A model generated the notes under the pieces. That model was given only the letters and a program-made list of their open reading frames with translations, searched no databases and was not told the origin of the DNA. Positions 1 through 54,572 of a DNA stretch of 54,572 nt are shown here, in pieces (within the stretch, counting starts at the first letter, position 1; every line of letters starts with the position of its first letter). A program made the translations under genes and the position numbers. The stretch spans positions 1 through 54,572 of the forward strand of contig NZ_WTYM01000042.1 of the NCBI RefSeq assembly GCF_009827435.1, written 5' to 3'. The DNA is from Croceibacterium salegens (GTDB taxonomy: Bacteria > Pseudomonadota > Alphaproteobacteria > Sphingomonadales > Sphingomonadaceae).

Positions 1-318
1 GTGTTCTTCGACCCCGAGAAGAGCGTGACGGTCACTGGCGTGGTCACCGCCTTCCGCTTCACCAACCCGCACGGCACGATTGCGCTCGACGTGACCAATC
101 CCGACGGAACTGTCGAGCACTGGCGCGGGGAGACCAATGCCCCGGTGATCCTCGTCCGCCGCGGCTGGACGCGCGACATCATCAAGCCGGGCGAGACCGT
201 CACCCTCACCGGCTGGCCCTCGCGCGACGGCAAGCCCTACATGCGCGTTTCGGCGGTCACCGACGCCAACGGCAAGTCGATCGGAATCGCCCCGTTCGGA
301 CGGCAGGACCAGAGCTGA
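1..318 (+). CDS. DUF6152-type small exported protein, 5' end cut by window edge
   Basis: The frame is open from the first base and begins with a GTG that reads as an internal valine, so the true start and signal peptide probably lie outside the window. The visible 105 residues begin FFDPEKSVTVTGVV and continue with a compact beta-rich domain (NPHGTIALDV, VTLTGWPSRDGKPYMRV). This matches small sphingomonad proteins I know as DUF6152, in which a secreted HHSF-type opening precedes the same DPEK..TVTG segment. Its stop overlaps the next start (TGATG), so the two are translationally coupled. The molecular function is unknown. The family assignment is from memory of the motif and not a search. Confidence 0.6.
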   Translation: MFFDPEKSVTVTGVVTAFRFTNPHGTIALDVTNPDGTVEHWRGETNAPVILVRRGWTRDIIKPGETVTLTGWPSRDGKPYMRVSAVTDANGKSIGIAPFGRQDQS

Positions 319-1091
319 TGCGGCTTGCCCTCGCGGCGCTTGCCGCCATCGCCATTACCGCCCCGGCGCTCGCCGAAGACGCCGGCCACCCCGACCTCTC
401 GGGCTACTGGAATGCCCCGTTCCGCGGCTACCCGATGCCCGACGACCTGAAGGCCAAGCTGCCGCCCGATACGGTGGTGCTGGAAGATACCGGCGCGGCG
501 GAATTCCCGCGCGGGGTCTACGGCGGGCTCAAGCTGACACAGAAGGCGCTCGATCGTGCCAGGGACTGGCAGCCGACCGACGACATGACCATCGCCCGCG
601 TCTGCCAGCCGCAGTCGATCATGTACACGGTGCAGGGCCCCTTCCCCTTCCAGGTCATCGAGGCTCCCGGCCTGATCGTGTTCCGGTACGAGTACTACGA
701 CCAGTACCGGCTGATCTACACCGACGGCCGCGGCCACCTGCCGGCCGCCGCGCCGCACACCAAGATGGGCGATTCGATCGGCCACTGGGAGGGCGACGAA
801 CTGGTCATCGACACCACCCACCTCGCCCCCTCGACCATCACCAACAACGGTCTCGACCATTCGAGCGAGGCGCACATGGTCGAACGCTACCGCCTCGCCG
901 ACGACGGCAAGTCGCTCGAGGCGACGCAGTGGTTCGAGGACCCCGAAATGCTCGAAAACCACGGCGCCCGCTACATTAAGTGGACTCGCGGCAGCGACTA
1001 CATCTACCCCTACGACTGCGACCCGACCTTCGCGCTCGAATACCAGGGCAAGGATGCGCCGGAGGCGGCTGGGAAGCCTGCGGGGAAGTAG
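318..1091 (+). CDS. Secreted protein of unknown function, partner of the DUF6152-type gene
   Basis: A 257-residue protein with a clear Sec signal peptide (MRLALAALAAIAITAPALAE, cleavage near residue 20). The mature part starts HPDLSGYWNAPFRGYP and has Trp/Tyr-rich segments (FPFQVIEAPGLIVFRYEYYDQYRLIYTD in the middle, then GHWEGDELVIDTTHL). The DLSGYW opening and the GHWEGDELV-type segment are typical of hypothetical proteins that accompany DUF6152 genes in sphingomonads and gammaproteobacteria. No catalytic motif is recognised. The ATG overlaps the upstream stop by one base, so it is the second cistron. It is probably periplasmic or surface-exposed. Confidence 0.65.
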   Translation: MRLALAALAAIAITAPALAEDAGHPDLSGYWNAPFRGYPMPDDLKAKLPPDTVVLEDTGAAEFPRGVYGGLKLTQKALDRARDWQPTDDMTIARVCQPQSIMYTVQGPFPFQVIEAPGLIVFRYEYYDQYRLIYTDGRGHLPAAAPHTKMGDSIGHWEGDELVIDTTHLAPSTITNNGLDHSSEAHMVERYRLADDGKSLEATQWFEDPEMLENHGARYIKWTRGSDYIYPYDCDPTFALEYQGKDAPEAAGKPAGK

Positions 1092-1384
1092 TTTCCGCAC
1101 GATTGTCGTCATTGTCTGCATGGGCACTGTCGGACGATGTTGTCGGAGCAACTGAACCGGCCGGTCAGGGGTCGAGTTTCCCTATCTGGTCGATCCGAAT
1201 TTTGCTGAATTTTTTGACCAGACTCTGCCGATCCTGGAACTTGTTCAGCGGCAACAGCGAGGCTGACAGTGGCACCACTCAAACCTTAGAATCTAAGGTG
1301 CAGTTGCTCATACAGCAGCCAGAATACCCAAGCTGCGCGTGTGCAGCCGCCATAGCCGATATCTATCGTTTGTCGGCCGCCCTC
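1092..1384. other. Gene-free stretch between two convergent units
   Basis: About 290 bases between the end of the secreted protein and the end of the convergent marR-type gene. Only short, implausible frames are present. I see no strong hairpin with a T run, no RNA gene and no repeat. Confidence 0.4.
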
Positions 1385-1849
1385 TCAACCGGCAGAATTG
1401 CTTGAGCTCAGTAGGTTATTGGCCATAACCAGCAATTGCCTATCTAGTTCACTCCGCTCCTCACGCGTCATCCCGCTCATCATCGCTTCGAAGAACCGCC
1501 TGCGCTCAGCCTTGACTCTATTAGCAAGACGCAATCCTTCCCGAGTGGGCGTGATGATGAGCTTCTTGCCGTGATTTGGGTCCTGCTTGCGAAAAATGAG
1601 ACCAGCACGTTCCAGCTTGACCAGGGCCCGGCTGATTTCCGCGCGATCGATCTCTCCGGCCTGGCCGATCTCGCTGGCGGTGCAGGGTCCGATGCTGGTC
1701 GCGATGGCCAGAAGCCGCCATTCGGCCAGCGATAGGCCGAATCGTTTATCCAATGCCTTCTGCGTTTCGCGGTCAATCATCCGCGCAAGCAGGAGCAGCC
1801 TGTAGGGCTGATGGTCTTTTCCGAACAGATGCCAGACTTTGGGGATCAC
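1385..1849 (-). CDS. MarR-family transcriptional regulator
   Basis: A 154-residue winged-helix regulator. Residues about 35-105 carry the MarR core: LAEWRLLAIA, then the helix-turn-helix TASEIGQAGEIDRAEISRAL with the wing RKQDPNHGKKLIITPT. Flanking helices for dimerisation lie at both ends (RLLLLARMIDRETQKAL; REERSELDRQLLVMANN). The length is normal for the family. The gene is transcribed divergently from the TonB-dependent receptor at 2017, and a 16-base inverted repeat lies in the shared 167-base promoter region. The simplest model is that it represses itself and the receptor until a small, often aromatic, ligand binds. The ligand cannot be inferred. Confidence 0.88.
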   Translation of the reverse strand: MIPKVWHLFGKDHQPYRLLLLARMIDRETQKALDKRFGLSLAEWRLLAIATSIGPCTASEIGQAGEIDRAEISRALVKLERAGLIFRKQDPNHGKKLIITPTREGLRLANRVKAERRRFFEAMMSGMTREERSELDRQLLVMANNLLSSSNSAG

Positions 1850-1895
1850 AACGGCAAAGCGGTGCCGACTCCAACGTGCAAATGCAAGCTCCAGT

Positions 1896-1911
1896 TATTG
1901 ACTCGTCAATA
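1896..1911. promoter_or_regulatory. Inverted repeat, candidate MarR operator
   Basis: TATTGACTCGTCAATA has perfect 7-base arms around a 2-base centre. It lies 47 bases upstream of the marR-type start and about 105 bases upstream of the receptor ATG, in the divergent intergenic region. The arm length and compact spacing fit MarR-family operators. Binding is inferred. Confidence 0.55.
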
Positions 1912-2016
1912 CTGCGGCCTCATTGTCAGATGCTGATTGAAGGACATCCGTTTGCACCGGCGGTCGAACAAGTTCGCACAATCGGTGGATAATGGTTGCC
2001 AAATGGGAGGGGAACT

Positions 2017-4524
2017 ATGAGCAAATGGGTATCGTGGAAGTCATTTTCTGGTCTGCCTTTGCTGACCGTAGCAGTGGCCGTGCCGGTCCATGCACAGGAA
2101 GAAAATGAGCAGCCCCGCGATGGCGAAATCATCGTCACGGCGCAGTTTCGTGAGCAGCGCCTACAGGATACGCCAATCGCGATCACCGCGGTTGACGCTG
2201 CAACTCTGGAAGTGAAGAGCCAGACCGACCTCGCCACCGTTGCAGACAGCGCTCCAAACGTTCAAATCCGCCCACAGACGGCGGCGTTCGGTCCATCAGT
2301 CACCGCATCGATCCGGGGCATCGGCCAGAACGATTTCAACCCAGCCTACGAACCGGGCGTGGGTATCTATATCGACGACGTTTATTATCCGTCGCTGACT
2401 GGCGCGATCTTCGACACGCTTGACCTCGACCGGATCGAGATCTTGCGCGGTCCACAGGGGACGCTATCCGGACGCAACTCGATCGGCGGCGCCGTCAAGA
2501 TGTTCTCGCGCCTTCCCGACGGCGGCACGTCGGGAATGGTCGAAGCTTCCTATGGTTCGCGCGATCGCATCTCGCTGCGAGCGTCCGCCGAATTTCCCAT
2601 AACCCAAAACCTCTTTGCGCGTATTTCGGGCGTTTCCAAGCGCCAGGACGGCTACGTGGATCAGCTCGATTTCGGCTGCGTCTATCCTGCTGGTGGCGGT
2701 GACACATTCATCAATGCCAACGGCGTCGCGGAGCAGATCAACCCGGCTGGCGGTGAAGCGCGGGTCGTCACGACTGACAATTGCCGTGTCGCGAAACTGG
2801 GCGGCACCAACTATGAGGCCGGGCGCGCAATCCTGCGCTGGGAACCGACAAGTGCGTTCGACTTCACCCTGATTGGCGACTACACCGACCAGAACAATAC
2901 GGTTGCCGGTCAGGTGCTGGAGGCCACACTAAAGAAGACCAACCCCAATATCCTGACGCCTGCAGGTCTGCCGTTCGATGACCGCTTCATCTGCGGCCGG
3001 TTCTGTAACTTCCAGGTCGACGGTAACGCCTTTGGTGGCCCGTTCATTCCTGTGATTCCGGGCGATCCGTTCGGCGCTGGCGGCACCATCTTGCAAGCGA
3101 CCTCCGGCTCCAATCGCACGACTTATCGCGGCTGGGGTGTTTCCGGGCAAGGCAACCTCGAACTGAGCGACATGCTGACGCTCACCTCGATCACCGGTTA
3201 CCGCGAATTTGACACGCAGTTTTTCGCCGACGGCGATCTTTCTCCGGCTCGCACGGGGTTTGGCATCAACAATCTTTCCAACTGGAGCTTCAGCCAAGAA
3301 CTGCGCTTGAACGCACAACTGGCCGACAGCGTCTTCGTGACAGTCGGCGGATATTACTTCGAACAATCGTCGGTCTATGATTCAACGCAGGACCTGCGCT
3401 ACGTGGCACCCTATCCGCTGCAGTTCCGCCAGCCAGACACGGTTGATGCGGACGCCAAAGCTGCCTTCGCGAACATAGGCTGGGAAATCCTACCTGATCT
3501 CAATCTCAATGCCGGCATCCGCTATACCAAGGAGTCCAAGGATCAGAACTACTATCGCTACAACTTGGATGGCACGATCAACGGCTTCCTCGACCCCATC
3601 GGCGTTTGTTACGGCGAAGGCTACGACGGACCGGACACCGCTGACTGCAACCATAACGGCAACACCGCCGAAGTGGTCCGCGCCCTGACGGGCGGAGTCG
3701 CCTCATACAAGGGCGACAAGGTCGATTACCGGGTCGCACTTGATTATCGCTTCAGCGATGCCGTTCTCGTTTATGCCTCGGTTGCGACCGGCTTTAAGGG
3801 CGGTGGGTCAAATCCGCGACCCTTCAACGCCTTCCAGCTGCTGCCCTTCGGGCCGGAATCGTTGACCGCGTATGAGATCGGCATGAAGACCGATCTGTTC
3901 GACCGGCGGGTACGGTTCAATGTGTCGGCCTTCCTCAACAAGTATTCCGACATTCAGTCGACCGCCAGTCCGTGCCCGAATGTTCCGCCAGCCTATGCTA
4001 CGCCCTCGGCCTGCCGGATCAACCTGGGCAGTGCCGACATCAAGGGCGTGGAACTCGAGCTTTTTGCAGAGCCGATCGATGGTCTCACAATCGACGGCTC
4101 GCTCAGTTATCTCGATTTCCAGTATACCGAGGTTAACCCGGCCGGGGGTGCGACGCTGGACGACCCGGGAACCGGCATGCCGCCCTGGAAGGCATCGTTC
4201 GGCGCTCAATACAGGATCGAACTGGGCAATGCGGGATCTTTGACCCCGCGCTTCGACGTTTTTTATCAGGATGAAACTTTTGCCGGTTTCCAGGGCACAG
4301 GCGCAAACCGCATGGTCCAGATCCTGCCAAGTTTCACGACGGTGAATGCCCGACTCACCTGGCGCAATGTTGAGGACGACCTCTCGGTTGCGCTGGAAGT
4401 GACAAACCTCACCGACGAGTATTACTTCTACTCGGTGTTTGACCAGCGAGCGAATAACGGCGGACGGATCGTCACACCGGCACGTCCGCGGGAATGGGCG
4501 ATCACGGTCAAGAAGAACTTCTAG
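2017..4524 (+). CDS. TonB-dependent outer-membrane receptor
   Basis: I place the start at ATG 2017, preceded by GGGAGGGGA; the frame also extends back to a TTG at 1996. The product has 835 residues: a signal peptide ending VPVHAQ, a TonB-box-like IIVTAQFREQRLQDTPIAIT segment, a plug domain (VQIRPQT, IRGIGQND, GVGIYIDDVYYP, ILRGPQGTLSGRNSIGG) and a 22-strand-type barrel ending in an aromatic C-terminus (WAITVKKNF). The family imports substrates across the outer membrane with energy from TonB-ExbBD. The substrate is unknown; sphingomonads use such receptors widely for organic nutrients and not only for siderophores. Divergence from the MarR gene suggests induction by its own substrate or a metabolite of it. 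Confidence 0.92.
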   Translation: MSKWVSWKSFSGLPLLTVAVAVPVHAQEENEQPRDGEIIVTAQFREQRLQDTPIAITAVDAATLEVKSQTDLATVADSAPNVQIRPQTAAFGPSVTASIRGIGQNDFNPAYEPGVGIYIDDVYYPSLTGAIFDTLDLDRIEILRGPQGTLSGRNSIGGAVKMFSRLPDGGTSGMVEASYGSRDRISLRASAEFPITQNLFARISGVSKRQDGYVDQLDFGCVYPAGGGDTFINANGVAEQINPAGGEARVVTTDNCRVAKLGGTNYEAGRAILRWEPTSAFDFTLIGDYTDQNNTVAGQVLEATLKKTNPNILTPAGLPFDDRFICGRFCNFQVDGNAFGGPFIPVIPGDPFGAGGTILQATSGSNRTTYRGWGVSGQGNLELSDMLTLTSITGYREFDTQFFADGDLSPARTGFGINNLSNWSFSQELRLNAQLADSVFVTVGGYYFEQSSVYDSTQDLRYVAPYPLQFRQPDTVDADAKAAFANIGWEILPDLNLNAGIRYTKESKDQNYYRYNLDGTINGFLDPIGVCYGEGYDGPDTADCNHNGNTAEVVRALTGGVASYKGDKVDYRVALDYRFSDAVLVYASVATGFKGGGSNPRPFNAFQLLPFGPESLTAYEIGMKTDLFDRRVRFNVSAFLNKYSDIQSTASPCPNVPPAYATPSACRINLGSADIKGVELELFAEPIDGLTIDGSLSYLDFQYTEVNPAGGATLDDPGTGMPPWKASFGAQYRIELGNAGSLTPRFDVFYQDETFAGFQGTGANRMVQILPSFTTVNARLTWRNVEDDLSVALEVTNLTDEYYFYSVFDQRANNGGRIVTPARPREWAITVKKNF

Positions 4525-4740
4525 GTCAAACGAGGACAAGCGATTCGAAGTGCGCTAGACGGTCACGGATCGGGAGCCACGAGCTGAAATTGGCTCGCTA
4601 GTTACCCTTTTCGTGACCGTTGCCGACTGAGCAGGCCAAGGCCGCTAGTCGTCCTCGTCGGGCGAACGCCGACACGCCAGCCCTCGGCCGCTCGACGCCG
4701 TGCATTACATTGAATTACGAGCAGATTCCCTTCCCGAGCG

Positions 4741-5658
4741 CTATTCTTCGGCCGCCTCTTCGGTCCAAGGTGAGATTGTGTAGTATGGTGCTTGGTAAAA
4801 CCCCGCAACGACCGCGGCGATACAGCCATCGGTGACCTTGAAAGCTTCGAGCAAGCCCCAGCTCTGAGGTTCCTGGAAGATCGACTTGGTCTCCGTCCCG
4901 TCGGTCAGCTTGTACGTGTCGAGCACGCCCTTGTGGTCGATGAACCCGCGCCCGAGCGCGATTTGGCGCGCCTCGTCCACCAGCACGATATCGCGGCGAA
5001 CGCGGTTGTTGAACAGGTAGCGGCCCGATTCGAAGCCCTGCTTGATGTCGTCAAACATCATCATGTTCTCGCGACGGGTGGCATGTTCATGGAAGCAGGT
5101 GCCGCGGATTTCTCCATCGTTATGCTGGAGTGTGTCGAAGTAGCCGTTGGCGTGCGCGGCGAGCTGGGCGCGCGTAAGGCGCTTGGCCGGCGGTTCGACC
5201 CGGTCGACCGTCGGATCGTAGGCGAAGTCTTCGATCTTGCCGATCGGCGTCGGCGGACTCGACAGGTTGCGCGCGGTCGAGATGATGTGCTCGGCCTCGG
5301 TAATCTTGCCGTCCACTACCTTGAAACGCACGGTCAGGAAGCCAGGTACCGCGCGCTGGCGGATCGGCGTGAAGATCGCTGCCTGCCCGGTGACCGGATC
5401 GGAAATCGTCAGCACCGGTCCAGGCATCTCGGTGACCGTGTCCCAGGTGCCGTCGGGGAACGGCATTTCGACGTTGTTCTCGGTGTAGCGGACTTGGGCG
5501 GCAAACGGCGCCTTCGAGAGGTCATGTGCGAGGTAAGCCGCGCGGTATTGGTCGGCGATCTCTTCGAGGCAGGCCTTGTTGCAGCTCCCTGCCGCGCTCG
5601 CAGTGGTGCACCCGGCCAGCGCCAGCGCGCCAAGCGTTCGCTTCACAGTGATCTGCAT
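4741..5658 (-). CDS. NTF2/SnoaL-like (DUF8021-type) lipoprotein, last gene of the oxygenase operon
   Basis: A 305-residue protein starting MQITVKRTLG, with a strong GGGGGAGAG site upstream. The N-terminus LGALALAGC fits a lipobox with Cys17 as lipidation site, so the product is probably membrane-anchored in the periplasm. The rest appears as two related alpha+beta halves, one beginning near CLEEIADQYRAAYLAHDLS and the second near LTRAQLAAHANGYFDTLQHN. Both resemble the cone-shaped NTF2-like fold seen in DUF8021/SnoaL-like proteins. No catalytic assignment is possible. It follows two DUF3237 genes and the carotenoid-oxygenase gene on the same strand, so it probably serves the same pathway. Confidence 0.65.
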   Translation of the reverse strand: MQITVKRTLGALALAGCTTASAAGSCNKACLEEIADQYRAAYLAHDLSKAPFAAQVRYTENNVEMPFPDGTWDTVTEMPGPVLTISDPVTGQAAIFTPIRQRAVPGFLTVRFKVVDGKITEAEHIISTARNLSSPPTPIGKIEDFAYDPTVDRVEPPAKRLTRAQLAAHANGYFDTLQHNDGEIRGTCFHEHATRRENMMMFDDIKQGFESGRYLFNNRVRRDIVLVDEARQIALGRGFIDHKGVLDTYKLTDGTETKSIFQEPQSWGLLEAFKVTDGCIAAVVAGFYQAPYYTISPWTEEAAEE

Positions 5659-5683
5659 CCTGCTCTCTCCCCCGGACCTGTCG

Positions 5684-6145
5684 TCAGGTCACTTCGTAAA
5701 AGTCGATCGTCGTGCTGCGCCCGTCAGCGGCGAGCTTGCCGCTACCGATGAAGAACAGGCCGAGCACCCAGCCGTGCTTGCCGCGCACGTCGGCGTCTAC
5801 CCAACTGGTCACCCGGTAATATCCGTCGGGTCGCAGGTAGCCGGTGTTGTAGAGGTAAATCCACTCGCCGTTCTCGTCGCGCATCAGCAAGTGCGCGTTG
5901 ATGTCGATCACCCCGTCGGATCGCCCGAGCGAGTATTCGCCGGTGCCGTCGGGATAGAAAGTGCCGTTGATCTTGCCCTTCACGGTACCACCGGTGACCT
6001 TGCGGTAGATCCGCTCTCCCTTCGGCCCGCCGATGACCACTGCCGGGTCGTGCTTGATCGTGACCGAGAAAGCCGGCTCGAAGCCGAGCTCGCCGATGAA
6101 TTCGGCGTTGTGATCGGCGGGGACGGAGAATTCGCGCGGCCCCAT
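5684..6145 (-). CDS. DUF3237 family protein (no signal peptide)
   Basis: A 153-residue protein starting at ATG 6145, whose A is shared with the upstream stop (TGATG); a GTG one codon earlier is also in frame. It has the DUF3237 pattern: a beta-barrel-like series with IGGPKGERIYRKVTGGTVKG, GTGEYSLGRSDGVIDINAHLLMRDENGEWIYLYNTGYL and a closing YEV segment. The enzymatic role of the family is not established as far as I know, though members often sit in aromatic or secondary-metabolite clusters. This copy lacks an export signal, unlike its upstream paralogue, so the pair may act in two compartments. Confidence 0.75.
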   Translation of the reverse strand: MGPREFSVPADHNAEFIGELGFEPAFSVTIKHDPAVVIGGPKGERIYRKVTGGTVKGKINGTFYPDGTGEYSLGRSDGVIDINAHLLMRDENGEWIYLYNTGYLRPDGYYRVTSWVDADVRGKHGWVLGLFFIGSGKLAADGRSTTIDFYEVT

Positions 6146-6750
6146 CACAACACCTCGTAATAGGTAAAGACCGTGCGGTCGGGATCGGTCCGCCTGAGGC
6201 CGTGGCCGATGAACAGCGTCGAGTTCATCCAGTTGTAGGCGCTGTCCGATGCCGCCTCGAAGAATGGCGAGGTTCGCATCCTCAGCGGAACCTCCGAGTC
6301 CGGCGGAGCGACAAAATCCTGCTCGAAACTGCCGTCTGGCTTCACCGGGCCTACCTTGCGGTTGACCAGCTCGACCGGGTCCTGGCCTTTCCGCTTCATG
6401 TAACCGCGGTTGCGGATGTAAATTGGTGTGCCGTCATCGGCCTGGAACATATAGTTGGCATCGAGCGGACCGCCTCCTCCGCCGAAGTCGGCACCACCAT
6501 AGGGAACGACGATGCCCGACAGCCGCGGTCCCCAGATTTCCCCGCCTATGGCCGGCACGAAGGCGCGGCGAAAGGGCGAATCGATCATCTCGCGTTCCTT
6601 GAAAAACACGCTGACCGAAAAGGCATAGCGCGCCTTCAGGCCGCCCGAGGGCGATTGCACGACCACGTCCTGCGCTCGCGCCGAGCCGCTGGCAGCTACC
6701 AGTACGCCGCCCGCGGCCGCGCCCTTGATGAGTCCCCTGCGATCGATCAT
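6145..6750 (-). CDS. DUF3237 family protein with Tat-type signal
   Basis: I start this at ATG 6750, which forms an ATGA overlap with the stop of the carotenoid-oxygenase gene and has AAGGGAGG upstream; the open frame extends further but would overlap that gene. The 201-residue product begins MIDRRGLIKGAAAGG, a twin-arginine signal followed by a hydrophobic stretch ending ARAQ. The mature part carries the DUF3237 pattern (FGGGGGPLDANYMFQADDGTPIYIRNRGYM; FFEAASDSAYNWMNSTLFIGHG; TYYEV). It is a diverged tandem paralogue of the next gene. The function is unknown; the context suggests a role after oxidative cleavage of a stilbene- or carotenoid-like substrate. Confidence 0.75.
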   Translation of the reverse strand: MIDRRGLIKGAAAGGVLVAASGSARAQDVVVQSPSGGLKARYAFSVSVFFKEREMIDSPFRRAFVPAIGGEIWGPRLSGIVVPYGGADFGGGGGPLDANYMFQADDGTPIYIRNRGYMKRKGQDPVELVNRKVGPVKPDGSFEQDFVAPPDSEVPLRMRTSPFFEAASDSAYNWMNSTLFIGHGLRRTDPDRTVFTYYEVL

Positions 6751-8222
6751 GCCCCTGCCTCCCTTTCCCCAAGAGCAAGGTCCTCGGCGTTCCACCAGTA
6801 GCCGTGCACCTGGGTCGAGGCGCGGAATGGCAGGTAGACCCTGGCGACTTCCTCCAGCTTGCGCGCATCGACGACGATCAGTTCGGTCCGCATCTCCGCA
6901 AGGTTGGAAGCGGTTCCGATCAGGTAGCCGTCGCCCTCCTCGCTGCTCCCGCGCCGAGGGACAAAGGTCAGTTCCTGCAACGAGTGCGTTTCCCCTGCGA
7001 AGAAGCTCTTCATCACTCCGTCCTCGAGGTCGAACCTGGCGTAGGAATTGACCGGCGCGCGGCCGACTTCCCCGCCCCGCTCACGGTCGAACGGCTTGGT
7101 CGGATCGGCGAACGTGCTGAAGGCATAACGTTGCGGCAAAGTCGTGTAGCGGTGGTCGACTTTGCCGAGATCGACGATCGGGGTGTCGAACAGAGTCTCT
7201 TCACGCCAGGAGTCGTCCTTCGAAGACAGGTCGAAAGTATAGCGGCGCACGAAGCCCTTCGCCCGGCTCGGGTCCCAGGGGCTGCCGTCGATATTCGGGA
7301 AGAATGGAAAGAAGTTGCCGTCGTAGAACGGCGCCAACAACGTCACCTTGTTGCCGTCGCTCTGGGCATTGAACACGTGCATGAAACACCGTTCGGGACC
7401 CTTGAACCACCTGAGATCACTGCCGTCTCCATCTCGCCGCATGATGCCGATCATGCTCGGGCGGGTGCGGTCCCACTGCCAGTGGATCTTGCCCGCCTTC
7501 AGCTGCTCCATGTCGGTGTAGTAGCAGGCAAACGGAATGATCACGTGTTCCTGCGTCAGCGCGTAGTCGTGGATGAGCGAGACGTAGGGCTGCTTGATGC
7601 GAATCTCGTGCTTGACCTCGCCGTATCTGTCGACGCGGTAGAAGAACACGTCGTCGCTCGCGAGGCCGGTCGCCTCATAGCCGAACGCGTACATGTCGCC
7701 GGTCAGCGGGTCCCACTTGGGGTGCGCGGTGAAGGTCTCGCTCTTCCAGCCACCGCCGAAGTCGTGGAAGGCGATAGTGTCGAGCGTGACCGGGTCGATC
7801 TCGATCGGCAGCGCGTCTTCCTTGAGCGTGAACAGCTTGCCCGCGTGGACCATCGGCGCGGTGTTGGAGACGGTGCCGTTGACGCCCTTGGCCGCCGGAT
7901 CGTCGGTAAACGGATTGCGGTAGAGTCCGAACAGGTTGCGGCCCGCAGCGAGGTTCGCCTCGTAGCGCGGGGTGCGCACGTACTTGCCCTGGTAGGATAC
8001 CCGCCCGCCCTTGAAGCGGAACTTGGAAATGTAGCCATCCGAATGCAGCGGCGCGTCGTTCGGCAGCAATGGCGAGTAGAGGAACTCGCCGCCGACGCGC
8101 ATGAAGACCCCGTCCATGTCAGCTGGGATCGTGCCGGAAACCTCGCAATCGGCAATCTCGCACTCGAACCTCTGCGGTGCGAAGAAGCCCTGGTCCAGCG
8201 TACCCTCGAAAATCTGTACCAT
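6747..8222 (-). CDS. Carotenoid/lignostilbene cleavage oxygenase family enzyme
   Basis: The start is ATG 8222 with GGGAGAG upstream; the frame continues to 8318 without a plausible site. The 491-residue product has the four iron-binding histidines of the family: His167 (TAHPKWDP), His218 (SLIHDYALT), His282 (CFMHVFNAQ) and His473 (QVHGYWW). The conserved LHSDGYISKFRFKGGRVSY near residue 60 and the length fit the carotenoid-cleavage/lignostilbene dioxygenase superfamily, a seven-bladed propeller with non-heme iron that splits an olefin into two carbonyls. There is no signal peptide, so it is cytoplasmic. Whether the substrate is an apocarotenoid, a stilbene or a phenylpropene cannot be read from sequence. 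It leads a coupled operon with two DUF3237 genes. Confidence 0.88.
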   Translation of the reverse strand: MVQIFEGTLDQGFFAPQRFECEIADCEVSGTIPADMDGVFMRVGGEFLYSPLLPNDAPLHSDGYISKFRFKGGRVSYQGKYVRTPRYEANLAAGRNLFGLYRNPFTDDPAAKGVNGTVSNTAPMVHAGKLFTLKEDALPIEIDPVTLDTIAFHDFGGGWKSETFTAHPKWDPLTGDMYAFGYEATGLASDDVFFYRVDRYGEVKHEIRIKQPYVSLIHDYALTQEHVIIPFACYYTDMEQLKAGKIHWQWDRTRPSMIGIMRRDGDGSDLRWFKGPERCFMHVFNAQSDGNKVTLLAPFYDGNFFPFFPNIDGSPWDPSRAKGFVRRYTFDLSSKDDSWREETLFDTPIVDLGKVDHRYTTLPQRYAFSTFADPTKPFDRERGGEVGRAPVNSYARFDLEDGVMKSFFAGETHSLQELTFVPRRGSSEEGDGYLIGTASNLAEMRTELIVVDARKLEEVARVYLPFRASTQVHGYWWNAEDLALGEREAGA

Positions 8223-8271
8223 TTGCTCGCTCTCCCATTGCAATCGAAGGTGTTCAGGACTCCGGCAGCCT

Positions 8272-8526
8272 TCAACCCCATCCGTCCGGCACCATTTGCG
8301 ATTCTCTGCGGGCACCACGATAGCCCGCGGGTCTACGATAGGCGGGCAGGTGTCCGGTTGGGTCAGTCAGCAATGCGTCGTTGAAATAGGCAAAATGAGG
8401 ACCGCGAGCGGATAGCGCGGGTACCCGGTCGACTGCCAACGCCCCGATCGGCAGTCCCAACAAGCTTGCGGTTCCAGCCATGCCCGCCATCAGGAAGCGC
8501 CGACTGCAGAGAAAATTTTCGGTCAT
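8272..8526 (-). CDS. Small exported protein of unknown function
   Basis: An 84-residue frame with ATG 8526 and a good GGGAGC site. It begins MTENFLCSRRFLMAGMAG, a Tat-like signal with a hydrophobic core to about residue 30, leaving a mature peptide of about 55 residues rich in Arg, Pro and Tyr. The stop lies 50 bases upstream of the carotenoid-oxygenase start on the same strand, so it may be the first cistron of that operon. I do not recognise the family. It could be the remains of a longer exported protein. Confidence 0.45.
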   Translation of the reverse strand: MTENFLCSRRFLMAGMAGTASLLGLPIGALAVDRVPALSARGPHFAYFNDALLTDPTGHLPAYRRPAGYRGARRESQMVPDGWG

Positions 8527-8675
8527 GCCCCAGCTCCCAAACCAAAGCGTCCTGGGTAGACCCTAACGCTGTTCCAACTGGGTCGCTAGGGGCTTGCACA
8601 AGGCATGCGAGGTGCTGTCAGGCTAATCGCAATTTGTCTCCGATTGGCAGAGACCGTCCCTATCTCGACAAGCCT

Positions 8676-8998
8676 CTAGCGGAGAGCGACTGCGAGTTGG
8701 CCAAGGCGACCGAGCGGCGGTCTTGTAGGTCTCTCGATTGATCAGCTGGCGTTCGGCATCGAAGTGGTTGTGGACGTTGACGTAATGCGATGCGAACTTC
8801 TGAAGCGACTTCAGTCACTTGAACCTGAGCAACCCTTTTCTCACCGTCGGATTCACCGGTGTGAGTTCTCGATCCGGTTGTTGACCGAACGTCCGACCTC
8901 CTGCTTCTCCTCGCAGCACAGCTCGCTCATTACTACCTTGTACGAGCCCAGGCCGTCGGTAGTGATCGCCTCGCGCGAGGTGTTGAAGTAGCGAAACG
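8676..8998 (-). pseudogene. Decayed C-terminal remnant of an IS6-family transposase
   Basis: Reading the minus strand by hand from about 8998 gives FNTSREAITTDGLGSYKVVM, then EEKQEVGRSVNNRIENSHR and a stop. After a frame change it continues QKFASHYVNVHNHFDAERQL, INRETYK, and after another shift DRRSVALANSQSLSA with a stop at 8676. These pieces align in order with the C-terminal half of IS6/IS6100-type transposases (second catalytic Asp in TTDGLGSY, catalytic Glu in NNRIENSH, then the HNHF..ER motif). At least one in-frame stop and two frameshifts are needed, and the N-terminal half is missing. Surrounding DNA from 8527 to 9130 otherwise holds nothing I can name. Confidence 0.72.
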
Positions 8999-9133
8999 GG
9001 CCATCGGGTTTCATGGGGCGAGTTAGCGCCCCGCCCTGCCCTCAACTCCTTACCAGCTGATGCATTTGCTCTTACGGGACCGTTGCGGACGTTGGCGAGG
9101 ACCGAGGCAAACCTCAGCGGCCGCCCAAGTTGC

Positions 9134-9145
9134 GCAATCGATTGC
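9134..9145. promoter_or_regulatory. LacI-type operator, site 1
   Basis: GCAATCGATTGC is a perfect 12-base palindrome within TGCGCAATCGATTGCACA, 42 bases upstream of the SGNH hydrolase ATG. It is one of five copies of the same sequence between 9.1 and 23.9 kb, and the central CG step is typical of LacI-family operators. Confidence 0.75.
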
Positions 9146-9187
9146 ACAATAGCTCGGAGATGATAATCTCGACGAAGGGAGACGAAT

Positions 9188-10492
9188 ATGGGCCGGTTTG
9201 CCGTCTTTGCCGCATTGCTGCTGTGTAACACTCTTCCCGCTTACGGGGCCGGCCCGACAAAATGGATCGAAAGTTGGGGCACCGCCTTGCCCCTGCTCTC
9301 ACCGCCGCTGCCACCCGCCGACGCCTCACCTCCTCCTGCGCCTAGCAACAGTCAGGCGAACGGAACACCGGCCGCCCGGCCTCCGAACCCACGGCGTGCA
9401 CGACCACAATCCTTCCAGGACAACACCATCCGAATGATTGTGCGCACAGGCGCCGGCGGACCGGAGTTCAGGATAGAGTTTGCCAACGTCCAGGGGGGTG
9501 AGCCCATAAGGTTCGCAGCTATTCACGCAGCGCTCGCCGGACCTGCCGGCTCTATCATTCCCAGTACCGATCGCACCGTAACCTTCGGCGGACGCGAGTC
9601 CCTGACCTTGTTTCCAGGGAGCCGGGCGGTCAGCGACCCCGTGCCGCTTGCCGCTCCGCCCCTGACCGAAGTGGCTGTGTCCGTGTACCTTCCCGACGAA
9701 GTACAGGCGAATACCGTCGATGAGATCGGCCTCATGCCGACTTACATCGCGGCCGGAAATCAAACCTCGGCAGAGAGTCTTGACGAGGCCGCCGTCGCAG
9801 GCTCCTATTTCTGGTTGCGTGGGCTGAGCGTACCGACACCTGATGTCGATTCTGGCACGATCGTAGCCTTTGGGGACTCGATCACTGAAGGCTACGCTAC
9901 GACCTTCGGCGCACACATGAGTTGGCCCGAATTGCTCGCAGTACGGTTGCAGAAGGACCCTGAGCTTTCGAACTGGAGCGTGGTCAACGCCGGTATTTCG
10001 GGCAATCGGGTCCTGCGAACCGGAGCCGGCGAATCCGCTCTCGCACGCTTCACCGACGACGTGCTCGGCCGACCCGGTGTGAAATGGGTCATCGTGTTGG
10101 AATCAATAAACGACATCAATTTCTCGATCATGCCTGGCTTTCCCAGGGATCAGGCGGCAACCGCCGATGAACTGATCGCCGGGCTCGACCAGCTCATCAC
10201 CCGCGCGCACCTGCATGGCATAAAGATTGCCGGCGGCACTGTGATGGCGACCAAGGGACTGCCGTTCTATTCGCAGGAAGGCGAGGCTATGCGGCAGGCA
10301 GTCAATGACTGGATCCGCACCAGCGGTCGCTTCGACGCGGTGATCGACTTCGACGCGGCGACCCGCGATCCGGCTGATCCCTTGCGCATTCGTCCCGACC
10401 TTGATCCCGGCGACCACGTCCATCCCAACGACGACGGCAACCGGATCATGGCCGACACGATCGACCTCGACATTTTCCGCACCACCAAGTGA
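9188..10492 (+). CDS. Secreted SGNH/GDSL hydrolase with N-terminal accessory domain
   Basis: A 434-residue esterase. A signal peptide (about residues 1-21, ending AYGAG) is followed by a Pro-rich linker (about 35-75) and a beta-rich accessory domain (about 78-215). The SGNH domain then carries Ser231 in FGDSITEGY (block I), Gly in NAGISGNRV (block II), Asn in ESINDINF (block III) and Asp409-His412 in DHVHPND (block V). The family removes acyl groups from sugars, polysaccharides or lipids. The gene sits directly behind LacI operator site 1 and ends seven bases from the convergent tannase-family gene. It is probably part of the sugar-ester regulon, acting in the periplasm or outside the cell. 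Confidence 0.9.
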   Translation: MGRFAVFAALLLCNTLPAYGAGPTKWIESWGTALPLLSPPLPPADASPPPAPSNSQANGTPAARPPNPRRARPQSFQDNTIRMIVRTGAGGPEFRIEFANVQGGEPIRFAAIHAALAGPAGSIIPSTDRTVTFGGRESLTLFPGSRAVSDPVPLAAPPLTEVAVSVYLPDEVQANTVDEIGLMPTYIAAGNQTSAESLDEAAVAGSYFWLRGLSVPTPDVDSGTIVAFGDSITEGYATTFGAHMSWPELLAVRLQKDPELSNWSVVNAGISGNRVLRTGAGESALARFTDDVLGRPGVKWVIVLESINDINFSIMPGFPRDQAATADELIAGLDQLITRAHLHGIKIAGGTVMATKGLPFYSQEGEAMRQAVNDWIRTSGRFDAVIDFDAATRDPADPLRIRPDLDPGDHVHPNDDGNRIMADTIDLDIFRTTK

Positions 10493-10498
10493 GCGCGA

Positions 10499-12163
10499 TC
10501 ATTCCTCGCAAGTGAAGCTGGCAGCACTGTTCGTGTCGCCGCCGCTGTAGCGCGCGACCTTCGGCCAGGGGCAGAGGGGGCGGGAAATACCGGGCATGCT
10601 GCTGCTGGTGGCAACGATTTGGTCCGGTGGCCTGCCCTTCTCGACCCAGTCGACGATCGCGTCGAGCATCTCGAACCTGTCGGTCGCCTCGCCGCCGCCA
10701 CAGTGCAGCATTCCCGGCACGCCGAAGAAGCGCACCGCTTCGCGGCCCGGCTCGCCCGTGGCGGCTATCATCGCCTGGTACCACCGAACGATTTCCGGCG
10801 TCGACATGCCCTGGTCGGCCATACCGTTATAGACGATCATCTTGCCCTTCCGCGCGAAAGTCGAGAGCAGCGGGTTGTCGGCGTCGCCTATCCCACCCTG
10901 GTAACGGATACGCTCAAGCAGGTCTTCGACCGTGTAGGGTTGCAGTGGATCCCAATCGGGGTCCGCCGGGGTGAGCTGCAGATAGCGGAACTGGCCGAGA
11001 CCGAGAGTCGAGTCCGCCGAATTGGGCTCGCCCGTCGCCGAGGTTCCCAGTTTCATGCCGCGCCAGGCCGACGAGGCGATGCCCGTGTCATACGTGTACG
11101 GGCCGTAAATATGGCGCCCGGTGGTGGTCATCGGTCCCTGGAACAAGTCGTTCAGCACCGAAACCTTCGCTTCGCTGAGGCAACCTTCCGACTGTCCTGA
11201 CCTGCAGGTGAGTTCGCGCGGATGAAAGCCGCATGACTTCCAGTCGTTGATGAACCCATCGGCCAGTCCGTCGAGACCGTCGCACCTGGCGAGAACGGCC
11301 TTGCGGACTAGCTGGAGGTCGTCGTCGGTGAACGCCCTGGAATAGATCGGGCGACCCGCATCGTCCTTCGGGGAGATGCGGGCAACGACCTGCATGTTCC
11401 ACACTTCGCCCAATGCGAGGCGCGAGAAGCCCATCGCCGGGTCGCCGGCAACCACTCCATCGAATTCGAGCGGTAACCGCTGCGAGGCCATGAGCGCCTG
11501 ACGCCCGCCGTTCGAGCAGCCGACGAAATACGAACGGTGCGCCGGCTTGCCATAGAACTCAGCGAGGATTCGCTTGGACTCGTTGGTCACCTTGTCGAGC
11601 GCGTTGTAGGCGTAATCAATCCGCGCCTGTTGGTCGACGCCGAAGCTGGCATCGACGATCGGTCCACTATGCCCGCTGTCCGTCGAGGCGACGGCAAAGC
11701 CGCGCGCCAGCGCCGGAAGGCCCGGCGAATTTGCCAAGTTGCCGACCGCAGGCATGACCTGCCCATCGAGGCCCCCGCCGCCCTGGAACATGAAGCGGCC
11801 GTTCCATCCGGTCGGCAGGCGCAGTTCGAAGCCGATCCCGAATTCACGCTCGCCAACCCCAGTGCGCCGGTCGATGACGCCCCGGACCAGGCAATGCTCG
11901 GGCAGGTCGCGCGGTTTGGCGCCCGGCAGGGCCGGAGTCGGGCCGGGCGGCACGAGCTCAGCCCGTTCGATCAGGACTCCGTCGCGAGAGATTCCAAGCA
12001 GCGCGGCGCAGCGCTCGGCCGCCTTGCTGCTGTCCCTTGCGGAAGTCGGCGCCAGACCGATCGCTAGGGCCGTGATCGCCGCCGAAAACGCAAGAGAGCG
12101 CTTTGCTGTTCTCGCTGTTCCCGCACCCGGCAAATTCTCGGCTAGTCGTTCAAAGCGCCGCAT
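10499..12163 (-). CDS. Tannase/feruloyl esterase family hydrolase, exported
   Basis: A 554-residue protein starting MRRFERLAEN, with GGGGGAGAA upstream. A hydrophobic export segment spans about residues 21-42. The catalytic set of the tannase family is visible: Ser218 in GCSNGG, Asp450 in NGMADQG and His487 in MLHCGGG, with Cys216 and Cys488 positioned for the disulfide that joins Ser and His neighbours in this family. A calcium-loop-like CDGLDGLADG lies at about 294-303. Such enzymes hydrolyse feruloyl, galloyl or related phenolic esters. It is the third gene of an operon after GH68 and fructokinase, which suggests that it strips phenolic acids from a sugar ester. Confidence 0.9.
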   Translation of the reverse strand: MRRFERLAENLPGAGTARTAKRSLAFSAAITALAIGLAPTSARDSSKAAERCAALLGISRDGVLIERAELVPPGPTPALPGAKPRDLPEHCLVRGVIDRRTGVGEREFGIGFELRLPTGWNGRFMFQGGGGLDGQVMPAVGNLANSPGLPALARGFAVASTDSGHSGPIVDASFGVDQQARIDYAYNALDKVTNESKRILAEFYGKPAHRSYFVGCSNGGRQALMASQRLPLEFDGVVAGDPAMGFSRLALGEVWNMQVVARISPKDDAGRPIYSRAFTDDDLQLVRKAVLARCDGLDGLADGFINDWKSCGFHPRELTCRSGQSEGCLSEAKVSVLNDLFQGPMTTTGRHIYGPYTYDTGIASSAWRGMKLGTSATGEPNSADSTLGLGQFRYLQLTPADPDWDPLQPYTVEDLLERIRYQGGIGDADNPLLSTFARKGKMIVYNGMADQGMSTPEIVRWYQAMIAATGEPGREAVRFFGVPGMLHCGGGEATDRFEMLDAIVDWVEKGRPPDQIVATSSSMPGISRPLCPWPKVARYSGGDTNSAASFTCEE

Positions 12164-12190
12164 CTGTTCTCCCCCACCTCGTTCCCGTAC

Positions 12191-13084
12191 CTAGCTGCTC
12201 GCCATGCGCGCCAGCTCGATCGCCCCCATCGGCCCAGCCTGTTCGGCAAGCGCGGCGAGGACAATAATCCCGTCAACCGTGCGCGTATCGACATACGGCA
12301 AATATCCGCCGACGCTACGCACGGCCTCGGCGCGGAGCATCGGCAACAGGAACGAACGCTGCAGCGACACGCTGCCTCCAAGCACGATCCTGTCGGCGGA
12401 CGTCGTCAGGAGAATCGTTGCGGCCAGTTGGCCGAGATCCGCCGCCACGTCGCTCCAGCGCGGATCATCGTCGGGGATCGCTTCGCCCGCCATGCCGAAG
12501 CGCGCGGCGAGCGCCGGGCCGCTGACCAGCCCTTCGATGCAATCGCCGTGGAACCGGCAATTGCCGGCAAAGTCGTCGCCACGCACGCGGCGCAGGGTGA
12601 GATGACCGAGCTCAGGGTGCATTGCCCCGTGAACGGGCTGGCCGCCGACCAGCAGGCCACCGCCTATTCCCGTGCCGATGGTAATGTAACAAACACTGTC
12701 GCAGCCTCGCGCCGCGCCCAGCCGGTACTCGGCGAGCGCTGCAGCGTTGACATCGGTGTCGATGCGGAAGGGGCAGTAAATGCCCTCCATGAGCAGCGGG
12801 CCGACTCCCGCGCCGCTCCAGCCGGGCTTGGGTGTGTCGAGGATATGCCCGAATCGCGCATTGCCTGATGCCAACGCAATCGGGCCGAAACTGGCGATCC
12901 CGATACCGGCGAGAGGCCGATCGTTGTCCCACCGGCGCAGAAACTTGTTCAGCGCTTCGAGTGTCTCTGCGGGCGCTCTCGTCGGTATCGTGTGACGGTC
13001 GATGATCCGATCGCCGTCGGAAAGAACCGCGATAGCTTTGGTGCCGCCCAGCTCGATTCCGGCAAGGCGCGCTGCTTCGGGCAT
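12191..13084 (-). CDS. ROK-family sugar kinase, probably fructokinase
   Basis: A 297-residue ROK kinase. GIELGGTK (residues 9-16) and TIGTGIGGG (135-143) bind ATP phosphates, DTDVNAAALAEY supplies the catalytic Asp111, and the ROK zinc site is present as His156-x4-His161 (HPELGH) plus Cys176, His179 and Cys182 (CRFHGDC). The HPELGHL-plus-Cys pattern and the overall sequence resemble ROK fructokinases, which convert fructose to fructose 6-phosphate in the cytoplasm. The ATG follows the stop of the GH68 gene after one base. The pairing with a sucrose-splitting enzyme strongly supports fructose as substrate. Confidence 0.88.
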   Translation of the reverse strand: MPEAARLAGIELGGTKAIAVLSDGDRIIDRHTIPTRAPAETLEALNKFLRRWDNDRPLAGIGIASFGPIALASGNARFGHILDTPKPGWSGAGVGPLLMEGIYCPFRIDTDVNAAALAEYRLGAARGCDSVCYITIGTGIGGGLLVGGQPVHGAMHPELGHLTLRRVRGDDFAGNCRFHGDCIEGLVSGPALAARFGMAGEAIPDDDPRWSDVAADLGQLAATILLTTSADRIVLGGSVSLQRSFLLPMLRAEAVRSVGGYLPYVDTRTVDGIIVLAALAEQAGPMGAIELARMASS

Positions 13085-13085
13085 G

Positions 13086-14249
13086 TCAGGTCACCAGCTC
13101 CGCTTTGGCGCCATCGAGCACGAGGCGCAGGACCGGCGCGAAGGTTCCTCCGAACCTGCGGACATCAGGTGGCCCATCAGGCGAACGCCAGTCGTCGACG
13201 AAACTGATGACTTCGAGGCTGGGAAGCACAAGCCAGCTGTAGGCTTGGCGCGGTGCCACGCTGGGATTGGCGAACACAAGTCCCGTACCGTTGAGCGGCT
13301 CCCACGGCCCGGACAAGCGAGCCCCAACCACGCCGTAAAGTCCGGTCGGCCCTGTCGGTCCGCTGGCATCGAAGACGTGCCGCTGGGTCGACCAGAACAG
13401 GTAATAGTGGCCGTCACGGCAGACCGCGTGCGGACGCTCGAGCTCGTTGTTGAGACCGTCCGCGCTGATAACGGGTGGAACGATGCGCCATTCGGCCAGA
13501 CCTTCGCCTTCGGCTACTGCGGCCCCGACGATCCCGTTGAAATCGGACTTCGATCGCGCAGCCGATGCTGCGAAGAAGAGGTAACTGGCGCCGTCGGCAG
13601 GATCGAGGAAATAAGCCGGGTCGCGAAACGCTTTGATGGTCCCGATTGCCCCGGTGCCGGCATCGCTGGCCATGTAGTGGGCCGGGTCGGGCCGGACGAT
13701 CTCCTGCAGATCGTGCCAGCCGTCGATGCGCGGCTGCCCCCGGACAAGGTCGAGCGTCGCCCGGGCCCGAAAGATGCGCTGCAAAAAGCTCGCTTGCGCC
13801 TCGCCCCGCGTACCTGTCGCAGTGAAATACAACGTCACTTCGCCGGATTCCGCGACGAGGACCGCCGAACCGGACCATTCGCGGCTGCCGGGTGAAAATC
13901 CTTCGGGCATAGCCGGGCCGAGATGGAGCCAGCCCCGATCCTGCAACTGCAACAAATGTATTCGCGCCTTGTCATGGCGCTTGTCGGGGTCAGGGTCGCG
14001 CGGGGCACCCAGAGCCATCCACAGCGAACTCCCGTCGGGGAGCACGGCGGGCATGCCGTCGGGCCGCTGGATCGGCCATGCGTCCCAGATGTCGAGATCG
14101 TCGGCAATGCGCGTGATGTCGCCGGCCTCGATCCGCGGAGCGGATGCGAGTGGCATTTGCGCTATTCCCTGCACGTGTTCGCCAGTCCAGAAGAATTGGG
14201 AGCCGGCGCGTTCCGCGTCACCCGGCCGCGTTTGCGCGACCGACGTCAA
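13086..14249 (-). CDS. Glycoside hydrolase family 68 enzyme (levansucrase/beta-fructofuranosidase)
   Basis: A 387-residue GH68 protein. The nucleophile is Asp56 in DIWDAWPIQ, the transition-state stabiliser Asp210 in AFRDPAYFL, and the acid/base Glu271 in ELERPHAV; REWSGSA, LNGTGLVF and FGGTFAPVL are further family blocks. It splits sucrose, releasing glucose and either transferring fructose to levan or to water. The start used is TTG 14249; ATG 14156 is in frame but would remove the conserved FFWTGEHV region. No signal peptide is visible from either start. Zymomonas levansucrase and invertase also lack classical signals, so secretion cannot be excluded. It is the first gene of an operon behind LacI operator site 2. 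Confidence 0.9.
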   Translation of the reverse strand: MTSVAQTRPGDAERAGSQFFWTGEHVQGIAQMPLASAPRIEAGDITRIADDLDIWDAWPIQRPDGMPAVLPDGSSLWMALGAPRDPDPDKRHDKARIHLLQLQDRGWLHLGPAMPEGFSPGSREWSGSAVLVAESGEVTLYFTATGTRGEAQASFLQRIFRARATLDLVRGQPRIDGWHDLQEIVRPDPAHYMASDAGTGAIGTIKAFRDPAYFLDPADGASYLFFAASAARSKSDFNGIVGAAVAEGEGLAEWRIVPPVISADGLNNELERPHAVCRDGHYYLFWSTQRHVFDASGPTGPTGLYGVVGARLSGPWEPLNGTGLVFANPSVAPRQAYSWLVLPSLEVISFVDDWRSPDGPPDVRRFGGTFAPVLRLVLDGAKAELVT

Positions 14250-14378
14250 CGAACTGGGTCCACCATTGCGGACCGGTCGCTGCTGCCTCGCCGTTCTACA
14301 CGCTGCCAGTCCGGCATCTCACTCCACCCCTATCGAATGCTCGTTGCGTCCGACTTCCTAGTCAATCGAACTAGCAAC

Positions 14379-14392
14379 TGCAATCGATTGCA
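14379..14392. promoter_or_regulatory. LacI-type operator, site 2 (perfect 14-base palindrome)
   Basis: TGCAATCGATTGCA is the most symmetric copy. It lies in the divergent promoter region, 129 bases upstream of the GH68 start on the minus strand and 73 bases upstream of the alpha/beta hydrolase start on the plus strand, so one site could control both units. Confidence 0.8.
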
Positions 14393-14465
14393 ATTGCGTG
14401 TTATCGCGCTTTCTTCCACTAGATGGCGGGTGGTCGAATGAAAACACTAGGGAGATGCGGACGAG

Positions 14466-15521
14466 ATGCACAGACGGCAATTCATGCGGGCGACCGCGAC
14501 GGTATTGGCTGGTATCGCAACAGCTCCAGACCTGAGCGTTGCTGCAGAGCCGTCAGCGTTTGATCCGGTCGCCTACCTCGATCCCGAACTTAGGGCGGCA
14601 GCACGGCAAATGCTTTCGGGAGGAGGCCTCCCGCTCGATGCCAATTCGCTTCCCGCCATGCGGGCGCAGCAGGCCGCTGGAGCAGAGCCCCCGCTGACGG
14701 ACGTCCCGGTCTCGCAACGAACCGTCGTCGGAACGAACGGGATGCCTGATGTAACCGTCTACGTCGTCAACGCTGCAAAAGGCGGCGCGCGGCCCGGGAT
14801 CCTCCATACCCACGGCGGCGGGCACATTCTCGGTTCGGCGAAAAGCGAGCTGCGTTACCTGCAAAACCTCGCCCGCGATCTCGACTGCGTGCTGGTGACG
14901 GTCGAATACCGTCTCGCTCCGGAAACCCGTTACACCGGCTCGATCGAGGACAACTATGCCGCTCTCAAGTGGATGCACAGTTCAGCGAACGAACTCGGCC
15001 TCGATGCAACTCGAATCGCACTGTTGGGCGAAAGTGCCGGAGGCACACATGCGGCATTGTTGGCGATAACCGCGCGCGACCGAGGCGAGGTGCCGGTGCT
15101 CTTCCAATGTCTGGTCTATCCCATGCTCGACGACAGGACCGGCAGCACTCGGCAGCTGCCGCCATGGATCGGGGCGGTGCTTTGGACGCGCGATGCGAAT
15201 CGCTTCGGCTGGCGAGCTTTCACCGGCGGCGAGCCGGGTACGCTTGAAATTCCGGCAGCGGCGGTGCCAGCACGAGTAGACAATCTTGCGGGACTGCCGC
15301 CAGCCTGGATCGGCGTGGGCGGAGCCGATCTCTTCGTCGAGGAAGACATTGAATACGCCGAGCGCCTGAACGACGCAGCCGTTCCCACCGAGTTGCTGGT
15401 TTTGCCACGCGCGTTCCATGCCTTCGACCGGATCGTACCCGATGCCGGGGTCTCACGCAGGTTCACCGCCGCGAAGATGGATGCCCTGCGACGCGCATTC
15501 GGAAAGTCCGCCGACGCCTGA
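14466..15521 (+). CDS. HSL-type alpha/beta hydrolase with Tat-like signal
   Basis: A 351-residue esterase. The N-terminus MHRRQFMRATATVLAG is a Tat-like signal with a probable cleavage near VAAEP. The hormone-sensitive-lipase family motifs are present: HTHGGGH as oxyanion hole (115-120), Ser190 in GESAGG, Asp in GVGGADLFVEED and His in PRAFHAFD. Family members hydrolyse short-chain acyl esters. The gene is divergent from the GH68-kinase-tannase operon and shares its operator. It ends three bases from the convergent MFS gene. Export through Tat and co-regulation suggest deacylation of an imported or periplasmic sugar ester. Confidence 0.88.
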   Translation: MHRRQFMRATATVLAGIATAPDLSVAAEPSAFDPVAYLDPELRAAARQMLSGGGLPLDANSLPAMRAQQAAGAEPPLTDVPVSQRTVVGTNGMPDVTVYVVNAAKGGARPGILHTHGGGHILGSAKSELRYLQNLARDLDCVLVTVEYRLAPETRYTGSIEDNYAALKWMHSSANELGLDATRIALLGESAGGTHAALLAITARDRGEVPVLFQCLVYPMLDDRTGSTRQLPPWIGAVLWTRDANRFGWRAFTGGEPGTLEIPAAAVPARVDNLAGLPPAWIGVGGADLFVEEDIEYAERLNDAAVPTELLVLPRAFHAFDRIVPDAGVSRRFTAAKMDALRRAFGKSADA

Positions 15522-15524
15522 CCC

Positions 15525-16826
15525 TCATGCCGCCGCGGCGGTGGCCGCCTCCGCCTTGTTGAGCCGGTAGTCATCCTCGTTGCGCTCGATGAGGCGCGCA
15601 GCGAAGGGCTGTCGCAAGACATTCCAGGTGCATTGCGCGACCAGCATTGTCGCGAACACCGCGCCGAGCACGATTGCGTACTTGCTGTCGCCAAGGGCAT
15701 CGCCCAGCGCGCCCATTGCGAGCGGCGCGAAGACGGCGCTGATGCAGGTAAAAAACAGTAACAGGCCCGCGATCGAACCGTGACGGCCCTTGTCGAAACA
15801 GCTGATCCCGGTCGAATTGATCGTCGGATAGAGCACCGACATGAAAAGGCCGGTCGCTGGCAACGCGAAAATCGCAACCTCGCGCCCGCCGACGACCGCG
15901 ACCCAGAAAAGCGCTGCCATCGCCGCACTGCAGGCCAACAGGACTTTCGTCCAATCGAACCGCGCCGGGAGCCAGACGCCGAGAAACCGGCCGGCCGCGC
16001 GCAACACGAAGAAGATCGAAACCGCGTAGGCGGCGAGTGCAGTCCAAGAGCCTTCGTAGGCGGCAAGGTAGGTTGGCGCCCAGACGTAAATCGCGGCTTC
16101 TGCGGCTACGTAGAGCATCAAGGCCGAGCCAAAGAACAGCGCCGTCGGATCGCCCGCCAGCCGCACTGCCTCGGTCGGCCGGGTCGGCTCGGAACGGTGG
16201 ATGATCGGACGGGGGAACTTCGCCATCGCAGCGGCGAGTATCAGTGCGCCGCACAGCAGCGCCGCGATCAGGTAGACGCCCTTCCAGCTTGCTCCGACCT
16301 GCACCAGATATGCGACGATTGCCGGACCGATGATCGCGCCAACGCCGAAGAAGCCCTCTATCAGGTTCATTGTCCGGGCATGTTCGCGTGTGGAGCGCGA
16401 GAGATCGCCGATCAGCGCCAAGGCGCCCGACTTGAAAATGCCGATGCCCAGGCCCGAGACGAACAGCAGCAATACGAAGAATAGGAAGTCGTGGCCGGCG
16501 GCGAAGGCGGCGGAACTCAGGCCGAACATGATGAGCCCGATCAGGATCGTCACCTTACGGCCCAGCCGGTCGGCTAGGAAACCGAGCGCAATGGCGGAAA
16601 TCGCAATGCCGGACATCGTCGCGTACTGAAACGAGCCGCCGGCAGTGAGCCCAAGATCGAATTCGCGAATGACCTCGGGAATCACGGTGCCGACGGAATC
16701 AGTCGTCATCGCGAACATCGCGAACATGGCAAAGACGAGCGCCTTCAGCACGAGCGAGCCGCCATCCGGAGTGTTTTCGGAATTAGTCTGCAAGGTGCTT
16801 CTCGAAGAAATCGACCATGATCGCAT
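15525..16826 (-). CDS. MFS transporter, third gene of the ceramidase-like operon
   Basis: A 12-helix major facilitator protein of 433 residues. TM1 begins near LVLKALVFAMFAM, and GFLADRLGRKVTI is the loop 2-3 signature; later helices include AEAAIYVWAPTYL and LLFFTCISAVFAPLAMG. Its N-terminus overlaps the end of the upstream esterase. ATG 16826 is the longest start, but TTG 16793, preceded by GAGAAG and overlapping the esterase end by only 11 bases, is equally credible. It probably imports a product of the exported hydrolases (a sugar or an organic acid). The substrate cannot be told from sequence. Confidence 0.85.
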   Translation of the reverse strand: MRSWSISSRSTLQTNSENTPDGGSLVLKALVFAMFAMFAMTTDSVGTVIPEVIREFDLGLTAGGSFQYATMSGIAISAIALGFLADRLGRKVTILIGLIMFGLSSAAFAAGHDFLFFVLLLFVSGLGIGIFKSGALALIGDLSRSTREHARTMNLIEGFFGVGAIIGPAIVAYLVQVGASWKGVYLIAALLCGALILAAAMAKFPRPIIHRSEPTRPTEAVRLAGDPTALFFGSALMLYVAAEAAIYVWAPTYLAAYEGSWTALAAYAVSIFFVLRAAGRFLGVWLPARFDWTKVLLACSAAMAALFWVAVVGGREVAIFALPATGLFMSVLYPTINSTGISCFDKGRHGSIAGLLLFFTCISAVFAPLAMGALGDALGDSKYAIVLGAVFATMLVAQCTWNVLRQPFAARLIERNEDDYRLNKAEAATAAAA

Positions 16827-17886
16827 AGGCCTCGCGGGATTCGGGTAGTTCGGAATTGTAGAAGAACGCGTGGTTCATGCTGTCCCAGGCGTGGAACTGC
16901 GAATCCACACCGCCGGCGGCCAGCTTGTTGTGCGAATCGAGCGCCATCGACATCTCGAACGAGCGTGTTCCACTGATGAACAGCGTGGGCGGGAAGCGCT
17001 TCATCACCTCGATCGAGGCGACCGGATAAGCTAGCGGATCGTCCCGCCGGGCCGCATCGAGATAGCCTGGAGCGGAGGAACGGGGCGGTCCCCCACCACC
17101 TGGCTTGCGCACCAGCGGCGGTAGCATACCGTTGAGCGGCCCGGCGATGGCCGACATGTCGCCGCCGAAATATCCCCCAAGCGACGCGCAGAACACGCCG
17201 ACCGCGGCTGGGTTGGGCAGGTCATGGGCTTCGAACCATGCGATCGACTGCGCGGCGAGGAAACCACCGGCAGAACAGCCAAAGAGCCCGATCCTGCTGG
17301 CATCGTAGTGCTTGAGAACCTCGCGATAGACCTTCTCGACATCCTCGCTCGCCGCCGGGAACTGGTATTCCGGCGCCATGCGGTAATCGATCGAGATCAC
17401 CTTGATTTTCATCAGCGCCGCCAGCGGGACGGATTCGACCAGCGATGCCGAGCGCCCACCTGTGACAAAGCCGCCGCCGTGGAGGTTGATCAGGACCCGG
17501 TCGGCATTCTCGGGCGCGATTCCGCCGGCCGGCGTGACCACGTCGGTCACGATTCCGCCGATCGTCTCTTCGGCCACATCGACGGCGTAACGCTCGCGCA
17601 TCGGCGCGAGGAAGTCGAACATGATACCGTCCTGCCGCTTGCGCTCCTCGCGGATGTCCGGGAGCGCAGCGCCGAACGGCTTGTCGACGATTACGTGCCG
17701 CATGTACTCGCGCGCTTCCTCGCTCATGAGCGGAGAAAGCGGGATGGTCACGCCGTCGAGCTGCACCGCGCCGTCTTTGGAAATTCGGTCGTCGACCGGG
17801 TCCTGCGCGGCAGCGGGCGCGACAAGCAGGCAGGCCCCGGCTGCCAGACCGCACATGATCGCAACAGGACGCCTTACCGAAGTCAT
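16783..17886 (-). CDS. HSL-type alpha/beta hydrolase, exported, with altered catalytic-acid motif
   Basis: I start at ATG 17886, which overlaps the upstream stop as ATGA; the frame extends to 17946 inside the previous gene. The 367-residue product has a signal peptide ending APAAAQ, an HGGGF oxyanion motif (136-140), nucleophile Ser205 in GCSAGG and His339 in MNHAFFY. In related enzymes the acid follows SGTR, as in GTRD; here residue 309 is Ser (ISGTRSFEM), so the usual Asp is missing and another residue may serve, or activity may be reduced. It lies in the operon of the ceramidase-like gene and MFS transporter behind LacI operator site 3. Confidence 0.82.
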   Translation of the reverse strand: MTSVRRPVAIMCGLAAGACLLVAPAAAQDPVDDRISKDGAVQLDGVTIPLSPLMSEEAREYMRHVIVDKPFGAALPDIREERKRQDGIMFDFLAPMRERYAVDVAEETIGGIVTDVVTPAGGIAPENADRVLINLHGGGFVTGGRSASLVESVPLAALMKIKVISIDYRMAPEYQFPAASEDVEKVYREVLKHYDASRIGLFGCSAGGFLAAQSIAWFEAHDLPNPAAVGVFCASLGGYFGGDMSAIAGPLNGMLPPLVRKPGGGGPPRSSAPGYLDAARRDDPLAYPVASIEVMKRFPPTLFISGTRSFEMSMALDSHNKLAAGGVDSQFHAWDSMNHAFFYNSELPESREAYAIMVDFFEKHLAD

Positions 17887-19265
17887 TTTCCCGCGATCTC
17901 CTGCTCGAGGTCGAGCAGGCCGTTGACGATCGAATCCTCCGCGCATCCCGGCTTGAGGCGCGACGACAGGACTTCGAATGTATACTGGCCGTAGGCAGCA
18001 TCGTTGGGGATATAGCCGGAAGGCGCCATGCCGCCTGTCAACGTCACCATCATCGTGTTTGCATAGGGCGACTCGCGCTTGAAGCGCTGTGCGATAAGGG
18101 TGAAGATCTCCGCGTCCACTCCGCCGATCACCACGTCCCCGATCTTTAGCATGCTGAGCTTGAGAGGGACCGGATCGGCGTCTTCATAGCTTCCGGCATA
18201 GCCCGCACGCCCCTGATCGAGACGCTTGCGGCCGGGACAGGACACGGACTTGATGGCGCCGCCGATGGCAACTTGCTGCTGCGGGCGTTGCAGGTTGTCT
18301 CGCATCACGTGCAGCACTTCTTCCGCCAGCATCAGGCCAAGCGCACTGTTCACTTGCTTCTGCTGGTCGAGAAGCAGCTGGACACGCGGATTGCCACGGT
18401 CCAGCCCTTCGCCACCCGGCGGCATGGAATTGGAAATGTCTTCGCCCCGCGCAGCGTAGTCGCGAATGCGGATTTCGCGCAGGTCGTAGGTCTGGTTGAA
18501 AAAAATCGGATTCTGGTCGCCAGAGGCACCGCTCGACCAGACCGCCACAGCGTCGCCGCCGAGCGATGCCTCGAGGTAGTTCGATGCAGCTCCAGGAATG
18601 TCGGCGCTGACCATGTCAAGATTGCCGGTGATCACCGGATGTACGGCATAGTTGTAGTAGACCCCGATTGGATCTCCACTCAATGCCTCGAATCGCATCA
18701 CGCCGACCGTCTTGTCAGAAGCGCCGTCGTAGTTCGGCCCTTCCCACCAGCGATGGGTCTTGGGATCGACAATGTTTCGGTTTACGTTGATCCAGGACTT
18801 TCCGGTCCCGAAGGCCATGCGCGCGGGTTGCAGCCTTTTGACCGCCGCGCGCACAGCCTCGAAGATCTGCGCTTCGTATCCGTCGTTGCGCACAAACGGC
18901 GCGCTGTGGGTATGCGTTGCCGTGAGCATGAAATGATCGGGCGCTATGCCGAGTTCATTCGCGGCCCGTTCGCTAAGCCTCTTCCACAACGCGGTCGGGA
19001 TGGCCCCGGCGTCGACCGTCACGAGGGCGGCACGGCCGTGCCCGTTGTCGACAACTATGGCGCGGGCGTAGAGCGGGTCGAGCACGCCGTGCGACTGAGG
19101 AGGAAGACTGTCCGGTGCGGGGGTTATGTCGACTTTGGCCGCGCCTGCCTGCAATCCCCCCGTCTCTTCGGTCGCGTTCGCAGGAATGGAGAGAAACGCG
19201 ACCATCAGGACGACGATCAGCGCGAGCGAGCGCCTTCCGAAGCTGGATGGATGGATAACAGCCAT
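17883..19265 (-). CDS. Neutral/alkaline ceramidase-like hydrolase, exported
   Basis: The start is ATG 19265 with GGGAGAG five bases before; a TTG at 19277 is also in frame. The 460-residue product has a signal peptide (hydrophobic LIVVLMVAFLSIPANA) and the N-terminal domain of neutral non-lysosomal ceramidases: LQAGAAKVDITP, ATHTHSAP (metal-binding histidines), YYNYAVHPVITGN, GASGDQNP and later LTGGMAPSGYIPND. Classical members hydrolyse the amide of ceramide with a zinc ion, and are longer, near 650-750 residues, with a C-terminal domain that is absent here. Short bacterial homologues have unproven substrates. It is the first gene behind LacI operator site 3 and may cleave an ester or amide of the locus substrate. 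Confidence 0.8.
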   Translation of the reverse strand: MAVIHPSSFGRRSLALIVVLMVAFLSIPANATEETGGLQAGAAKVDITPAPDSLPPQSHGVLDPLYARAIVVDNGHGRAALVTVDAGAIPTALWKRLSERAANELGIAPDHFMLTATHTHSAPFVRNDGYEAQIFEAVRAAVKRLQPARMAFGTGKSWINVNRNIVDPKTHRWWEGPNYDGASDKTVGVMRFEALSGDPIGVYYNYAVHPVITGNLDMVSADIPGAASNYLEASLGGDAVAVWSSGASGDQNPIFFNQTYDLREIRIRDYAARGEDISNSMPPGGEGLDRGNPRVQLLLDQQKQVNSALGLMLAEEVLHVMRDNLQRPQQQVAIGGAIKSVSCPGRKRLDQGRAGYAGSYEDADPVPLKLSMLKIGDVVIGGVDAEIFTLIAQRFKRESPYANTMMVTLTGGMAPSGYIPNDAAYGQYTFEVLSSRLKPGCAEDSIVNGLLDLEQEIAGK

Positions 19266-19290
19266 TTTCTCTCCCAACCCTTGCGATTCT

Positions 19291-19302
19291 GCAATCGATT
19301 GC
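19291..19302. promoter_or_regulatory. LacI-type operator, site 3
   Basis: GCAATCGATTGC, within TGCAATCGATTGCG, lies 25 bases upstream of the ceramidase-like start and about 110 bases upstream of the divergent LacI gene. It could mediate both repression of the operon and autoregulation. Confidence 0.77.
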
Positions 19303-19413
19303 GATCGAGCTTAGGGCCATGTTACCGGTCAAGCAACATGACATGCAATCCGGCTCGGTGGCGATTACCCTTGACCGCGCCGGAGGTGTGGTTTCCGTAA
19401 GGCCAAAGCTTCA

Positions 19414-20478
19414 TTGGGACAGGGCGAGACGTTGGCGAAAAAGAAGGGATCGGGCGACGAGAATTCCTCGGGCAGGCCGCAGAATATCCAGGAGCTGGCG
19501 CAAATCGCCGGGGTGTCGGCGGCCACAGTATCGCGCTCGCTCGCCGGTACTGGCAAGATTGCGCCGGCGACGCGCGAACGCATTCGCAAACTGGCCGACG
19601 AGCTTGGCTTCCGCCCCAGTACCATGGCCCGGAACCTGCGCACGGGCAGGACCGGCACCATCGGGGTGATCGTCCCGCTCGGTCACGAGAAAACCCAGCA
19701 CATCTCCGACCCGTTCTTCATGACCCTGCTGGCGCATATTGCCGATCGCCTGGCCGACCGCGGATACGACCTGCTGCTCAGCCGTGTCGTACCGCATGAC
19801 CCGGAATGGCTGTCGCGCCAGGTCGATTCCGGTCGTGTCGACGGGATGATCATAATCGGGCAGTCGAACCAGTCGGACGTGATCAACAGCGTCGCGCGAT
19901 ATTACAGGCCGATGGTCGTGTGGGGCGCGGAGCTACCGGGACAGCTCTATTGCTCGGTCGGCAGCGACAACCGGCTCGGTGGGCGGATCGCCACGGAGCA
20001 CCTTCTCTCGCTGGGATGTCGCAGGCTGGCCTTCTTCGGCGATGCCTCGGTGCCCGAAGTCGAGCAGCGCCTCTCGGGATTTCGCGACGCGCTGCGCGAA
20101 GCAAGCGATGGTGCGGTCGGCGCCACGCTGCCCGTGCATTTCGTCCCCGAGCGAGCAGTGGAAGAGATCTCGGGATTTCTCGACTTGGCCGAGAATCTCG
20201 ATGGCATCTTCGCGACCTCGGACTCGATTGGCATGATGGCCATCCAGGCGCTCATCGAACGAGGGCGCAGCGTACCGGGCGAGGTGAAAGTCATCGGCTT
20301 CGACGACCTCGACATTGCCCGCCGAGTCCTTCCACCTTTGAGTTCGATCAAGCAGGACCTGGAAGCAGGTGCGGATGCTTTGGTCGACCTGCTTTTCCGC
20401 AAGATCGCAGGGGAAGCGGTGGATTCGGTCCAACTTGAACCGACGTTGGCCGCACGAGGTTCGACACTCTCCGATTGA
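19414..20478 (+). CDS. LacI-family transcriptional regulator, likely master of the sugar-ester locus
   Basis: A 354-residue LacI protein from TTG 19414; TTG 19432 is an alternative start preceded by GGGCGAG and would leave the domain intact. The N-terminal helix-turn-helix is NIQELAQIAGVSAATVSRSL, followed by the hinge region PSTMARNLRTGRTGTIGVIVP. The periplasmic-binding-protein-like effector domain contains DGMIIIGQS, SVGSDNRLGGRIATEHLL, GIFATSDSIGMMAIQAL and VKVIGFDDLDIARRVLPPLSSIKQD. The family binds sugars or sugar derivatives. Five palindromes with central CG lie upstream of the surrounding transcription units, including one beside its own promoter, which makes it the obvious binding candidate. 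Confidence 0.92.
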   Translation: MGQGETLAKKKGSGDENSSGRPQNIQELAQIAGVSAATVSRSLAGTGKIAPATRERIRKLADELGFRPSTMARNLRTGRTGTIGVIVPLGHEKTQHISDPFFMTLLAHIADRLADRGYDLLLSRVVPHDPEWLSRQVDSGRVDGMIIIGQSNQSDVINSVARYYRPMVVWGAELPGQLYCSVGSDNRLGGRIATEHLLSLGCRRLAFFGDASVPEVEQRLSGFRDALREASDGAVGATLPVHFVPERAVEEISGFLDLAENLDGIFATSDSIGMMAIQALIERGRSVPGEVKVIGFDDLDIARRVLPPLSSIKQDLEAGADALVDLLFRKIAGEAVDSVQLEPTLAARGSTLSD

Positions 20479-20520
20479 GAGAATTTGTCGCGCCGATTTA
20501 CCTCTCATCGACATTGCAGT

Positions 20521-20532
20521 GCAATCGATTGT
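20521..20532. promoter_or_regulatory. LacI-type operator, site 4
   Basis: GCAATCGATTGT, within GTGCAATCGATTGTCT, has one mismatch to the consensus palindrome. It lies between the end of the lacI-type gene and the TonB-dependent receptor, 94 bases upstream of the receptor ATG. Confidence 0.72.
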
Positions 20533-20626
20533 CTAAATTGCATTGACAGAGGTGAGTTCCTGCGAAATTTAAGGGACACTCAACAATGGACCCGCAAGGG
20601 CAATCGTTTGAAACGGGAGAGTGGAC

Positions 20627-22780
20627 ATGAGGTATTTGCGGGGCACCGCGGCAGTGGCCGCACTTGCTGCAAGCCTAGCTGCGAGCGCTGTAAATGCGCA
20701 GGAACAGCAGCAGGCGAACGATGGCGACGGCTCGGAAGCGAGTGACGACGCTAAGAAGGCGGCGACAACCACAGCCGGAGGCAACGAAATCCTTGTCACC
20801 GCTTCCAAGACCGGGGCGCAGGACATCCAGGATGTGCCGCTGGCAATCCAGGTATTCAGCGGCGACGAGCTGAAGGAACGCAACATAACCACGATCGGGG
20901 ACCTCGTCTCGAGCGTCCCGGGTGCTTTCGAGGGCTTCCGCCAATCGAACGGTTCGCGATTCTACAACTTGCGCGGCAACGTAACCCAGAACGGCGACTC
21001 TCCGATCGGGTATTACCTTGACGACACACCGTTCATCGTCACCAATTTCGGTATCGCCCCGCCAGTGCGGTTCATCGACATGGAGCGCGTCGAGGTCCTC
21101 CGCGGACCGCAGGGCACTCTCTACGGGCAGGGCTCATCGGGCGGCGTGTTCATCTTCCACACCCGCGACCCGGATCTAAACAACTTCGAATACTCGTTCG
21201 AGGTCGAAGGGTCCAAGACTGTCGGCGCCGACAAGTTGAACTACGGAATGGCCGGCGCGCTCTCGGTCCCGATCGTGCAGGATCGCTTTGCAGTTCGGGT
21301 CAGTGGGGGTTTTTCACAGGACGCGGGATGGGCTGACGCCTATTTCGGCCCCTACGATGGCACCCCCGACGAGAAGGGCGTCAACAAGGCCAAGAATGAC
21401 GATATCAGGGTCGTCGCCCTGTTACGGCCATTCGACAACGTCAATATTCGCGCGCAGTACTGGCACTTCCGGCCGCGCCAAGGCTTCACCGGCTTCACTG
21501 CATCGGTCGATCCGCCCTACTACCAAAACACGGCCGGGCAGGAAGGTTACTCCAACGGCAGCTTCACGCTCTGGAGCCTGACGGGGACCGTTGACTTCGA
21601 CGCCTTCACCGTCACCAGCGCGACGAGCAACCTCGAAGGCGTCTTCGGGATCAATATTCCGATCTCGCCGGCAGGCTTCTTCTCGAGCCAGTTCCTGCCC
21701 AAGATGTTCGCGCAGGAACTGCGCATCAACTCTTCGACCGACGGTCCGCTGCACTGGGTCGTAGGCGGAGCCTACCAGAACGGGAAGGGACCGCAGGTGA
21801 ACGCGCTGCAGATTCCGCCGTTCGGCGTCGACATCAACGCGGACAACAACACGCTGACCAAGAACTGGGCCCTGTTCGGCGAAATCAGCTACGACCTGCT
21901 CGACGGGAAGCTAGTGCCGCTGGTCGGCCTCAGAACCTATCACGACAAGCGTTCGTTCGAAGATACGGGCGGCACCGTGCCGACCAAGGCGAACAAAGAG
22001 ACCTGGCGCGCCAACCTTTCGTACATTCCCAACGACGACCTGACGATGTTCATCTCGGCGGCCACCGGCTTCCGCCCCGGCATCGTCCAGTCGCGCGTCC
22101 AGGTCCAGTCGCTCGAGCTGGCCGGCGTCCCGGCAATGGTGGCGCTCGAACCGGAATCCTCGCGCAACTACGAGTTCGGACTCAAGTGGCGCAACCCGGC
22201 CCGTACCCTGAACGTCGGCCTGAATCTGTACAGTCTCAAGTACACCAACCTGCAGACTTCGGTCACGGGCGGCATCCAGGGCGTGAACGGATTCGCAAAC
22301 TTCGGAGACGCGACCACACAGGGCATCGACCTCGAAGTGCGCTGGGACACACCGATCGAGGGACTCAATCTCGGGTTCGTGGGCAACGTGAACGATAGTC
22401 AGTACGATTCCGTAAATCCCGTGATTGCTGCTGCCCAGCCGCTGCTCAAGCCCGGGGACCGGCTGCTCAACACGCTCGCAAACAACTACCGTGCCGATAT
22501 CAATTACAACCGCGAAATCGCCAACGATTTCGATGGTTTCGGCAACCTGTCCTTCAGCCACAGCGGCGATCGTCTGCAGGCCAACGGACTGACTGCCCAG
22601 CCGTACAACCTGCTCGCCCTGACGATGGGCATTCGCCATGCCAACTGGGAACTGGCATTCGTCGGCAACAACCTGACGGACGAACGCGGGCCGACCTTCC
22701 TCGGCACGAACGGGCCGCTATCCGGCTCAGGACCGACGCCACGTACACTCGGTTTCCGCTTCCGCATCAACTCGCGGTAA
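20627..22780 (+). CDS. TonB-dependent receptor of the LacI-controlled locus
   Basis: The start is ATG 20627 with GGGAGAG upstream; a GTG two codons earlier is in frame. The 717-residue receptor has a signal peptide ending SAVNAQ, a Gln/Asp-rich spacer, the TonB-box-like EILVTASKTGAQDIQDVPLAIQV, a plug with VRFIDMERVEVLRGPQGTLYGQGSSGG, and a barrel that ends LGFRFRINSR. The last residue is not the usual Phe. It imports a substrate through the outer membrane. Its own operator copy and location directly after the LacI gene make it the likely uptake system for the acylated or sucrose-containing compound processed by the neighbouring esterases and GH68 enzyme. Confidence 0.92.
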   Translation: MRYLRGTAAVAALAASLAASAVNAQEQQQANDGDGSEASDDAKKAATTTAGGNEILVTASKTGAQDIQDVPLAIQVFSGDELKERNITTIGDLVSSVPGAFEGFRQSNGSRFYNLRGNVTQNGDSPIGYYLDDTPFIVTNFGIAPPVRFIDMERVEVLRGPQGTLYGQGSSGGVFIFHTRDPDLNNFEYSFEVEGSKTVGADKLNYGMAGALSVPIVQDRFAVRVSGGFSQDAGWADAYFGPYDGTPDEKGVNKAKNDDIRVVALLRPFDNVNIRAQYWHFRPRQGFTGFTASVDPPYYQNTAGQEGYSNGSFTLWSLTGTVDFDAFTVTSATSNLEGVFGINIPISPAGFFSSQFLPKMFAQELRINSSTDGPLHWVVGGAYQNGKGPQVNALQIPPFGVDINADNNTLTKNWALFGEISYDLLDGKLVPLVGLRTYHDKRSFEDTGGTVPTKANKETWRANLSYIPNDDLTMFISAATGFRPGIVQSRVQVQSLELAGVPAMVALEPESSRNYEFGLKWRNPARTLNVGLNLYSLKYTNLQTSVTGGIQGVNGFANFGDATTQGIDLEVRWDTPIEGLNLGFVGNVNDSQYDSVNPVIAAAQPLLKPGDRLLNTLANNYRADINYNREIANDFDGFGNLSFSHSGDRLQANGLTAQPYNLLALTMGIRHANWELAFVGNNLTDERGPTFLGTNGPLSGSGPTPRTLGFRFRINSR

Positions 22781-22800
22781 AGGACGTCGAGCCAATCTGG

Positions 22801-22835
22801 GAAGCGGCCGCCTGGATCATGCAGGTGGCCGCTTC
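22801..22835. terminator. Bidirectional hairpin between convergent genes
   Basis: GAAGCGGCC and GGCCGCTTC form 9-base arms, extended by CCTG/CAGG inside, around a loop centred on GATCATG. It sits between the receptor stop (22780) and the stop of the convergent SGNH gene (22837). There is no T run, but placement and stem strength fit a shared terminator. Confidence 0.7.
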
Positions 22836-22836
22836 G

Positions 22837-23757
22837 TCAATTCTGCGACCGTTTCAGCGCCGCTGAAAGAGCGTCCTGCGCTAGCGACTCCATCACCGCA
22901 TAGCCGGCGCGAGTGGGATGGACTCCGTCATTGGCATAGGCTGGATCGAACGAGCCATCGGGGGCGGCAAGAGGCGCGTAATAGTCGACCCATTGTGCCC
23001 CATAGTCGTGAGCAAGCTTTTCCATCCGGGCATTGAGCTGGGGAACGACGGGCCGCGTGTCGAATTCCGGCCTCGGCAAGAGGCGGGACATCGGAGGAAT
23101 TCCAGCCAGCACAACTGCGATGCCATTGGACTTCGCCATGTCGAGCATGGCGCGAATGTTTGCGACAAATTCGTCCTCGGTAATCGGCCCGGTCGCTCCG
23201 CCTATGTCGTTCGTGCCGGCCATGATGTGCACAGCCTTGGGCCTCAGCGCGACGACGTCCTGCTCGAAACGCGCCACCATCTGGCTGCTGCTCTGACCGC
23301 TTATGCCCCTGTCGACATAATCGTTGCGCTCGAAGAAGTCGGGGTCTGCCTCGATCCATCCCTCGGTGATTGAATCGCCCATAAAGACTGCAGCCGGGTG
23401 CGCCCCTCGTTCGATTAACTCAGCATTGGCGTCGCGGTAACGGCACAGGAAAGGCCAATCCTCTGCGAACTGTTTCGCTTGCTGTGCACGGAACTGGGCC
23501 CCGATTTCGCTGTCGGAGTTGAAGAAGTCGCGCGCGCGCGCGGAAAGCGCATCTAGATCCTGCGGATTGGTATCGAACTGCCGTGCAAGCTGGTCCGCCG
23601 GTCGGGGGGCGTGCACGGGACATCGGATCTTCGTCCCGTTGACAGCGGCGTATTCCCTACCCTGCACGGTGGACGACGTAGCCTGTCCGTTGGCTGTCGC
23701 CGCAATCCCGACAAGACCCAAAAAGACGACGGTTAGGCTGGTTCGCACAGCAGTCAT
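22837..23757 (-). CDS. Secreted SGNH/GDSL hydrolase
   Basis: A 306-residue esterase with GGGAGAG just upstream of ATG 23757. The signal peptide ends near ATANGQA. SGNH blocks are clear: Ser129 in FMGDSITEGW, Gly in DRGISGQSS, Asn in MAGTNDIGG and Asp277/His280 in DGVHPTRAGY. The arrangement resembles acetylxylan or platelet-activating-factor-acetylhydrolase-like esterases. A LacI-type operator lies 59 bases upstream, so it is probably the sixth hydrolase of the regulon. It differs in architecture from the SGNH enzyme at 9188, lacking the accessory domain, so the two may remove different acyl groups. Confidence 0.88.
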   Translation of the reverse strand: MTAVRTSLTVVFLGLVGIAATANGQATSSTVQGREYAAVNGTKIRCPVHAPRPADQLARQFDTNPQDLDALSARARDFFNSDSEIGAQFRAQQAKQFAEDWPFLCRYRDANAELIERGAHPAAVFMGDSITEGWIEADPDFFERNDYVDRGISGQSSSQMVARFEQDVVALRPKAVHIMAGTNDIGGATGPITEDEFVANIRAMLDMAKSNGIAVVLAGIPPMSRLLPRPEFDTRPVVPQLNARMEKLAHDYGAQWVDYYAPLAAPDGSFDPAYANDGVHPTRAGYAVMESLAQDALSAALKRSQN

Positions 23758-23815
23758 GCGCTCTCCCGAAATGTTATGTTTCGATGCGCGAGTTTGACCG
23801 AGTGCCGCCGAAGGT

Positions 23816-23827
23816 GCAATCGATTAC
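23816..23827. promoter_or_regulatory. LacI-type operator, site 5 (imperfect)
   Basis: GCAATCGATTAC, within GTGCAATCGATTACAT, keeps the CAATCGATT core but has a changed right arm. It lies upstream of the SGNH gene at 22837-23757 and 165 bases upstream of the GntR-type start on the other strand. Confidence 0.62.
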
Positions 23828-23992
23828 ATGTACAGAAGACCCGGCGCAGACACCGCCTTTCGACTCCGGTCTCCGAATTCGGTCAGGATGCGCAAAGCCG
23901 AGATTAGGGTGGCAAAAGTGCCGACGGAATGCATTGATGGGAACAGCGGACTTTGCGCCGGCTGGCCGATCATCCGACAAAGGCCGCGAAAT

Positions 23993-25330
23993 ATGAATGC
24001 CAAGGTCGAACAGATCTATCGAGACTCCGCGCGAGAGGAGACAGAGAGGCTCGGCCTGCCAGAAATCCTCGCACGTCGGATCGAGGACGACATCGTCAGA
24101 AGGCGTCTTTGCCGAGGGGGAGTCGTAGGATCCCTGCGCGATCTCTCGGAACGATACCATGCTGGACGCGCATCAGTACGCGAAGCGGTGGGATTGTTGG
24201 AGCGCCGAGGGCTGGGGCGTTTGCGACCGGGCCCCTGTGGCGGCTTCATCGTTGCCACCCCCAGCGCCGGCGTCGTAGCGTCCGAGCTCGCTTGTTACCT
24301 GCGACTTGCCGGCACGGCGCCCCACCAATTGATGGATGCGCGTGTCCTTGTGGACTCCACTGCGGCAGAGATTTTCGCCGAAATCAAATCGGGCGGCAGC
24401 GAATATTCCCGGGAGGGGGGGCCGGTCATCAGCCTGTTTGCGCGTTGCCTGGACGAACTGACGATTGAATTGCTTGAGAAACTTTCACCAGGCCACACCG
24501 TCGAAGGCGACGGTCTTAGACGCGTGCTTGAAGTGAGCCCGTCCGAACGCCTTGCGAGAGATGTAACTGCGTTCCACTTACGTCTAGGCGAACTGCTCAA
24601 TCAATTGCCCGCAAGGGTTCCGCCGCTCAAGCAAGAGACCTCGCCGAGGAACCAATACCGTACCCTAGCGACCCTCGTCGCAAGCAAGCTTGCCGTTGAA
24701 ATCCAGAGCAACTTGACGGCAGGCCAGAAGCTCGGCTCCGAATGGGACCTGTGCGACAGGTTCAGCGTGAGCCGGACGACGCTGCGCCAAGCTATCCGGC
24801 AATTGCAGGACAGCGGTCTCGTCGAATCCCGGCGGGGCCGCGGAAACGGGCTGCTCGTCCGCGACATCCGCGTGACAGGTAGCGTCCGCCTGGTCCTTGC
24901 TTATCTTATCGGACAACAGATGGACCCGCGCGCCGCAGGTACTCTTCTGTTTCGGATCAATCGCCATATCCCAGCCCTCGCAGTCCATCGCGCAACTCCG
25001 AAGCAGCGTCGCGAACTTGGCGAACTTCTGGCGACAGCGAGCTTGAGCGATCCGATGGAACGCATCGACTTGCTGCGTCTCGTGCAGCGCGTCTCTCAGC
25101 TTGCCGATAGCCCGTTGATCGACCTGTTTTCGCGCTGTCTCGCGGCCTACGAGGCACGCTTCCACCCAGCGCTCGCCGAGCGCCTACCGGTTAGGTTCCA
25201 GGCCGATTACTTCGACATGGTCCGCCTCCTTCTCGACCACGCGCAAACGGACGGTGCCTTCGACCTTGAATGGGCGAAGGTACGATCCGAACAGGTGATG
25301 CTGGCGATGGCGGTCCAGCGTCCGATCTGA
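23993..25330 (+). CDS. Tandem double GntR-type regulator
   Basis: I start at ATG 23993 (MNAKVEQIYRDSA); the frame is open back to 23828 but the extra residues look non-coding. The 445-residue protein holds two winged-helix GntR units in one chain. The first (about 18-80) contains LPEILARRIEDDIVRR and DLSERYHAGRASVREAVGLL; the second (about 230-295) contains LVASKLAVEIQ and DLCDRFSVSRTTLRQAIRQL with the wing ESRRGRGNGLLV. Each is followed by a helical segment resembling an effector domain, though neither shows an obvious FCD metal triad. A typical GntR protein has one unit and 220-260 residues. It may bind two operators at once. The target is unknown; it faces both the LacI locus and the downstream operon. 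Confidence 0.82.
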   Translation: MNAKVEQIYRDSAREETERLGLPEILARRIEDDIVRRRLCRGGVVGSLRDLSERYHAGRASVREAVGLLERRGLGRLRPGPCGGFIVATPSAGVVASELACYLRLAGTAPHQLMDARVLVDSTAAEIFAEIKSGGSEYSREGGPVISLFARCLDELTIELLEKLSPGHTVEGDGLRRVLEVSPSERLARDVTAFHLRLGELLNQLPARVPPLKQETSPRNQYRTLATLVASKLAVEIQSNLTAGQKLGSEWDLCDRFSVSRTTLRQAIRQLQDSGLVESRRGRGNGLLVRDIRVTGSVRLVLAYLIGQQMDPRAAGTLLFRINRHIPALAVHRATPKQRRELGELLATASLSDPMERIDLLRLVQRVSQLADSPLIDLFSRCLAAYEARFHPALAERLPVRFQADYFDMVRLLLDHAQTDGAFDLEWAKVRSEQVMLAMAVQRPI

Positions 25331-25345
25331 TTGAGATTGCTCCTC

Positions 25346-26767
25346 TCATGAGCGGCCCGATGACGGGACGGGCCTATACATGTCCCGGGTCAGTGTGCGC
25401 GAAGCAAGCCAGTAATGCACGGCTCCCCAGGCGAAGACAGGCAGCACGCTGAGAAGCGCCAAGCGCAGTCCCTCGGTGGAAGCCCGGACGCATGCAATGT
25501 CGAGATTGGTGCCCAGCCCATCGACGCCGCGCCCCCCAGGGCATTGCGTGAAGAAGACACCTCCTGCGAAGGAATTCTCGCTGAAGACGTCGCTGAGATA
25601 TCCTGCCAACGTCGGCCCCAGGCCGGCCGCAAGGATACCAACGATCAGGGCGACTACGGCGGCTGTGGTCGCCCTCATCCGCGGCCCGACCATGTTTTGC
25701 ATGGTGGCGGAAGTCTGCGCCATGTGCATGGCAAGCACCAGGTTGCCGAAGAAGACGAAGGACATCGAGAGGTAGATGTCCCGGGCGAGGAACGCGCCTG
25801 CATAGATCGGTGCGCACAGCGACAGGCAGATTGCCGGCGCGCGCAAGGCCCAGCGCGGGTCCCTACGGGCGAGACGGTCGAACCAGAATCCGCCCAGCAG
25901 CATGCCTGTGCCGTTGGAAAGAAAGCTGACTAGGCCGAACATAACGCCGACAGTGGCCAGTGGCACATCGAAGCCGCGAAGGTAGAAGGGCAATACAAAA
26001 TTGGCGATTGCGTTCATGGCGAAGCCGGCCAGCACGAAGCCGGTGATGAGCTGCCGGAAGGTCGGCTTTGCCCACAGATATCCGAGGACGGTCCTGAACG
26101 AGGGCGCCTCTTGAGTGCCTTCGGCAATCGCCCCTTCGGCAAGTCCCCGAGGCGGTTCGCGCAATGTGAAGAACACCAGCGCGGCGATCAGCAAGCCCGG
26201 CACCGACATGGCATAGAAAGCCGCGCGCCAGCCCCATTCGCTGGCGACCAGGCTGCCGACCGATTGGCCAAGGAGAAAACCGAACGGCGCTCCAAGCAGA
26301 ATAATGCCGAGCACCGACCCGCGCCGGTTCTGGTCGAAGTGATCTGCAACAAGAGAACTCGAGACTGGTGCCGTTCCCGCCTCGCCCACGCCAACACCGA
26401 TACGGCACAATAGCAGTGTGACGAAATTGGTGGCGAGGCCGCAGGCAGCTGTCATGATCGAAAATGCGGCGATGCAAGTCGCCAGCATCCTTATCCGGAC
26501 GGTCCGCTCGGCGAGTACTCCAAGCGGTATGCCCAACACGGAGTAGAATATCGCGAAGCCCAAACCTTGCAGCAGACCGAGATCCGTGTCGGTCAAATGC
26601 AGGTCTTCCTTGATCGGCTGAGCAAGCACATTGAGTACCGCCCGGTCGGCAAAATTGATGATTGAGACCAGCAGCAGGGTGACCACCACCCAACGACCAT
26701 AACCAGGACGGAGCAGCGGATGATCCGCATCGAGCGTTGGCCCGACGCCTTGAGGTACAGTCGCCAT
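25346..26767 (-). CDS. MFS transporter (spinster-like), last gene of the seven-gene operon
   Basis: ATG 26767 (MATVPQGVG) is used; the frame runs upstream into unlikely sequence. The 473-residue protein has 12 predicted helices, beginning GRWVVVTLLLVSIINFADRAVLNVLAQPIKEDL, which with SIINFADR and GIPLGVLAERTVRIR resembles spinster-like MFS proteins common in sphingomonad catabolic clusters. It lies 37 bases after the LLM monooxygenase gene on the same strand. The second MFS gene of the same operon (30017) belongs to the same broad type, so uptake and efflux, or two substrates, may be separated. The cargo is unknown, probably an organic acid or aromatic. Confidence 0.87.
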   Translation of the reverse strand: MATVPQGVGPTLDADHPLLRPGYGRWVVVTLLLVSIINFADRAVLNVLAQPIKEDLHLTDTDLGLLQGLGFAIFYSVLGIPLGVLAERTVRIRMLATCIAAFSIMTAACGLATNFVTLLLCRIGVGVGEAGTAPVSSSLVADHFDQNRRGSVLGIILLGAPFGFLLGQSVGSLVASEWGWRAAFYAMSVPGLLIAALVFFTLREPPRGLAEGAIAEGTQEAPSFRTVLGYLWAKPTFRQLITGFVLAGFAMNAIANFVLPFYLRGFDVPLATVGVMFGLVSFLSNGTGMLLGGFWFDRLARRDPRWALRAPAICLSLCAPIYAGAFLARDIYLSMSFVFFGNLVLAMHMAQTSATMQNMVGPRMRATTAAVVALIVGILAAGLGPTLAGYLSDVFSENSFAGGVFFTQCPGGRGVDGLGTNLDIACVRASTEGLRLALLSVLPVFAWGAVHYWLASRTLTRDMYRPVPSSGRS

Positions 26768-26804
26768 TATTGCTTGCCCCTCTCCCGATCGCTCCGGCTG
26801 GCCG

Positions 26805-28004
26805 CTACTTCGCCAGCACTTCCCCCTGCGCATGCGGCACCACGGTGACGTTGTGCGCCTGCAGGCGAGGCAGGACCTCCTCGCCGATGCGCTTGATCTG
26901 GTTCATGTACTTGCCGTGCGGCATGTCGCCCCGGTTGATCACCAGCAGCACGTTATTGGCACCTGCGTCGTCGCATTCGGCGGTAATCCGCTCAACGATT
27001 TCGTCGGCCGTGCCCAAAGGCATGTTCTGTGCCGCGCCGCGTACGGTGTCGATGTCCCATTCGTTGAAGACGGTGCCATCTTCGGCCAATGTTCCCTTGG
27101 CTCCTTCGCGCAGGTGCTCAAAGGCGGTCGACGAGTAGTACTTCGTCTTCTTCACTTCGTTCTGCCAGACCTGGTCATACCGAAGCAGCGTATTGAACAG
27201 GTACATCAAGTGGTCGCCGTATTCGTCGATCGCCTGGTCCTTGGAATCTGCCACGTAGCAATCGACCATGATGGAAATCTTGTTCGGGTCGACCTTGCGA
27301 CCGTGTTTGGCCTGGCACTTGGCAAAGTAGCGGATCGTGTCCTCACGCATCGGGCCCGGGAAGACACCTGGCGTGATCGCGGCATCGTTTTCCGCCGCCC
27401 ATTCGATCGACTCCTTCGATCCGGTCAGCGGTATCCAAACCGGCGGATGCGGTTGTTGCACCGGGCGCGGCCAGATGGCGACGTCGTTGAACTTGTAGAA
27501 CTCGCCGTCGAAGCTGAAGCTGTCCTGCGTCCACGCGCGGCGCATGACCTCGAAGCCCTCATTGAAGCGACCGCGCGATTCATCCATCGGCACGTTGAAA
27601 ATCTTGTATTCGCGTGGAGCCCCGCGGCCCACGCCGCAGATCAGTCGGCCGCCGGTCATGCAATCGAGCATGGCGATTTCCTCGGCCAGCCGCAGGGGCT
27701 CGTGGATCGGCAGCAGGTTGGCATAAACGAGGATCTTGATCTTCTCGGTCAGCTGCGAGAGCGCCGCAGCCATCAGGTTGGGCGAATTGCCCAAGCCGAA
27801 AGGCGTTCCGTGGTGTTCGTTGATGGCGATTCCATCGAAGCCCTGCTTTTCGAGCTCGACCCATGCCGAAACATGGTTGCGAAAGGTATCGATCGCGACT
27901 TGCGGTTCGAAGTGCTCCTTACCGAGGCGCGTCAGCTTCCCGTCCTTGCGGAACTTGTCAACGTTCTCGGCGTAGGCCGTCCAGTCGAATACGAAAACCT
28001 GCAT
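26805..28004 (-). CDS. LLM-class flavin-dependent monooxygenase
   Basis: A 399-residue luciferase-like monooxygenase with a strong GGAGGT site before ATG 28004. Family features: GFDGIAINEHHGTPFG near the N-terminus, ILVYANLLPIHEPLRLAEEIAMLD, the GGRLICGVGRGAPREY phosphate-binding loop and RGRFNEGFEVMRRAW. It should be a TIM barrel using FMNH2 from a separate reductase, and such enzymes carry out Baeyer-Villiger, desulfonation or hydroxylation chemistry. No flavin reductase gene is visible nearby. The operon partners (YciI-like, CmcJ/NvfI-type, hydrolase) suggest ring or side-chain cleavage followed by ester hydrolysis. The substrate is not identified. Confidence 0.88.
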   Translation of the reverse strand: MQVFVFDWTAYAENVDKFRKDGKLTRLGKEHFEPQVAIDTFRNHVSAWVELEKQGFDGIAINEHHGTPFGLGNSPNLMAAALSQLTEKIKILVYANLLPIHEPLRLAEEIAMLDCMTGGRLICGVGRGAPREYKIFNVPMDESRGRFNEGFEVMRRAWTQDSFSFDGEFYKFNDVAIWPRPVQQPHPPVWIPLTGSKESIEWAAENDAAITPGVFPGPMREDTIRYFAKCQAKHGRKVDPNKISIMVDCYVADSKDQAIDEYGDHLMYLFNTLLRYDQVWQNEVKKTKYYSSTAFEHLREGAKGTLAEDGTVFNEWDIDTVRGAAQNMPLGTADEIVERITAECDDAGANNVLLVINRGDMPHGKYMNQIKRIGEEVLPRLQAHNVTVVPHAQGEVLAK

Positions 28005-28042
28005 TGCCTAACCTCCGCGAATTGACTCGAACGTGGGCGGGC

Positions 28043-28351
28043 TTAGCCGCCCATCCTTTGTGGCGCGCCGATGCGAAAATGCGCCTCTTCGAGACGGATC
28101 AGGCGCGCAAGACCCGATTGCTGCATCGGATCGGCGGCGAATGCCTTGCGCACCTCTTCGATATCGTTCGCCCGCATGACGAACAGGATGAGTTCGGATT
28201 CGGCCAGCAGCCCGGCCATTGCGATCATCCCGGAACGCTCGAGTTCGCCCATGTAAGCCGCATGTTCGGCGAATCCTTCCTGCTCGAACGCGTCCTTCGT
28301 GCGGTCCCATTTCTCGGTCCGTTCGACCATCGCCACGAAGTTCTTCGTCAT
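28043..28351 (-). CDS. YciI-like small protein
   Basis: A 102-residue protein starting MTKNFVAMVERTEKWD, with AGGAG ten bases upstream of ATG 28351. The central HAAYMGELERSGMIAMAGLLAE and the FVMRANDIEEVRKAFAADPM segment fit the YciI/muconolactone-isomerase-like ferredoxin fold (YCII-related), where a His and Asp pair in similar positions is thought to be catalytic. Its role in this pathway is unknown. Small dimeric alpha-beta barrels of this type often perform lactone isomerisation or dehalogenation in catabolic operons. Confidence 0.65.
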   Translation of the reverse strand: MTKNFVAMVERTEKWDRTKDAFEQEGFAEHAAYMGELERSGMIAMAGLLAESELILFVMRANDIEEVRKAFAADPMQQSGLARLIRLEEAHFRIGAPQRMGG

Positions 28352-28373
28352 TGCCAGATCACTCCTGCGCAAA

Positions 28374-29228
28374 TCATTCGTCGAATACCGCTATGGTTCG
28401 CACCTCGAAGCTCTCGCGCTTCGGGGAATCGGGCACGCTGGTCGGGTCTTCGATCGCGGTATGGCCGCTCATCTTCCAGTCGGGATCAGCGGTGTCGAAC
28501 AGCTTGAATACGAGCGCCTCGTTCGGCTGCATGTCGGCGAAGTAGTACCATTCGTGCGCCGGATTGTGTGCCATGTTGAGGCCTGCCGGCATGTCCGGCG
28601 TGAACTCCCCTTCCGGCTTTCCCAGCGAGACGTGAAGGAAATCGCCGCGATCGACGCTGCGCTTATCGCATATGGCAAGGGGGGAATTCTCGACCGGGCT
28701 GGTGCCGCGCCATACGTTTATGTTGACCAGGCGCTTGTCCTTGAGTTCGGCCACGCGGTCCGGAGCGAAGCGGGAAACCCACTGACGCAGGGCCGGCCCA
28801 TTGAAATCGACATGTGCGCTAAACGCAGGTCCGCCGCCCTTCACGTCGGCGCCTCCGCGCCATATCCCCATGAACACAAACACTTCGCTGGCCCCGGTCA
28901 TCTTCTTGATGAGGTTGCGCACCTGAGGGTAATAATTCTTCTCGAAATCGGCGTTGTCTGCCCAATCGATATCGACCGGGAAATCGACCAACGCGAAGCC
29001 GTGCGTATCGAAATCGGTGTCGACATTGCGGGCATTGGTAATGGTCGCCGGATGGTCTTCCATCTCGAACGAATAGCTGCCGTTCCTCTCGATCCAGCCG
29101 CCATCCGCCGCAGCTTCGGAATAGCGCACGAATGTCTCGATCTGCGCCGGAGCACCGGCCTTCGGTCTGGTTTCGCTCAGCACCTTCGCCCCGCTTTCCA
29201 TTCGCGAGGAGGCTGCACTCTCGGCCAA
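28374..29228 (-). CDS. CmcJ/NvfI-family oxidoreductase
   Basis: A 284-residue protein from TTG 29228; ATG 29201 is an alternative start, neither with an ideal site. The sequence shows THGFALVDFPVDIDW, PAFSAHVDFNGPALRQWV (candidate metal ligands His and Asp), LVNINVWRGTSPVENSPLAICD and MAHNPAHEWYYFADMQPNEALVFKLFD. This layout corresponds to the CmcJ/NvfI/GA4-desaturase-type family known from cephamycin and fungal meroterpenoid pathways. Members are thought to be 2-oxoglutarate-dependent iron enzymes or isomerase-like relatives. A bacterial copy in a catabolic operon is notable. The exact reaction is unknown. Confidence 0.75.
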   Translation of the reverse strand: MAESAASSRMESGAKVLSETRPKAGAPAQIETFVRYSEAAADGGWIERNGSYSFEMEDHPATITNARNVDTDFDTHGFALVDFPVDIDWADNADFEKNYYPQVRNLIKKMTGASEVFVFMGIWRGGADVKGGGPAFSAHVDFNGPALRQWVSRFAPDRVAELKDKRLVNINVWRGTSPVENSPLAICDKRSVDRGDFLHVSLGKPEGEFTPDMPAGLNMAHNPAHEWYYFADMQPNEALVFKLFDTADPDWKMSGHTAIEDPTSVPDSPKRESFEVRTIAVFDE

Positions 29229-29244
29229 GAGGAAAATAGTGCCG

Positions 29245-29976
29245 TCATTGGCTCGCCGCGGGGAGCGCGCTTTCGATCATGTCGGCAGTCTCCTCGACCG
29301 CTACGTGCTGAAGGTCGTGGGTGAAGGGCATTTCATCGACGCGCCAGGCAGGGTCTTGCCGCAGGCGTTCGGCAACGGGGATGAAGGTGTCGTTCTTGTA
29401 TCCGGTCGCAACGACGTAGGTCTTCTGGGGGATCTTCTCTCGCGCGCCGCTCAGTTTCGTCCTGTCGGAGAAGCAGAACACCGATTGCGGCGTGCGCCGG
29501 TCTTCGTAGGACGTGCGGGCCTCGTCGGTCATGTGCGCGTTGAACCCCTGCAGCACCAGTCGCGGCGGGAGGACGAGATAATCGTCCGGGTCCTCCGGCA
29601 GGTGGGCGGGAAAGGCGGTCAGTTCGTTGAGGCATTCGCCGTCGTCGGGGCAAAATGCATCGAGATAGAGCAGCGAGGTGACGACGCCCTCAGGGATCAG
29701 CTCGAGCGCTTGCGTCACCGGCATGCCGCCATAGGAATGCGCGACGAGCAGGACATTCTCGAGAGCCTCGTACTTGATCAGGTTGGCGATATCCTGGGCA
29801 TGCATGGCCAGGTTTACGTCGCGGCTGGTCAGGTGCGAGCGTTCGCCCAAGCCGGTAAGAGTGGGTGTGAAGACCCGGTGCCCCCTGTCGCGCAAGAGGT
29901 CGGCAACCTCGCGCCAGCGCCAGGCCCCGACCCAGGCTCCATGAACGATGACTATGGGCGCGGATTTATCGGGCAT
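29245..29976 (-). CDS. Alpha/beta hydrolase of the EstA/hydroxynitrile-lyase-like type
   Basis: ATG 29976 with GGAGAAG upstream is used; an ATG at 30009 is in frame. The 243-residue cytoplasmic enzyme has VHGAWVGAWRW (oxyanion region), Ser81 in AHSYGG and a C-terminal His in MPFTHDLQHV. The motif set matches small hydrolases related to plant methyl-ketone/methyl-salicylate esterases and hydroxynitrile lyases, frequent in sphingomonad catabolic clusters. It could hydrolyse a small ester or lactone made by the Baeyer-Villiger-type LLM enzyme of the same operon. That link is inferred from operon context only. Confidence 0.85.
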   Translation of the reverse strand: MPDKSAPIVIVHGAWVGAWRWREVADLLRDRGHRVFTPTLTGLGERSHLTSRDVNLAMHAQDIANLIKYEALENVLLVAHSYGGMPVTQALELIPEGVVTSLLYLDAFCPDDGECLNELTAFPAHLPEDPDDYLVLPPRLVLQGFNAHMTDEARTSYEDRRTPQSVFCFSDRTKLSGAREKIPQKTYVVATGYKNDTFIPVAERLRQDPAWRVDEMPFTHDLQHVAVEETADMIESALPAASQ

Positions 29977-30016
29977 CGGCTTCTCCAAGGAATCGAAGAA
30001 ATGGCGCACGCATGCT

Positions 30017-31411
30017 TCACACCGGGGCTCCGGACGCGCGCATTTCGAGAATGCGCTCGCGATAGACCCGCAGTCCGTACCAATAGGTCGCGGCGGCCAA
30101 GGGAAAGGCGATCGCGGCGGACGTCGCCAGCGCGTAGCGAAGCATAGCCTCGTTGCCGAAGACCTCCTGTGTCAGGAACGCGACCAATGTCGGCCCGATG
30201 CTTCCGCCAGCAGCCATCATGACAAACAGGTAGATCGCTGTAACTTGGCCACGCATCTGGTTGGGCGTGACGATCTGCAAAGCCGTGTTTAGCGACGGAG
30301 CGGCCACGAGCATCAGCGCGGGTCCCAGTCCGCCAGCCAATAGCGCCAACCAGGGCGAGGGCATCAGCGGCATGACGATCATGAAAGGTACCGCGCAACT
30401 TATGCCGGTCGCCATTACCCGCATATTGGTGTCAGCGTAGCCCTTGGCGGCGAACCACTCATTGAACCAGACTGCGCCATAAAGTGCCGGGATCGAAAAT
30501 CCGATGCTGACGAGACCGCTGTAGAGGCCGATCGTCGCCGGCGCCCAGCCATAGGTCCGCATGTAGAAGGCGGCACTCCACGCCCCCAAGCCCATCATGT
30601 GAATGGAAGTGAGCGCCAGGCCGAGGAACATCGGAAGGTAAAGCCTGCGATGCGTCCAGAGGAAGGCCACGACATCGCGCAGCCGGGTACCTTCCCTGCC
30701 GTCCACAACAAGCGAAGTGGAGCGCAGGCTGCGCCGTTCCGGTTCGGCCAACAGCCACATCAGCAACATTACCGGAATTCCCGTCAGACCCGTGAAGACG
30801 AATACCAGCTGCCAGTCACGAACCGCGCCGATCAACGGCATCTGCACCTCGGGCAATCCGCCGGTAATCCAGATCAGCAGCGCACCGAGTAACATCGACA
30901 ATGCCGCCCCGCCCTGCAGTCCGACATTGTAGATGGCTATGCCGCGCGGCAACTTGCCGGGACGAAAATAGTCGGACAGCAGGGAATAGGAAAGCGGACC
31001 ATTGATAGCCTCGCCAGTACCGATCCCGAAGCGCGCGGCGAAAAACTGCCAGAATGTCTGCGCCAGTCCGCAGGCGGCGGTCGCCGCGCTCCAGATCGCT
31101 ATGGAAGCCAGCATCAACCATTTGCGGTTGTAGCGATCGACCAGTCGTGCCGCGGGTATGCCTACCACCGCGTAGAACAGAACGGCGGAGAAGCCGAGCA
31201 GGTAACTCATCTGCAAATCAGTCAGCTGAAGGTCGCGCTTGACCGATTCCACCATGAGCGTCGTGACGCCATTGTTGAGTTGCGCACACATCTGCACTAC
31301 GGCGAGGGTCCAAGCCGCAAAATAGGCCTGCCCCATCGTCGGCCAGGCTTGTTCATGCGGACCTTCTTCGTGAGTGTCGGGCGCGGCAGCCGGGGATATC
31401 GCCTCGCTCAT
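30017..31411 (-). CDS. MFS transporter of the seven-gene operon
   Basis: ATG 31411 overlaps the stop of the upstream lipoprotein gene (ATGA). The 464-residue protein has 12 predicted helices; AARLVDRYNRKWLMLASI is the loop 2-3 signature, and GIGTGEAINGPLSYSLLSDYFRPGKLPRGIAIYN resembles the spinster-like and organic-acid MFS group. The hydrophilic C-terminus is short. It is the second gene of the operon, followed by the hydrolase after about 40 bases. The cargo is unknown. Confidence 0.87.
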   Translation of the reverse strand: MSEAISPAAAPDTHEEGPHEQAWPTMGQAYFAAWTLAVVQMCAQLNNGVTTLMVESVKRDLQLTDLQMSYLLGFSAVLFYAVVGIPAARLVDRYNRKWLMLASIAIWSAATAACGLAQTFWQFFAARFGIGTGEAINGPLSYSLLSDYFRPGKLPRGIAIYNVGLQGGAALSMLLGALLIWITGGLPEVQMPLIGAVRDWQLVFVFTGLTGIPVMLLMWLLAEPERRSLRSTSLVVDGREGTRLRDVVAFLWTHRRLYLPMFLGLALTSIHMMGLGAWSAAFYMRTYGWAPATIGLYSGLVSIGFSIPALYGAVWFNEWFAAKGYADTNMRVMATGISCAVPFMIVMPLMPSPWLALLAGGLGPALMLVAAPSLNTALQIVTPNQMRGQVTAIYLFVMMAAGGSIGPTLVAFLTQEVFGNEAMLRYALATSAAIAFPLAAATYWYGLRVYRERILEMRASGAPV

Positions 31412-32388
31412 TTGGCGCTTCCGACCGCGAATGGGGCCTGGCCCGGCCGCACCGATCCGCTCCAATGCTCGGCGATCCTGCCGCTCTCGATGCGAAACAT
31501 GTCGAAACGCGTCGTCGTGTAAGTTCTCATGGCGTCGAACGGATGCTGTTCGACACGTCCAGTCACGAGAACAACAAGATTCCCTTCGGCGACGACGGCG
31601 ACCAGCGGAGCTCCGATCACGTCTTGCAGCGAGCCTTGGCCGAACTGCTCCCGGCCGGTGAAGCCGTTGGGGTCGTGTTCGCCATACCCCTTTGTCAGGT
31701 AATCCCTCGCTTGCCCCTCGCCTCCCGCGACGAACAGGTCGCGAAGTGCGACATAGGCGAGCCGTTTGCGAACGGCGAGTTCGGGATCCTCGCTTGCAAG
31801 AAGGTCCGCCTGACCGGTCCCGACGATGCCGGTGACCGGCTGCGGACCGCCTTGCTCCGGCGGCAAGACATCGGCGCCGGGACTATCCGCGAGCGAATGC
31901 CAATGTTCCGCAAGGCGGCCGTCCTCGATCCGGAACATGTTGAAATGCGTTGATGTATATTGCTCGCCCGTTGGGTCGGTGAGCGTATCTCTCAGCGCCA
32001 TCACTACGCGGTCCCCCTCGGCGACCATCGCCACCAGCGGCGGGCTGACCAGGTCCGGAATCGTGCTGCGCGGAACGGCCGAAAAGATGCGCTTGAAGGC
32101 AGCCCGCCCCGTAGGCAGCACGGGGCTGTGCTGGATATAGCCTTCCTGAAGCATTTCGTCCGCCAACTCGACACGACCGGCATTGACGATGCTGCGCCAC
32201 ATATCGAAAACGAGTTGCTTGTTTGCGGCCAGCCCCGCATCGGCACTCTTGAGCAACGAAAGAGGTTCCGGATGGGCCGAGACCGGTTCGGGCGGTGCAT
32301 TCAGGTCGAGCAGTTCGGCGCTCCCCTCACCGTCGCCGGTCGTGCAGCATGCGAGCAATCCCCACGCAACAAGTGTAGCCCATCGCAT
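31408..32388 (-). CDS. Lipoprotein with two SnoaL/NTF2-like domains
   Basis: A 326-residue product beginning MRWATLVAWGLLACC, with a lipobox (LLAC) at Cys14. Two homologous SnoaL-like domains follow, about 55-165 and 205-315. Parallel motifs are visible: EGYIQHSPVLPTGRAAF against KGYGEHDPNGFTGREQF, and HFNMFRIEDGRLAEHWHS against RFDMFRIESGRIAEHWSG. The fold serves as polyketide cyclase, isomerase or dehydratase. The tandem arrangement and membrane anchoring make it probably periplasmic. It leads the seven-gene operon and is divergent from the TauD-type gene. Confidence 0.8.
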   Translation of the reverse strand: MRWATLVAWGLLACCTTGDGEGSAELLDLNAPPEPVSAHPEPLSLLKSADAGLAANKQLVFDMWRSIVNAGRVELADEMLQEGYIQHSPVLPTGRAAFKRIFSAVPRSTIPDLVSPPLVAMVAEGDRVVMALRDTLTDPTGEQYTSTHFNMFRIEDGRLAEHWHSLADSPGADVLPPEQGGPQPVTGIVGTGQADLLASEDPELAVRKRLAYVALRDLFVAGGEGQARDYLTKGYGEHDPNGFTGREQFGQGSLQDVIGAPLVAVVAEGNLVVLVTGRVEQHPFDAMRTYTTTRFDMFRIESGRIAEHWSGSVRPGQAPFAVGSAK

Positions 32389-32636
32389 CTTGACCTGCCC
32401 ATCCTCCCCGCTTTTGCCGCGGATTCTGCCTCACGGTCTTTTTTGTCGGTATACGGTGCCATCGCTCGCAGCCGATTGGTAAAATAGTGCGTTGAATTTC
32501 GACGCCGTCTGTCCTTTCATTTGCGGCTTTCATCAATTGTCGGCACTATTTTTGGCAGTCTCAAAGCGGCTCTTTGGCCAGTAGATTGGGAATTCCGGTT
32601 CCAAAACCCGGACCAATGCTCGGGAGGGGAGCAGGA

Positions 32637-33518
32637 ATGCAAATCAACCAGTTACATCCGCTCTTCATGGGCGAGATAATCGGCCTCGATACCCGGACGC
32701 CACTCGCGCTCGAAGCGATCGACTGCGTGGAACAGGTAATGGCCGAATACGCGGTGTGCGTGATTCGCGATGCGGTCCTGGATGACGATAACCTCATCGC
32801 CTTCGCCCGTTCCTTCGGTCCGATGGAACTGGCCCCGCCGGGTAGCAAACGGATCGCCGAGGGACTCTACGATATTAGCAACCTCACTGCCGACGGAGAG
32901 ATCCGACCCTATAATCCGGATGGTCCGCAACCGGTCGATTTCGAGCGCTTCCACACGGACAGCCCGTTCAACTCACTTCCAACGAAGTGGTCGTTTCTCC
33001 TGGCACACGTCACCCCGCCCAGTGGCGCTGACACGGAGTTCATCGACACTCGCGCCGTCTACGACGATCTGCCGCAAGAGATGAAAAGCCGGATTGAGGG
33101 CTTGGAGGTGGACCACGACATGTTCCGCGCTCTCAAACGCACTGGGGTAGAATTCGAGAACGAGGAGATGCGCAAGAATTTCCCGCGCATGACGCACCCG
33201 CTGGTTCGAACTTCGTCCAATGGTCGCAAAGCCCTGTACCTAGGTTGGCATGCGATCGACATCGTCGGATGGGAAGAAGAAGACGCCCTGGAACTGCTCG
33301 ACCATCTCTTCGAATTCGCAACGCAGAACAAATACATTTATGCGCACAAATGGAGGCCGGGTGACATGGTTATCTGGGATAACCGCTGCACCATGCACAG
33401 CGCCACGGCATTCGAGCGCTATAAATATAAGCGCGATCTGCGCCGCGCGACGATCAATGAAAGTGGCCCCGAAGTTTCGGCCATCGAGGCAAACAGGAAG
33501 GCCAGCGAACCAGTCTGA
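32637..33518 (+). CDS. TauD/TfdA-family 2-oxoglutarate-dependent dioxygenase
   Basis: ATG 32637 is preceded by GGGAGGGGA; the frame extends to 32574. The 293-residue enzyme has the facial triad His106-x-Asp108 (RFHTDSP) and His254 (TMHSATAF), with the 2-oxoglutarate-binding Arg in KRDLRRATI near residue 269. The family hydroxylates carbon next to sulfonate, ether or ester groups and often releases a small fragment. The gene is divergent from the seven-gene operon over a 248-base region and is followed by an esterase after 27 bases. The substrate is unknown. Confidence 0.92.
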   Translation: MQINQLHPLFMGEIIGLDTRTPLALEAIDCVEQVMAEYAVCVIRDAVLDDDNLIAFARSFGPMELAPPGSKRIAEGLYDISNLTADGEIRPYNPDGPQPVDFERFHTDSPFNSLPTKWSFLLAHVTPPSGADTEFIDTRAVYDDLPQEMKSRIEGLEVDHDMFRALKRTGVEFENEEMRKNFPRMTHPLVRTSSNGRKALYLGWHAIDIVGWEEEDALELLDHLFEFATQNKYIYAHKWRPGDMVIWDNRCTMHSATAFERYKYKRDLRRATINESGPEVSAIEANRKASEPV

Positions 33519-33545
33519 ACTGAACAATTGGGTGGGGAGTTTTCA

Positions 33546-34481
33546 ATGAGGACGGCAACAAGGATAGTGGTCACTGCCGCCATGGCCCTGAACATGGTCC
33601 TGGCAGGGCCGAGCCTGGCTCAAAACGGACCGCCGCAGGGTGCCGATGGTCCGCCGCCTGAGGGCGCCAACGGTCCGCGACGAATGGCCATGCGGCGTGC
33701 GCCCGACCCTCGCGCGGAAGAGCGCACTTACAAGCTGCCCGCGACAGGGGAGGAAATGCGCTACACGATCTTCGCCTCGTCGAAGATCGATCCCAAGGTT
33801 CCCGCACCGCTGATCGTTGCGCTTCATGGCATGGGTGGCGATGCCAACTTCATCGTCGGAGAACGGTTGATCGATTTGGCAGAGGAAAACGGTTACGTCG
33901 TCGTCGGACCGATGGGATACAACGAAGTGGGTTGGTATGGCTCGCCGGTCATCGCCTTCGGCGGCAATGGACCCGAGCCTGCGAATCTTGCCGAATTGAG
34001 CGAGGTTGACGTTCTCAACGTCGCCGCCATTGCAACTAGCGAATACAACATCGATCCCAATCGGCAGTACCTGATGGGACATTCCATGGGCGGCGCAGGG
34101 ACGATTTTTCTCGGCCAGAAGCATGCCGAACGATGGGCGGGCATCGCAGCCATTGCGCCGGCGGCATTCATGATGCAGTCAACGCAGGAGGCGGTTCTTG
34201 CCCCACTAAAGGAAGCCAAAGTCCCGGTGATGATTACCGAAGGCGGAGACGACAACGTGGTGCCTCCGGAGTCTGTGCGAACCTGGGCCGCTGCGATGGA
34301 CCGGATGGGCCTGAAGAACGAATACCACGAAATGCCCGGCCTGAATCACGGCACAATCATTGGTGCCTCCATGCCTGAGATATTTCGCTTCTTTGCAGAG
34401 AACGTCCGAACGCCGCCGCCGCCACCGGCATTCACGCCGCGCAGAGTACCTGGCGCTCCATTACGGCTTCCCATGAACTAG
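33546..34481 (+). CDS. Secreted PHB-depolymerase/feruloyl-esterase-like hydrolase
   Basis: ATG 33546 (MRTATRIVVT) is used; the upstream ATG-like extension to 33528 covers the GGGGAG site. The 311-residue product has a signal peptide ending PSLAQ, a low-complexity Pro/Gly segment (residues 29-45) and an esterase domain with ALHGMGG, Ser180 in GHSMGG, Asp in EGGDDNVVP and His in GLNHGT. These fit the esterase-PHB family, which includes type D feruloyl esterases and acetylxylan esterases. The C-terminus is Pro-rich (TPPPPPAF). It is probably co-transcribed with the TauD-type gene and may provide its substrate by hydrolysis in the periplasm. Confidence 0.83.
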   Translation: MRTATRIVVTAAMALNMVLAGPSLAQNGPPQGADGPPPEGANGPRRMAMRRAPDPRAEERTYKLPATGEEMRYTIFASSKIDPKVPAPLIVALHGMGGDANFIVGERLIDLAEENGYVVVGPMGYNEVGWYGSPVIAFGGNGPEPANLAELSEVDVLNVAAIATSEYNIDPNRQYLMGHSMGGAGTIFLGQKHAERWAGIAAIAPAAFMMQSTQEAVLAPLKEAKVPVMITEGGDDNVVPPESVRTWAAAMDRMGLKNEYHEMPGLNHGTIIGASMPEIFRFFAENVRTPPPPPAFTPRRVPGAPLRLPMN

Positions 34482-34598
34482 GCCAAATGATTACGGAGTG
34501 GGCACCGAGCGCGCGATCCGGCGAGAGACGTCCGCCACTAGAGGTGATCAGTGGAAGTGAGATTGCGTTCGGTGAGATCAATCATCGCGCTCCGAGTG

Positions 34599-35378
34599 TC
34601 AGTGAGCGACGAGACCAAGAAGCTCGTATGGGCTGGACACGCCCAGACGACGGTATGCCCTTTGGCGAAATGTGACGACCGAAGACTTGGCGATGCCGAG
34701 TTCTATCGACGTTGCTTCAACACTTAGGCCAAGCGCAGCCCGCGCGCAGACCTGACGTTGGCGTTGCGTCAAGCTGGCGCAGCGCATCCCGAAACGCTCC
34801 TCGAGCTCGGTCGGCGAAAGAACCCGGTTAGAAGCGGCCTGACTCACCGAGATCGGCAGCATTGGCAAGGCCAGCCGGGCAAGCGCGACGATATTGTCAA
34901 TTTCTCGATCGGAGAACGTTCCTCCGCTTGAATGTCGCGCGACATTCATTCCGCGCCAGCAGTCCCTGCCGCGCTGGACGATGGACACCCGTTCGACGAT
35001 ACCGCCTTCATCGAAAAAACGGCGGCGGAACGCGACCGAGCGAATGTCGCCCGGCCCGATCCGCTGGAGCGCCATCGAACCCGGACGGATTGCGCTGTCG
35101 TACAAGTCCCTGATCGGATCGATTTGCTTGTATTGCTGCGCATAGTCCGCGAACAGCACCGCGATCTGCGGCTCGCAATGGTAGTAACGCAGCGCGTCCT
35201 CGTCAGCGCTTGTCGCTTCGAACAGGTAAATTCGCCGTACACCGGCCGTGAGAGCTTCGACGCAGTCACGCACGACTCCACCCAGACGGCCGCTGCCTAG
35301 CGATCCCAGAAGCCGATCGTACAGGGGATCGATCGCCGGATTCAGGCGAGTGTGGGTGATTTTCCGGATCTCGGCCAC
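34599..35378 (-). CDS. LuxR-type transcriptional regulator
   Basis: I start at GTG 35378 because GGGGAGA lies eight bases before it and it leaves a 105-base divergent promoter region; the open frame continues through the oppositely transcribed BKACE gene to 36584, which is not credible. The 259-residue product has a C-terminal LuxR helix-turn-helix at about 195-255 (LTQRQRQVCARAALGLSVEATSIELGIAKSSVVTFRQRAYRRLGV). The N-terminal 190 residues match no sensor domain I can name, and lack the Tyr/Trp pattern of acyl-homoserine-lactone receptors as far as I can judge. It probably controls the divergent BKACE-MFS pair, with a 22-base dyad between them as candidate operator. Confidence 0.78.
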   Translation of the reverse strand: MAEIRKITHTRLNPAIDPLYDRLLGSLGSGRLGGVVRDCVEALTAGVRRIYLFEATSADEDALRYYHCEPQIAVLFADYAQQYKQIDPIRDLYDSAIRPGSMALQRIGPGDIRSVAFRRRFFDEGGIVERVSIVQRGRDCWRGMNVARHSSGGTFSDREIDNIVALARLALPMLPISVSQAASNRVLSPTELEERFGMRCASLTQRQRQVCARAALGLSVEATSIELGIAKSSVVTFRQRAYRRLGVSSPYELLGLVAH

Positions 35379-35412
35379 AGTGCATTCTCCCCAGGTCCAG
35401 ACGAGTTTGCCC

Positions 35413-35434
35413 TGTCCTCCCGCGATAGGACAGA
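35413..35434. promoter_or_regulatory. Inverted repeat, candidate operator between luxR-type and BKACE genes
   Basis: CTGTCCT and AGGACAG form perfect 7-base arms separated by eight bases (CCCGCGAT). The dyad begins 35 bases upstream of the regulator GTG and ends 49 bases upstream of the BKACE ATG. The size fits a LuxR-type dimer site. Confidence 0.5.
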
Positions 35435-35483
35435 CCTCGAAGCAACTTGGCCCCATCTGTGTCGAAACACTAGGAGAGAGTAA

Positions 35484-36380
35484 ATGCTTGACGGCCGCAA
35501 AGTGATGATCACGGTCGCCCTGAACGGCGGCATGCAGCAAGACCGCGAGGGCGCCGTAGTTCCCAAGCAGCCCGAAGAGATCGGAGAGGCTGCCGCCCGC
35601 TGCTGGGAAGCGGGAGCGTCGTTGGTTCATGTGCACGCGCGAGGGCCGGACGGCAAGAACAGCGGAGACCCGGCGATATACGCTGAGATCATCCGCCAGA
35701 TACGCGCCCGCTCGCCGATCCTGATCCAGACCACAAACGGCATCGGGGTTCGCCGCGACCCGTCGACCGGGCAATTCATCTGGCCGACCGACAGCGAACG
35801 CCTTGGCTTGCTCGAAATCGAGCCTCAGCAGGACCTCTTCGGAATTGCCGGGGGTTCTGCCGACTTCCACAACCCGGAAGGCGGCTATCCCGAAGAAACG
35901 CCCTACGTGAATTCTCCGCAGCTCCTGAAGAGAACTATCGAGGCGGTCTACGCGAAGGGCTCTGCACTCGAATATGAGATCGTCGAGGCCAGTTCCCTGC
36001 ACCGCCTGATGCGGTATGCAGACGAAGGCCTGTTCGACCGCAACCGGTCCAACATCTGGCTCTTGCACGGGGGCGGGTTCGGGGCGACGCCTCCCGTGGC
36101 ACGCAATGTGATCTTCAATATCGATGAGGGCCTGCGAATGTTTCCTCAGGCAATCTGGGGCGTCACCGCGACAGGGCGAGACATGTTTCGCATTGCAACG
36201 ATCGGTCTGGCCATGGGCTGCGATCTTGTCCGCGTTGGCTTCGAAGATGGCATCCACTTGCCGGATGGGACTGTCGCCCGGGATAACGCCGAGATGGTGA
36301 AGGCAGCATCGCGCATCGCCGCGATATTCGGCCTCCAGCCGGCAAGCGTCGAAGAAGCCCGCGCAAGGTTCGGCATATGA
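35484..36380 (+). CDS. BKACE-family beta-keto acid cleavage enzyme
   Basis: A 298-residue TIM-barrel enzyme (former DUF849) with GGAGAG before ATG 35484. The metal-binding HVHAR motif has His49 and His51, and further family blocks are TTNGIGVRRDPSTGQ, NIWLLHGGGF and LVRVGFEDGIHLPDG, whose Glu is the third ligand in known members. BKACE enzymes condense a beta-keto acid with acetyl-CoA, releasing acetoacetate and a new CoA ester. The substrate side chain is not predictable by eye. The gene overlaps the following MFS gene by four bases. Presence here suggests that the pathway passes through a beta-keto acid. Confidence 0.88.
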   Translation: MLDGRKVMITVALNGGMQQDREGAVVPKQPEEIGEAAARCWEAGASLVHVHARGPDGKNSGDPAIYAEIIRQIRARSPILIQTTNGIGVRRDPSTGQFIWPTDSERLGLLEIEPQQDLFGIAGGSADFHNPEGGYPEETPYVNSPQLLKRTIEAVYAKGSALEYEIVEASSLHRLMRYADEGLFDRNRSNIWLLHGGGFGATPPVARNVIFNIDEGLRMFPQAIWGVTATGRDMFRIATIGLAMGCDLVRVGFEDGIHLPDGTVARDNAEMVKAASRIAAIFGLQPASVEEARARFGI

Positions 36381-37600
36381 CCGCCTCGCGCGTTGCGGCC
36401 CGCAAGACGATCGCGATCTGCACCGTGATCTATGCGCTCGACGGACTGATCCACACGATCCTCGGACCGCTCGCTCCCGAGATTGCCCGGACTCTGTCAC
36501 TCGGCAACGCGCAGCTGGGCCCGATATTCTCCTCCAATCTGATCGGGCAGTGCATAGGCCTCGTGTTGTTTCCCGCAATCGCAACGCGGTTCGGACATCG
36601 ATTGACGGTTACTCTCGCTGTAGTCGGGTTTGCGCTGGGCCAGGCCGCTAGCGCGCTTGCCGACAGCGGGGCGCAGCTCTTCGCCATACGCCTGGCAACC
36701 GGAATCTTCCTCGGCGGCTGCCTGCCGAGTTGCCTTGCGATCGTGACCGAACAGGCACCGGAAGGGCGACGGGGTTTGTCGATCCTGAGTCTATTCACCG
36801 GCTACGGCCTCGGTGCCGCGCTCGCAGGCGCCGTCGCGGCCGGTTTCGCGGAATTCGGCGGATGGCGTACGGCGATGGTCGCCATCGGTGCTCTGTCCTT
36901 GGCAACCGCCGTCGGTGCATGGCTGTGGCTGCTCGAGCCGGACCCGTTGCAGCCCGCGTCGTCTGCGCAGGGCCAAGCTGCCGGTACCTTGGCCGCAGTT
37001 GAACTGGTGCGCTCCGAATATATGGTCGGTACGTTGATGCTGTGGCTGCTGTTCATCCTCTTGCTGACCATCAGCTACTGTCTGAACTCGTGGCTTCCGA
37101 TCATGCTGGTCGACGCGGGATTCAGCGAATCCTTCGCTGCACTGTCCGTGACCACGTTCGGGTTCGGCGGCGCCATCGCGGCTCTAGGCGTGGGAATCCT
37201 GATCGATCGCTTCGGTGCGATGACGATCCTGCTTGCGTTCCTCACTATGGCGGCGGCTCTACTGTTTGCGACGGGGCAAGCAATGGAGGATGCCTCCCCC
37301 ACGCTGCTCACGCTGCTCCTCGCAGCGACCGGCTTTTTCAGTCTCGGGGCCTACGGTGGCGTCAACGTCGTGCTGGCTGGCTTTTATCCTGGGCCGCTGC
37401 GGGCCACAGGTATCGGCTGGGCCAAGAGCGTAGGACGGCTCGGAACAGTGATCGCCCCGATCACCATCGGCTTCGCTCTTTCGGCGGGAATGACCGGAAG
37501 CAGCGTAATGTCGCTCTTTGCCGTTCCCGCGGTCCTGGCCGGGCTAGCGCTCGTCGTAATTTCATTCACTGCCACTTGGCGGGCCCATTCGACGGGATAG
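36377..37600 (+). CDS. MFS transporter coupled to BKACE
   Basis: A 407-residue, 12-helix transporter whose ATG overlaps the BKACE stop (ATGA). The N-terminus TIAICTVIYALDGLIHTILGPLAPEIARTLSL with Asp in TM1, and the GFGGAIAALGVGILIDRFGAM loop, resemble the aromatic acid/H+ symporter group (AAHS). It probably imports the acid whose downstream product is handled by BKACE. The 238 bases that follow, to the convergent SulP gene, hold no recognisable gene or terminator. Confidence 0.86.
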   Translation: MTASRVAARKTIAICTVIYALDGLIHTILGPLAPEIARTLSLGNAQLGPIFSSNLIGQCIGLVLFPAIATRFGHRLTVTLAVVGFALGQAASALADSGAQLFAIRLATGIFLGGCLPSCLAIVTEQAPEGRRGLSILSLFTGYGLGAALAGAVAAGFAEFGGWRTAMVAIGALSLATAVGAWLWLLEPDPLQPASSAQGQAAGTLAAVELVRSEYMVGTLMLWLLFILLLTISYCLNSWLPIMLVDAGFSESFAALSVTTFGFGGAIAALGVGILIDRFGAMTILLAFLTMAAALLFATGQAMEDASPTLLTLLLAATGFFSLGAYGGVNVVLAGFYPGPLRATGIGWAKSVGRLGTVIAPITIGFALSAGMTGSSVMSLFAVPAVLAGLALVVISFTATWRAHSTG

Positions 37601-37838
37601 GTCGCGAACCTTCAGAGCCGAAACATATTTGAGATGCGTTCTGTCATTCTTGCTGGGTTCGATTCTGGTTCGGACGGCGTCAGGCAACGGCGAAAGCATA
37701 GAACACTCCGCCGGTTGTGTTTTGCGGGCGAGGCCAGGGGGAGGCTCCTGCTGGGATGGTGTCTGCGTGCTCGAATATGGATTGGGTATTCGGCTTCCAC
37801 TCTCTCCGCCAGTTTTCCGAAGCAAAGCCCGGAAGCGC

Positions 37839-39506
37839 TCAGTCATCCAGGCTGGCTATGGCATCGGCAACAGCCTTTCGCGTCGAAGCGCCTATCGATG
37901 GACTGGCCTGGAACAGGTGGACGCTGCCGCCAAGGTCGAGCTTGCCTGAACGGGTGAGCTGGTCGGCAAGATCATCACCCACCCCGCTGAGATACAGGGC
38001 TCCGCCTACTTCGGCCAGTTGATCGGCATAGTCGTCAAGCACATCGATCAGGGTTGCGCCCGCTGGACTGTGTCCGCGCAACCGCAATACGACAACCGGT
38101 TCGATGGCCGACCGGGGATCAGGCAGCTTTTCCGCAAGGGTCCTGGCGCCGGCGAAGAACAGGCTACCATGAACATCTAGGATCGTAACGTCATCACCTT
38201 CCAGTCTTGCGGGTGGAGCGGTCTCTTCGACAGTACCATCGGCTCGCCGGATGAGCCGGTGAACCGCAACATCCCTTGCCGATGAACCGACAAAGTAGAC
38301 CATCGTCACCAGGACCCCAACTCCCACCGCAATGGGAATGGAGGTCAGGAGGCAGGCAACAAAGGTAACGAGAATGGCCCAGCGTGCCCCGCCCGCGGTC
38401 TTCCAGACCGATAAGGCCTCGCGGCCGTTGAACGCGCCGACCCCTGCCATGATCATCATCGCGGCCAGCACCGACATCGGAACGCGAGCGACCAGTTGAG
38501 GTAACAGCGCTATGAAGGCGACCATCCAGATTGCCGAAAATATCCCGGCGTAACGGGAGCGGGCCCCGAGCGAAATGTTCAGTGCCGTTTGCCCCACGGA
38601 GCCCCCGGCGGGAATTGCGGTGAAAAGGCTGCCCGCAAGGTTGGCAATACCCTGCGCGGTCATGTCCCGCGAGACGCTGGCGGGACGGCCGTCGAGGTTC
38701 TGGGCGGTCTGGGCGACCCCGGCCGCCTGTATTGCAATCACCACAGCAATCGCAAAGGCTGATGCCGCGAGATCCAGGGTGAAGAGGCCAAAGTCGGGAA
38801 GGCGCGGGATCGGGAGGCCGCTTGGGATTTCGCTCTGCGATCCGACGTCCGCTACGTCGCTCCATCCAATCAGGACCACGAGTAGGGATGGCACGAGGAG
38901 AGCAACTATCGCGCCCCAATTTCTCCAGCGCGTTCGTCCCAGGGCCACCATTATGGCCAGGGCGAGGCATCCGATCGCAGCGGTGTGGAGGTGGATTTCA
39001 CCCAACTTGGCAGGAAGACCAAACATCTTGACCAGCGCGCTGCCGGCCGGCGCACTGAATCCGAGCAATTGCGGAAACTGATCGAGAATGAGCGTGACCG
39101 AGACTCCGAGCAGGAAGCCCGTCATCACGGCATGCGAAACGAAACGCATCAGCCTGCCCGCGCGAAGCACTCCCATGAGCAGCAGCAAGCCACCGATCAT
39201 GCCGACCAGCAACATCAGTGCGGGTTCCCGGTCGGATGGCTCGTATGCCGACAGCGCCTCGGCCGCCGCTATTGCCGATGCGCTTGTCGCCGCGATCTGC
39301 ATCCGCTGGGTACCCAGCAGCCAGTTGCCGGCAGAAGGAGCTACGACGCTGGTGTAAAGACCGAGAACGGGATTGACGCCCACCATGGCGGCAGATGCGA
39401 GGCCGTCGGGTATGGCGACCACCGCGTTGATCAGGCCGACGACAGGCTCGCGCCGTAATCGACTCCATTTCCCGGCAAGTCCGGCTTCCGCGTCAGTACC
39501 AGCCAT
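37839..39506 (-). CDS. SulP-family anion transporter with STAS domain
   Basis: A 555-residue SulP/SLC26 protein with AGAGGTGG upstream of ATG 39506. The membrane part starts near GLINAVVAIPDGLASAAMVGVNPVLGLYTS (the family signature in TM1-2) and includes AIPAGGSVGQTALNISLGARSRYAG. A C-terminal STAS domain spans about 430-550 (VTILDVHGSLFFAGARTL). These proteins carry sulfate, bicarbonate or other anions, and the exact ion is not visible. It is divergent from an ArsR-type regulator that shares a BigR-like cysteine, which would fit a sulfur-related role. Confidence 0.9.
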   Translation of the reverse strand: MAGTDAEAGLAGKWSRLRREPVVGLINAVVAIPDGLASAAMVGVNPVLGLYTSVVAPSAGNWLLGTQRMQIAATSASAIAAAEALSAYEPSDREPALMLLVGMIGGLLLLMGVLRAGRLMRFVSHAVMTGFLLGVSVTLILDQFPQLLGFSAPAGSALVKMFGLPAKLGEIHLHTAAIGCLALAIMVALGRTRWRNWGAIVALLVPSLLVVLIGWSDVADVGSQSEIPSGLPIPRLPDFGLFTLDLAASAFAIAVVIAIQAAGVAQTAQNLDGRPASVSRDMTAQGIANLAGSLFTAIPAGGSVGQTALNISLGARSRYAGIFSAIWMVAFIALLPQLVARVPMSVLAAMMIMAGVGAFNGREALSVWKTAGGARWAILVTFVACLLTSIPIAVGVGVLVTMVYFVGSSARDVAVHRLIRRADGTVEETAPPARLEGDDVTILDVHGSLFFAGARTLAEKLPDPRSAIEPVVVLRLRGHSPAGATLIDVLDDYADQLAEVGGALYLSGVGDDLADQLTRSGKLDLGGSVHLFQASPSIGASTRKAVADAIASLDD

Positions 39507-39824
39507 TCGGCCACCTCTAACGCCTTGTACGCACCCGATCGGGTCGGTTTTGGTCAGAGCGATTTGAGCTGGTTCCTGCAGGCCCGCGAGAAGTCGGACG
39601 CCGGCTCAAGTTCGCGCGATGGGAACACGGCTGCGCCGACCGGAGACACCTCGTGATCGGACTAGAAGCTCCGTCAGTTTTTTCCTGTCTTTCGCATTCC
39701 TGGTAGTCGCAGCGATTGAATATCCCTGCGGACAGACCATATCGATTGTGCGGGTCGCAGCGAGCGGGCAAGAAGGCCACGCAAGCCTTTGCACTCACAC
39801 CTGAAATCGGATTATGGAGCTGCC
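39507..39824. other. Divergent intergenic region between sulP-type and arsR-type genes
   Basis: About 320 bases with the promoters of both genes. Short frames here look non-coding. I see AT-richer stretches near 39675-39695 and 39715-39750 but no perfect inverted repeat that I would call the ArsR operator. Confidence 0.4.
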
Positions 39825-40181
39825 ATGAATTCGAATGTCAGTCCTGTGGAACTCGACACGCTTGAAGCGGTGTCGGAGAGCGAAATCGAGGTCCTGCGCG
39901 AAAGTGCGCACCGGGCCTCGACCTTGCTCAAGCAACTCGCAAACGAGCAGCGCCTGCTCATCATGTGCAAGCTGATGGAAGGCGAATGCTCGGTCTCGTA
40001 CCTCGCCGAACATATCGGCCTCGCGCAGTCGGCAACTTCACAGCACCTCGCCAAGCTGCGCGAAACCGGCCTGCTTGCAACGCGCCGCGACGCGCAAAGC
40101 ATCTATTACCGCATCGGCGACGAAAACGCCGTGCGCGTGCTCAAGACCCTGTGCGAGATATTCGCCCCGCCGGGTCACTGA
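39825..40181 (+). CDS. ArsR-family regulator, BigR/SqrR-like
   Basis: ATG 39825 with GGAG nine bases before; the frame extends to 39789. The 118-residue winged-helix protein has LLKQLANEQRLLIMCKLMEGECSVSYL, recognition helix AQSATSQHLAKLRETGLL and wing TRRDAQSIYYRI. The alpha-2 Cys48 aligns with the reactive cysteine of BigR/SqrR persulfide sensors, and a second cysteine, Cys110, lies in the last helix (TLCEIFA), one turn before the usual position. No arsenic or zinc CxC motif is present. The gene immediately precedes cydAB, so it likely controls the oxidase operon. Reactive sulfur as signal is an inference. Confidence 0.8.
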   Translation: MNSNVSPVELDTLEAVSESEIEVLRESAHRASTLLKQLANEQRLLIMCKLMEGECSVSYLAEHIGLAQSATSQHLAKLRETGLLATRRDAQSIYYRIGDENAVRVLKTLCEIFAPPGH

Positions 40182-40264
40182 CGGGCGCTGCGTTGCGTGC
40201 GATGCAACACCGGATGACGACAAAGCACTTGGGACTGGCAGAAGCGAGGGCGTAGGAAGCCGGC

Positions 40265-41680
40265 ATGGCCTCGCTACTCGACCCCCTCCTCCTCGCCCGG
40301 GTCCAGTTCGCCTTCACGGTCAGCTTCCATTTCATCTTCCCGTCGTTCTCGATCGGGCTCGCGAGTTTCCTGATGGTGCTCGAAGGTCTGTGGCTGAAGA
40401 CCGGGAAGTCGATCTACCTCGACCTGTTCAGGTTCTGGCTGAAGATCTTCGCCGTGGCCTTCGCCATGGGCGTCGTCTCGGGGATCGTCATGAGCTACCA
40501 GTTCGGCACAAACTGGGCGGTGTTCTCCGACAAGGCCGGGCCGGTGATCGGGCCGCTGATGGCCTACGAGGTCCTGACCGCCTTCTTCCTCGAAGCGGGC
40601 TTCCTCGGCGTGATGCTGTTCGGGATGAACAAGGTCGGCAAGGGCCTGCATTTCGCCGCCACCTGCATGGTCGCGCTCGGCACGTTTATCTCGGCGTTCT
40701 GGATCCTTTCGGTCAACAGCTGGATGCAGACTCCGACCGGTTACGAGATTGCCGCCAACGGCCAGTTCCTTCCCGGCCCGAGCTGGTGGGCGATCGTCTT
40801 CAACTCGAGCTTCCCCTATCGTCTCATCCACACCGTGCTCGCCGCCTACCTGACCACCGCCTTCGCCGTCGGCGGCGCCGGCGCCTGGCACCTGCTGAAG
40901 GACCCGGCGAACGCCCACGCGCGCAAGATGTTCTCGATGGCGATGTGGATGGCCGCGCTGGTCACGCCGATGCAGATACTTGCAGGCGACCAGCACGGGC
41001 TAAACACGCTCGAACACCAGCCGGCCAAGGTCATGGCAATGGAGGGGCATTTCCAGAGCCACCCCGACGGCGCACCGCTGGTCCTGTTCGGCATTCCCGA
41101 CAGCGAGGCGCAGACGATGCATTACTCGGTCGAGATTCCGAAAGCCTCCTCGCTGATACTCAAGCACGACCTCGACGCACCGCTTGCGGGGCTCGACTCC
41201 GTTGCGCCCGAGGACAGGCCTCCGGTCGGGCCGGTGTTCTGGGCCTTCCGGCTCATGGTAGGGATCGGCACGGCCATGCTCGGCGTCGGGCTGTGGAGCC
41301 TCGTCGCGCGCTGGCGCGGCAAGCTCTACGACTGGCGCTTGCTGCACCGCGCCGCGCTGCTGATGTCGCCCGCCGGGTTTGTGGCGGTTATCGCCGGCTG
41401 GGTCACCACCGAGGTGGGGCGCCAGCCGTGGACGATCTATGGACTGCTGCGCACCGCCGATTCCGCCAGCCCGCTCGGTGCGCCGGCGGTCGGAGCCTCG
41501 CTGCTCGCCTTCGTCGTCGTCTACTTCGCCGTGTTCGGGATCGGCGTTTGGTACCTGCTGCGGCTGATGGCGCATACCCCGCACAGCGGTGAGACCGGCG
41601 TTGCCGGGCAGGAAACCGGGCCGGTGCGCACCTCAGGGATCGTGCCGGGCACGGCACCCCGGCTGGAGCGCGAGCCATGA
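40265..41680 (+). CDS. cydA: Cytochrome bd-type quinol oxidase subunit I
   Basis: A 471-residue membrane protein. The N-terminus DPLLLARVQFAFTVSFHFIFPSFSIG carries His22 as the axial ligand of the oxygen-reducing site; HTVLAAYLTTAF supplies another heme ligand and MQILAGDQHG contains the family Met/Gln region. VTTEVGRQPW is the near-invariant late motif. The Q-loop is short, as in cyanide-insensitive (CioA-type) enzymes. It oxidises quinol and reduces oxygen to water in the cytoplasmic membrane, with resistance to sulfide and cyanide in studied relatives. It follows the ArsR gene after 83 bases and overlaps cydB by four bases. Confidence 0.95.
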   Translation: MASLLDPLLLARVQFAFTVSFHFIFPSFSIGLASFLMVLEGLWLKTGKSIYLDLFRFWLKIFAVAFAMGVVSGIVMSYQFGTNWAVFSDKAGPVIGPLMAYEVLTAFFLEAGFLGVMLFGMNKVGKGLHFAATCMVALGTFISAFWILSVNSWMQTPTGYEIAANGQFLPGPSWWAIVFNSSFPYRLIHTVLAAYLTTAFAVGGAGAWHLLKDPANAHARKMFSMAMWMAALVTPMQILAGDQHGLNTLEHQPAKVMAMEGHFQSHPDGAPLVLFGIPDSEAQTMHYSVEIPKASSLILKHDLDAPLAGLDSVAPEDRPPVGPVFWAFRLMVGIGTAMLGVGLWSLVARWRGKLYDWRLLHRAALLMSPAGFVAVIAGWVTTEVGRQPWTIYGLLRTADSASPLGAPAVGASLLAFVVVYFAVFGIGVWYLLRLMAHTPHSGETGVAGQETGPVRTSGIVPGTAPRLEREP

Positions 41681-42684
41681 GCGGCAGCATCGACCTGACG
41701 ACGATCTGGGCCTTCATCATCGCCTTCGCGGTGTTCGCCTATGTCGTAATGGACGGATTCGATCTCGGCATCGGCATCCTTTTCCCCGCGGTGACCGTGG
41801 GCCACGGGCGCAACCGGGCGATGAACGCCATTGCGCCGGTGTGGGACGGCAACGAGACCTGGCTGGTGCTCGGCGGCGGCGGGCTGATGGCCGCCTTCCC
41901 GCTGGCCTACGCGGTGATCCTGCCGGCGACCTACCCGCTGATCATCGCCATGCTGCTCGGCCTGGTCTTCCGCGGCGTGGCATTCGAGTTCCGCTGGCGC
42001 GACGAGGCGCACCGGCCGTTCTGGGACCTCGCCTTCTTCGGCGGCTCTCTGGTCGCGGCAATGAGCCAGGGGATGATCCTCGGCGCGCTGCTTCAGGGCA
42101 TCGAGGTCGCCGATCGCGCCTATTCCGGAAGCTGGTGGGACTGGCTGACGCCCTACACCCTGCTGACCGGGCTCGGCACCGTCGCCGCATACGCGCTGCT
42201 CGGCGCCTGCTGGTTGATCTGGAAGCTGTCGGGCGATGTTCAGGAGAACGCCTATCGCCTTGCGACCCGGGCGGCCGTCGCAACGCTGGTGCTGATGGCC
42301 GCGGTCAGCGCCTACAACCTCGTGCTACTCGACCAGTATCGCCATCGCTGGCTGGAGCTGCCCAACATCCTGTTCGCTAGCCAGGTCCCGCTACTCACCG
42401 CGATCGTTGCCGCGACGCTGTTCTGGGCGCTCAAGCGGCGCCGGGAACTGGCCCCGTTCCTCCTTGCCCTCGCCCTGTTCCTTCTCGGCATGGCCGGTCT
42501 CGGCGTGACCATCTGGCCCAATGTGGTGCCGCCTGCGATTTCGATCTGGGAGGCCGCCGCCCCGCATCGGAGCCAGGTCTTCATGCTGGTCGGCGTGGCG
42601 ATCACCCTGCCGCTGATCATCGGCTATACTGGCTGGGCTTACTGGGTCTTCCGCGGCAAGGTCGGCACCGAGGGATACCACTGA
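41677..42684 (+). CDS. cydB: Cytochrome bd-type quinol oxidase subunit II
   Basis: A 335-residue polytopic protein with the family opening TIWAFIIAFAVFAYVVMDGFDLGIGIL, the VWDGNETWLVLGGGGL block and GLVFRGVAFEFRWR. The length is normal. The ATG overlaps the cydA stop (ATGA) and its own stop overlaps the next small gene (TGATG), so all three are translationally coupled. Together they form the bd oxidase heterodimer with its small accessory subunit. Confidence 0.95.
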   Translation: MSGSIDLTTIWAFIIAFAVFAYVVMDGFDLGIGILFPAVTVGHGRNRAMNAIAPVWDGNETWLVLGGGGLMAAFPLAYAVILPATYPLIIAMLLGLVFRGVAFEFRWRDEAHRPFWDLAFFGGSLVAAMSQGMILGALLQGIEVADRAYSGSWWDWLTPYTLLTGLGTVAAYALLGACWLIWKLSGDVQENAYRLATRAAVATLVLMAAVSAYNLVLLDQYRHRWLELPNILFASQVPLLTAIVAATLFWALKRRRELAPFLLALALFLLGMAGLGVTIWPNVVPPAISIWEAAAPHRSQVFMLVGVAITLPLIIGYTGWAYWVFRGKVGTEGYH

Positions 42685-42812
42685 TGACCGCGCCCGGCGA
42701 AAGCCTCGCCCCGCTGTGGCGGCGGCTGGCGTGGATGGCGGCGATATGGGCCGCCAGCGTGACGGTGCTGGGCTTCGTCGCCTGGCTGCTGCGGCTGGTC
42801 CTGGCGCCCTGA
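42684..42812 (+). CDS. DUF2474 small membrane subunit of the cytochrome bd operon
   Basis: A 42-residue protein read directly from the DNA, starting MTAPGESLAPLWRRLAWM and ending RLVLAP. One transmembrane helix spans about residues 19-38 (AAIWAASVTVLGFVAWLLR). The PLWRRLAWM..WAAS pattern matches DUF2474 proteins encoded after cydAB in proteobacteria, analogous in position to CydX. The start shares a base with the cydB stop. It probably stabilises the oxidase. Confidence 0.82.
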   Translation: MTAPGESLAPLWRRLAWMAAIWAASVTVLGFVAWLLRLVLAP

Positions 42813-42920
42813 AAACCGGTCCCGGCCGGGCGCGGAATCGACGCGCAAAGAAAATCCGGCCTGAGTCACAAACAAGTCATATCGGCACCCCACAAGGCCC
42901 CCGAGACAGGGGCAATTGGC

Positions 42921-43595
42921 ATGAACCTCTTCCTGATTTTCGGTACATCCGAGGAGGTCGGATCCTTCGAGGAATTCGAGCTCAACGATGCAAAATTCGC
43001 CTTCAGGTACTTGCCGCCCGAGGGGCCTTCGGCACTGATCGAAGGGCCTTGCTGGATCTTCGTCGACTGGATGCTGCCCGAGCTCTCGGGACTCGAGATG
43101 TGCCACCGGTTGCGCGCGGACACGCGGACCAAGGATGCCCACATCACCATGGTGCTCGAACTCGACGACATCGAGGATCGTCGCCGCGCGTTGCGGGCCG
43201 GGGCGGACGACTACATGCTCCAGCCGGCGAGCCGTCAGGCGATGCTCGACCGCATCCTGGCGCACAACCCGGTCAACGGCTTTCGGGGCGCTCCCGAAAT
43301 GATCGAGGCCGGCAGGCTGAAGATCATGCCCGCCGCCGAGCGTGCCTGCTGGAACGACGAGGTGCTGACGCTCAGCCCGAACGAATTCCGCCTGCTGCGC
43401 TTCATTGCCGAGAATCCCAACCGTGTGCTGTCGCGCAAGGAACTGATCTCGGCGCTCGGCAAGTCGGGCGATCCCGATTACCTGCGCACCGTCGACGTGT
43501 GGATCAAGCGCCTGCGCTCAGCGCTGCGCAAGGCCGGGGCCGGGCAGATCCTGCGCACCGTCACCAACAAGGGCTACGTCCTCGACATTCTCTGA
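42921..43595 (+). CDS. OmpR/PhoB-type response regulator with degenerate receiver, no adjacent kinase
   Basis: A 224-residue protein with a receiver (1-115) and a winged-helix DNA-binding domain (125-224; LSPNEFRLLRFIAENPNRVLSRKELIS and YLRTVDVWIKRLRSAL, with the final TNKGYVL). The phosphoacceptor Asp49 is kept in FVDWMLPELSG. The acidic pair that binds magnesium is missing (the N-terminus is MNLFLIFGTSEEV), the conserved Thr is replaced by Leu79 and the conserved Lys by Gln101 (YMLQPAS). The domain probably does not signal by normal phosphorylation. The DNA-binding half is PhoB-like. No histidine kinase gene lies near. A terminator follows. Confidence 0.88.
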   Translation: MNLFLIFGTSEEVGSFEEFELNDAKFAFRYLPPEGPSALIEGPCWIFVDWMLPELSGLEMCHRLRADTRTKDAHITMVLELDDIEDRRRALRAGADDYMLQPASRQAMLDRILAHNPVNGFRGAPEMIEAGRLKIMPAAERACWNDEVLTLSPNEFRLLRFIAENPNRVLSRKELISALGKSGDPDYLRTVDVWIKRLRSALRKAGAGQILRTVTNKGYVLDIL

Positions 43596-43634
43596 CGCGC
43601 TGCCGCCTGGTGCGGCACCAAGGCCTGAACGCGA

Positions 43635-43675
43635 AGCGGGCGGGCCGGGTTGTCCCGACGCGCCCGCTCCTTTTT
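43635..43675 (+). terminator. Rho-independent terminator after the response regulator
   Basis: AGCGGGC and GCCCGCT form 7-base arms, extended inside by CGGG/CCCG, followed closely by CC and TTTTT at 43671-43675. It lies 40 bases after the regulator stop and just before the end of the convergent receptor gene. Confidence 0.78.
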
Positions 43676-43683
43676 CCAGTCGC

Positions 43684-46383
43684 TCAGAAGTTGGCGGAGA
43701 TCGAAAGGCCGTAGGTCGTACCTTCCTTGTAGGTGTTGACGTCGAGGCGGTTGCTTCCCGACTGCTGATATTCCTCGTGGTCGGTGCCGAGGATGTTGCG
43801 CACCTCGGCCTCGGCTTCGAGATCGACGCCCAACAGGTTGAAGCCCTCGCGCCAGACGAAGTCGAGCTGCACGCCCGGCCGCTCGATAATATCGGGCTGC
43901 GGGATCGTGCCGTTGAGACCGCGGCTGACGACGCGCTCGCTGGCGTAGCTGACCAGGAAGGTCTGCTGCGACAGCCGGCCGTCGTTCTCGAGGCCGACCT
44001 GCAGGTTGACCAGGTGGTCCGACTGACCGGTCAGCGGCAGGCCGTCCTGGAAGTAGTCGCTGGCGATGGTCGAGGCGGCGCCGAAGTAGGTTACCGTGTC
44101 GTTGGGCCCGACCTTCAGCTTGGACTGCGTGTAGGTGTAGTTCGCTCCAACGAGCAGGCGGCGCATGCCGTCGCCCACGAAATCGCCGAGGTCGAAGTAC
44201 TTCTGCAGGTCGAGTTCGGCGCCGTAGAGCGTCGCCTCGGGTGCGTTTGCATAGGACGTGGTCAGGTCGACGCCAACGATGAAGGCCTCGATCGGATTGT
44301 CGATCTTCTTGTAGAAGCCGGCCACCGAAACCCGCTCGTCGCGCGCGAAGTAGTACTCGAAGCGCGCTTCGGCGTTGTAAAGCTGGCTGTCGCCGAGCAA
44401 CGGGTTGCCGCGATAGGGGCGGCTGGTCTCGGGATCGAAGTAGGGCTGGTTGATCAGCTCGCGGAACTGCGGCCTGGCGATCGTCTTCGAGGCGTTGAGG
44501 CGCACCTGCATACCCGGTTCGATCTCGTAGGTCAGCGTCGCCGCGGGCAGCCAGTAGTCCTTCTTGAGACCGGTCACCACGGTGCCCGAACCTGGAGTGG
44601 TGAACACCTGGATCGGAGAGACCATCTGGTCGCCGTTCTCGTAGCGCACGCCGAGATCGAGGCTGAGCGCATCGGCGATCTGCCACGTTCCCTTGCCGTA
44701 TCCGGCCCAGGTGGTCAGGTCGGCGGCGAAGGCGGGATTGCCCTCGTCGGTCTCGATCATCTGCAGGCCGTTGCTGTACATCAGGAAGGTCGGCGCGGAC
44801 AGGGCGTTCACCAGCCGGTCGGGGCGCAGCATGCCGATCGCCGAGATGACTTCCGACGAGCCCATGAACTGGTTCGGCGCGAGGAACAGGAAGTCGCGGC
44901 GCGATACCGAGCGGTGCGTGTCCGAATAGGCCGCGCCGGCGGTAACCTTGAGCTCGGGGAAGAGCTCGTAGGTCAGGTCGACGCCGCCCGACCACAAATC
45001 TTCATTGAGGTCCGAGAAGGTAACGCTGCCGTTGCCGCCGTTGCCGTTGTTCAGGCGGTTGACGAAGTACGCGCCGAACGGGTCCGCCGGCGAATTGGTG
45101 CGGACATACTCGAACGTCAGCTCGAAGGGTGCCTTGCGCTTCGAATTGGCGTAACCGCCCCGCACGTCGAGCGACAACCGATCCGTCAGTTCGAACTCAC
45201 CGACAATCTGCGAATCGAACAGCTGGCGTTCGTACCAGCCGGTGCCCTGCCGGAAGAAGTCGGCGAGGTTGTTCTGTGACGGACGCTGGCCGATGCCGAT
45301 GCGGGACTGCTTGATCGTGTCGTGGATGTAGAGGTTGGTCCAGCGGACCGAATTCTCACTGAATTCGTAACCGAGCCCGAACAGTCCGTTCACGACCACG
45401 CGCTGGTCGGTCTTGGTGGTGGTGAAATCGCTCTCGATGGTGGAGAGGTCCGCGCTCAGCGAGGTCTGCTGGTGCGGCTGGGTGGTCTTCCACTTGCTCG
45501 AATAGCCGGCCGTGGCGATGACGCCGAAATCACCATCGCCGAGCGGCCACGACTTGCCCGCAGAAATGCTGCCGCTGAAGTTGGCCGGGATGTCGTTCCA
45601 GGTCTGCACCACGGAGTTGCGGCCGGTGACGATCTCGCGCGCGATCTGTGCCGACTGGACGGTGCCCGAGCTGAGCCGATCGCCGCTGTCGAAGAACGCC
45701 TGCAGAGCGGGCGGGGTGTCGCGATTGCCGTTGTCGTAGCCGGTCCAGTCGGAACTGCTGCCGTAATACGTCAGGCCCGTGTGGAAGGTGGTTATCGAAT
45801 CGCCCGACGCGCCGACCGACACTGTCAGGAAGGCATCGCGCGGCACGGCCTTGGTGGTCAGGTTGATCACACCGCCGCCGAACTCGCCGGGGTAGTTCGC
45901 CGAGTAGCTCTTCTGCACCAGCGAAGAGGACAGCAGCCCGGTCGGGAACAGGTCTAGCGGGACCACGCGCTTGAGCGGCTCGGGGCTCGGCAGCGGCGAG
46001 CCGTTGAGCAGCGCCAGCGAGTATCGATCGCCGAGTCCGCGCACGTAGACGAAGCCGTTACCGACGACACTGAGGCCGGTGACGCGCGAGAGTGCGCCCG
46101 CGATGTCGCCCTCGCCGGTACGGGCGATTTCCGCTGCCGACAGGACGCTGACGACCTGCGTCGAGGATTCCTCGACGTTTCGGTTGGCCCGGCCGGTGAC
46201 GATGATCTCGCCCCCGCCCGGGACCGAGATGTCGACATCTTCCGCGTCCTGGTGCTGGCCATCGTTGTCGGACGTGGTCGCGGTGTCGTTGGCCGCGCCC
46301 TCGTCCTGCGCATGTGCCAGCGCCGGAAAGGTTAGTGCAGTGGTGAATAGTAGAGCGCCTGCGAGCCGCGACGATGTGGACAT
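43684..46383 (-). CDS. Large TonB-dependent receptor
   Basis: ATG 46383 with GAGGGAAA upstream gives 899 residues; the open frame continues but without a site or signal peptide. The signal peptide ends FPALAHAQ. A TonB-box-like GEIIVTGRANRNVEESS, plug motifs (VYVRGLGDRYSLALLNGSPLPSPEPLKRVVPLDLFP, YPGEFGGGVINLTTKAVP) and a barrel ending in a Phe (YGLSISANF) are clear. The RGLGDRY/NG.PLPSPEP form belongs to the receptor subtype found beside surface lipoproteins in caulobacters and sphingomonads. It lies downstream of the beta-helix-like lipoprotein on the same strand, 77 bases apart. The substrate is unknown. Confidence 0.92.
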   Translation of the reverse strand: MSTSSRLAGALLFTTALTFPALAHAQDEGAANDTATTSDNDGQHQDAEDVDISVPGGGEIIVTGRANRNVEESSTQVVSVLSAAEIARTGEGDIAGALSRVTGLSVVGNGFVYVRGLGDRYSLALLNGSPLPSPEPLKRVVPLDLFPTGLLSSSLVQKSYSANYPGEFGGGVINLTTKAVPRDAFLTVSVGASGDSITTFHTGLTYYGSSSDWTGYDNGNRDTPPALQAFFDSGDRLSSGTVQSAQIAREIVTGRNSVVQTWNDIPANFSGSISAGKSWPLGDGDFGVIATAGYSSKWKTTQPHQQTSLSADLSTIESDFTTTKTDQRVVVNGLFGLGYEFSENSVRWTNLYIHDTIKQSRIGIGQRPSQNNLADFFRQGTGWYERQLFDSQIVGEFELTDRLSLDVRGGYANSKRKAPFELTFEYVRTNSPADPFGAYFVNRLNNGNGGNGSVTFSDLNEDLWSGGVDLTYELFPELKVTAGAAYSDTHRSVSRRDFLFLAPNQFMGSSEVISAIGMLRPDRLVNALSAPTFLMYSNGLQMIETDEGNPAFAADLTTWAGYGKGTWQIADALSLDLGVRYENGDQMVSPIQVFTTPGSGTVVTGLKKDYWLPAATLTYEIEPGMQVRLNASKTIARPQFRELINQPYFDPETSRPYRGNPLLGDSQLYNAEARFEYYFARDERVSVAGFYKKIDNPIEAFIVGVDLTTSYANAPEATLYGAELDLQKYFDLGDFVGDGMRRLLVGANYTYTQSKLKVGPNDTVTYFGAASTIASDYFQDGLPLTGQSDHLVNLQVGLENDGRLSQQTFLVSYASERVVSRGLNGTIPQPDIIERPGVQLDFVWREGFNLLGVDLEAEAEVRNILGTDHEEYQQSGSNRLDVNTYKEGTTYGLSISANF

Positions 46384-46460
46384 CGGATTTCCCTCAATAA
46401 CTGATGCGTTGGCGGGGGCAGCCATGACCGGCCGCCCCCGCTGCGAGGCTGGGCAGCCGG

Positions 46461-48062
46461 TCAGTTTGTCGGCAGCGAAGTGCAGCTGCCGCCGCCGCCG
46501 AGGTCCGCGTAGGAGCTGTTGCAGGTCCAGCCCGCGGCCCAAGCAGTGTTACCCGACCAGGCGGCCCCGATGTGGTACGGTGTCGGCGTCTCCGTGAAGA
46601 ATGAGTCGACGCCACTTCCGGCGAAAGTCGCAACACCGTCTTCGTTGGCGCCGTTGACGAACAGGCCGGTGAGCGTCGAAGTGAGGCTGTCGTCGTTACC
46701 GTTTGCGCCCGAACCGAACATCGTTTGGACCTGCGCAGCGGTGTAACTGCCGGTTCCGATGTACTTGGTTGCGTTGCAGCTCATCACTACCGAGCGCGTC
46801 GTAAGCGTGGCCGGGGTCGTGCCCGAACCGTTCATGCGGATGCATTCGTTCATCGGCGTATAGATCACGCCATTGAGCAGTGTGACGTCGGCATTGCCAC
46901 GGAAAAGCGTCGAAGCCTGGTCGGCACCTTCGTTGTTGGCGCTGACCTGCGTCTGGATGCCGGTGAAGTTGTCGACCCGCAGGCGCGTGCGGGGGGTATC
47001 CGCCTCGTTTCCGTTCGAATCGATTTCCATCAGCGCGTCGCCTTCGCCCGGGCGCTGGATAAGCAGCACGTACTGCAGGCTGGCGCGCGCACCGGTATCG
47101 ACGTCGAGGCTGTCGTCGTCGGCGCCGGTCGAGATGTAATACTTGAAATGGAAGTTTCCGCCGAAGAACTCGGCGCCGTCGTCCGAGCTGTTGTGCGACT
47201 GGAAGTGCTGCAGCGAGGTGCCCGAGCCGACACCTTCGAGGGTAAGCGACTGCAGTTCCTTGTTCGCGCTCAGGACGAAGCCCGAGTAGCGCACCTGGAT
47301 GTAGTCGATCGAACCGGCGTTGTAGGTGTCGTCGTTGCCGCCAAACAGAGCCTTGTCGACCGCACCTTCGGTGTCGCGCTCACAGGTGTTGCTGGCCACC
47401 GAGCCGGTGTCGCAGTCGGTGATTTTGGCGCGGCCGAGCAGTACGATGCCGCCCCACTGCCCGATCGTGCTGTCGGTAGCGAACCCGGCGACGTTGTCGC
47501 TGCTGGTGAAGACGATCGGCTGGGTCGCAGTGCCGACCGCGTTGATCTTGTTTCCACGGTTGACCGCGAGCCAGGACTGGCCGGTGCGGGCGAAGACCAC
47601 GACGCCCGGTTCGATCGTCAGCGTGACATTGGTGTCAGAAGTGATGGTGCCGCAGCCGACCGTGGTCGAGGCGTAGCCGCCGCCGCCGCCCGGGGCGCTG
47701 AAACCGCCGTCGCATCCGACGTCGACGCGGCCGTTCATCGCGTAGAGCACGCCCGGCAGCTTGCGCAGGGTGCTGGAAGCCTTGATCACGCGCGGCAGTT
47801 CGCAAATCCGATAGGAGCCGGTCGGACCCGAGATCGTGCCTCCGTCTTTCAGGCCTTGCGGGTCCGTGATCGTCGGGCAGGCGCCGGCCGCGGTGACCAG
47901 CGTCGAACTCGGCGTCGGAGTCGGCGTCGGAGTAGGTGCCGAGTTGTTGACGTTGACGGTTACGTCGCCATTGGTCCCGGGGGACGCGATGTCATCTGGC
48001 CCGCAGGCGGAAAGCGCGAGCAGACTGCAGCCGAGTACGAGCGAGCGGTTGAAGTATTTCAC
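46461..48062 (-). CDS. Large lipoprotein with Thr-Pro linker, receptor partner
   Basis: I use GTG 48062 (MKYFNRSLVLG); ATG 48080 is in frame but AGGGG lies between the two. The 533-residue product is a lipoprotein with lipobox LSAC, then a (TP)4 linker near residues 43-52 and a long Gly/Asp/Asn/Ser-rich domain (VTLTIEPGVVVFAR, WGGIVLLGRAKITD, GGNDDTYNAGSIDYIQVRYSGF, DDGAEFFGGNFHFKYYIST) that looks like a right-handed beta-helix. Several Cys pairs suggest disulfides. Such genes are regularly paired with TonB-dependent receptors. It is probably anchored in the outer membrane, exposed to the surface or periplasm, and helps capture substrate. The function is unproven. Confidence 0.78.
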   Translation of the reverse strand: MKYFNRSLVLGCSLLALSACGPDDIASPGTNGDVTVNVNNSAPTPTPTPTPSSTLVTAAGACPTITDPQGLKDGGTISGPTGSYRICELPRVIKASSTLRKLPGVLYAMNGRVDVGCDGGFSAPGGGGGYASTTVGCGTITSDTNVTLTIEPGVVVFARTGQSWLAVNRGNKINAVGTATQPIVFTSSDNVAGFATDSTIGQWGGIVLLGRAKITDCDTGSVASNTCERDTEGAVDKALFGGNDDTYNAGSIDYIQVRYSGFVLSANKELQSLTLEGVGSGTSLQHFQSHNSSDDGAEFFGGNFHFKYYISTGADDDSLDVDTGARASLQYVLLIQRPGEGDALMEIDSNGNEADTPRTRLRVDNFTGIQTQVSANNEGADQASTLFRGNADVTLLNGVIYTPMNECIRMNGSGTTPATLTTRSVVMSCNATKYIGTGSYTAAQVQTMFGSGANGNDDSLTSTLTGLFVNGANEDGVATFAGSGVDSFFTETPTPYHIGAAWSGNTAWAAGWTCNSSYADLGGGGSCTSLPTN

Positions 48063-48146
48063 AGCAGATTGTCCCCTCATGACGTGAGAATCGAAGGCGG
48101 TACGAATGACCGTCTCGACCTGCCGCTAAGCCCGTGAGGTGACAGG

Positions 48147-48160
48147 AATCTTGCAAGATT
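48147..48160. promoter_or_regulatory. Perfect 14-base palindrome in a divergent promoter region
   Basis: AATCTTGCAAGATT lies 85 bases upstream of the lipoprotein start (minus strand) and 183 bases upstream of the TPR-protein start (plus strand). It is a candidate operator for one or both. No matching copy was noticed elsewhere in the window. Confidence 0.45.
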
Positions 48161-48343
48161 TCCGTTTTGCTACAAAGCTGTAATTATGTTTGCCATGTGA
48201 CAGATATGACAATTGACTGGTGAGTACCGGGCAATTTCCGGCCGAATATTACAGTTCAATGACATTATTTCATTTTTGTTGCAGTCGAGGTGTCGCCGGG
48301 TCAGACATGCTCCCAAGAACCGCGTTTTTGGGGAGTCCAATTG

Positions 48344-48712
48344 ATGCCGATTGCCATGCTTCTTGCCTCCGCACTGGTTGTGCAGGCGCCCGCTCCGGAC
48401 GAAGATGTCGTCGAAGTGGCCTATCCCGAGATGCGCGCCGGCCACTCGGCCGAGGCGATCGAAAAGATCGAGGAGGCCGATGCGCGCGATGCCGACCATC
48501 CCGCCCGGCTCATCAACCTTGCCGTGGCCTATGCCCGTGAGGGCAAGACCGACGAGGCGCGCGCCCTGTTCCTGAAAGCCGCCGCCAGCGACGATCGCTA
48601 TCGCCTCGAAACGGCGAGCGGTGATTGGGTAGATTCGCGCACGCTCGCGCGCGAAGGCCTTACAATGCTCGACAGCGGCGAGTTCAGCGCACCGCGCTTC
48701 GCCGCCCGCTAA
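48344..48712 (+). CDS. Small exported TPR-repeat protein
   Basis: ATG 48344 (MPIAMLLASALVVQAP) with GGGAG upstream; the frame is open back to 48290. The 122-residue product has a short signal peptide and about two tetratricopeptide-like helices pairs (MRAGHSAEAIEKIEEADARDADHPARLINLAVAYAREGKTDEARALFLKAAA). It is divergent from the lipoprotein-receptor pair and followed by a strong terminator, so it is a single-gene unit. Such proteins mediate protein contacts in the periplasm. The partner is unknown. Confidence 0.72.
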   Translation: MPIAMLLASALVVQAPAPDEDVVEVAYPEMRAGHSAEAIEKIEEADARDADHPARLINLAVAYAREGKTDEARALFLKAAASDDRYRLETASGDWVDSRTLAREGLTMLDSGEFSAPRFAAR

Positions 48713-48737
48713 GCCAGAACCACGTCCGGAAGACCGA

Positions 48738-48772
48738 GGGCGTCCCTGCACAGGCGGGGCGCCCAATTTTTT
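48738..48772 (+). terminator. Rho-independent terminator after the TPR gene
   Basis: GGGCGTCCC and GGGGCGCCC form a 9-base stem with one T-G wobble around a 9-base loop, followed by AA and six T residues at 48767-48772. It isolates the TPR gene from the VirB operon downstream. Confidence 0.82.
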
Positions 48773-48860
48773 AATCCTTCGAATCTGGGGATGTGCTGGT
48801 TTGGTCTTTTGTCTCCGTCTTGTCATTAGAGCTTCTTAAGACAGTCCGTTGGAGGGTCCA

Positions 48861-49484
48861 ATGGTACGTCGCCGATTCGCATTCCTGCTCGTGATTGCAG
48901 GCGCTGTAGCGCCCGTGGCGGCGCATGCGGACGTCCTGGAGATCGGCAGCTCGGGCGCGGCCTGGGTTTCCGGCGGTCCGGTTGGCGCAAGCGCGCCGAC
49001 TGCCGTCAGTCCTACTGAAATTCCCGACGTCGGCGATTTTACCTTTCCCGAAGAGGCGGTCGCCTCCCCGCTCGTGAACAGTGCCGCCCTACCCCCGAAA
49101 TACGACGCCGCCGTCCGCCAGCTCGCCGCGCGATTCGACCTCAGCCCGGCGCTGATCGAAGCTCTGGTGTGGCAGGAGAGCCGCTGGCGCGAAGGGGCGC
49201 AGTCCCCGGTCGGTGCGCGCGGCCTCGCCCAACTCATGCCCGGCACCGCGCGCGAGATGGGGGTCGACGCCGACGACCCCCTCGGCAACCTCGAAGGTGG
49301 CGCCCGGTACTTGCGTCAGCAGCTCGATCGCTTTAACGGCGACCTCGAAAAGGCGCTTGCCGCCTACAACGCAGGCCCTGGCCGCGTCGAACAAGCCGGG
49401 GGCATTCCCCGCATTCGCGAAACCCAGACATACGTTGCCGCCATCATGGGACGGCTGTCGGATCATTCCCGGAGCGATAACTAA
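48861..49484 (+). CDS. virB1: VirB1-like lytic transglycosylase
   Basis: ATG 48861 with GGAGGG seven bases before; a TTG at 48849 is in frame. The 207-residue protein has a signal peptide ending AAHAD and an SLT domain from about residue 80. The catalytic Glu106 lies in LVWQESRWREG, followed by SPVGARGLAQLMPGTA, NLEGGARYLRQQLDRF and LAAYNAGPGRV. It cuts peptidoglycan in the periplasm to let the secretion channel assemble. It opens the virB operon, and its stop precedes virB2 by one base. Confidence 0.9.
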   Translation: MVRRRFAFLLVIAGAVAPVAAHADVLEIGSSGAAWVSGGPVGASAPTAVSPTEIPDVGDFTFPEEAVASPLVNSAALPPKYDAAVRQLAARFDLSPALIEALVWQESRWREGAQSPVGARGLAQLMPGTAREMGVDADDPLGNLEGGARYLRQQLDRFNGDLEKALAAYNAGPGRVEQAGGIPRIRETQTYVAAIMGRLSDHSRSDN

Positions 49485-49485
49485 C

Positions 49486-49782
49486 ATGCGTACAATTTCC
49501 CGCTTTGCCGCCGCCCTGGCGCTTCTCGTTCCCGCCGCCGCCCAGGCACAGACGGCCAACCCGCAGGGGTCCGGCCCGATCGTCAACGCGCTGGCCTGGA
49601 TGCAGGGAACGCTGCTCGGCAACGTCGCCACGGCGGTTGCCGTGATGGCGGTCGCCGCGGTCGGGTTCATGATGCTTACCGGCCGCCTCAACTGGCGCTT
49701 CGGGGCGACCGTGATCGTCGGCTGCTTCGTGCTGTTCGGCGCCGCCTCGATCGTCTCGGGCATCCAGGTTGCGGCGGGCTGA
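49486..49782 (+). CDS. virB2: VirB2-like pilin subunit
   Basis: A 98-residue protein read directly from the DNA. A signal peptide (MRTISRFAAALALLVPAAAQAQ) is followed by two hydrophobic helices (LLGNVATAVAVMAVAAVGFMML; VIVGCFVLFGAASIVSGI) separated by the short basic loop TGRLNWRFG. This is the standard form of the VirB2/TrbC pilin, which polymerises in the inner membrane and extends as the pilus. The start lies two bases after the virB1 stop and the stop six bases before virB3. Confidence 0.9.
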   Translation: MRTISRFAAALALLVPAAAQAQTANPQGSGPIVNALAWMQGTLLGNVATAVAVMAVAAVGFMMLTGRLNWRFGATVIVGCFVLFGAASIVSGIQVAAG

Positions 49783-49788
49783 GGGCTG

Positions 49789-50070
49789 ATGGAACTCGTC
49801 CGCCACCCCGTCCATCGCGCCCTCACGAGGCCGCAGATGTTCGCCGGGGTGACCTACAACTTCTTCATCATCAACGCTGCGGTCACGACCGAGTTGTTCC
49901 TGATTACGGGCAGCTTCCTGGCCCTGCTCGGCGCGCTGGTGATGCATCTGGTGGGCTATTTCGCCTGCCTGCGCGAGCCGCGAATTTTCGACCTTTGGAT
50001 CACCAAAGTCAGCAAGTGTCCCCGCGTGAAGAACTGGAAGCGCTGGGGCTGTAACAGCTACGCCGCGTGA
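49789..50070 (+). CDS. virB3: VirB3-like inner-membrane protein
   Basis: A 93-residue protein starting MELVRHPVHRALTRPQMFAGV, the common VirB3 opening, with hydrophobic segments at about 21-42 and 43-60 and the LREPRIFDLW motif near the C-terminus. It works with VirB4 at the base of the inner-membrane complex. In some systems it is fused to VirB4; here it is separate. Confidence 0.9.
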   Translation: MELVRHPVHRALTRPQMFAGVTYNFFIINAAVTTELFLITGSFLALLGALVMHLVGYFACLREPRIFDLWITKVSKCPRVKNWKRWGCNSYAA

Positions 50071-50089
50071 CGCGGCAGAGGACTGACAA

Positions 50090-52516
50090 ATGAGCGAGAA
50101 ATGGCTCGGAGCCGCCGCCTGGAGCAAGAAGGAAGCCCTCGCCGGCGACCGCCTGCCCTACCTGCGCCTGGTCGATGAGAACACCGTGCTCCTGCGCGAC
50201 GGCTCGCTGATGACCGCGCTGCAGGTGCCCGGCCTGCTGTTCGAAACCGAGGACACGATGGCGCTCAACGCCCATGCGGCGACGCGCGAGGTCATGCTGC
50301 GTTCGAACCTCGATGCGCGCTTCGTGCTCTATCACCATGTCATCCGCCGCCGGGTCAGCGTTTCGCTCGAGGCGACGTTCGACGATCCCCTGGCGGCACA
50401 CATCGACCGCCGTTGGCGCGACAAGCTCGGTTCGGGCTCGCTGTTCGTCAACGACCAGTTCGTGACCCTCGTGCGCCGCCCGGCGCGCGGCAAGGCGGGC
50501 CTCGCCGAAAAGGCCGCCCGGATGTGGCGCCGCAAGGGCCGCGTCGAGGTCGAGGCCGATCCGCGCGAACTGCGGTCGCTGCGCGCCGTGGCCCAGGCGC
50601 TTGCCGCCTCGCTCGGCGAGTACGGCGCCCAGCCGCTCGGCGACTACGACGGCCCGAGCGGGTCGACCAACAACGAGTTGCTCGAACTGCTGAGCGCGCT
50701 CTACAACGGCGAGATGCGCCCGGTGCGCCGGCCCGCGGACGATGCCGACATCGGCCAGATGCTCCCCTACCGCCGCGTCAGCTTCGGGCTCGACGCGATG
50801 GAAGTGCGCGGCTCGGGCGGGTCGGACTTCTCCGCCATCCTCAGCCTCAAGGACTATCCCGACGCGACCAGTCCCGGCCTGCTCGACGCACTGCTGCGTC
50901 TGCCCTGCGAGATGGTCGTTTCGGAGAGCTTCGCCCCGCACGACCGCCAGGTCGCCCGCGAGCGCATCGACCTCGCCATCCGGCGCCTGCGTTCGGCCGA
51001 CGAGGAAGCGGTCGCCGAGCGGCACGACATGGCCGCGGCCCGCGATTCGCTCGGCACCGGATCGGTCATCTTCGGCGACCACCACCTGACCGTGCAGGTC
51101 CGCGAACGCAGCCTCGACCGCCTCGACGATGCCGCCGCCGCCTGCGCCGCGGCGCTCGCCGACACCGGCGCCATCGCCGTGCGCGAAGATACCAATCTCG
51201 AACCAGCGTTCTGGGGCCAGTTCCCCGGCAACGAGCAATACCTCGTGCGCCGCGCGATGATCTCCAGCGCCAACATGGCGAGCTTCGGCAGCCTCCACGG
51301 CTTCGCGCTCGGCAAGGCCGAAGGCAACCACTGGGGCGATGCCGTCACGCTGCTCGAAACCACCAGCGCGACGCCGTTCTTCTTCAATTTCCACCACGGC
51401 GACCTCGGCAACTTCTCGATCATCGGCCCGTCGGGCTCGGGCAAGACCGTGGTGATGAACTTCCTCGCCGCGCAGGCGCAGAAGTTCTCACCCCGCACGA
51501 TCCTGTTCGACAAGGACCGCGGCGCCGAGCTGTTCATCCGAGGCATCGGCGGGCGCTACGACCGCATCCAGGCGGGCGAGCCTTCGGGCTTCAACCCGCT
51601 GGCGCTGGCCGACAACGCCACCAACCGCGCCTTCCTGCGCGACTGGTTCGCGGTGCTGCTCAAGGCCGAGGGTCCGGAAGAGTTCGCGACTATCGCCGCC
51701 GCGGTCGATGCTGCCTACGCCAACGATGCCGGCCTGCGCCGCCTTCGCCACTTTCGCGAACTTCTCTCCGGCTCGCGCCGCCCCGAGGCCGGCGACCTCG
51801 CCGACCGCCTGACTCCGTGGATCGAGGGCGGCGAGCACGCCTGGCTGTTCGACAATTCTGTCGACCGCCTTGACCTTTCGGCCCGCGTGCTCGGCTTCGA
51901 CATGACCGCGCTGCTCGAGAACCCGCGCCTGCGCACGCCGGTGATGATGTACCTGTTCCACCGCATCGAGGAGCGGCTCGATGGCGAACCGACCATGATC
52001 CTGGTCGACGAGGGCTGGAAGGCGCTCGACGATGAGGTCTTCGCCGCCCGCATCCGCGACTGGCTCAAGACACTGCGCAAGCGCAACGCGCTGGTCGGCT
52101 TCGCGACGCAGAGCGCCCGCGACGCGCTCGACAGCAAGATCGCCACAGCGCTGGTCGAGCAGACCGCGACGATGATCTTCATGCCCAACGCCAAGGCGCG
52201 GGCCGAGGACTATTGCGACGGTTTCGGCTTGACCGAGCACGAGCTGGCGCTGATCCGCAGCCTGCCGGCGCACAGCCGCGCGTTCCTCGTCCGCCAGCCC
52301 GATGCGTCGGTGGTCGTGCGGCTCGACCTTGCGGGCGCGCCCGAAGTGATGACGATCCTCTCCGGCCGCGAATCCACCGTGCGCAGGCTCGACCTGCTGC
52401 GCGAGGCCGTGGGCAACGAACCCGCCGCCTGGTACCCGGCCCTTACCGGCCGCGCCTGGCCGGGTGGACCGCGGGAAGACGAGGACGAATTCGAATCGAT
52501 GGCGGCGGCCGAATGA
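50090..52516 (+). CDS. virB4: VirB4-like ATPase of the type IV secretion system
   Basis: An 808-residue ATPase. The N-terminal half (VirB4/CagE type) contains LFETEDTMALNAHAAT and VLYHHVIRRRVSVSLEA. The C-terminal AAA domain carries Walker A GPSGSGKTVVMNFL at about 445-458, Walker B TMILVDEGWK at about 634-643 and the following LRKRNALVGFATQSARDAL. The length is typical. It supplies energy for pilus assembly and transport at the cytoplasmic face. The stop overlaps the start of virB6 (ATGA). Confidence 0.95.
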   Translation: MSEKWLGAAAWSKKEALAGDRLPYLRLVDENTVLLRDGSLMTALQVPGLLFETEDTMALNAHAATREVMLRSNLDARFVLYHHVIRRRVSVSLEATFDDPLAAHIDRRWRDKLGSGSLFVNDQFVTLVRRPARGKAGLAEKAARMWRRKGRVEVEADPRELRSLRAVAQALAASLGEYGAQPLGDYDGPSGSTNNELLELLSALYNGEMRPVRRPADDADIGQMLPYRRVSFGLDAMEVRGSGGSDFSAILSLKDYPDATSPGLLDALLRLPCEMVVSESFAPHDRQVARERIDLAIRRLRSADEEAVAERHDMAAARDSLGTGSVIFGDHHLTVQVRERSLDRLDDAAAACAAALADTGAIAVREDTNLEPAFWGQFPGNEQYLVRRAMISSANMASFGSLHGFALGKAEGNHWGDAVTLLETTSATPFFFNFHHGDLGNFSIIGPSGSGKTVVMNFLAAQAQKFSPRTILFDKDRGAELFIRGIGGRYDRIQAGEPSGFNPLALADNATNRAFLRDWFAVLLKAEGPEEFATIAAAVDAAYANDAGLRRLRHFRELLSGSRRPEAGDLADRLTPWIEGGEHAWLFDNSVDRLDLSARVLGFDMTALLENPRLRTPVMMYLFHRIEERLDGEPTMILVDEGWKALDDEVFAARIRDWLKTLRKRNALVGFATQSARDALDSKIATALVEQTATMIFMPNAKARAEDYCDGFGLTEHELALIRSLPAHSRAFLVRQPDASVVVRLDLAGAPEVMTILSGRESTVRRLDLLREAVGNEPAAWYPALTGRAWPGGPREDEDEFESMAAAE

Positions 52517-53679
52517 GCGCCGCGGCCTGCCAGCGAGCGGTAGAGCAGGTCGGCAGTGGAATCGCTGCCAGCCTGCAGGGCGTCGACTGCGCCGCCAGCG
52601 GCATGGCGCAGGCCGCCTTCTCGCGCCTGTTTGGCAGCGGTGGTTCGCTGGTCCCGGCGCTGACCATCCTGCTGACACTCTATGTCGCGCTGTTCGCCTT
52701 CGCCCTCATCACCGGGCGCAGCCGTGTCGGCGTTTCCTCGCTCACGCCGCGGATCGTCACACTCGGCCTCGTGCTGACCTTCGCAACGAGCTGGATCGCC
52801 TACCAGAGCGTGGTCTGGAACCTCGCCACCGGCGCACCGAACCAGATTGCTGCCATCCTCACCGGCACACCCGGCAACGCGACGATGGTCTTCGCGCAGA
52901 AGATCGATGTCGTCTTCGAGGCGCTTATTCAGGCGTCGGGCGGACAGGCAAGTCCTGATTCCGCGTTCTCGCCGCCCGGCCTGCTGTGGCTCGGCGGAAC
53001 GCTCTTCCTACTCGGCACGGTCGGACTGCTGGCGACGACACGCATCGCGCTCGCCATCCTGCTGGCGATCGGCCCGGTCTTCGTGGTCTTCGCGCTGTTT
53101 CCCGGCACTCGCGGGCTGTTCGTGGGCTGGCTCAAGGGCGTGGTCATGCTGGCCATCGCCCCGTTGTTCGCCGTTCTCGGCGGATCGATGATGCTCGAAC
53201 TTTCGGTCCCGGTGCTTTCGGCGCTGGTCGAAGTGCCCGGCCAGATCGACGCCCAGGCGGCCATGGCGTTCTTCATGATCGCCGCGGTCTACATCGCGCT
53301 CATGTTCATGACGCTCAAGGTCGCCGCGACGATGGTCAACGGTTGGAGCGTGTTCGGCCTGGCCAATGGTTCGCGGGAAGAAAAGATCGAAACCGCCGCC
53401 GCCGCCGCGAGCCGCCCGATACCTGCCATTGCCCCACCGGCCGCCGGCGCCGCGGTCGACCAGGCCCGCTACGCAACGGCAGCCCCATCAAGAGAGATCC
53501 GACTGGCTTCGGCTGCGCCGCTTGCAGCCAACAATGCAGGGGGCGCAGTCAACCGCCGCGAGGTCCGCGTGAGCGGCACCTCTGGCCAGCCCTCGGGTGC
53601 AAAATCGATTTCGCGCGCCTCTGGCGTCGGGAGCCGCTTCCGCAGCCCGGCCGTGCGCAAGACGGAGAAAATGAAATGA
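52513..53679 (+). CDS. virB6: VirB6-like polytopic inner-membrane protein
   Basis: The ATG at 52513 overlaps the virB4 stop. The 388-residue product has about six predicted transmembrane segments, including ALTILLTLYVALFAFALITG, IALAILLAIGPVFVVFALFP and WLKGVVMLAIAPLFAVLGGS, the last being the best-conserved VirB6/TrbL part. The C-terminal 100 residues are soluble, rich in Ala, Pro and Ser, and basic. It forms the inner-membrane channel. The start codon of virB9 overlaps its stop, which leaves no room for virB7 or virB8 at their usual place. Confidence 0.9.
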   Translation: MSAAACQRAVEQVGSGIAASLQGVDCAASGMAQAAFSRLFGSGGSLVPALTILLTLYVALFAFALITGRSRVGVSSLTPRIVTLGLVLTFATSWIAYQSVVWNLATGAPNQIAAILTGTPGNATMVFAQKIDVVFEALIQASGGQASPDSAFSPPGLLWLGGTLFLLGTVGLLATTRIALAILLAIGPVFVVFALFPGTRGLFVGWLKGVVMLAIAPLFAVLGGSMMLELSVPVLSALVEVPGQIDAQAAMAFFMIAAVYIALMFMTLKVAATMVNGWSVFGLANGSREEKIETAAAAASRPIPAIAPPAAGAAVDQARYATAAPSREIRLASAAPLAANNAGGAVNRREVRVSGTSGQPSGAKSISRASGVGSRFRSPAVRKTEKMK

Positions 53680-54470
53680 GTCGCATCCTGCTTGGCGCAA
53701 CGCTGCTCGCGATCTGCGTTGCTGCGTCAGCGCGCGCGCAAGACACACGCTTGGCCAACAAACTCTATGATCCTGCGCAGGTGGTGCTGATAGAAGGGAA
53801 AGTAAACATTCAGGCCACGATCAGATTTGACAAGAATGAAACGATTGAAAACGTTGCTATTGGCGATTCTCGCGCGTGGCAAGTGACTCCCAACAAACGA
53901 GCTAATCTGCTATTCGTGAAGCCTATGGCCGAGCGCGCCACCACCAACATGACAGTAATAACCGACAAAAGAACATACTATTTCGACTTAGTTGCAAACC
54001 CAAATGCTAAACCAATATATGCTCTCGATTTCGAGTTTCCGAACAATGCAGTCGACGAATCGAAGCAAGTGGCAGATACGGCGCGTCAACCCAATTCAGT
54101 CGAATTTGCGGCTGCTAACGATCCCTATGCGGTAGTAAATCCCAATACTCTAAATTTCGAATGGCGCGCACAGGGCGACAAAGACGTGCTGCCTGATCGT
54201 GTCTATGACGATGGCGAAGCGACCTTCCTCATCTGGCGAACAGGACAGCCGCTGCCGGCTATTTTGCTGAAAAATGACGAGGGGGCTGAGGGTCCCGTGA
54301 ATTTTGCGGTTCGTGGTGACGTAATCGTCATCGCCGGAGTGCCGAGAGAAATCGTACTGCGATCTGGTAGGCATTCCGCAAAATTATCAAATGAAGAGTC
54401 GGGCAGGCAACTTGTGAGGAGCGGACCTGCTGCATTGGCCCGCATCAATGCTTCGGAGATCAAGCAATGA
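53676..54470 (+). CDS. virB9: VirB9-like outer-membrane-complex protein, AT-rich
   Basis: A 264-residue protein with a signal peptide ending SARAQ, an N-terminal VirB9/CagX domain (YDPAQVVLIEGKVNIQATIRFD, MTVITDKRTYYFDL) and the C-terminal domain (DVLPDRVYDDGEATFLIW, PVNFAVRGDVIVIAGVPREIVLRSGR) that binds VirB7 and VirB10. It builds the outer-membrane core ring. Base use differs from all neighbours: the 60-base blocks from 53941 and 54001 are 38 and 40 percent G+C by hand count, against about 67 percent at 53221 in virB6. The stop overlaps virB10 (ATGA). Confidence 0.92.
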   Translation: MSRILLGATLLAICVAASARAQDTRLANKLYDPAQVVLIEGKVNIQATIRFDKNETIENVAIGDSRAWQVTPNKRANLLFVKPMAERATTNMTVITDKRTYYFDLVANPNAKPIYALDFEFPNNAVDESKQVADTARQPNSVEFAAANDPYAVVNPNTLNFEWRAQGDKDVLPDRVYDDGEATFLIWRTGQPLPAILLKNDEGAEGPVNFAVRGDVIVIAGVPREIVLRSGRHSAKLSNEESGRQLVRSGPAALARINASEIKQ

Positions 54471-54572
54471 AGCTGGCAATGCGACTGGCGGACAAGTCCG
54501 CCCGGACCGCGGAAAACGATCGCGATCCGCGTGACGGCGAAAGCGCCGAGGTCATCGACCTGGCCAGCCGTA
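54467..54572 (+). CDS. virB10: VirB10-like protein, N-terminal fragment cut by window edge
   Basis: The ATG overlaps the virB9 stop. The 35 visible residues (MKLAMRLADKSARTAENDRD, then DGESAEVIDLASR) are the cytoplasmic N-terminus expected before the single membrane anchor of VirB10. The identity rests mainly on its place right after virB9. G+C is high again from the first codons. Confidence 0.65.
   Translation, partial: MKLAMRLADKSARTAENDRDPRDGESAEVIDLASR

Follow-up and report, generated by a model that had tools for sequence, protein, structure and literature searches.

A candidate LacI-type regulon for sucrose and possibly acylsucrose catabolism in Croceibacterium salegens

Gene cluster and palindromic sites

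A 54,572-nucleotide stretch of the Croceibacterium salegens genome (NZ_WTYM01000042.1, positions 1 to 54,572; hereafter the window) carries copies of one palindrome in front of genes for ester hydrolases, a sucrose-type glycosidase and a TonB-dependent receptor, with a gene for a LacI-family regulator in their midst. The arrangement raises the question of whether the palindromes are the operators of this regulator and which substrate the genes would serve. The cluster consists of the following genes:

9188-10492, + strand, SGNH1, SGNH/GDSL hydrolase, probably exported (PF13472, 2.5e-27; N-terminal signal by eye)
10499-12163, - strand, tannase/feruloyl-esterase family, MHETase-like, probably exported (PF07519, 6.4e-108; MHETase 8ekg, 1.1e-94)
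12191-13084, - strand, ROK fructokinase-like sugar kinase (PF00480, 5.9e-49)
13086-14249, - strand, GH68 levansucrase/beta-fructofuranosidase family (PF02435, 2.1e-59; motifs WDAWP, RDP and ERP)
14466-15521, + strand, EstA, alpha/beta-hydrolase (HSL type, GESAG), probably exported (PF07859, 1.1e-51)
15525-16826, - strand, MFS1, inner-membrane transporter (PF07690, 8.9e-35)
16783-17946, - strand, EstB, alpha/beta-hydrolase (HSL type, GCSAG), probably exported (PF07859, 1e-31)
17883-19277, - strand, neutral-ceramidase-fold hydrolase, probably exported (PF04734, 5.1e-16; likely start ATG 19265)
19414-20478, + strand, lacI, LacI-family regulator (PF00356, 8.3e-13; PF13377, 9e-28; likely start TTG 19432)
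20621-22780, + strand, TonB-dependent outer-membrane receptor (PF00593, 8.5e-33; PF07715, 7e-17)
22837-23757, - strand, SGNH2, SGNH/GDSL hydrolase, probably exported (PF13472, 9e-29)

The predicted operators, to which no strand is assigned, were compared with the 14-mer of site 2:

9133-9146, operator 1, CGCAATCGATTGCA, one mismatch, 41 bp before the SGNH1 start
14379-14392, operator 2, TGCAATCGATTGCA, no mismatch, common to the GH68 operon and the divergent EstA
19290-19303, operator 3, TGCAATCGATTGCG, one mismatch, between the ceramidase-like operon and lacI
20520-20533, operator 4, TGCAATCGATTGTC, two mismatches, with a conserved -35-like TTGAC of the receptor promoter about 10 bp downstream
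20599-20612, weaker operator-like site, GGCAATCGTTTGAA, three mismatches, directly before the receptor start
23815-23828, operator 5, TGCAATCGATTACA, one mismatch, 57 bp before the SGNH2 start

Six probably exported ester hydrolases thus stand behind sites, the export calls having been made by eye and from hydropathy rather than with a signal-peptide program. The 14379 site precedes the GH68 and ROK genes, and the tannase-like gene is the last of this operon. The GH68 gene is the only one found in the genome, and inspection by eye and hydropathy revealed no export signal in its protein. No GH32 protein exceeded the cut-off in the genome; one match reached 20.1 bits (cut-off 22.1). Against the ScrK model the ROK kinase scored 175.9 bits, under the cut-off of 400. 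EstB likely starts at 17886, overlapping the stop of the preceding gene. The receptor matches the general TonB family, a match that names no ligand.

The scan recovered all five palindromes of the original prediction, four of which had been given as a 12-bp core, and the positions of sites and genes agree with its placing of them upstream of five transcription units. It had overlooked the weaker sixth site, 79 bp after the 20520 site and before the receptor gene, which is identical in one related locus (L049) and has a counterpart in another (L047). At up to three mismatches the window held eight matches, compared with a mean of 2.66 and a largest value of 7 in 100 shuffles. In the whole genome (3,636,778 bases) twelve places matched with at most two mismatches (reversed control, two), five of them being the window sites; near-perfect places, with at most one mismatch, numbered four, all in the window and none elsewhere in the 3.64 Mb.

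The other seven genomic places all lie within open reading frames, mechanical frames that span much of this DNA; five of these are recognisable by eye as genes (an amidase, rpsR, tsaD, an alpha/beta-hydrolase and a LysR regulator), the other two less surely. Numerous coding copies elsewhere, which the original prediction had named as evidence against itself, are therefore lacking: at up to two mismatches the entire genome holds these seven isolated places. A motif common in coding DNA is thereby ruled out. The site at 23815 overlaps a mechanical frame at its start (23828), but the GntR-type gene concerned probably begins near 23993, as judged by eye.

The palindrome in related genomes

Relatives were represented by the best 80 of 489 lacI loci, chosen by LacI similarity; some end at contig ends, and gene counts in them are lowered for that reason. 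In the 1.48 Mb of these 80 loci, surveyed with a query-coverage limit of 25% for gene matches, the palindrome occurred 204 times, compared with a mean of 3.1 and a maximum of 34 for permuted palindromes. With the limit at 40%, one of the 204 sites lay inside matched genes where 47.1 were expected. Together with the counts in the window and the genome, these loci and the permuted control rule out chance palindromes.

Near-perfect copies numbered 46 in the 20 genomes whose LacI matches ranked best, 27 of the copies lying within 20 kb of lacI, as against five in 20 genomes without a LacI match. The remaining 19 of the 46 were either farther than 20 kb from lacI or on a different contig, which holds for every near-perfect copy in three genomes (G157, G028 and G118), and at least six of the 19 resemble members of the regulon (two receptors, zwf). 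Three of the 20 best-match genomes had no near-perfect site. In the genus g69 the regulon extends to zwf, preceded in one genome by a perfect site, and to a distant receptor. A global regulator is not supported in C. salegens, since the near-perfect sites of its genome all lie in this cluster.

Sites with at most two mismatches were counted before first genes, after matches covering less than 40% of the query had been discarded and the remainder reduced to one gene at each place. They preceded GH68 in 33 of 47 cases and the ceramidase-like and MFS1 genes in 8/9 each (downstream control, 0). For the other esterases the figures were 5/15 for EstA (control 1/15), 3/9 for EstB, 4/9 for SGNH1, 2/5 for SGNH2 and 2/5 for the tannase, a less regular placement of sites than that seen with GH68. 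Operon-internal genes with a site, which fall outside these counts, comprised GH68 (7/9), the receptor (8/9) and EstA (3/7). One gene across a perfect palindrome (L155:8374-9114) had no Pfam match.

The regulator and its mode of action

The encoded regulator has the N-terminal LacI helix-turn-helix (PF00356, 48.3 bits, cut-off 27) and the periplasmic-binding-protein-like sensor domain (PF13377, 97.9 bits, cut-off 26.5) of the LacI/GalR family. Alignment with the orthologue from locus L018 makes TTG 19432 a likelier start than the 19414 given originally. The palindrome adjoins lacI here and in 29 of the 65 relatives that have lacI as first gene. The 19290 site also precedes lacI, and autoregulation through it is therefore possible, judging from this position. 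Very probably, the five palindromes are the sites through which a single sugar-sensing repressor switches its genes; this repressor would be the LacI described here, whose binding to the predicted operators we regard as almost certain.

The palindrome might instead belong to another LacI-family regulator or be shared by several. The genome encodes three further LacI-family proteins, many regulators of this family bind CG-centred palindromes, and near-perfect copies occurred in 7/20 genomes that had no more than a weaker LacI match and in 4/20 without any. Such an assignment is nevertheless very improbable: no match with fewer than four mismatches turned up in the roughly 3-kb loci that surround the other three genes, the recognition helix as read differs in two of these three proteins, and across 61 genomes the copy number of the palindrome rises with the orthologue of the LacI described here. 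The proposal of a local LacI regulon gains support from the clustering of sites in the own genome, from the joint conservation of lacI, targets and sites, and from the scarcity of the palindrome where the orthologue is missing, all of them features of sequence.

Among 52 promoters, -10-like hexamers peaked 17-18 bp after the TTG inside the operator, with 7/52 at offset 32 and 4/52 at offset 33 against about one per offset; the next best single offset had 4. The ceramidase-like operator follows CTAT in five of nine rows and a near form of it in the rest, and twin operators are located on the promoter of a GH68 operon in genome G224. These positions suit repression, which we consider highly likely. 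LacI would then repress its own gene neighbourhood via five strong operators and a weak one and be released by sucrose or a sucrose-derived sugar, sucrose itself being the probable inducer.

Gene content of related loci

Many relatives possess only GH68 and the fructokinase, and the window falls in one of two LacI groups in which exported esterases are added. The esterases track the LacI groups, with four changes compared with a shuffled mean of 20.4. Within the best 80 of 489 loci, the TonB receptor of the window type (60% identity) was present in 14 of the 22 loci of the two esterase groups and in 0 of 58 others. All seven genomes with the receptor at 1e-120 had esterases and sites beside it, in a survey that scored only three candidates per genome. 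The six esterase families were all absent from 31 of 45 long GH68 loci; GH68 therefore does not need esterases.

Two further lineages add acyl-CoA synthetases, once within a single operon behind twin operators: in G224 an uninterrupted co-directional run of genes encodes the receptor, GH68, the kinase, two esterases and an acyl-CoA synthetase. In the tomato-root Sphingobium strain RC1, a plasmid unites genes for GH68, a fructokinase, a LacI protein and a receptor with two esterase genes, three genes for AMP-binding enzymes and one for an acyl-CoA dehydrogenase; palindromes precede the receptor, an esterase and GH68. When the RC1 AMP-binding, acyl-CoA dehydrogenase and dehydrogenase proteins were searched in 101 related loci and the window, matches (25-37% identity) appeared in eight loci only (L052, L062, L085, L110, L111, L117, L124 and L137, of which L062 and L137 seem to come from the same genome), and such genes were not seen in the window. 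Acyl-CoA genes are thus not supported as a general feature of these loci, the one in the G224 operon notwithstanding.

Proposed function and alternatives

The regulon is probably best explained as LacI repression of acylated-sucrose catabolism. An acylated sucrose, e.g. a plant sucrose ester, would enter through the TonB receptor, and the exported esterases (two SGNH, two HSL-type, the tannase/MHETase-like and the ceramidase-fold enzyme) would strip its acyl groups in the periplasm or outside. The MFS carrier would move the sucrose into the cytoplasm, where GH68 would split it and the ROK kinase phosphorylate the fructose. For the parts of this reading, a sucrose core of the substrate is strongly suggested, and acylated sucrose as the real substrate seems reasonably likely. 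Counted towards the sucrose core were the single GH68 gene, the lack of a GH32 over the cut-off and the perfect site before zwf in g69; counted towards acylation were the six ester hydrolases behind sites, the esterases tracking LacI groups, the receptor neighbourhoods, the G224 operon and the RC1 plasmid. The esterase-free GH68 loci (31/45), the irregular esterase sites and the presence of acyl-CoA genes in only 8/101 loci were counted against the model.

The absence of the six esterase families from so many long GH68 loci, many of them with the same palindrome, and the chemical breadth of the esterase set would also fit a plain sucrose regulon for which sucrose is a plant signal: LacI would control sucrose uptake and GH68 and co-control esterases for unrelated plant esters (cuticle, hydroxycinnamate, cell-wall acetyl). 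We consider this unlikely, given that an esterase shares the operon with GH68 both in the window (10499-14249) and in G224, that the G224 operon includes an acyl-CoA synthetase, and that the receptor type follows the esterase-rich LacI groups. Less probable still is that a different fructoside or fructan with acyl groups, either an acylated oligosaccharide or a phenolic glycoside that ends in fructose, takes the place of a sucrose ester. GH68 enzymes do act on related fructosides, and the inclusion of tannase-like and ceramidase-fold enzymes is a hint of bulky acyl parts; the genome, however, has no GH32 over the cut-off, and the GH68 protein has no visible export signal, so that only a small sugar would reach it.

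Extending the acylsucrose reading, we tentatively suggest a bacterial system dedicated to feeding on plant acylsucroses, either the sucrose esters that serve leaf hairs and roots as a defence or hydroxycinnamoyl sucroses. It may have arisen from a LacI regulon for plain sucrose that gained esterases, a receptor and in some cases acyl-CoA synthetases, may also reside on plasmids, and its repressor may sense the sucrose core freed by its own esterases. If correct, this would put forward the receptor and the esterases as candidates for acylsucrose use and offer a test by induction; even without the substrate, a regulon and its operator are defined across sphingomonads.

Relation to known systems

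The portion of PMC1790865 on the sux locus of Xanthomonas campestris describes the TonB receptor suxA, the amylosucrase suxB, suxC and the LacI regulator suxR, and places SuxC in the Na+-melibiose and H+ cotransporter family. Both loci combine a LacI-type repressor, a TonB receptor, which in the window would come under LacI control through the sites at 20520 and 20599, and an inner-membrane carrier; sux is induced by sucrose (PMC1790865). In contrast to sux, as far as described there, the window has GH68 and a ROK kinase in place of amylosucrase, its carrier affiliates with MFS_1, and it adds six ester hydrolases. No amylosucrase-type match occurred among the cluster genes scanned, GH68 being the sucrose-splitting enzyme of the cluster.

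According to the parts of PMC4052901 covered, the LacI-family proteins CscR, ScrR and SuxR regulate sucrose regulons, which the window resembles in its predicted local regulon and putative palindromic operator and in having genes for a fructokinase and a sucrose-splitting enzyme; the sucrose genes named there include scrT, cscB, sut1, scrA, scrY, scrB, scrP and scrK. Its main text has no words beginning with sphingomonad, TonB, esterase or levansucrase. Sphingobium sp. RC1, whose plasmid has the related GH68-LacI-receptor-esterase set, is the tomato-root strain of a study that, in the portion covered, deals with saponin catabolism genes and treats tomatine (PMC10653915); no words beginning with acyl, sucrose, TonB or LacI occur in its main text. 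Acylsugars are described, in the literature excerpts covered, as defensive compounds of tomato and its kin. Among the papers listed, none joined acylsugars to a bacterial uptake and catabolic locus, and neither Sphingomonas nor TonB-dependent occurred in the acylsugar papers among them.

Ceramidase-like and MHETase-like hydrolases

The predicted structure of the ceramidase-like protein (mean pLDDT 73.6) adopts the ceramidase fold (Foldseek E 6.4e-23, TM 0.62 by query); the six matches at E ≤0.001 were four neutral ceramidases (probability 1.00) and two villins (0.25 and 0.16). Its conserved His, Glu and Tyr resemble the zinc site of neutral ceramidases. The catalytic Ser motif of those enzymes is GDVSPN, in place of which GDQNP was found in 14 of 14 aligned sequences, and a true ceramidase is thus ruled out.

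The tannase-like protein belongs to the same family (PF07519) as MHETase and feruloyl esterases, with aligned Ser, Asp and His that we take to be the catalytic residues of MHETase. In MHETase, Arg411 holds the MHET carboxylate; unlike MHETase, the protein of the window has Phe in the column taken for Arg411 and an Arg one residue on, which rules out a true MHETase. Its natural substrate, judging from the alignment, is probably an ester other than MHET, and the acylsucrose reading, if right, would suggest a natural role for such an MHETase-like tannase.

Gene content of the cluster

Based on Pfam assignments, the cluster encodes the following proteins:

SGNH1: SGNH hydrolase
Tannase, ROK kinase and GH68 enzyme: in one direction, with short gaps
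EstA: alpha/beta-hydrolase, divergent from the GH68 group
Ceramidase-like protein, EstB (alpha/beta-hydrolase) and MFS1 (MFS protein): in one direction
19414-20478: LacI
20621-22780: TonB receptor
SGNH2: second SGNH hydrolase

N-terminal export signals were recognized, by eye and hydropathy, on all six ester hydrolases; none was seen on GH68 or the ROK kinase. The GH68 enzyme retains the WDAWP, RDP and ERP motifs. No second GH68 gene was found in the genome, and no GH32 match passed the cut-off (single match 20.1 bits, cut-off 22.1). Among solved structures, the tannase-family protein matched MHETase best; Ser, Asp and His aligned at what we take to be the MHETase triad, and the presumed MHET-binding Arg was not aligned. 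The ceramidase-like protein has a predicted neutral-ceramidase fold (mean pLDDT 73.6), with GDQNP in place of the sequence GDVSPN that we take to be typical of neutral ceramidases.

Palindromes in the window and the genome

All five palindromes of the original prediction were recovered at their places (14-mers at 9133-9146, 14379-14392, 19290-19303, 20520-20533 and 23815-23828). Allowing two mismatches, the 14-mer occurs at 12 places in the 3.64-Mb genome, including these five (reversed pattern: two). The remaining seven lie within reading frames, five of which are genes recognizable by eye. With at most one mismatch, four places remain genome-wide, all among the five sites. In a weight matrix built from the five sites, these scored 21.2-26.6 in the window, followed by 20599 (12.7) and 17239 (12.5, within the EstB gene). 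No score beyond 9-25 kb exceeded 11.3, and hence the predicted confinement of strong copies to 9-24 kb holds.

Conservation in related loci

A search with an alignment of 19 LacI proteins retrieved 489 relatives from named genomes; the analysis was restricted to the best 80 loci, by their titles mostly Sphingomonadales with some Caulobacterales. In these 80 loci (1,479,571 bases) the palindrome occurred 18, 85 and 204 times at 0, ≤1 and ≤2 mismatches, against means of 0.015, 0.135 and 3.1 (maxima 3, 4 and 34) for 200 palindromes with permuted half-sites. Only one of the 204 sites lay within matched genes, compared to 47.1 expected. Sites near first genes are tallied by family below; the control interval (+50 to +450) held one site in all families together, at an EstA.

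Share of first genes carrying a site between -350 and +50, by family
GH68: 33/47
Ceramidase-like: 8/9
MFS1: 8/9
Receptor: 9/13
LacI: 29/65
SGNH1: 4/9
EstA: 5/15
EstB: 3/9
SGNH2: 2/5
Tannase: 2/5
ROK: 2/15

Copies with at most one mismatch were also counted in 61 genomes. The 20 genomes with the best LacI matches held 46 copies (in 17 genomes), the 20 with only a weaker match seven (in seven), the 20 without a match at 1e-40 five (in four), and the window's genome four. Of the 46 copies, 27 lay no more than 20 kb from the lacI match. Six of the other 19 are regulon-like, two each at the receptors of genomes G069 and G193 and one each at zwf; all four copies of G157 are among the remainder. The window's genome has three further lacI genes, and the loci of about 3 kb surrounding them were without a match at fewer than four mismatches. 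Every computation made, some with weaker counts, supports the predicted local LacI regulon, as judged from sequence. It is a local form of a widespread regulon; new here are the regulon's members outside sucrose use and the proposed acylated-sucrose substrate.

In genomes G102 and G079, with LacI proteins 77% and 75% identical, 11/11 and 10/11 cluster genes (tannase missing) are kept together with the sites. The plasmid-bearing Sphingobium sp. RC1 (L150 17780, 17807, 27800, 35552 and 35578) has GG or CC instead of CG in the palindrome centre, even though its LacI shares the recognition helix VSAATVSR with that of the window.

Promoter architecture

Counted from the start of the putative operator, -10-like hexamers in 52 GH68 and MFS1 promoters are most frequent at offset 32 (seven promoters) and offset 33 (four), against about one at other offsets (next best: 4). 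This places the hexamer 17-18 bases downstream of a TTG that is part of the operator. All nine ceramidase-like promoters carry a TTG-type element, with CTAT immediately 5' of the operator in five and a near form in the rest. In G224, TTGACA is directly followed by two putative operators 23 bp apart. These positions suit a LacI repressor that would block polymerase.

In the receptor promoter, a putative operator is followed after about 10 bases by TTGAC (conserved in 6/6 aligned loci). A second site, of GCAATC type, lies near the start codon; it is clear in the window (20599-20612), L047, L049 and L067 and degenerate in two others, L068 and L070. Two putative operators flank this -35-like element, an arrangement known from double-operator repression. 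Operator pairs 21-24 bp apart also recur in the esterase-poor loci L080, L081, L091, L111 and L139, often before lacI.

Predicted substrate

In a search independent of the LacI choice, the receptor was found in 7 of 298 genomes at 1e-120. In all of them esterases adjoin the receptor gene, and a palindrome (≤3 mismatches) lies a short way upstream of it. The 20-kb stretch of G134 showed no GH68. In G069 the receptor and the ceramidase-like gene are separated from lacI by about 35 kb, yet two sites lie between these two genes; G193 shows this arrangement too, on a contig different from that of lacI.

The glucose-6-phosphate dehydrogenase gene of G193 is preceded by a perfect palindrome, as expected if sucrose carbon enters the Entner-Doudoroff route; in G069 a frame of equal length adjoins its own perfect palindrome. 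In genus g69 a perfect palindrome lies upstream of zwf (L155 8305 and L156 5401; Pfam on L156 only), and the regulon may therefore reach central sugar metabolism in this genus.

In G224 a run of six codirectional genes, overlapping or separated by no more than 98 bases, follows the twin putative operators: receptor, GH68, kinase, beta-lactamase-fold esterase, HSL-type esterase and acyl-CoA synthetase. The tomato-root strain Sphingobium sp. RC1 has a plasmid, pTomRC1a, with genes for GH68, fructokinase, LacI, the receptor (51%), two esterases, three AMP-binding enzymes and an acyl-CoA dehydrogenase; TGCAATCCATTGCA-type palindromes stand upstream of its receptor, esterase and GH68 genes. Acyl groups would be released as free acids and then activated with CoA beside the sucrose enzyme, which points to acylated sucrose as substrate. 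For the window, it has to be inferred that the esterases act on sucrose esters, since no acyl-CoA gene of this kind was found there and only 8 of 101 related loci had matches to such genes.

The nearest working analogue is the sux locus of Xanthomonas, described there with a TonB receptor, a carrier, a sucrose enzyme and a LacI repressor, and induced by sucrose (PMC1790865). A comparative LacI paper lists eleven sucrose groups; in its main text sphingomonad, TonB, esterase and levansucrase are all absent (PMC4052901). No paper on bacterial acylsugar catabolism through such a locus was among the search results listed from an open-licence library.

Two kinds of locus

Among 45 long loci with GH68, 31 lacked all six esterase families and 14 had two or more. 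On the LacI tree (a quick tree with SH-aLRT support only and several forks open), the esterase-poor label changed four times, compared to 20.4 for shuffled labels (0/500 as low). The window's LacI group (eight rows, support 100) has at least two esterase families throughout, and a second group in 14 of 15 rows. The window's receptor type (≥60% identity) was present at 14 of 22 named loci from these two groups and at none of the 58 others. In Brevundimonas sp. SH203 (L127 766-10981), LacI is accompanied by a receptor relative at 42%, two EstA matches and one EstB match, with sites, in a 21-kb locus without a GH68 match.

To the left of the window's cluster lie a further TonB receptor and an RPE65-family gene (carotenoid or lignostilbene oxygenase; 1996-8318). 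Conjugation genes (TrbE/VirB4-like and CagX-like, 50090-54470) occupy the right end of the window, and the cluster may be carried by a plasmid or an integrative element.
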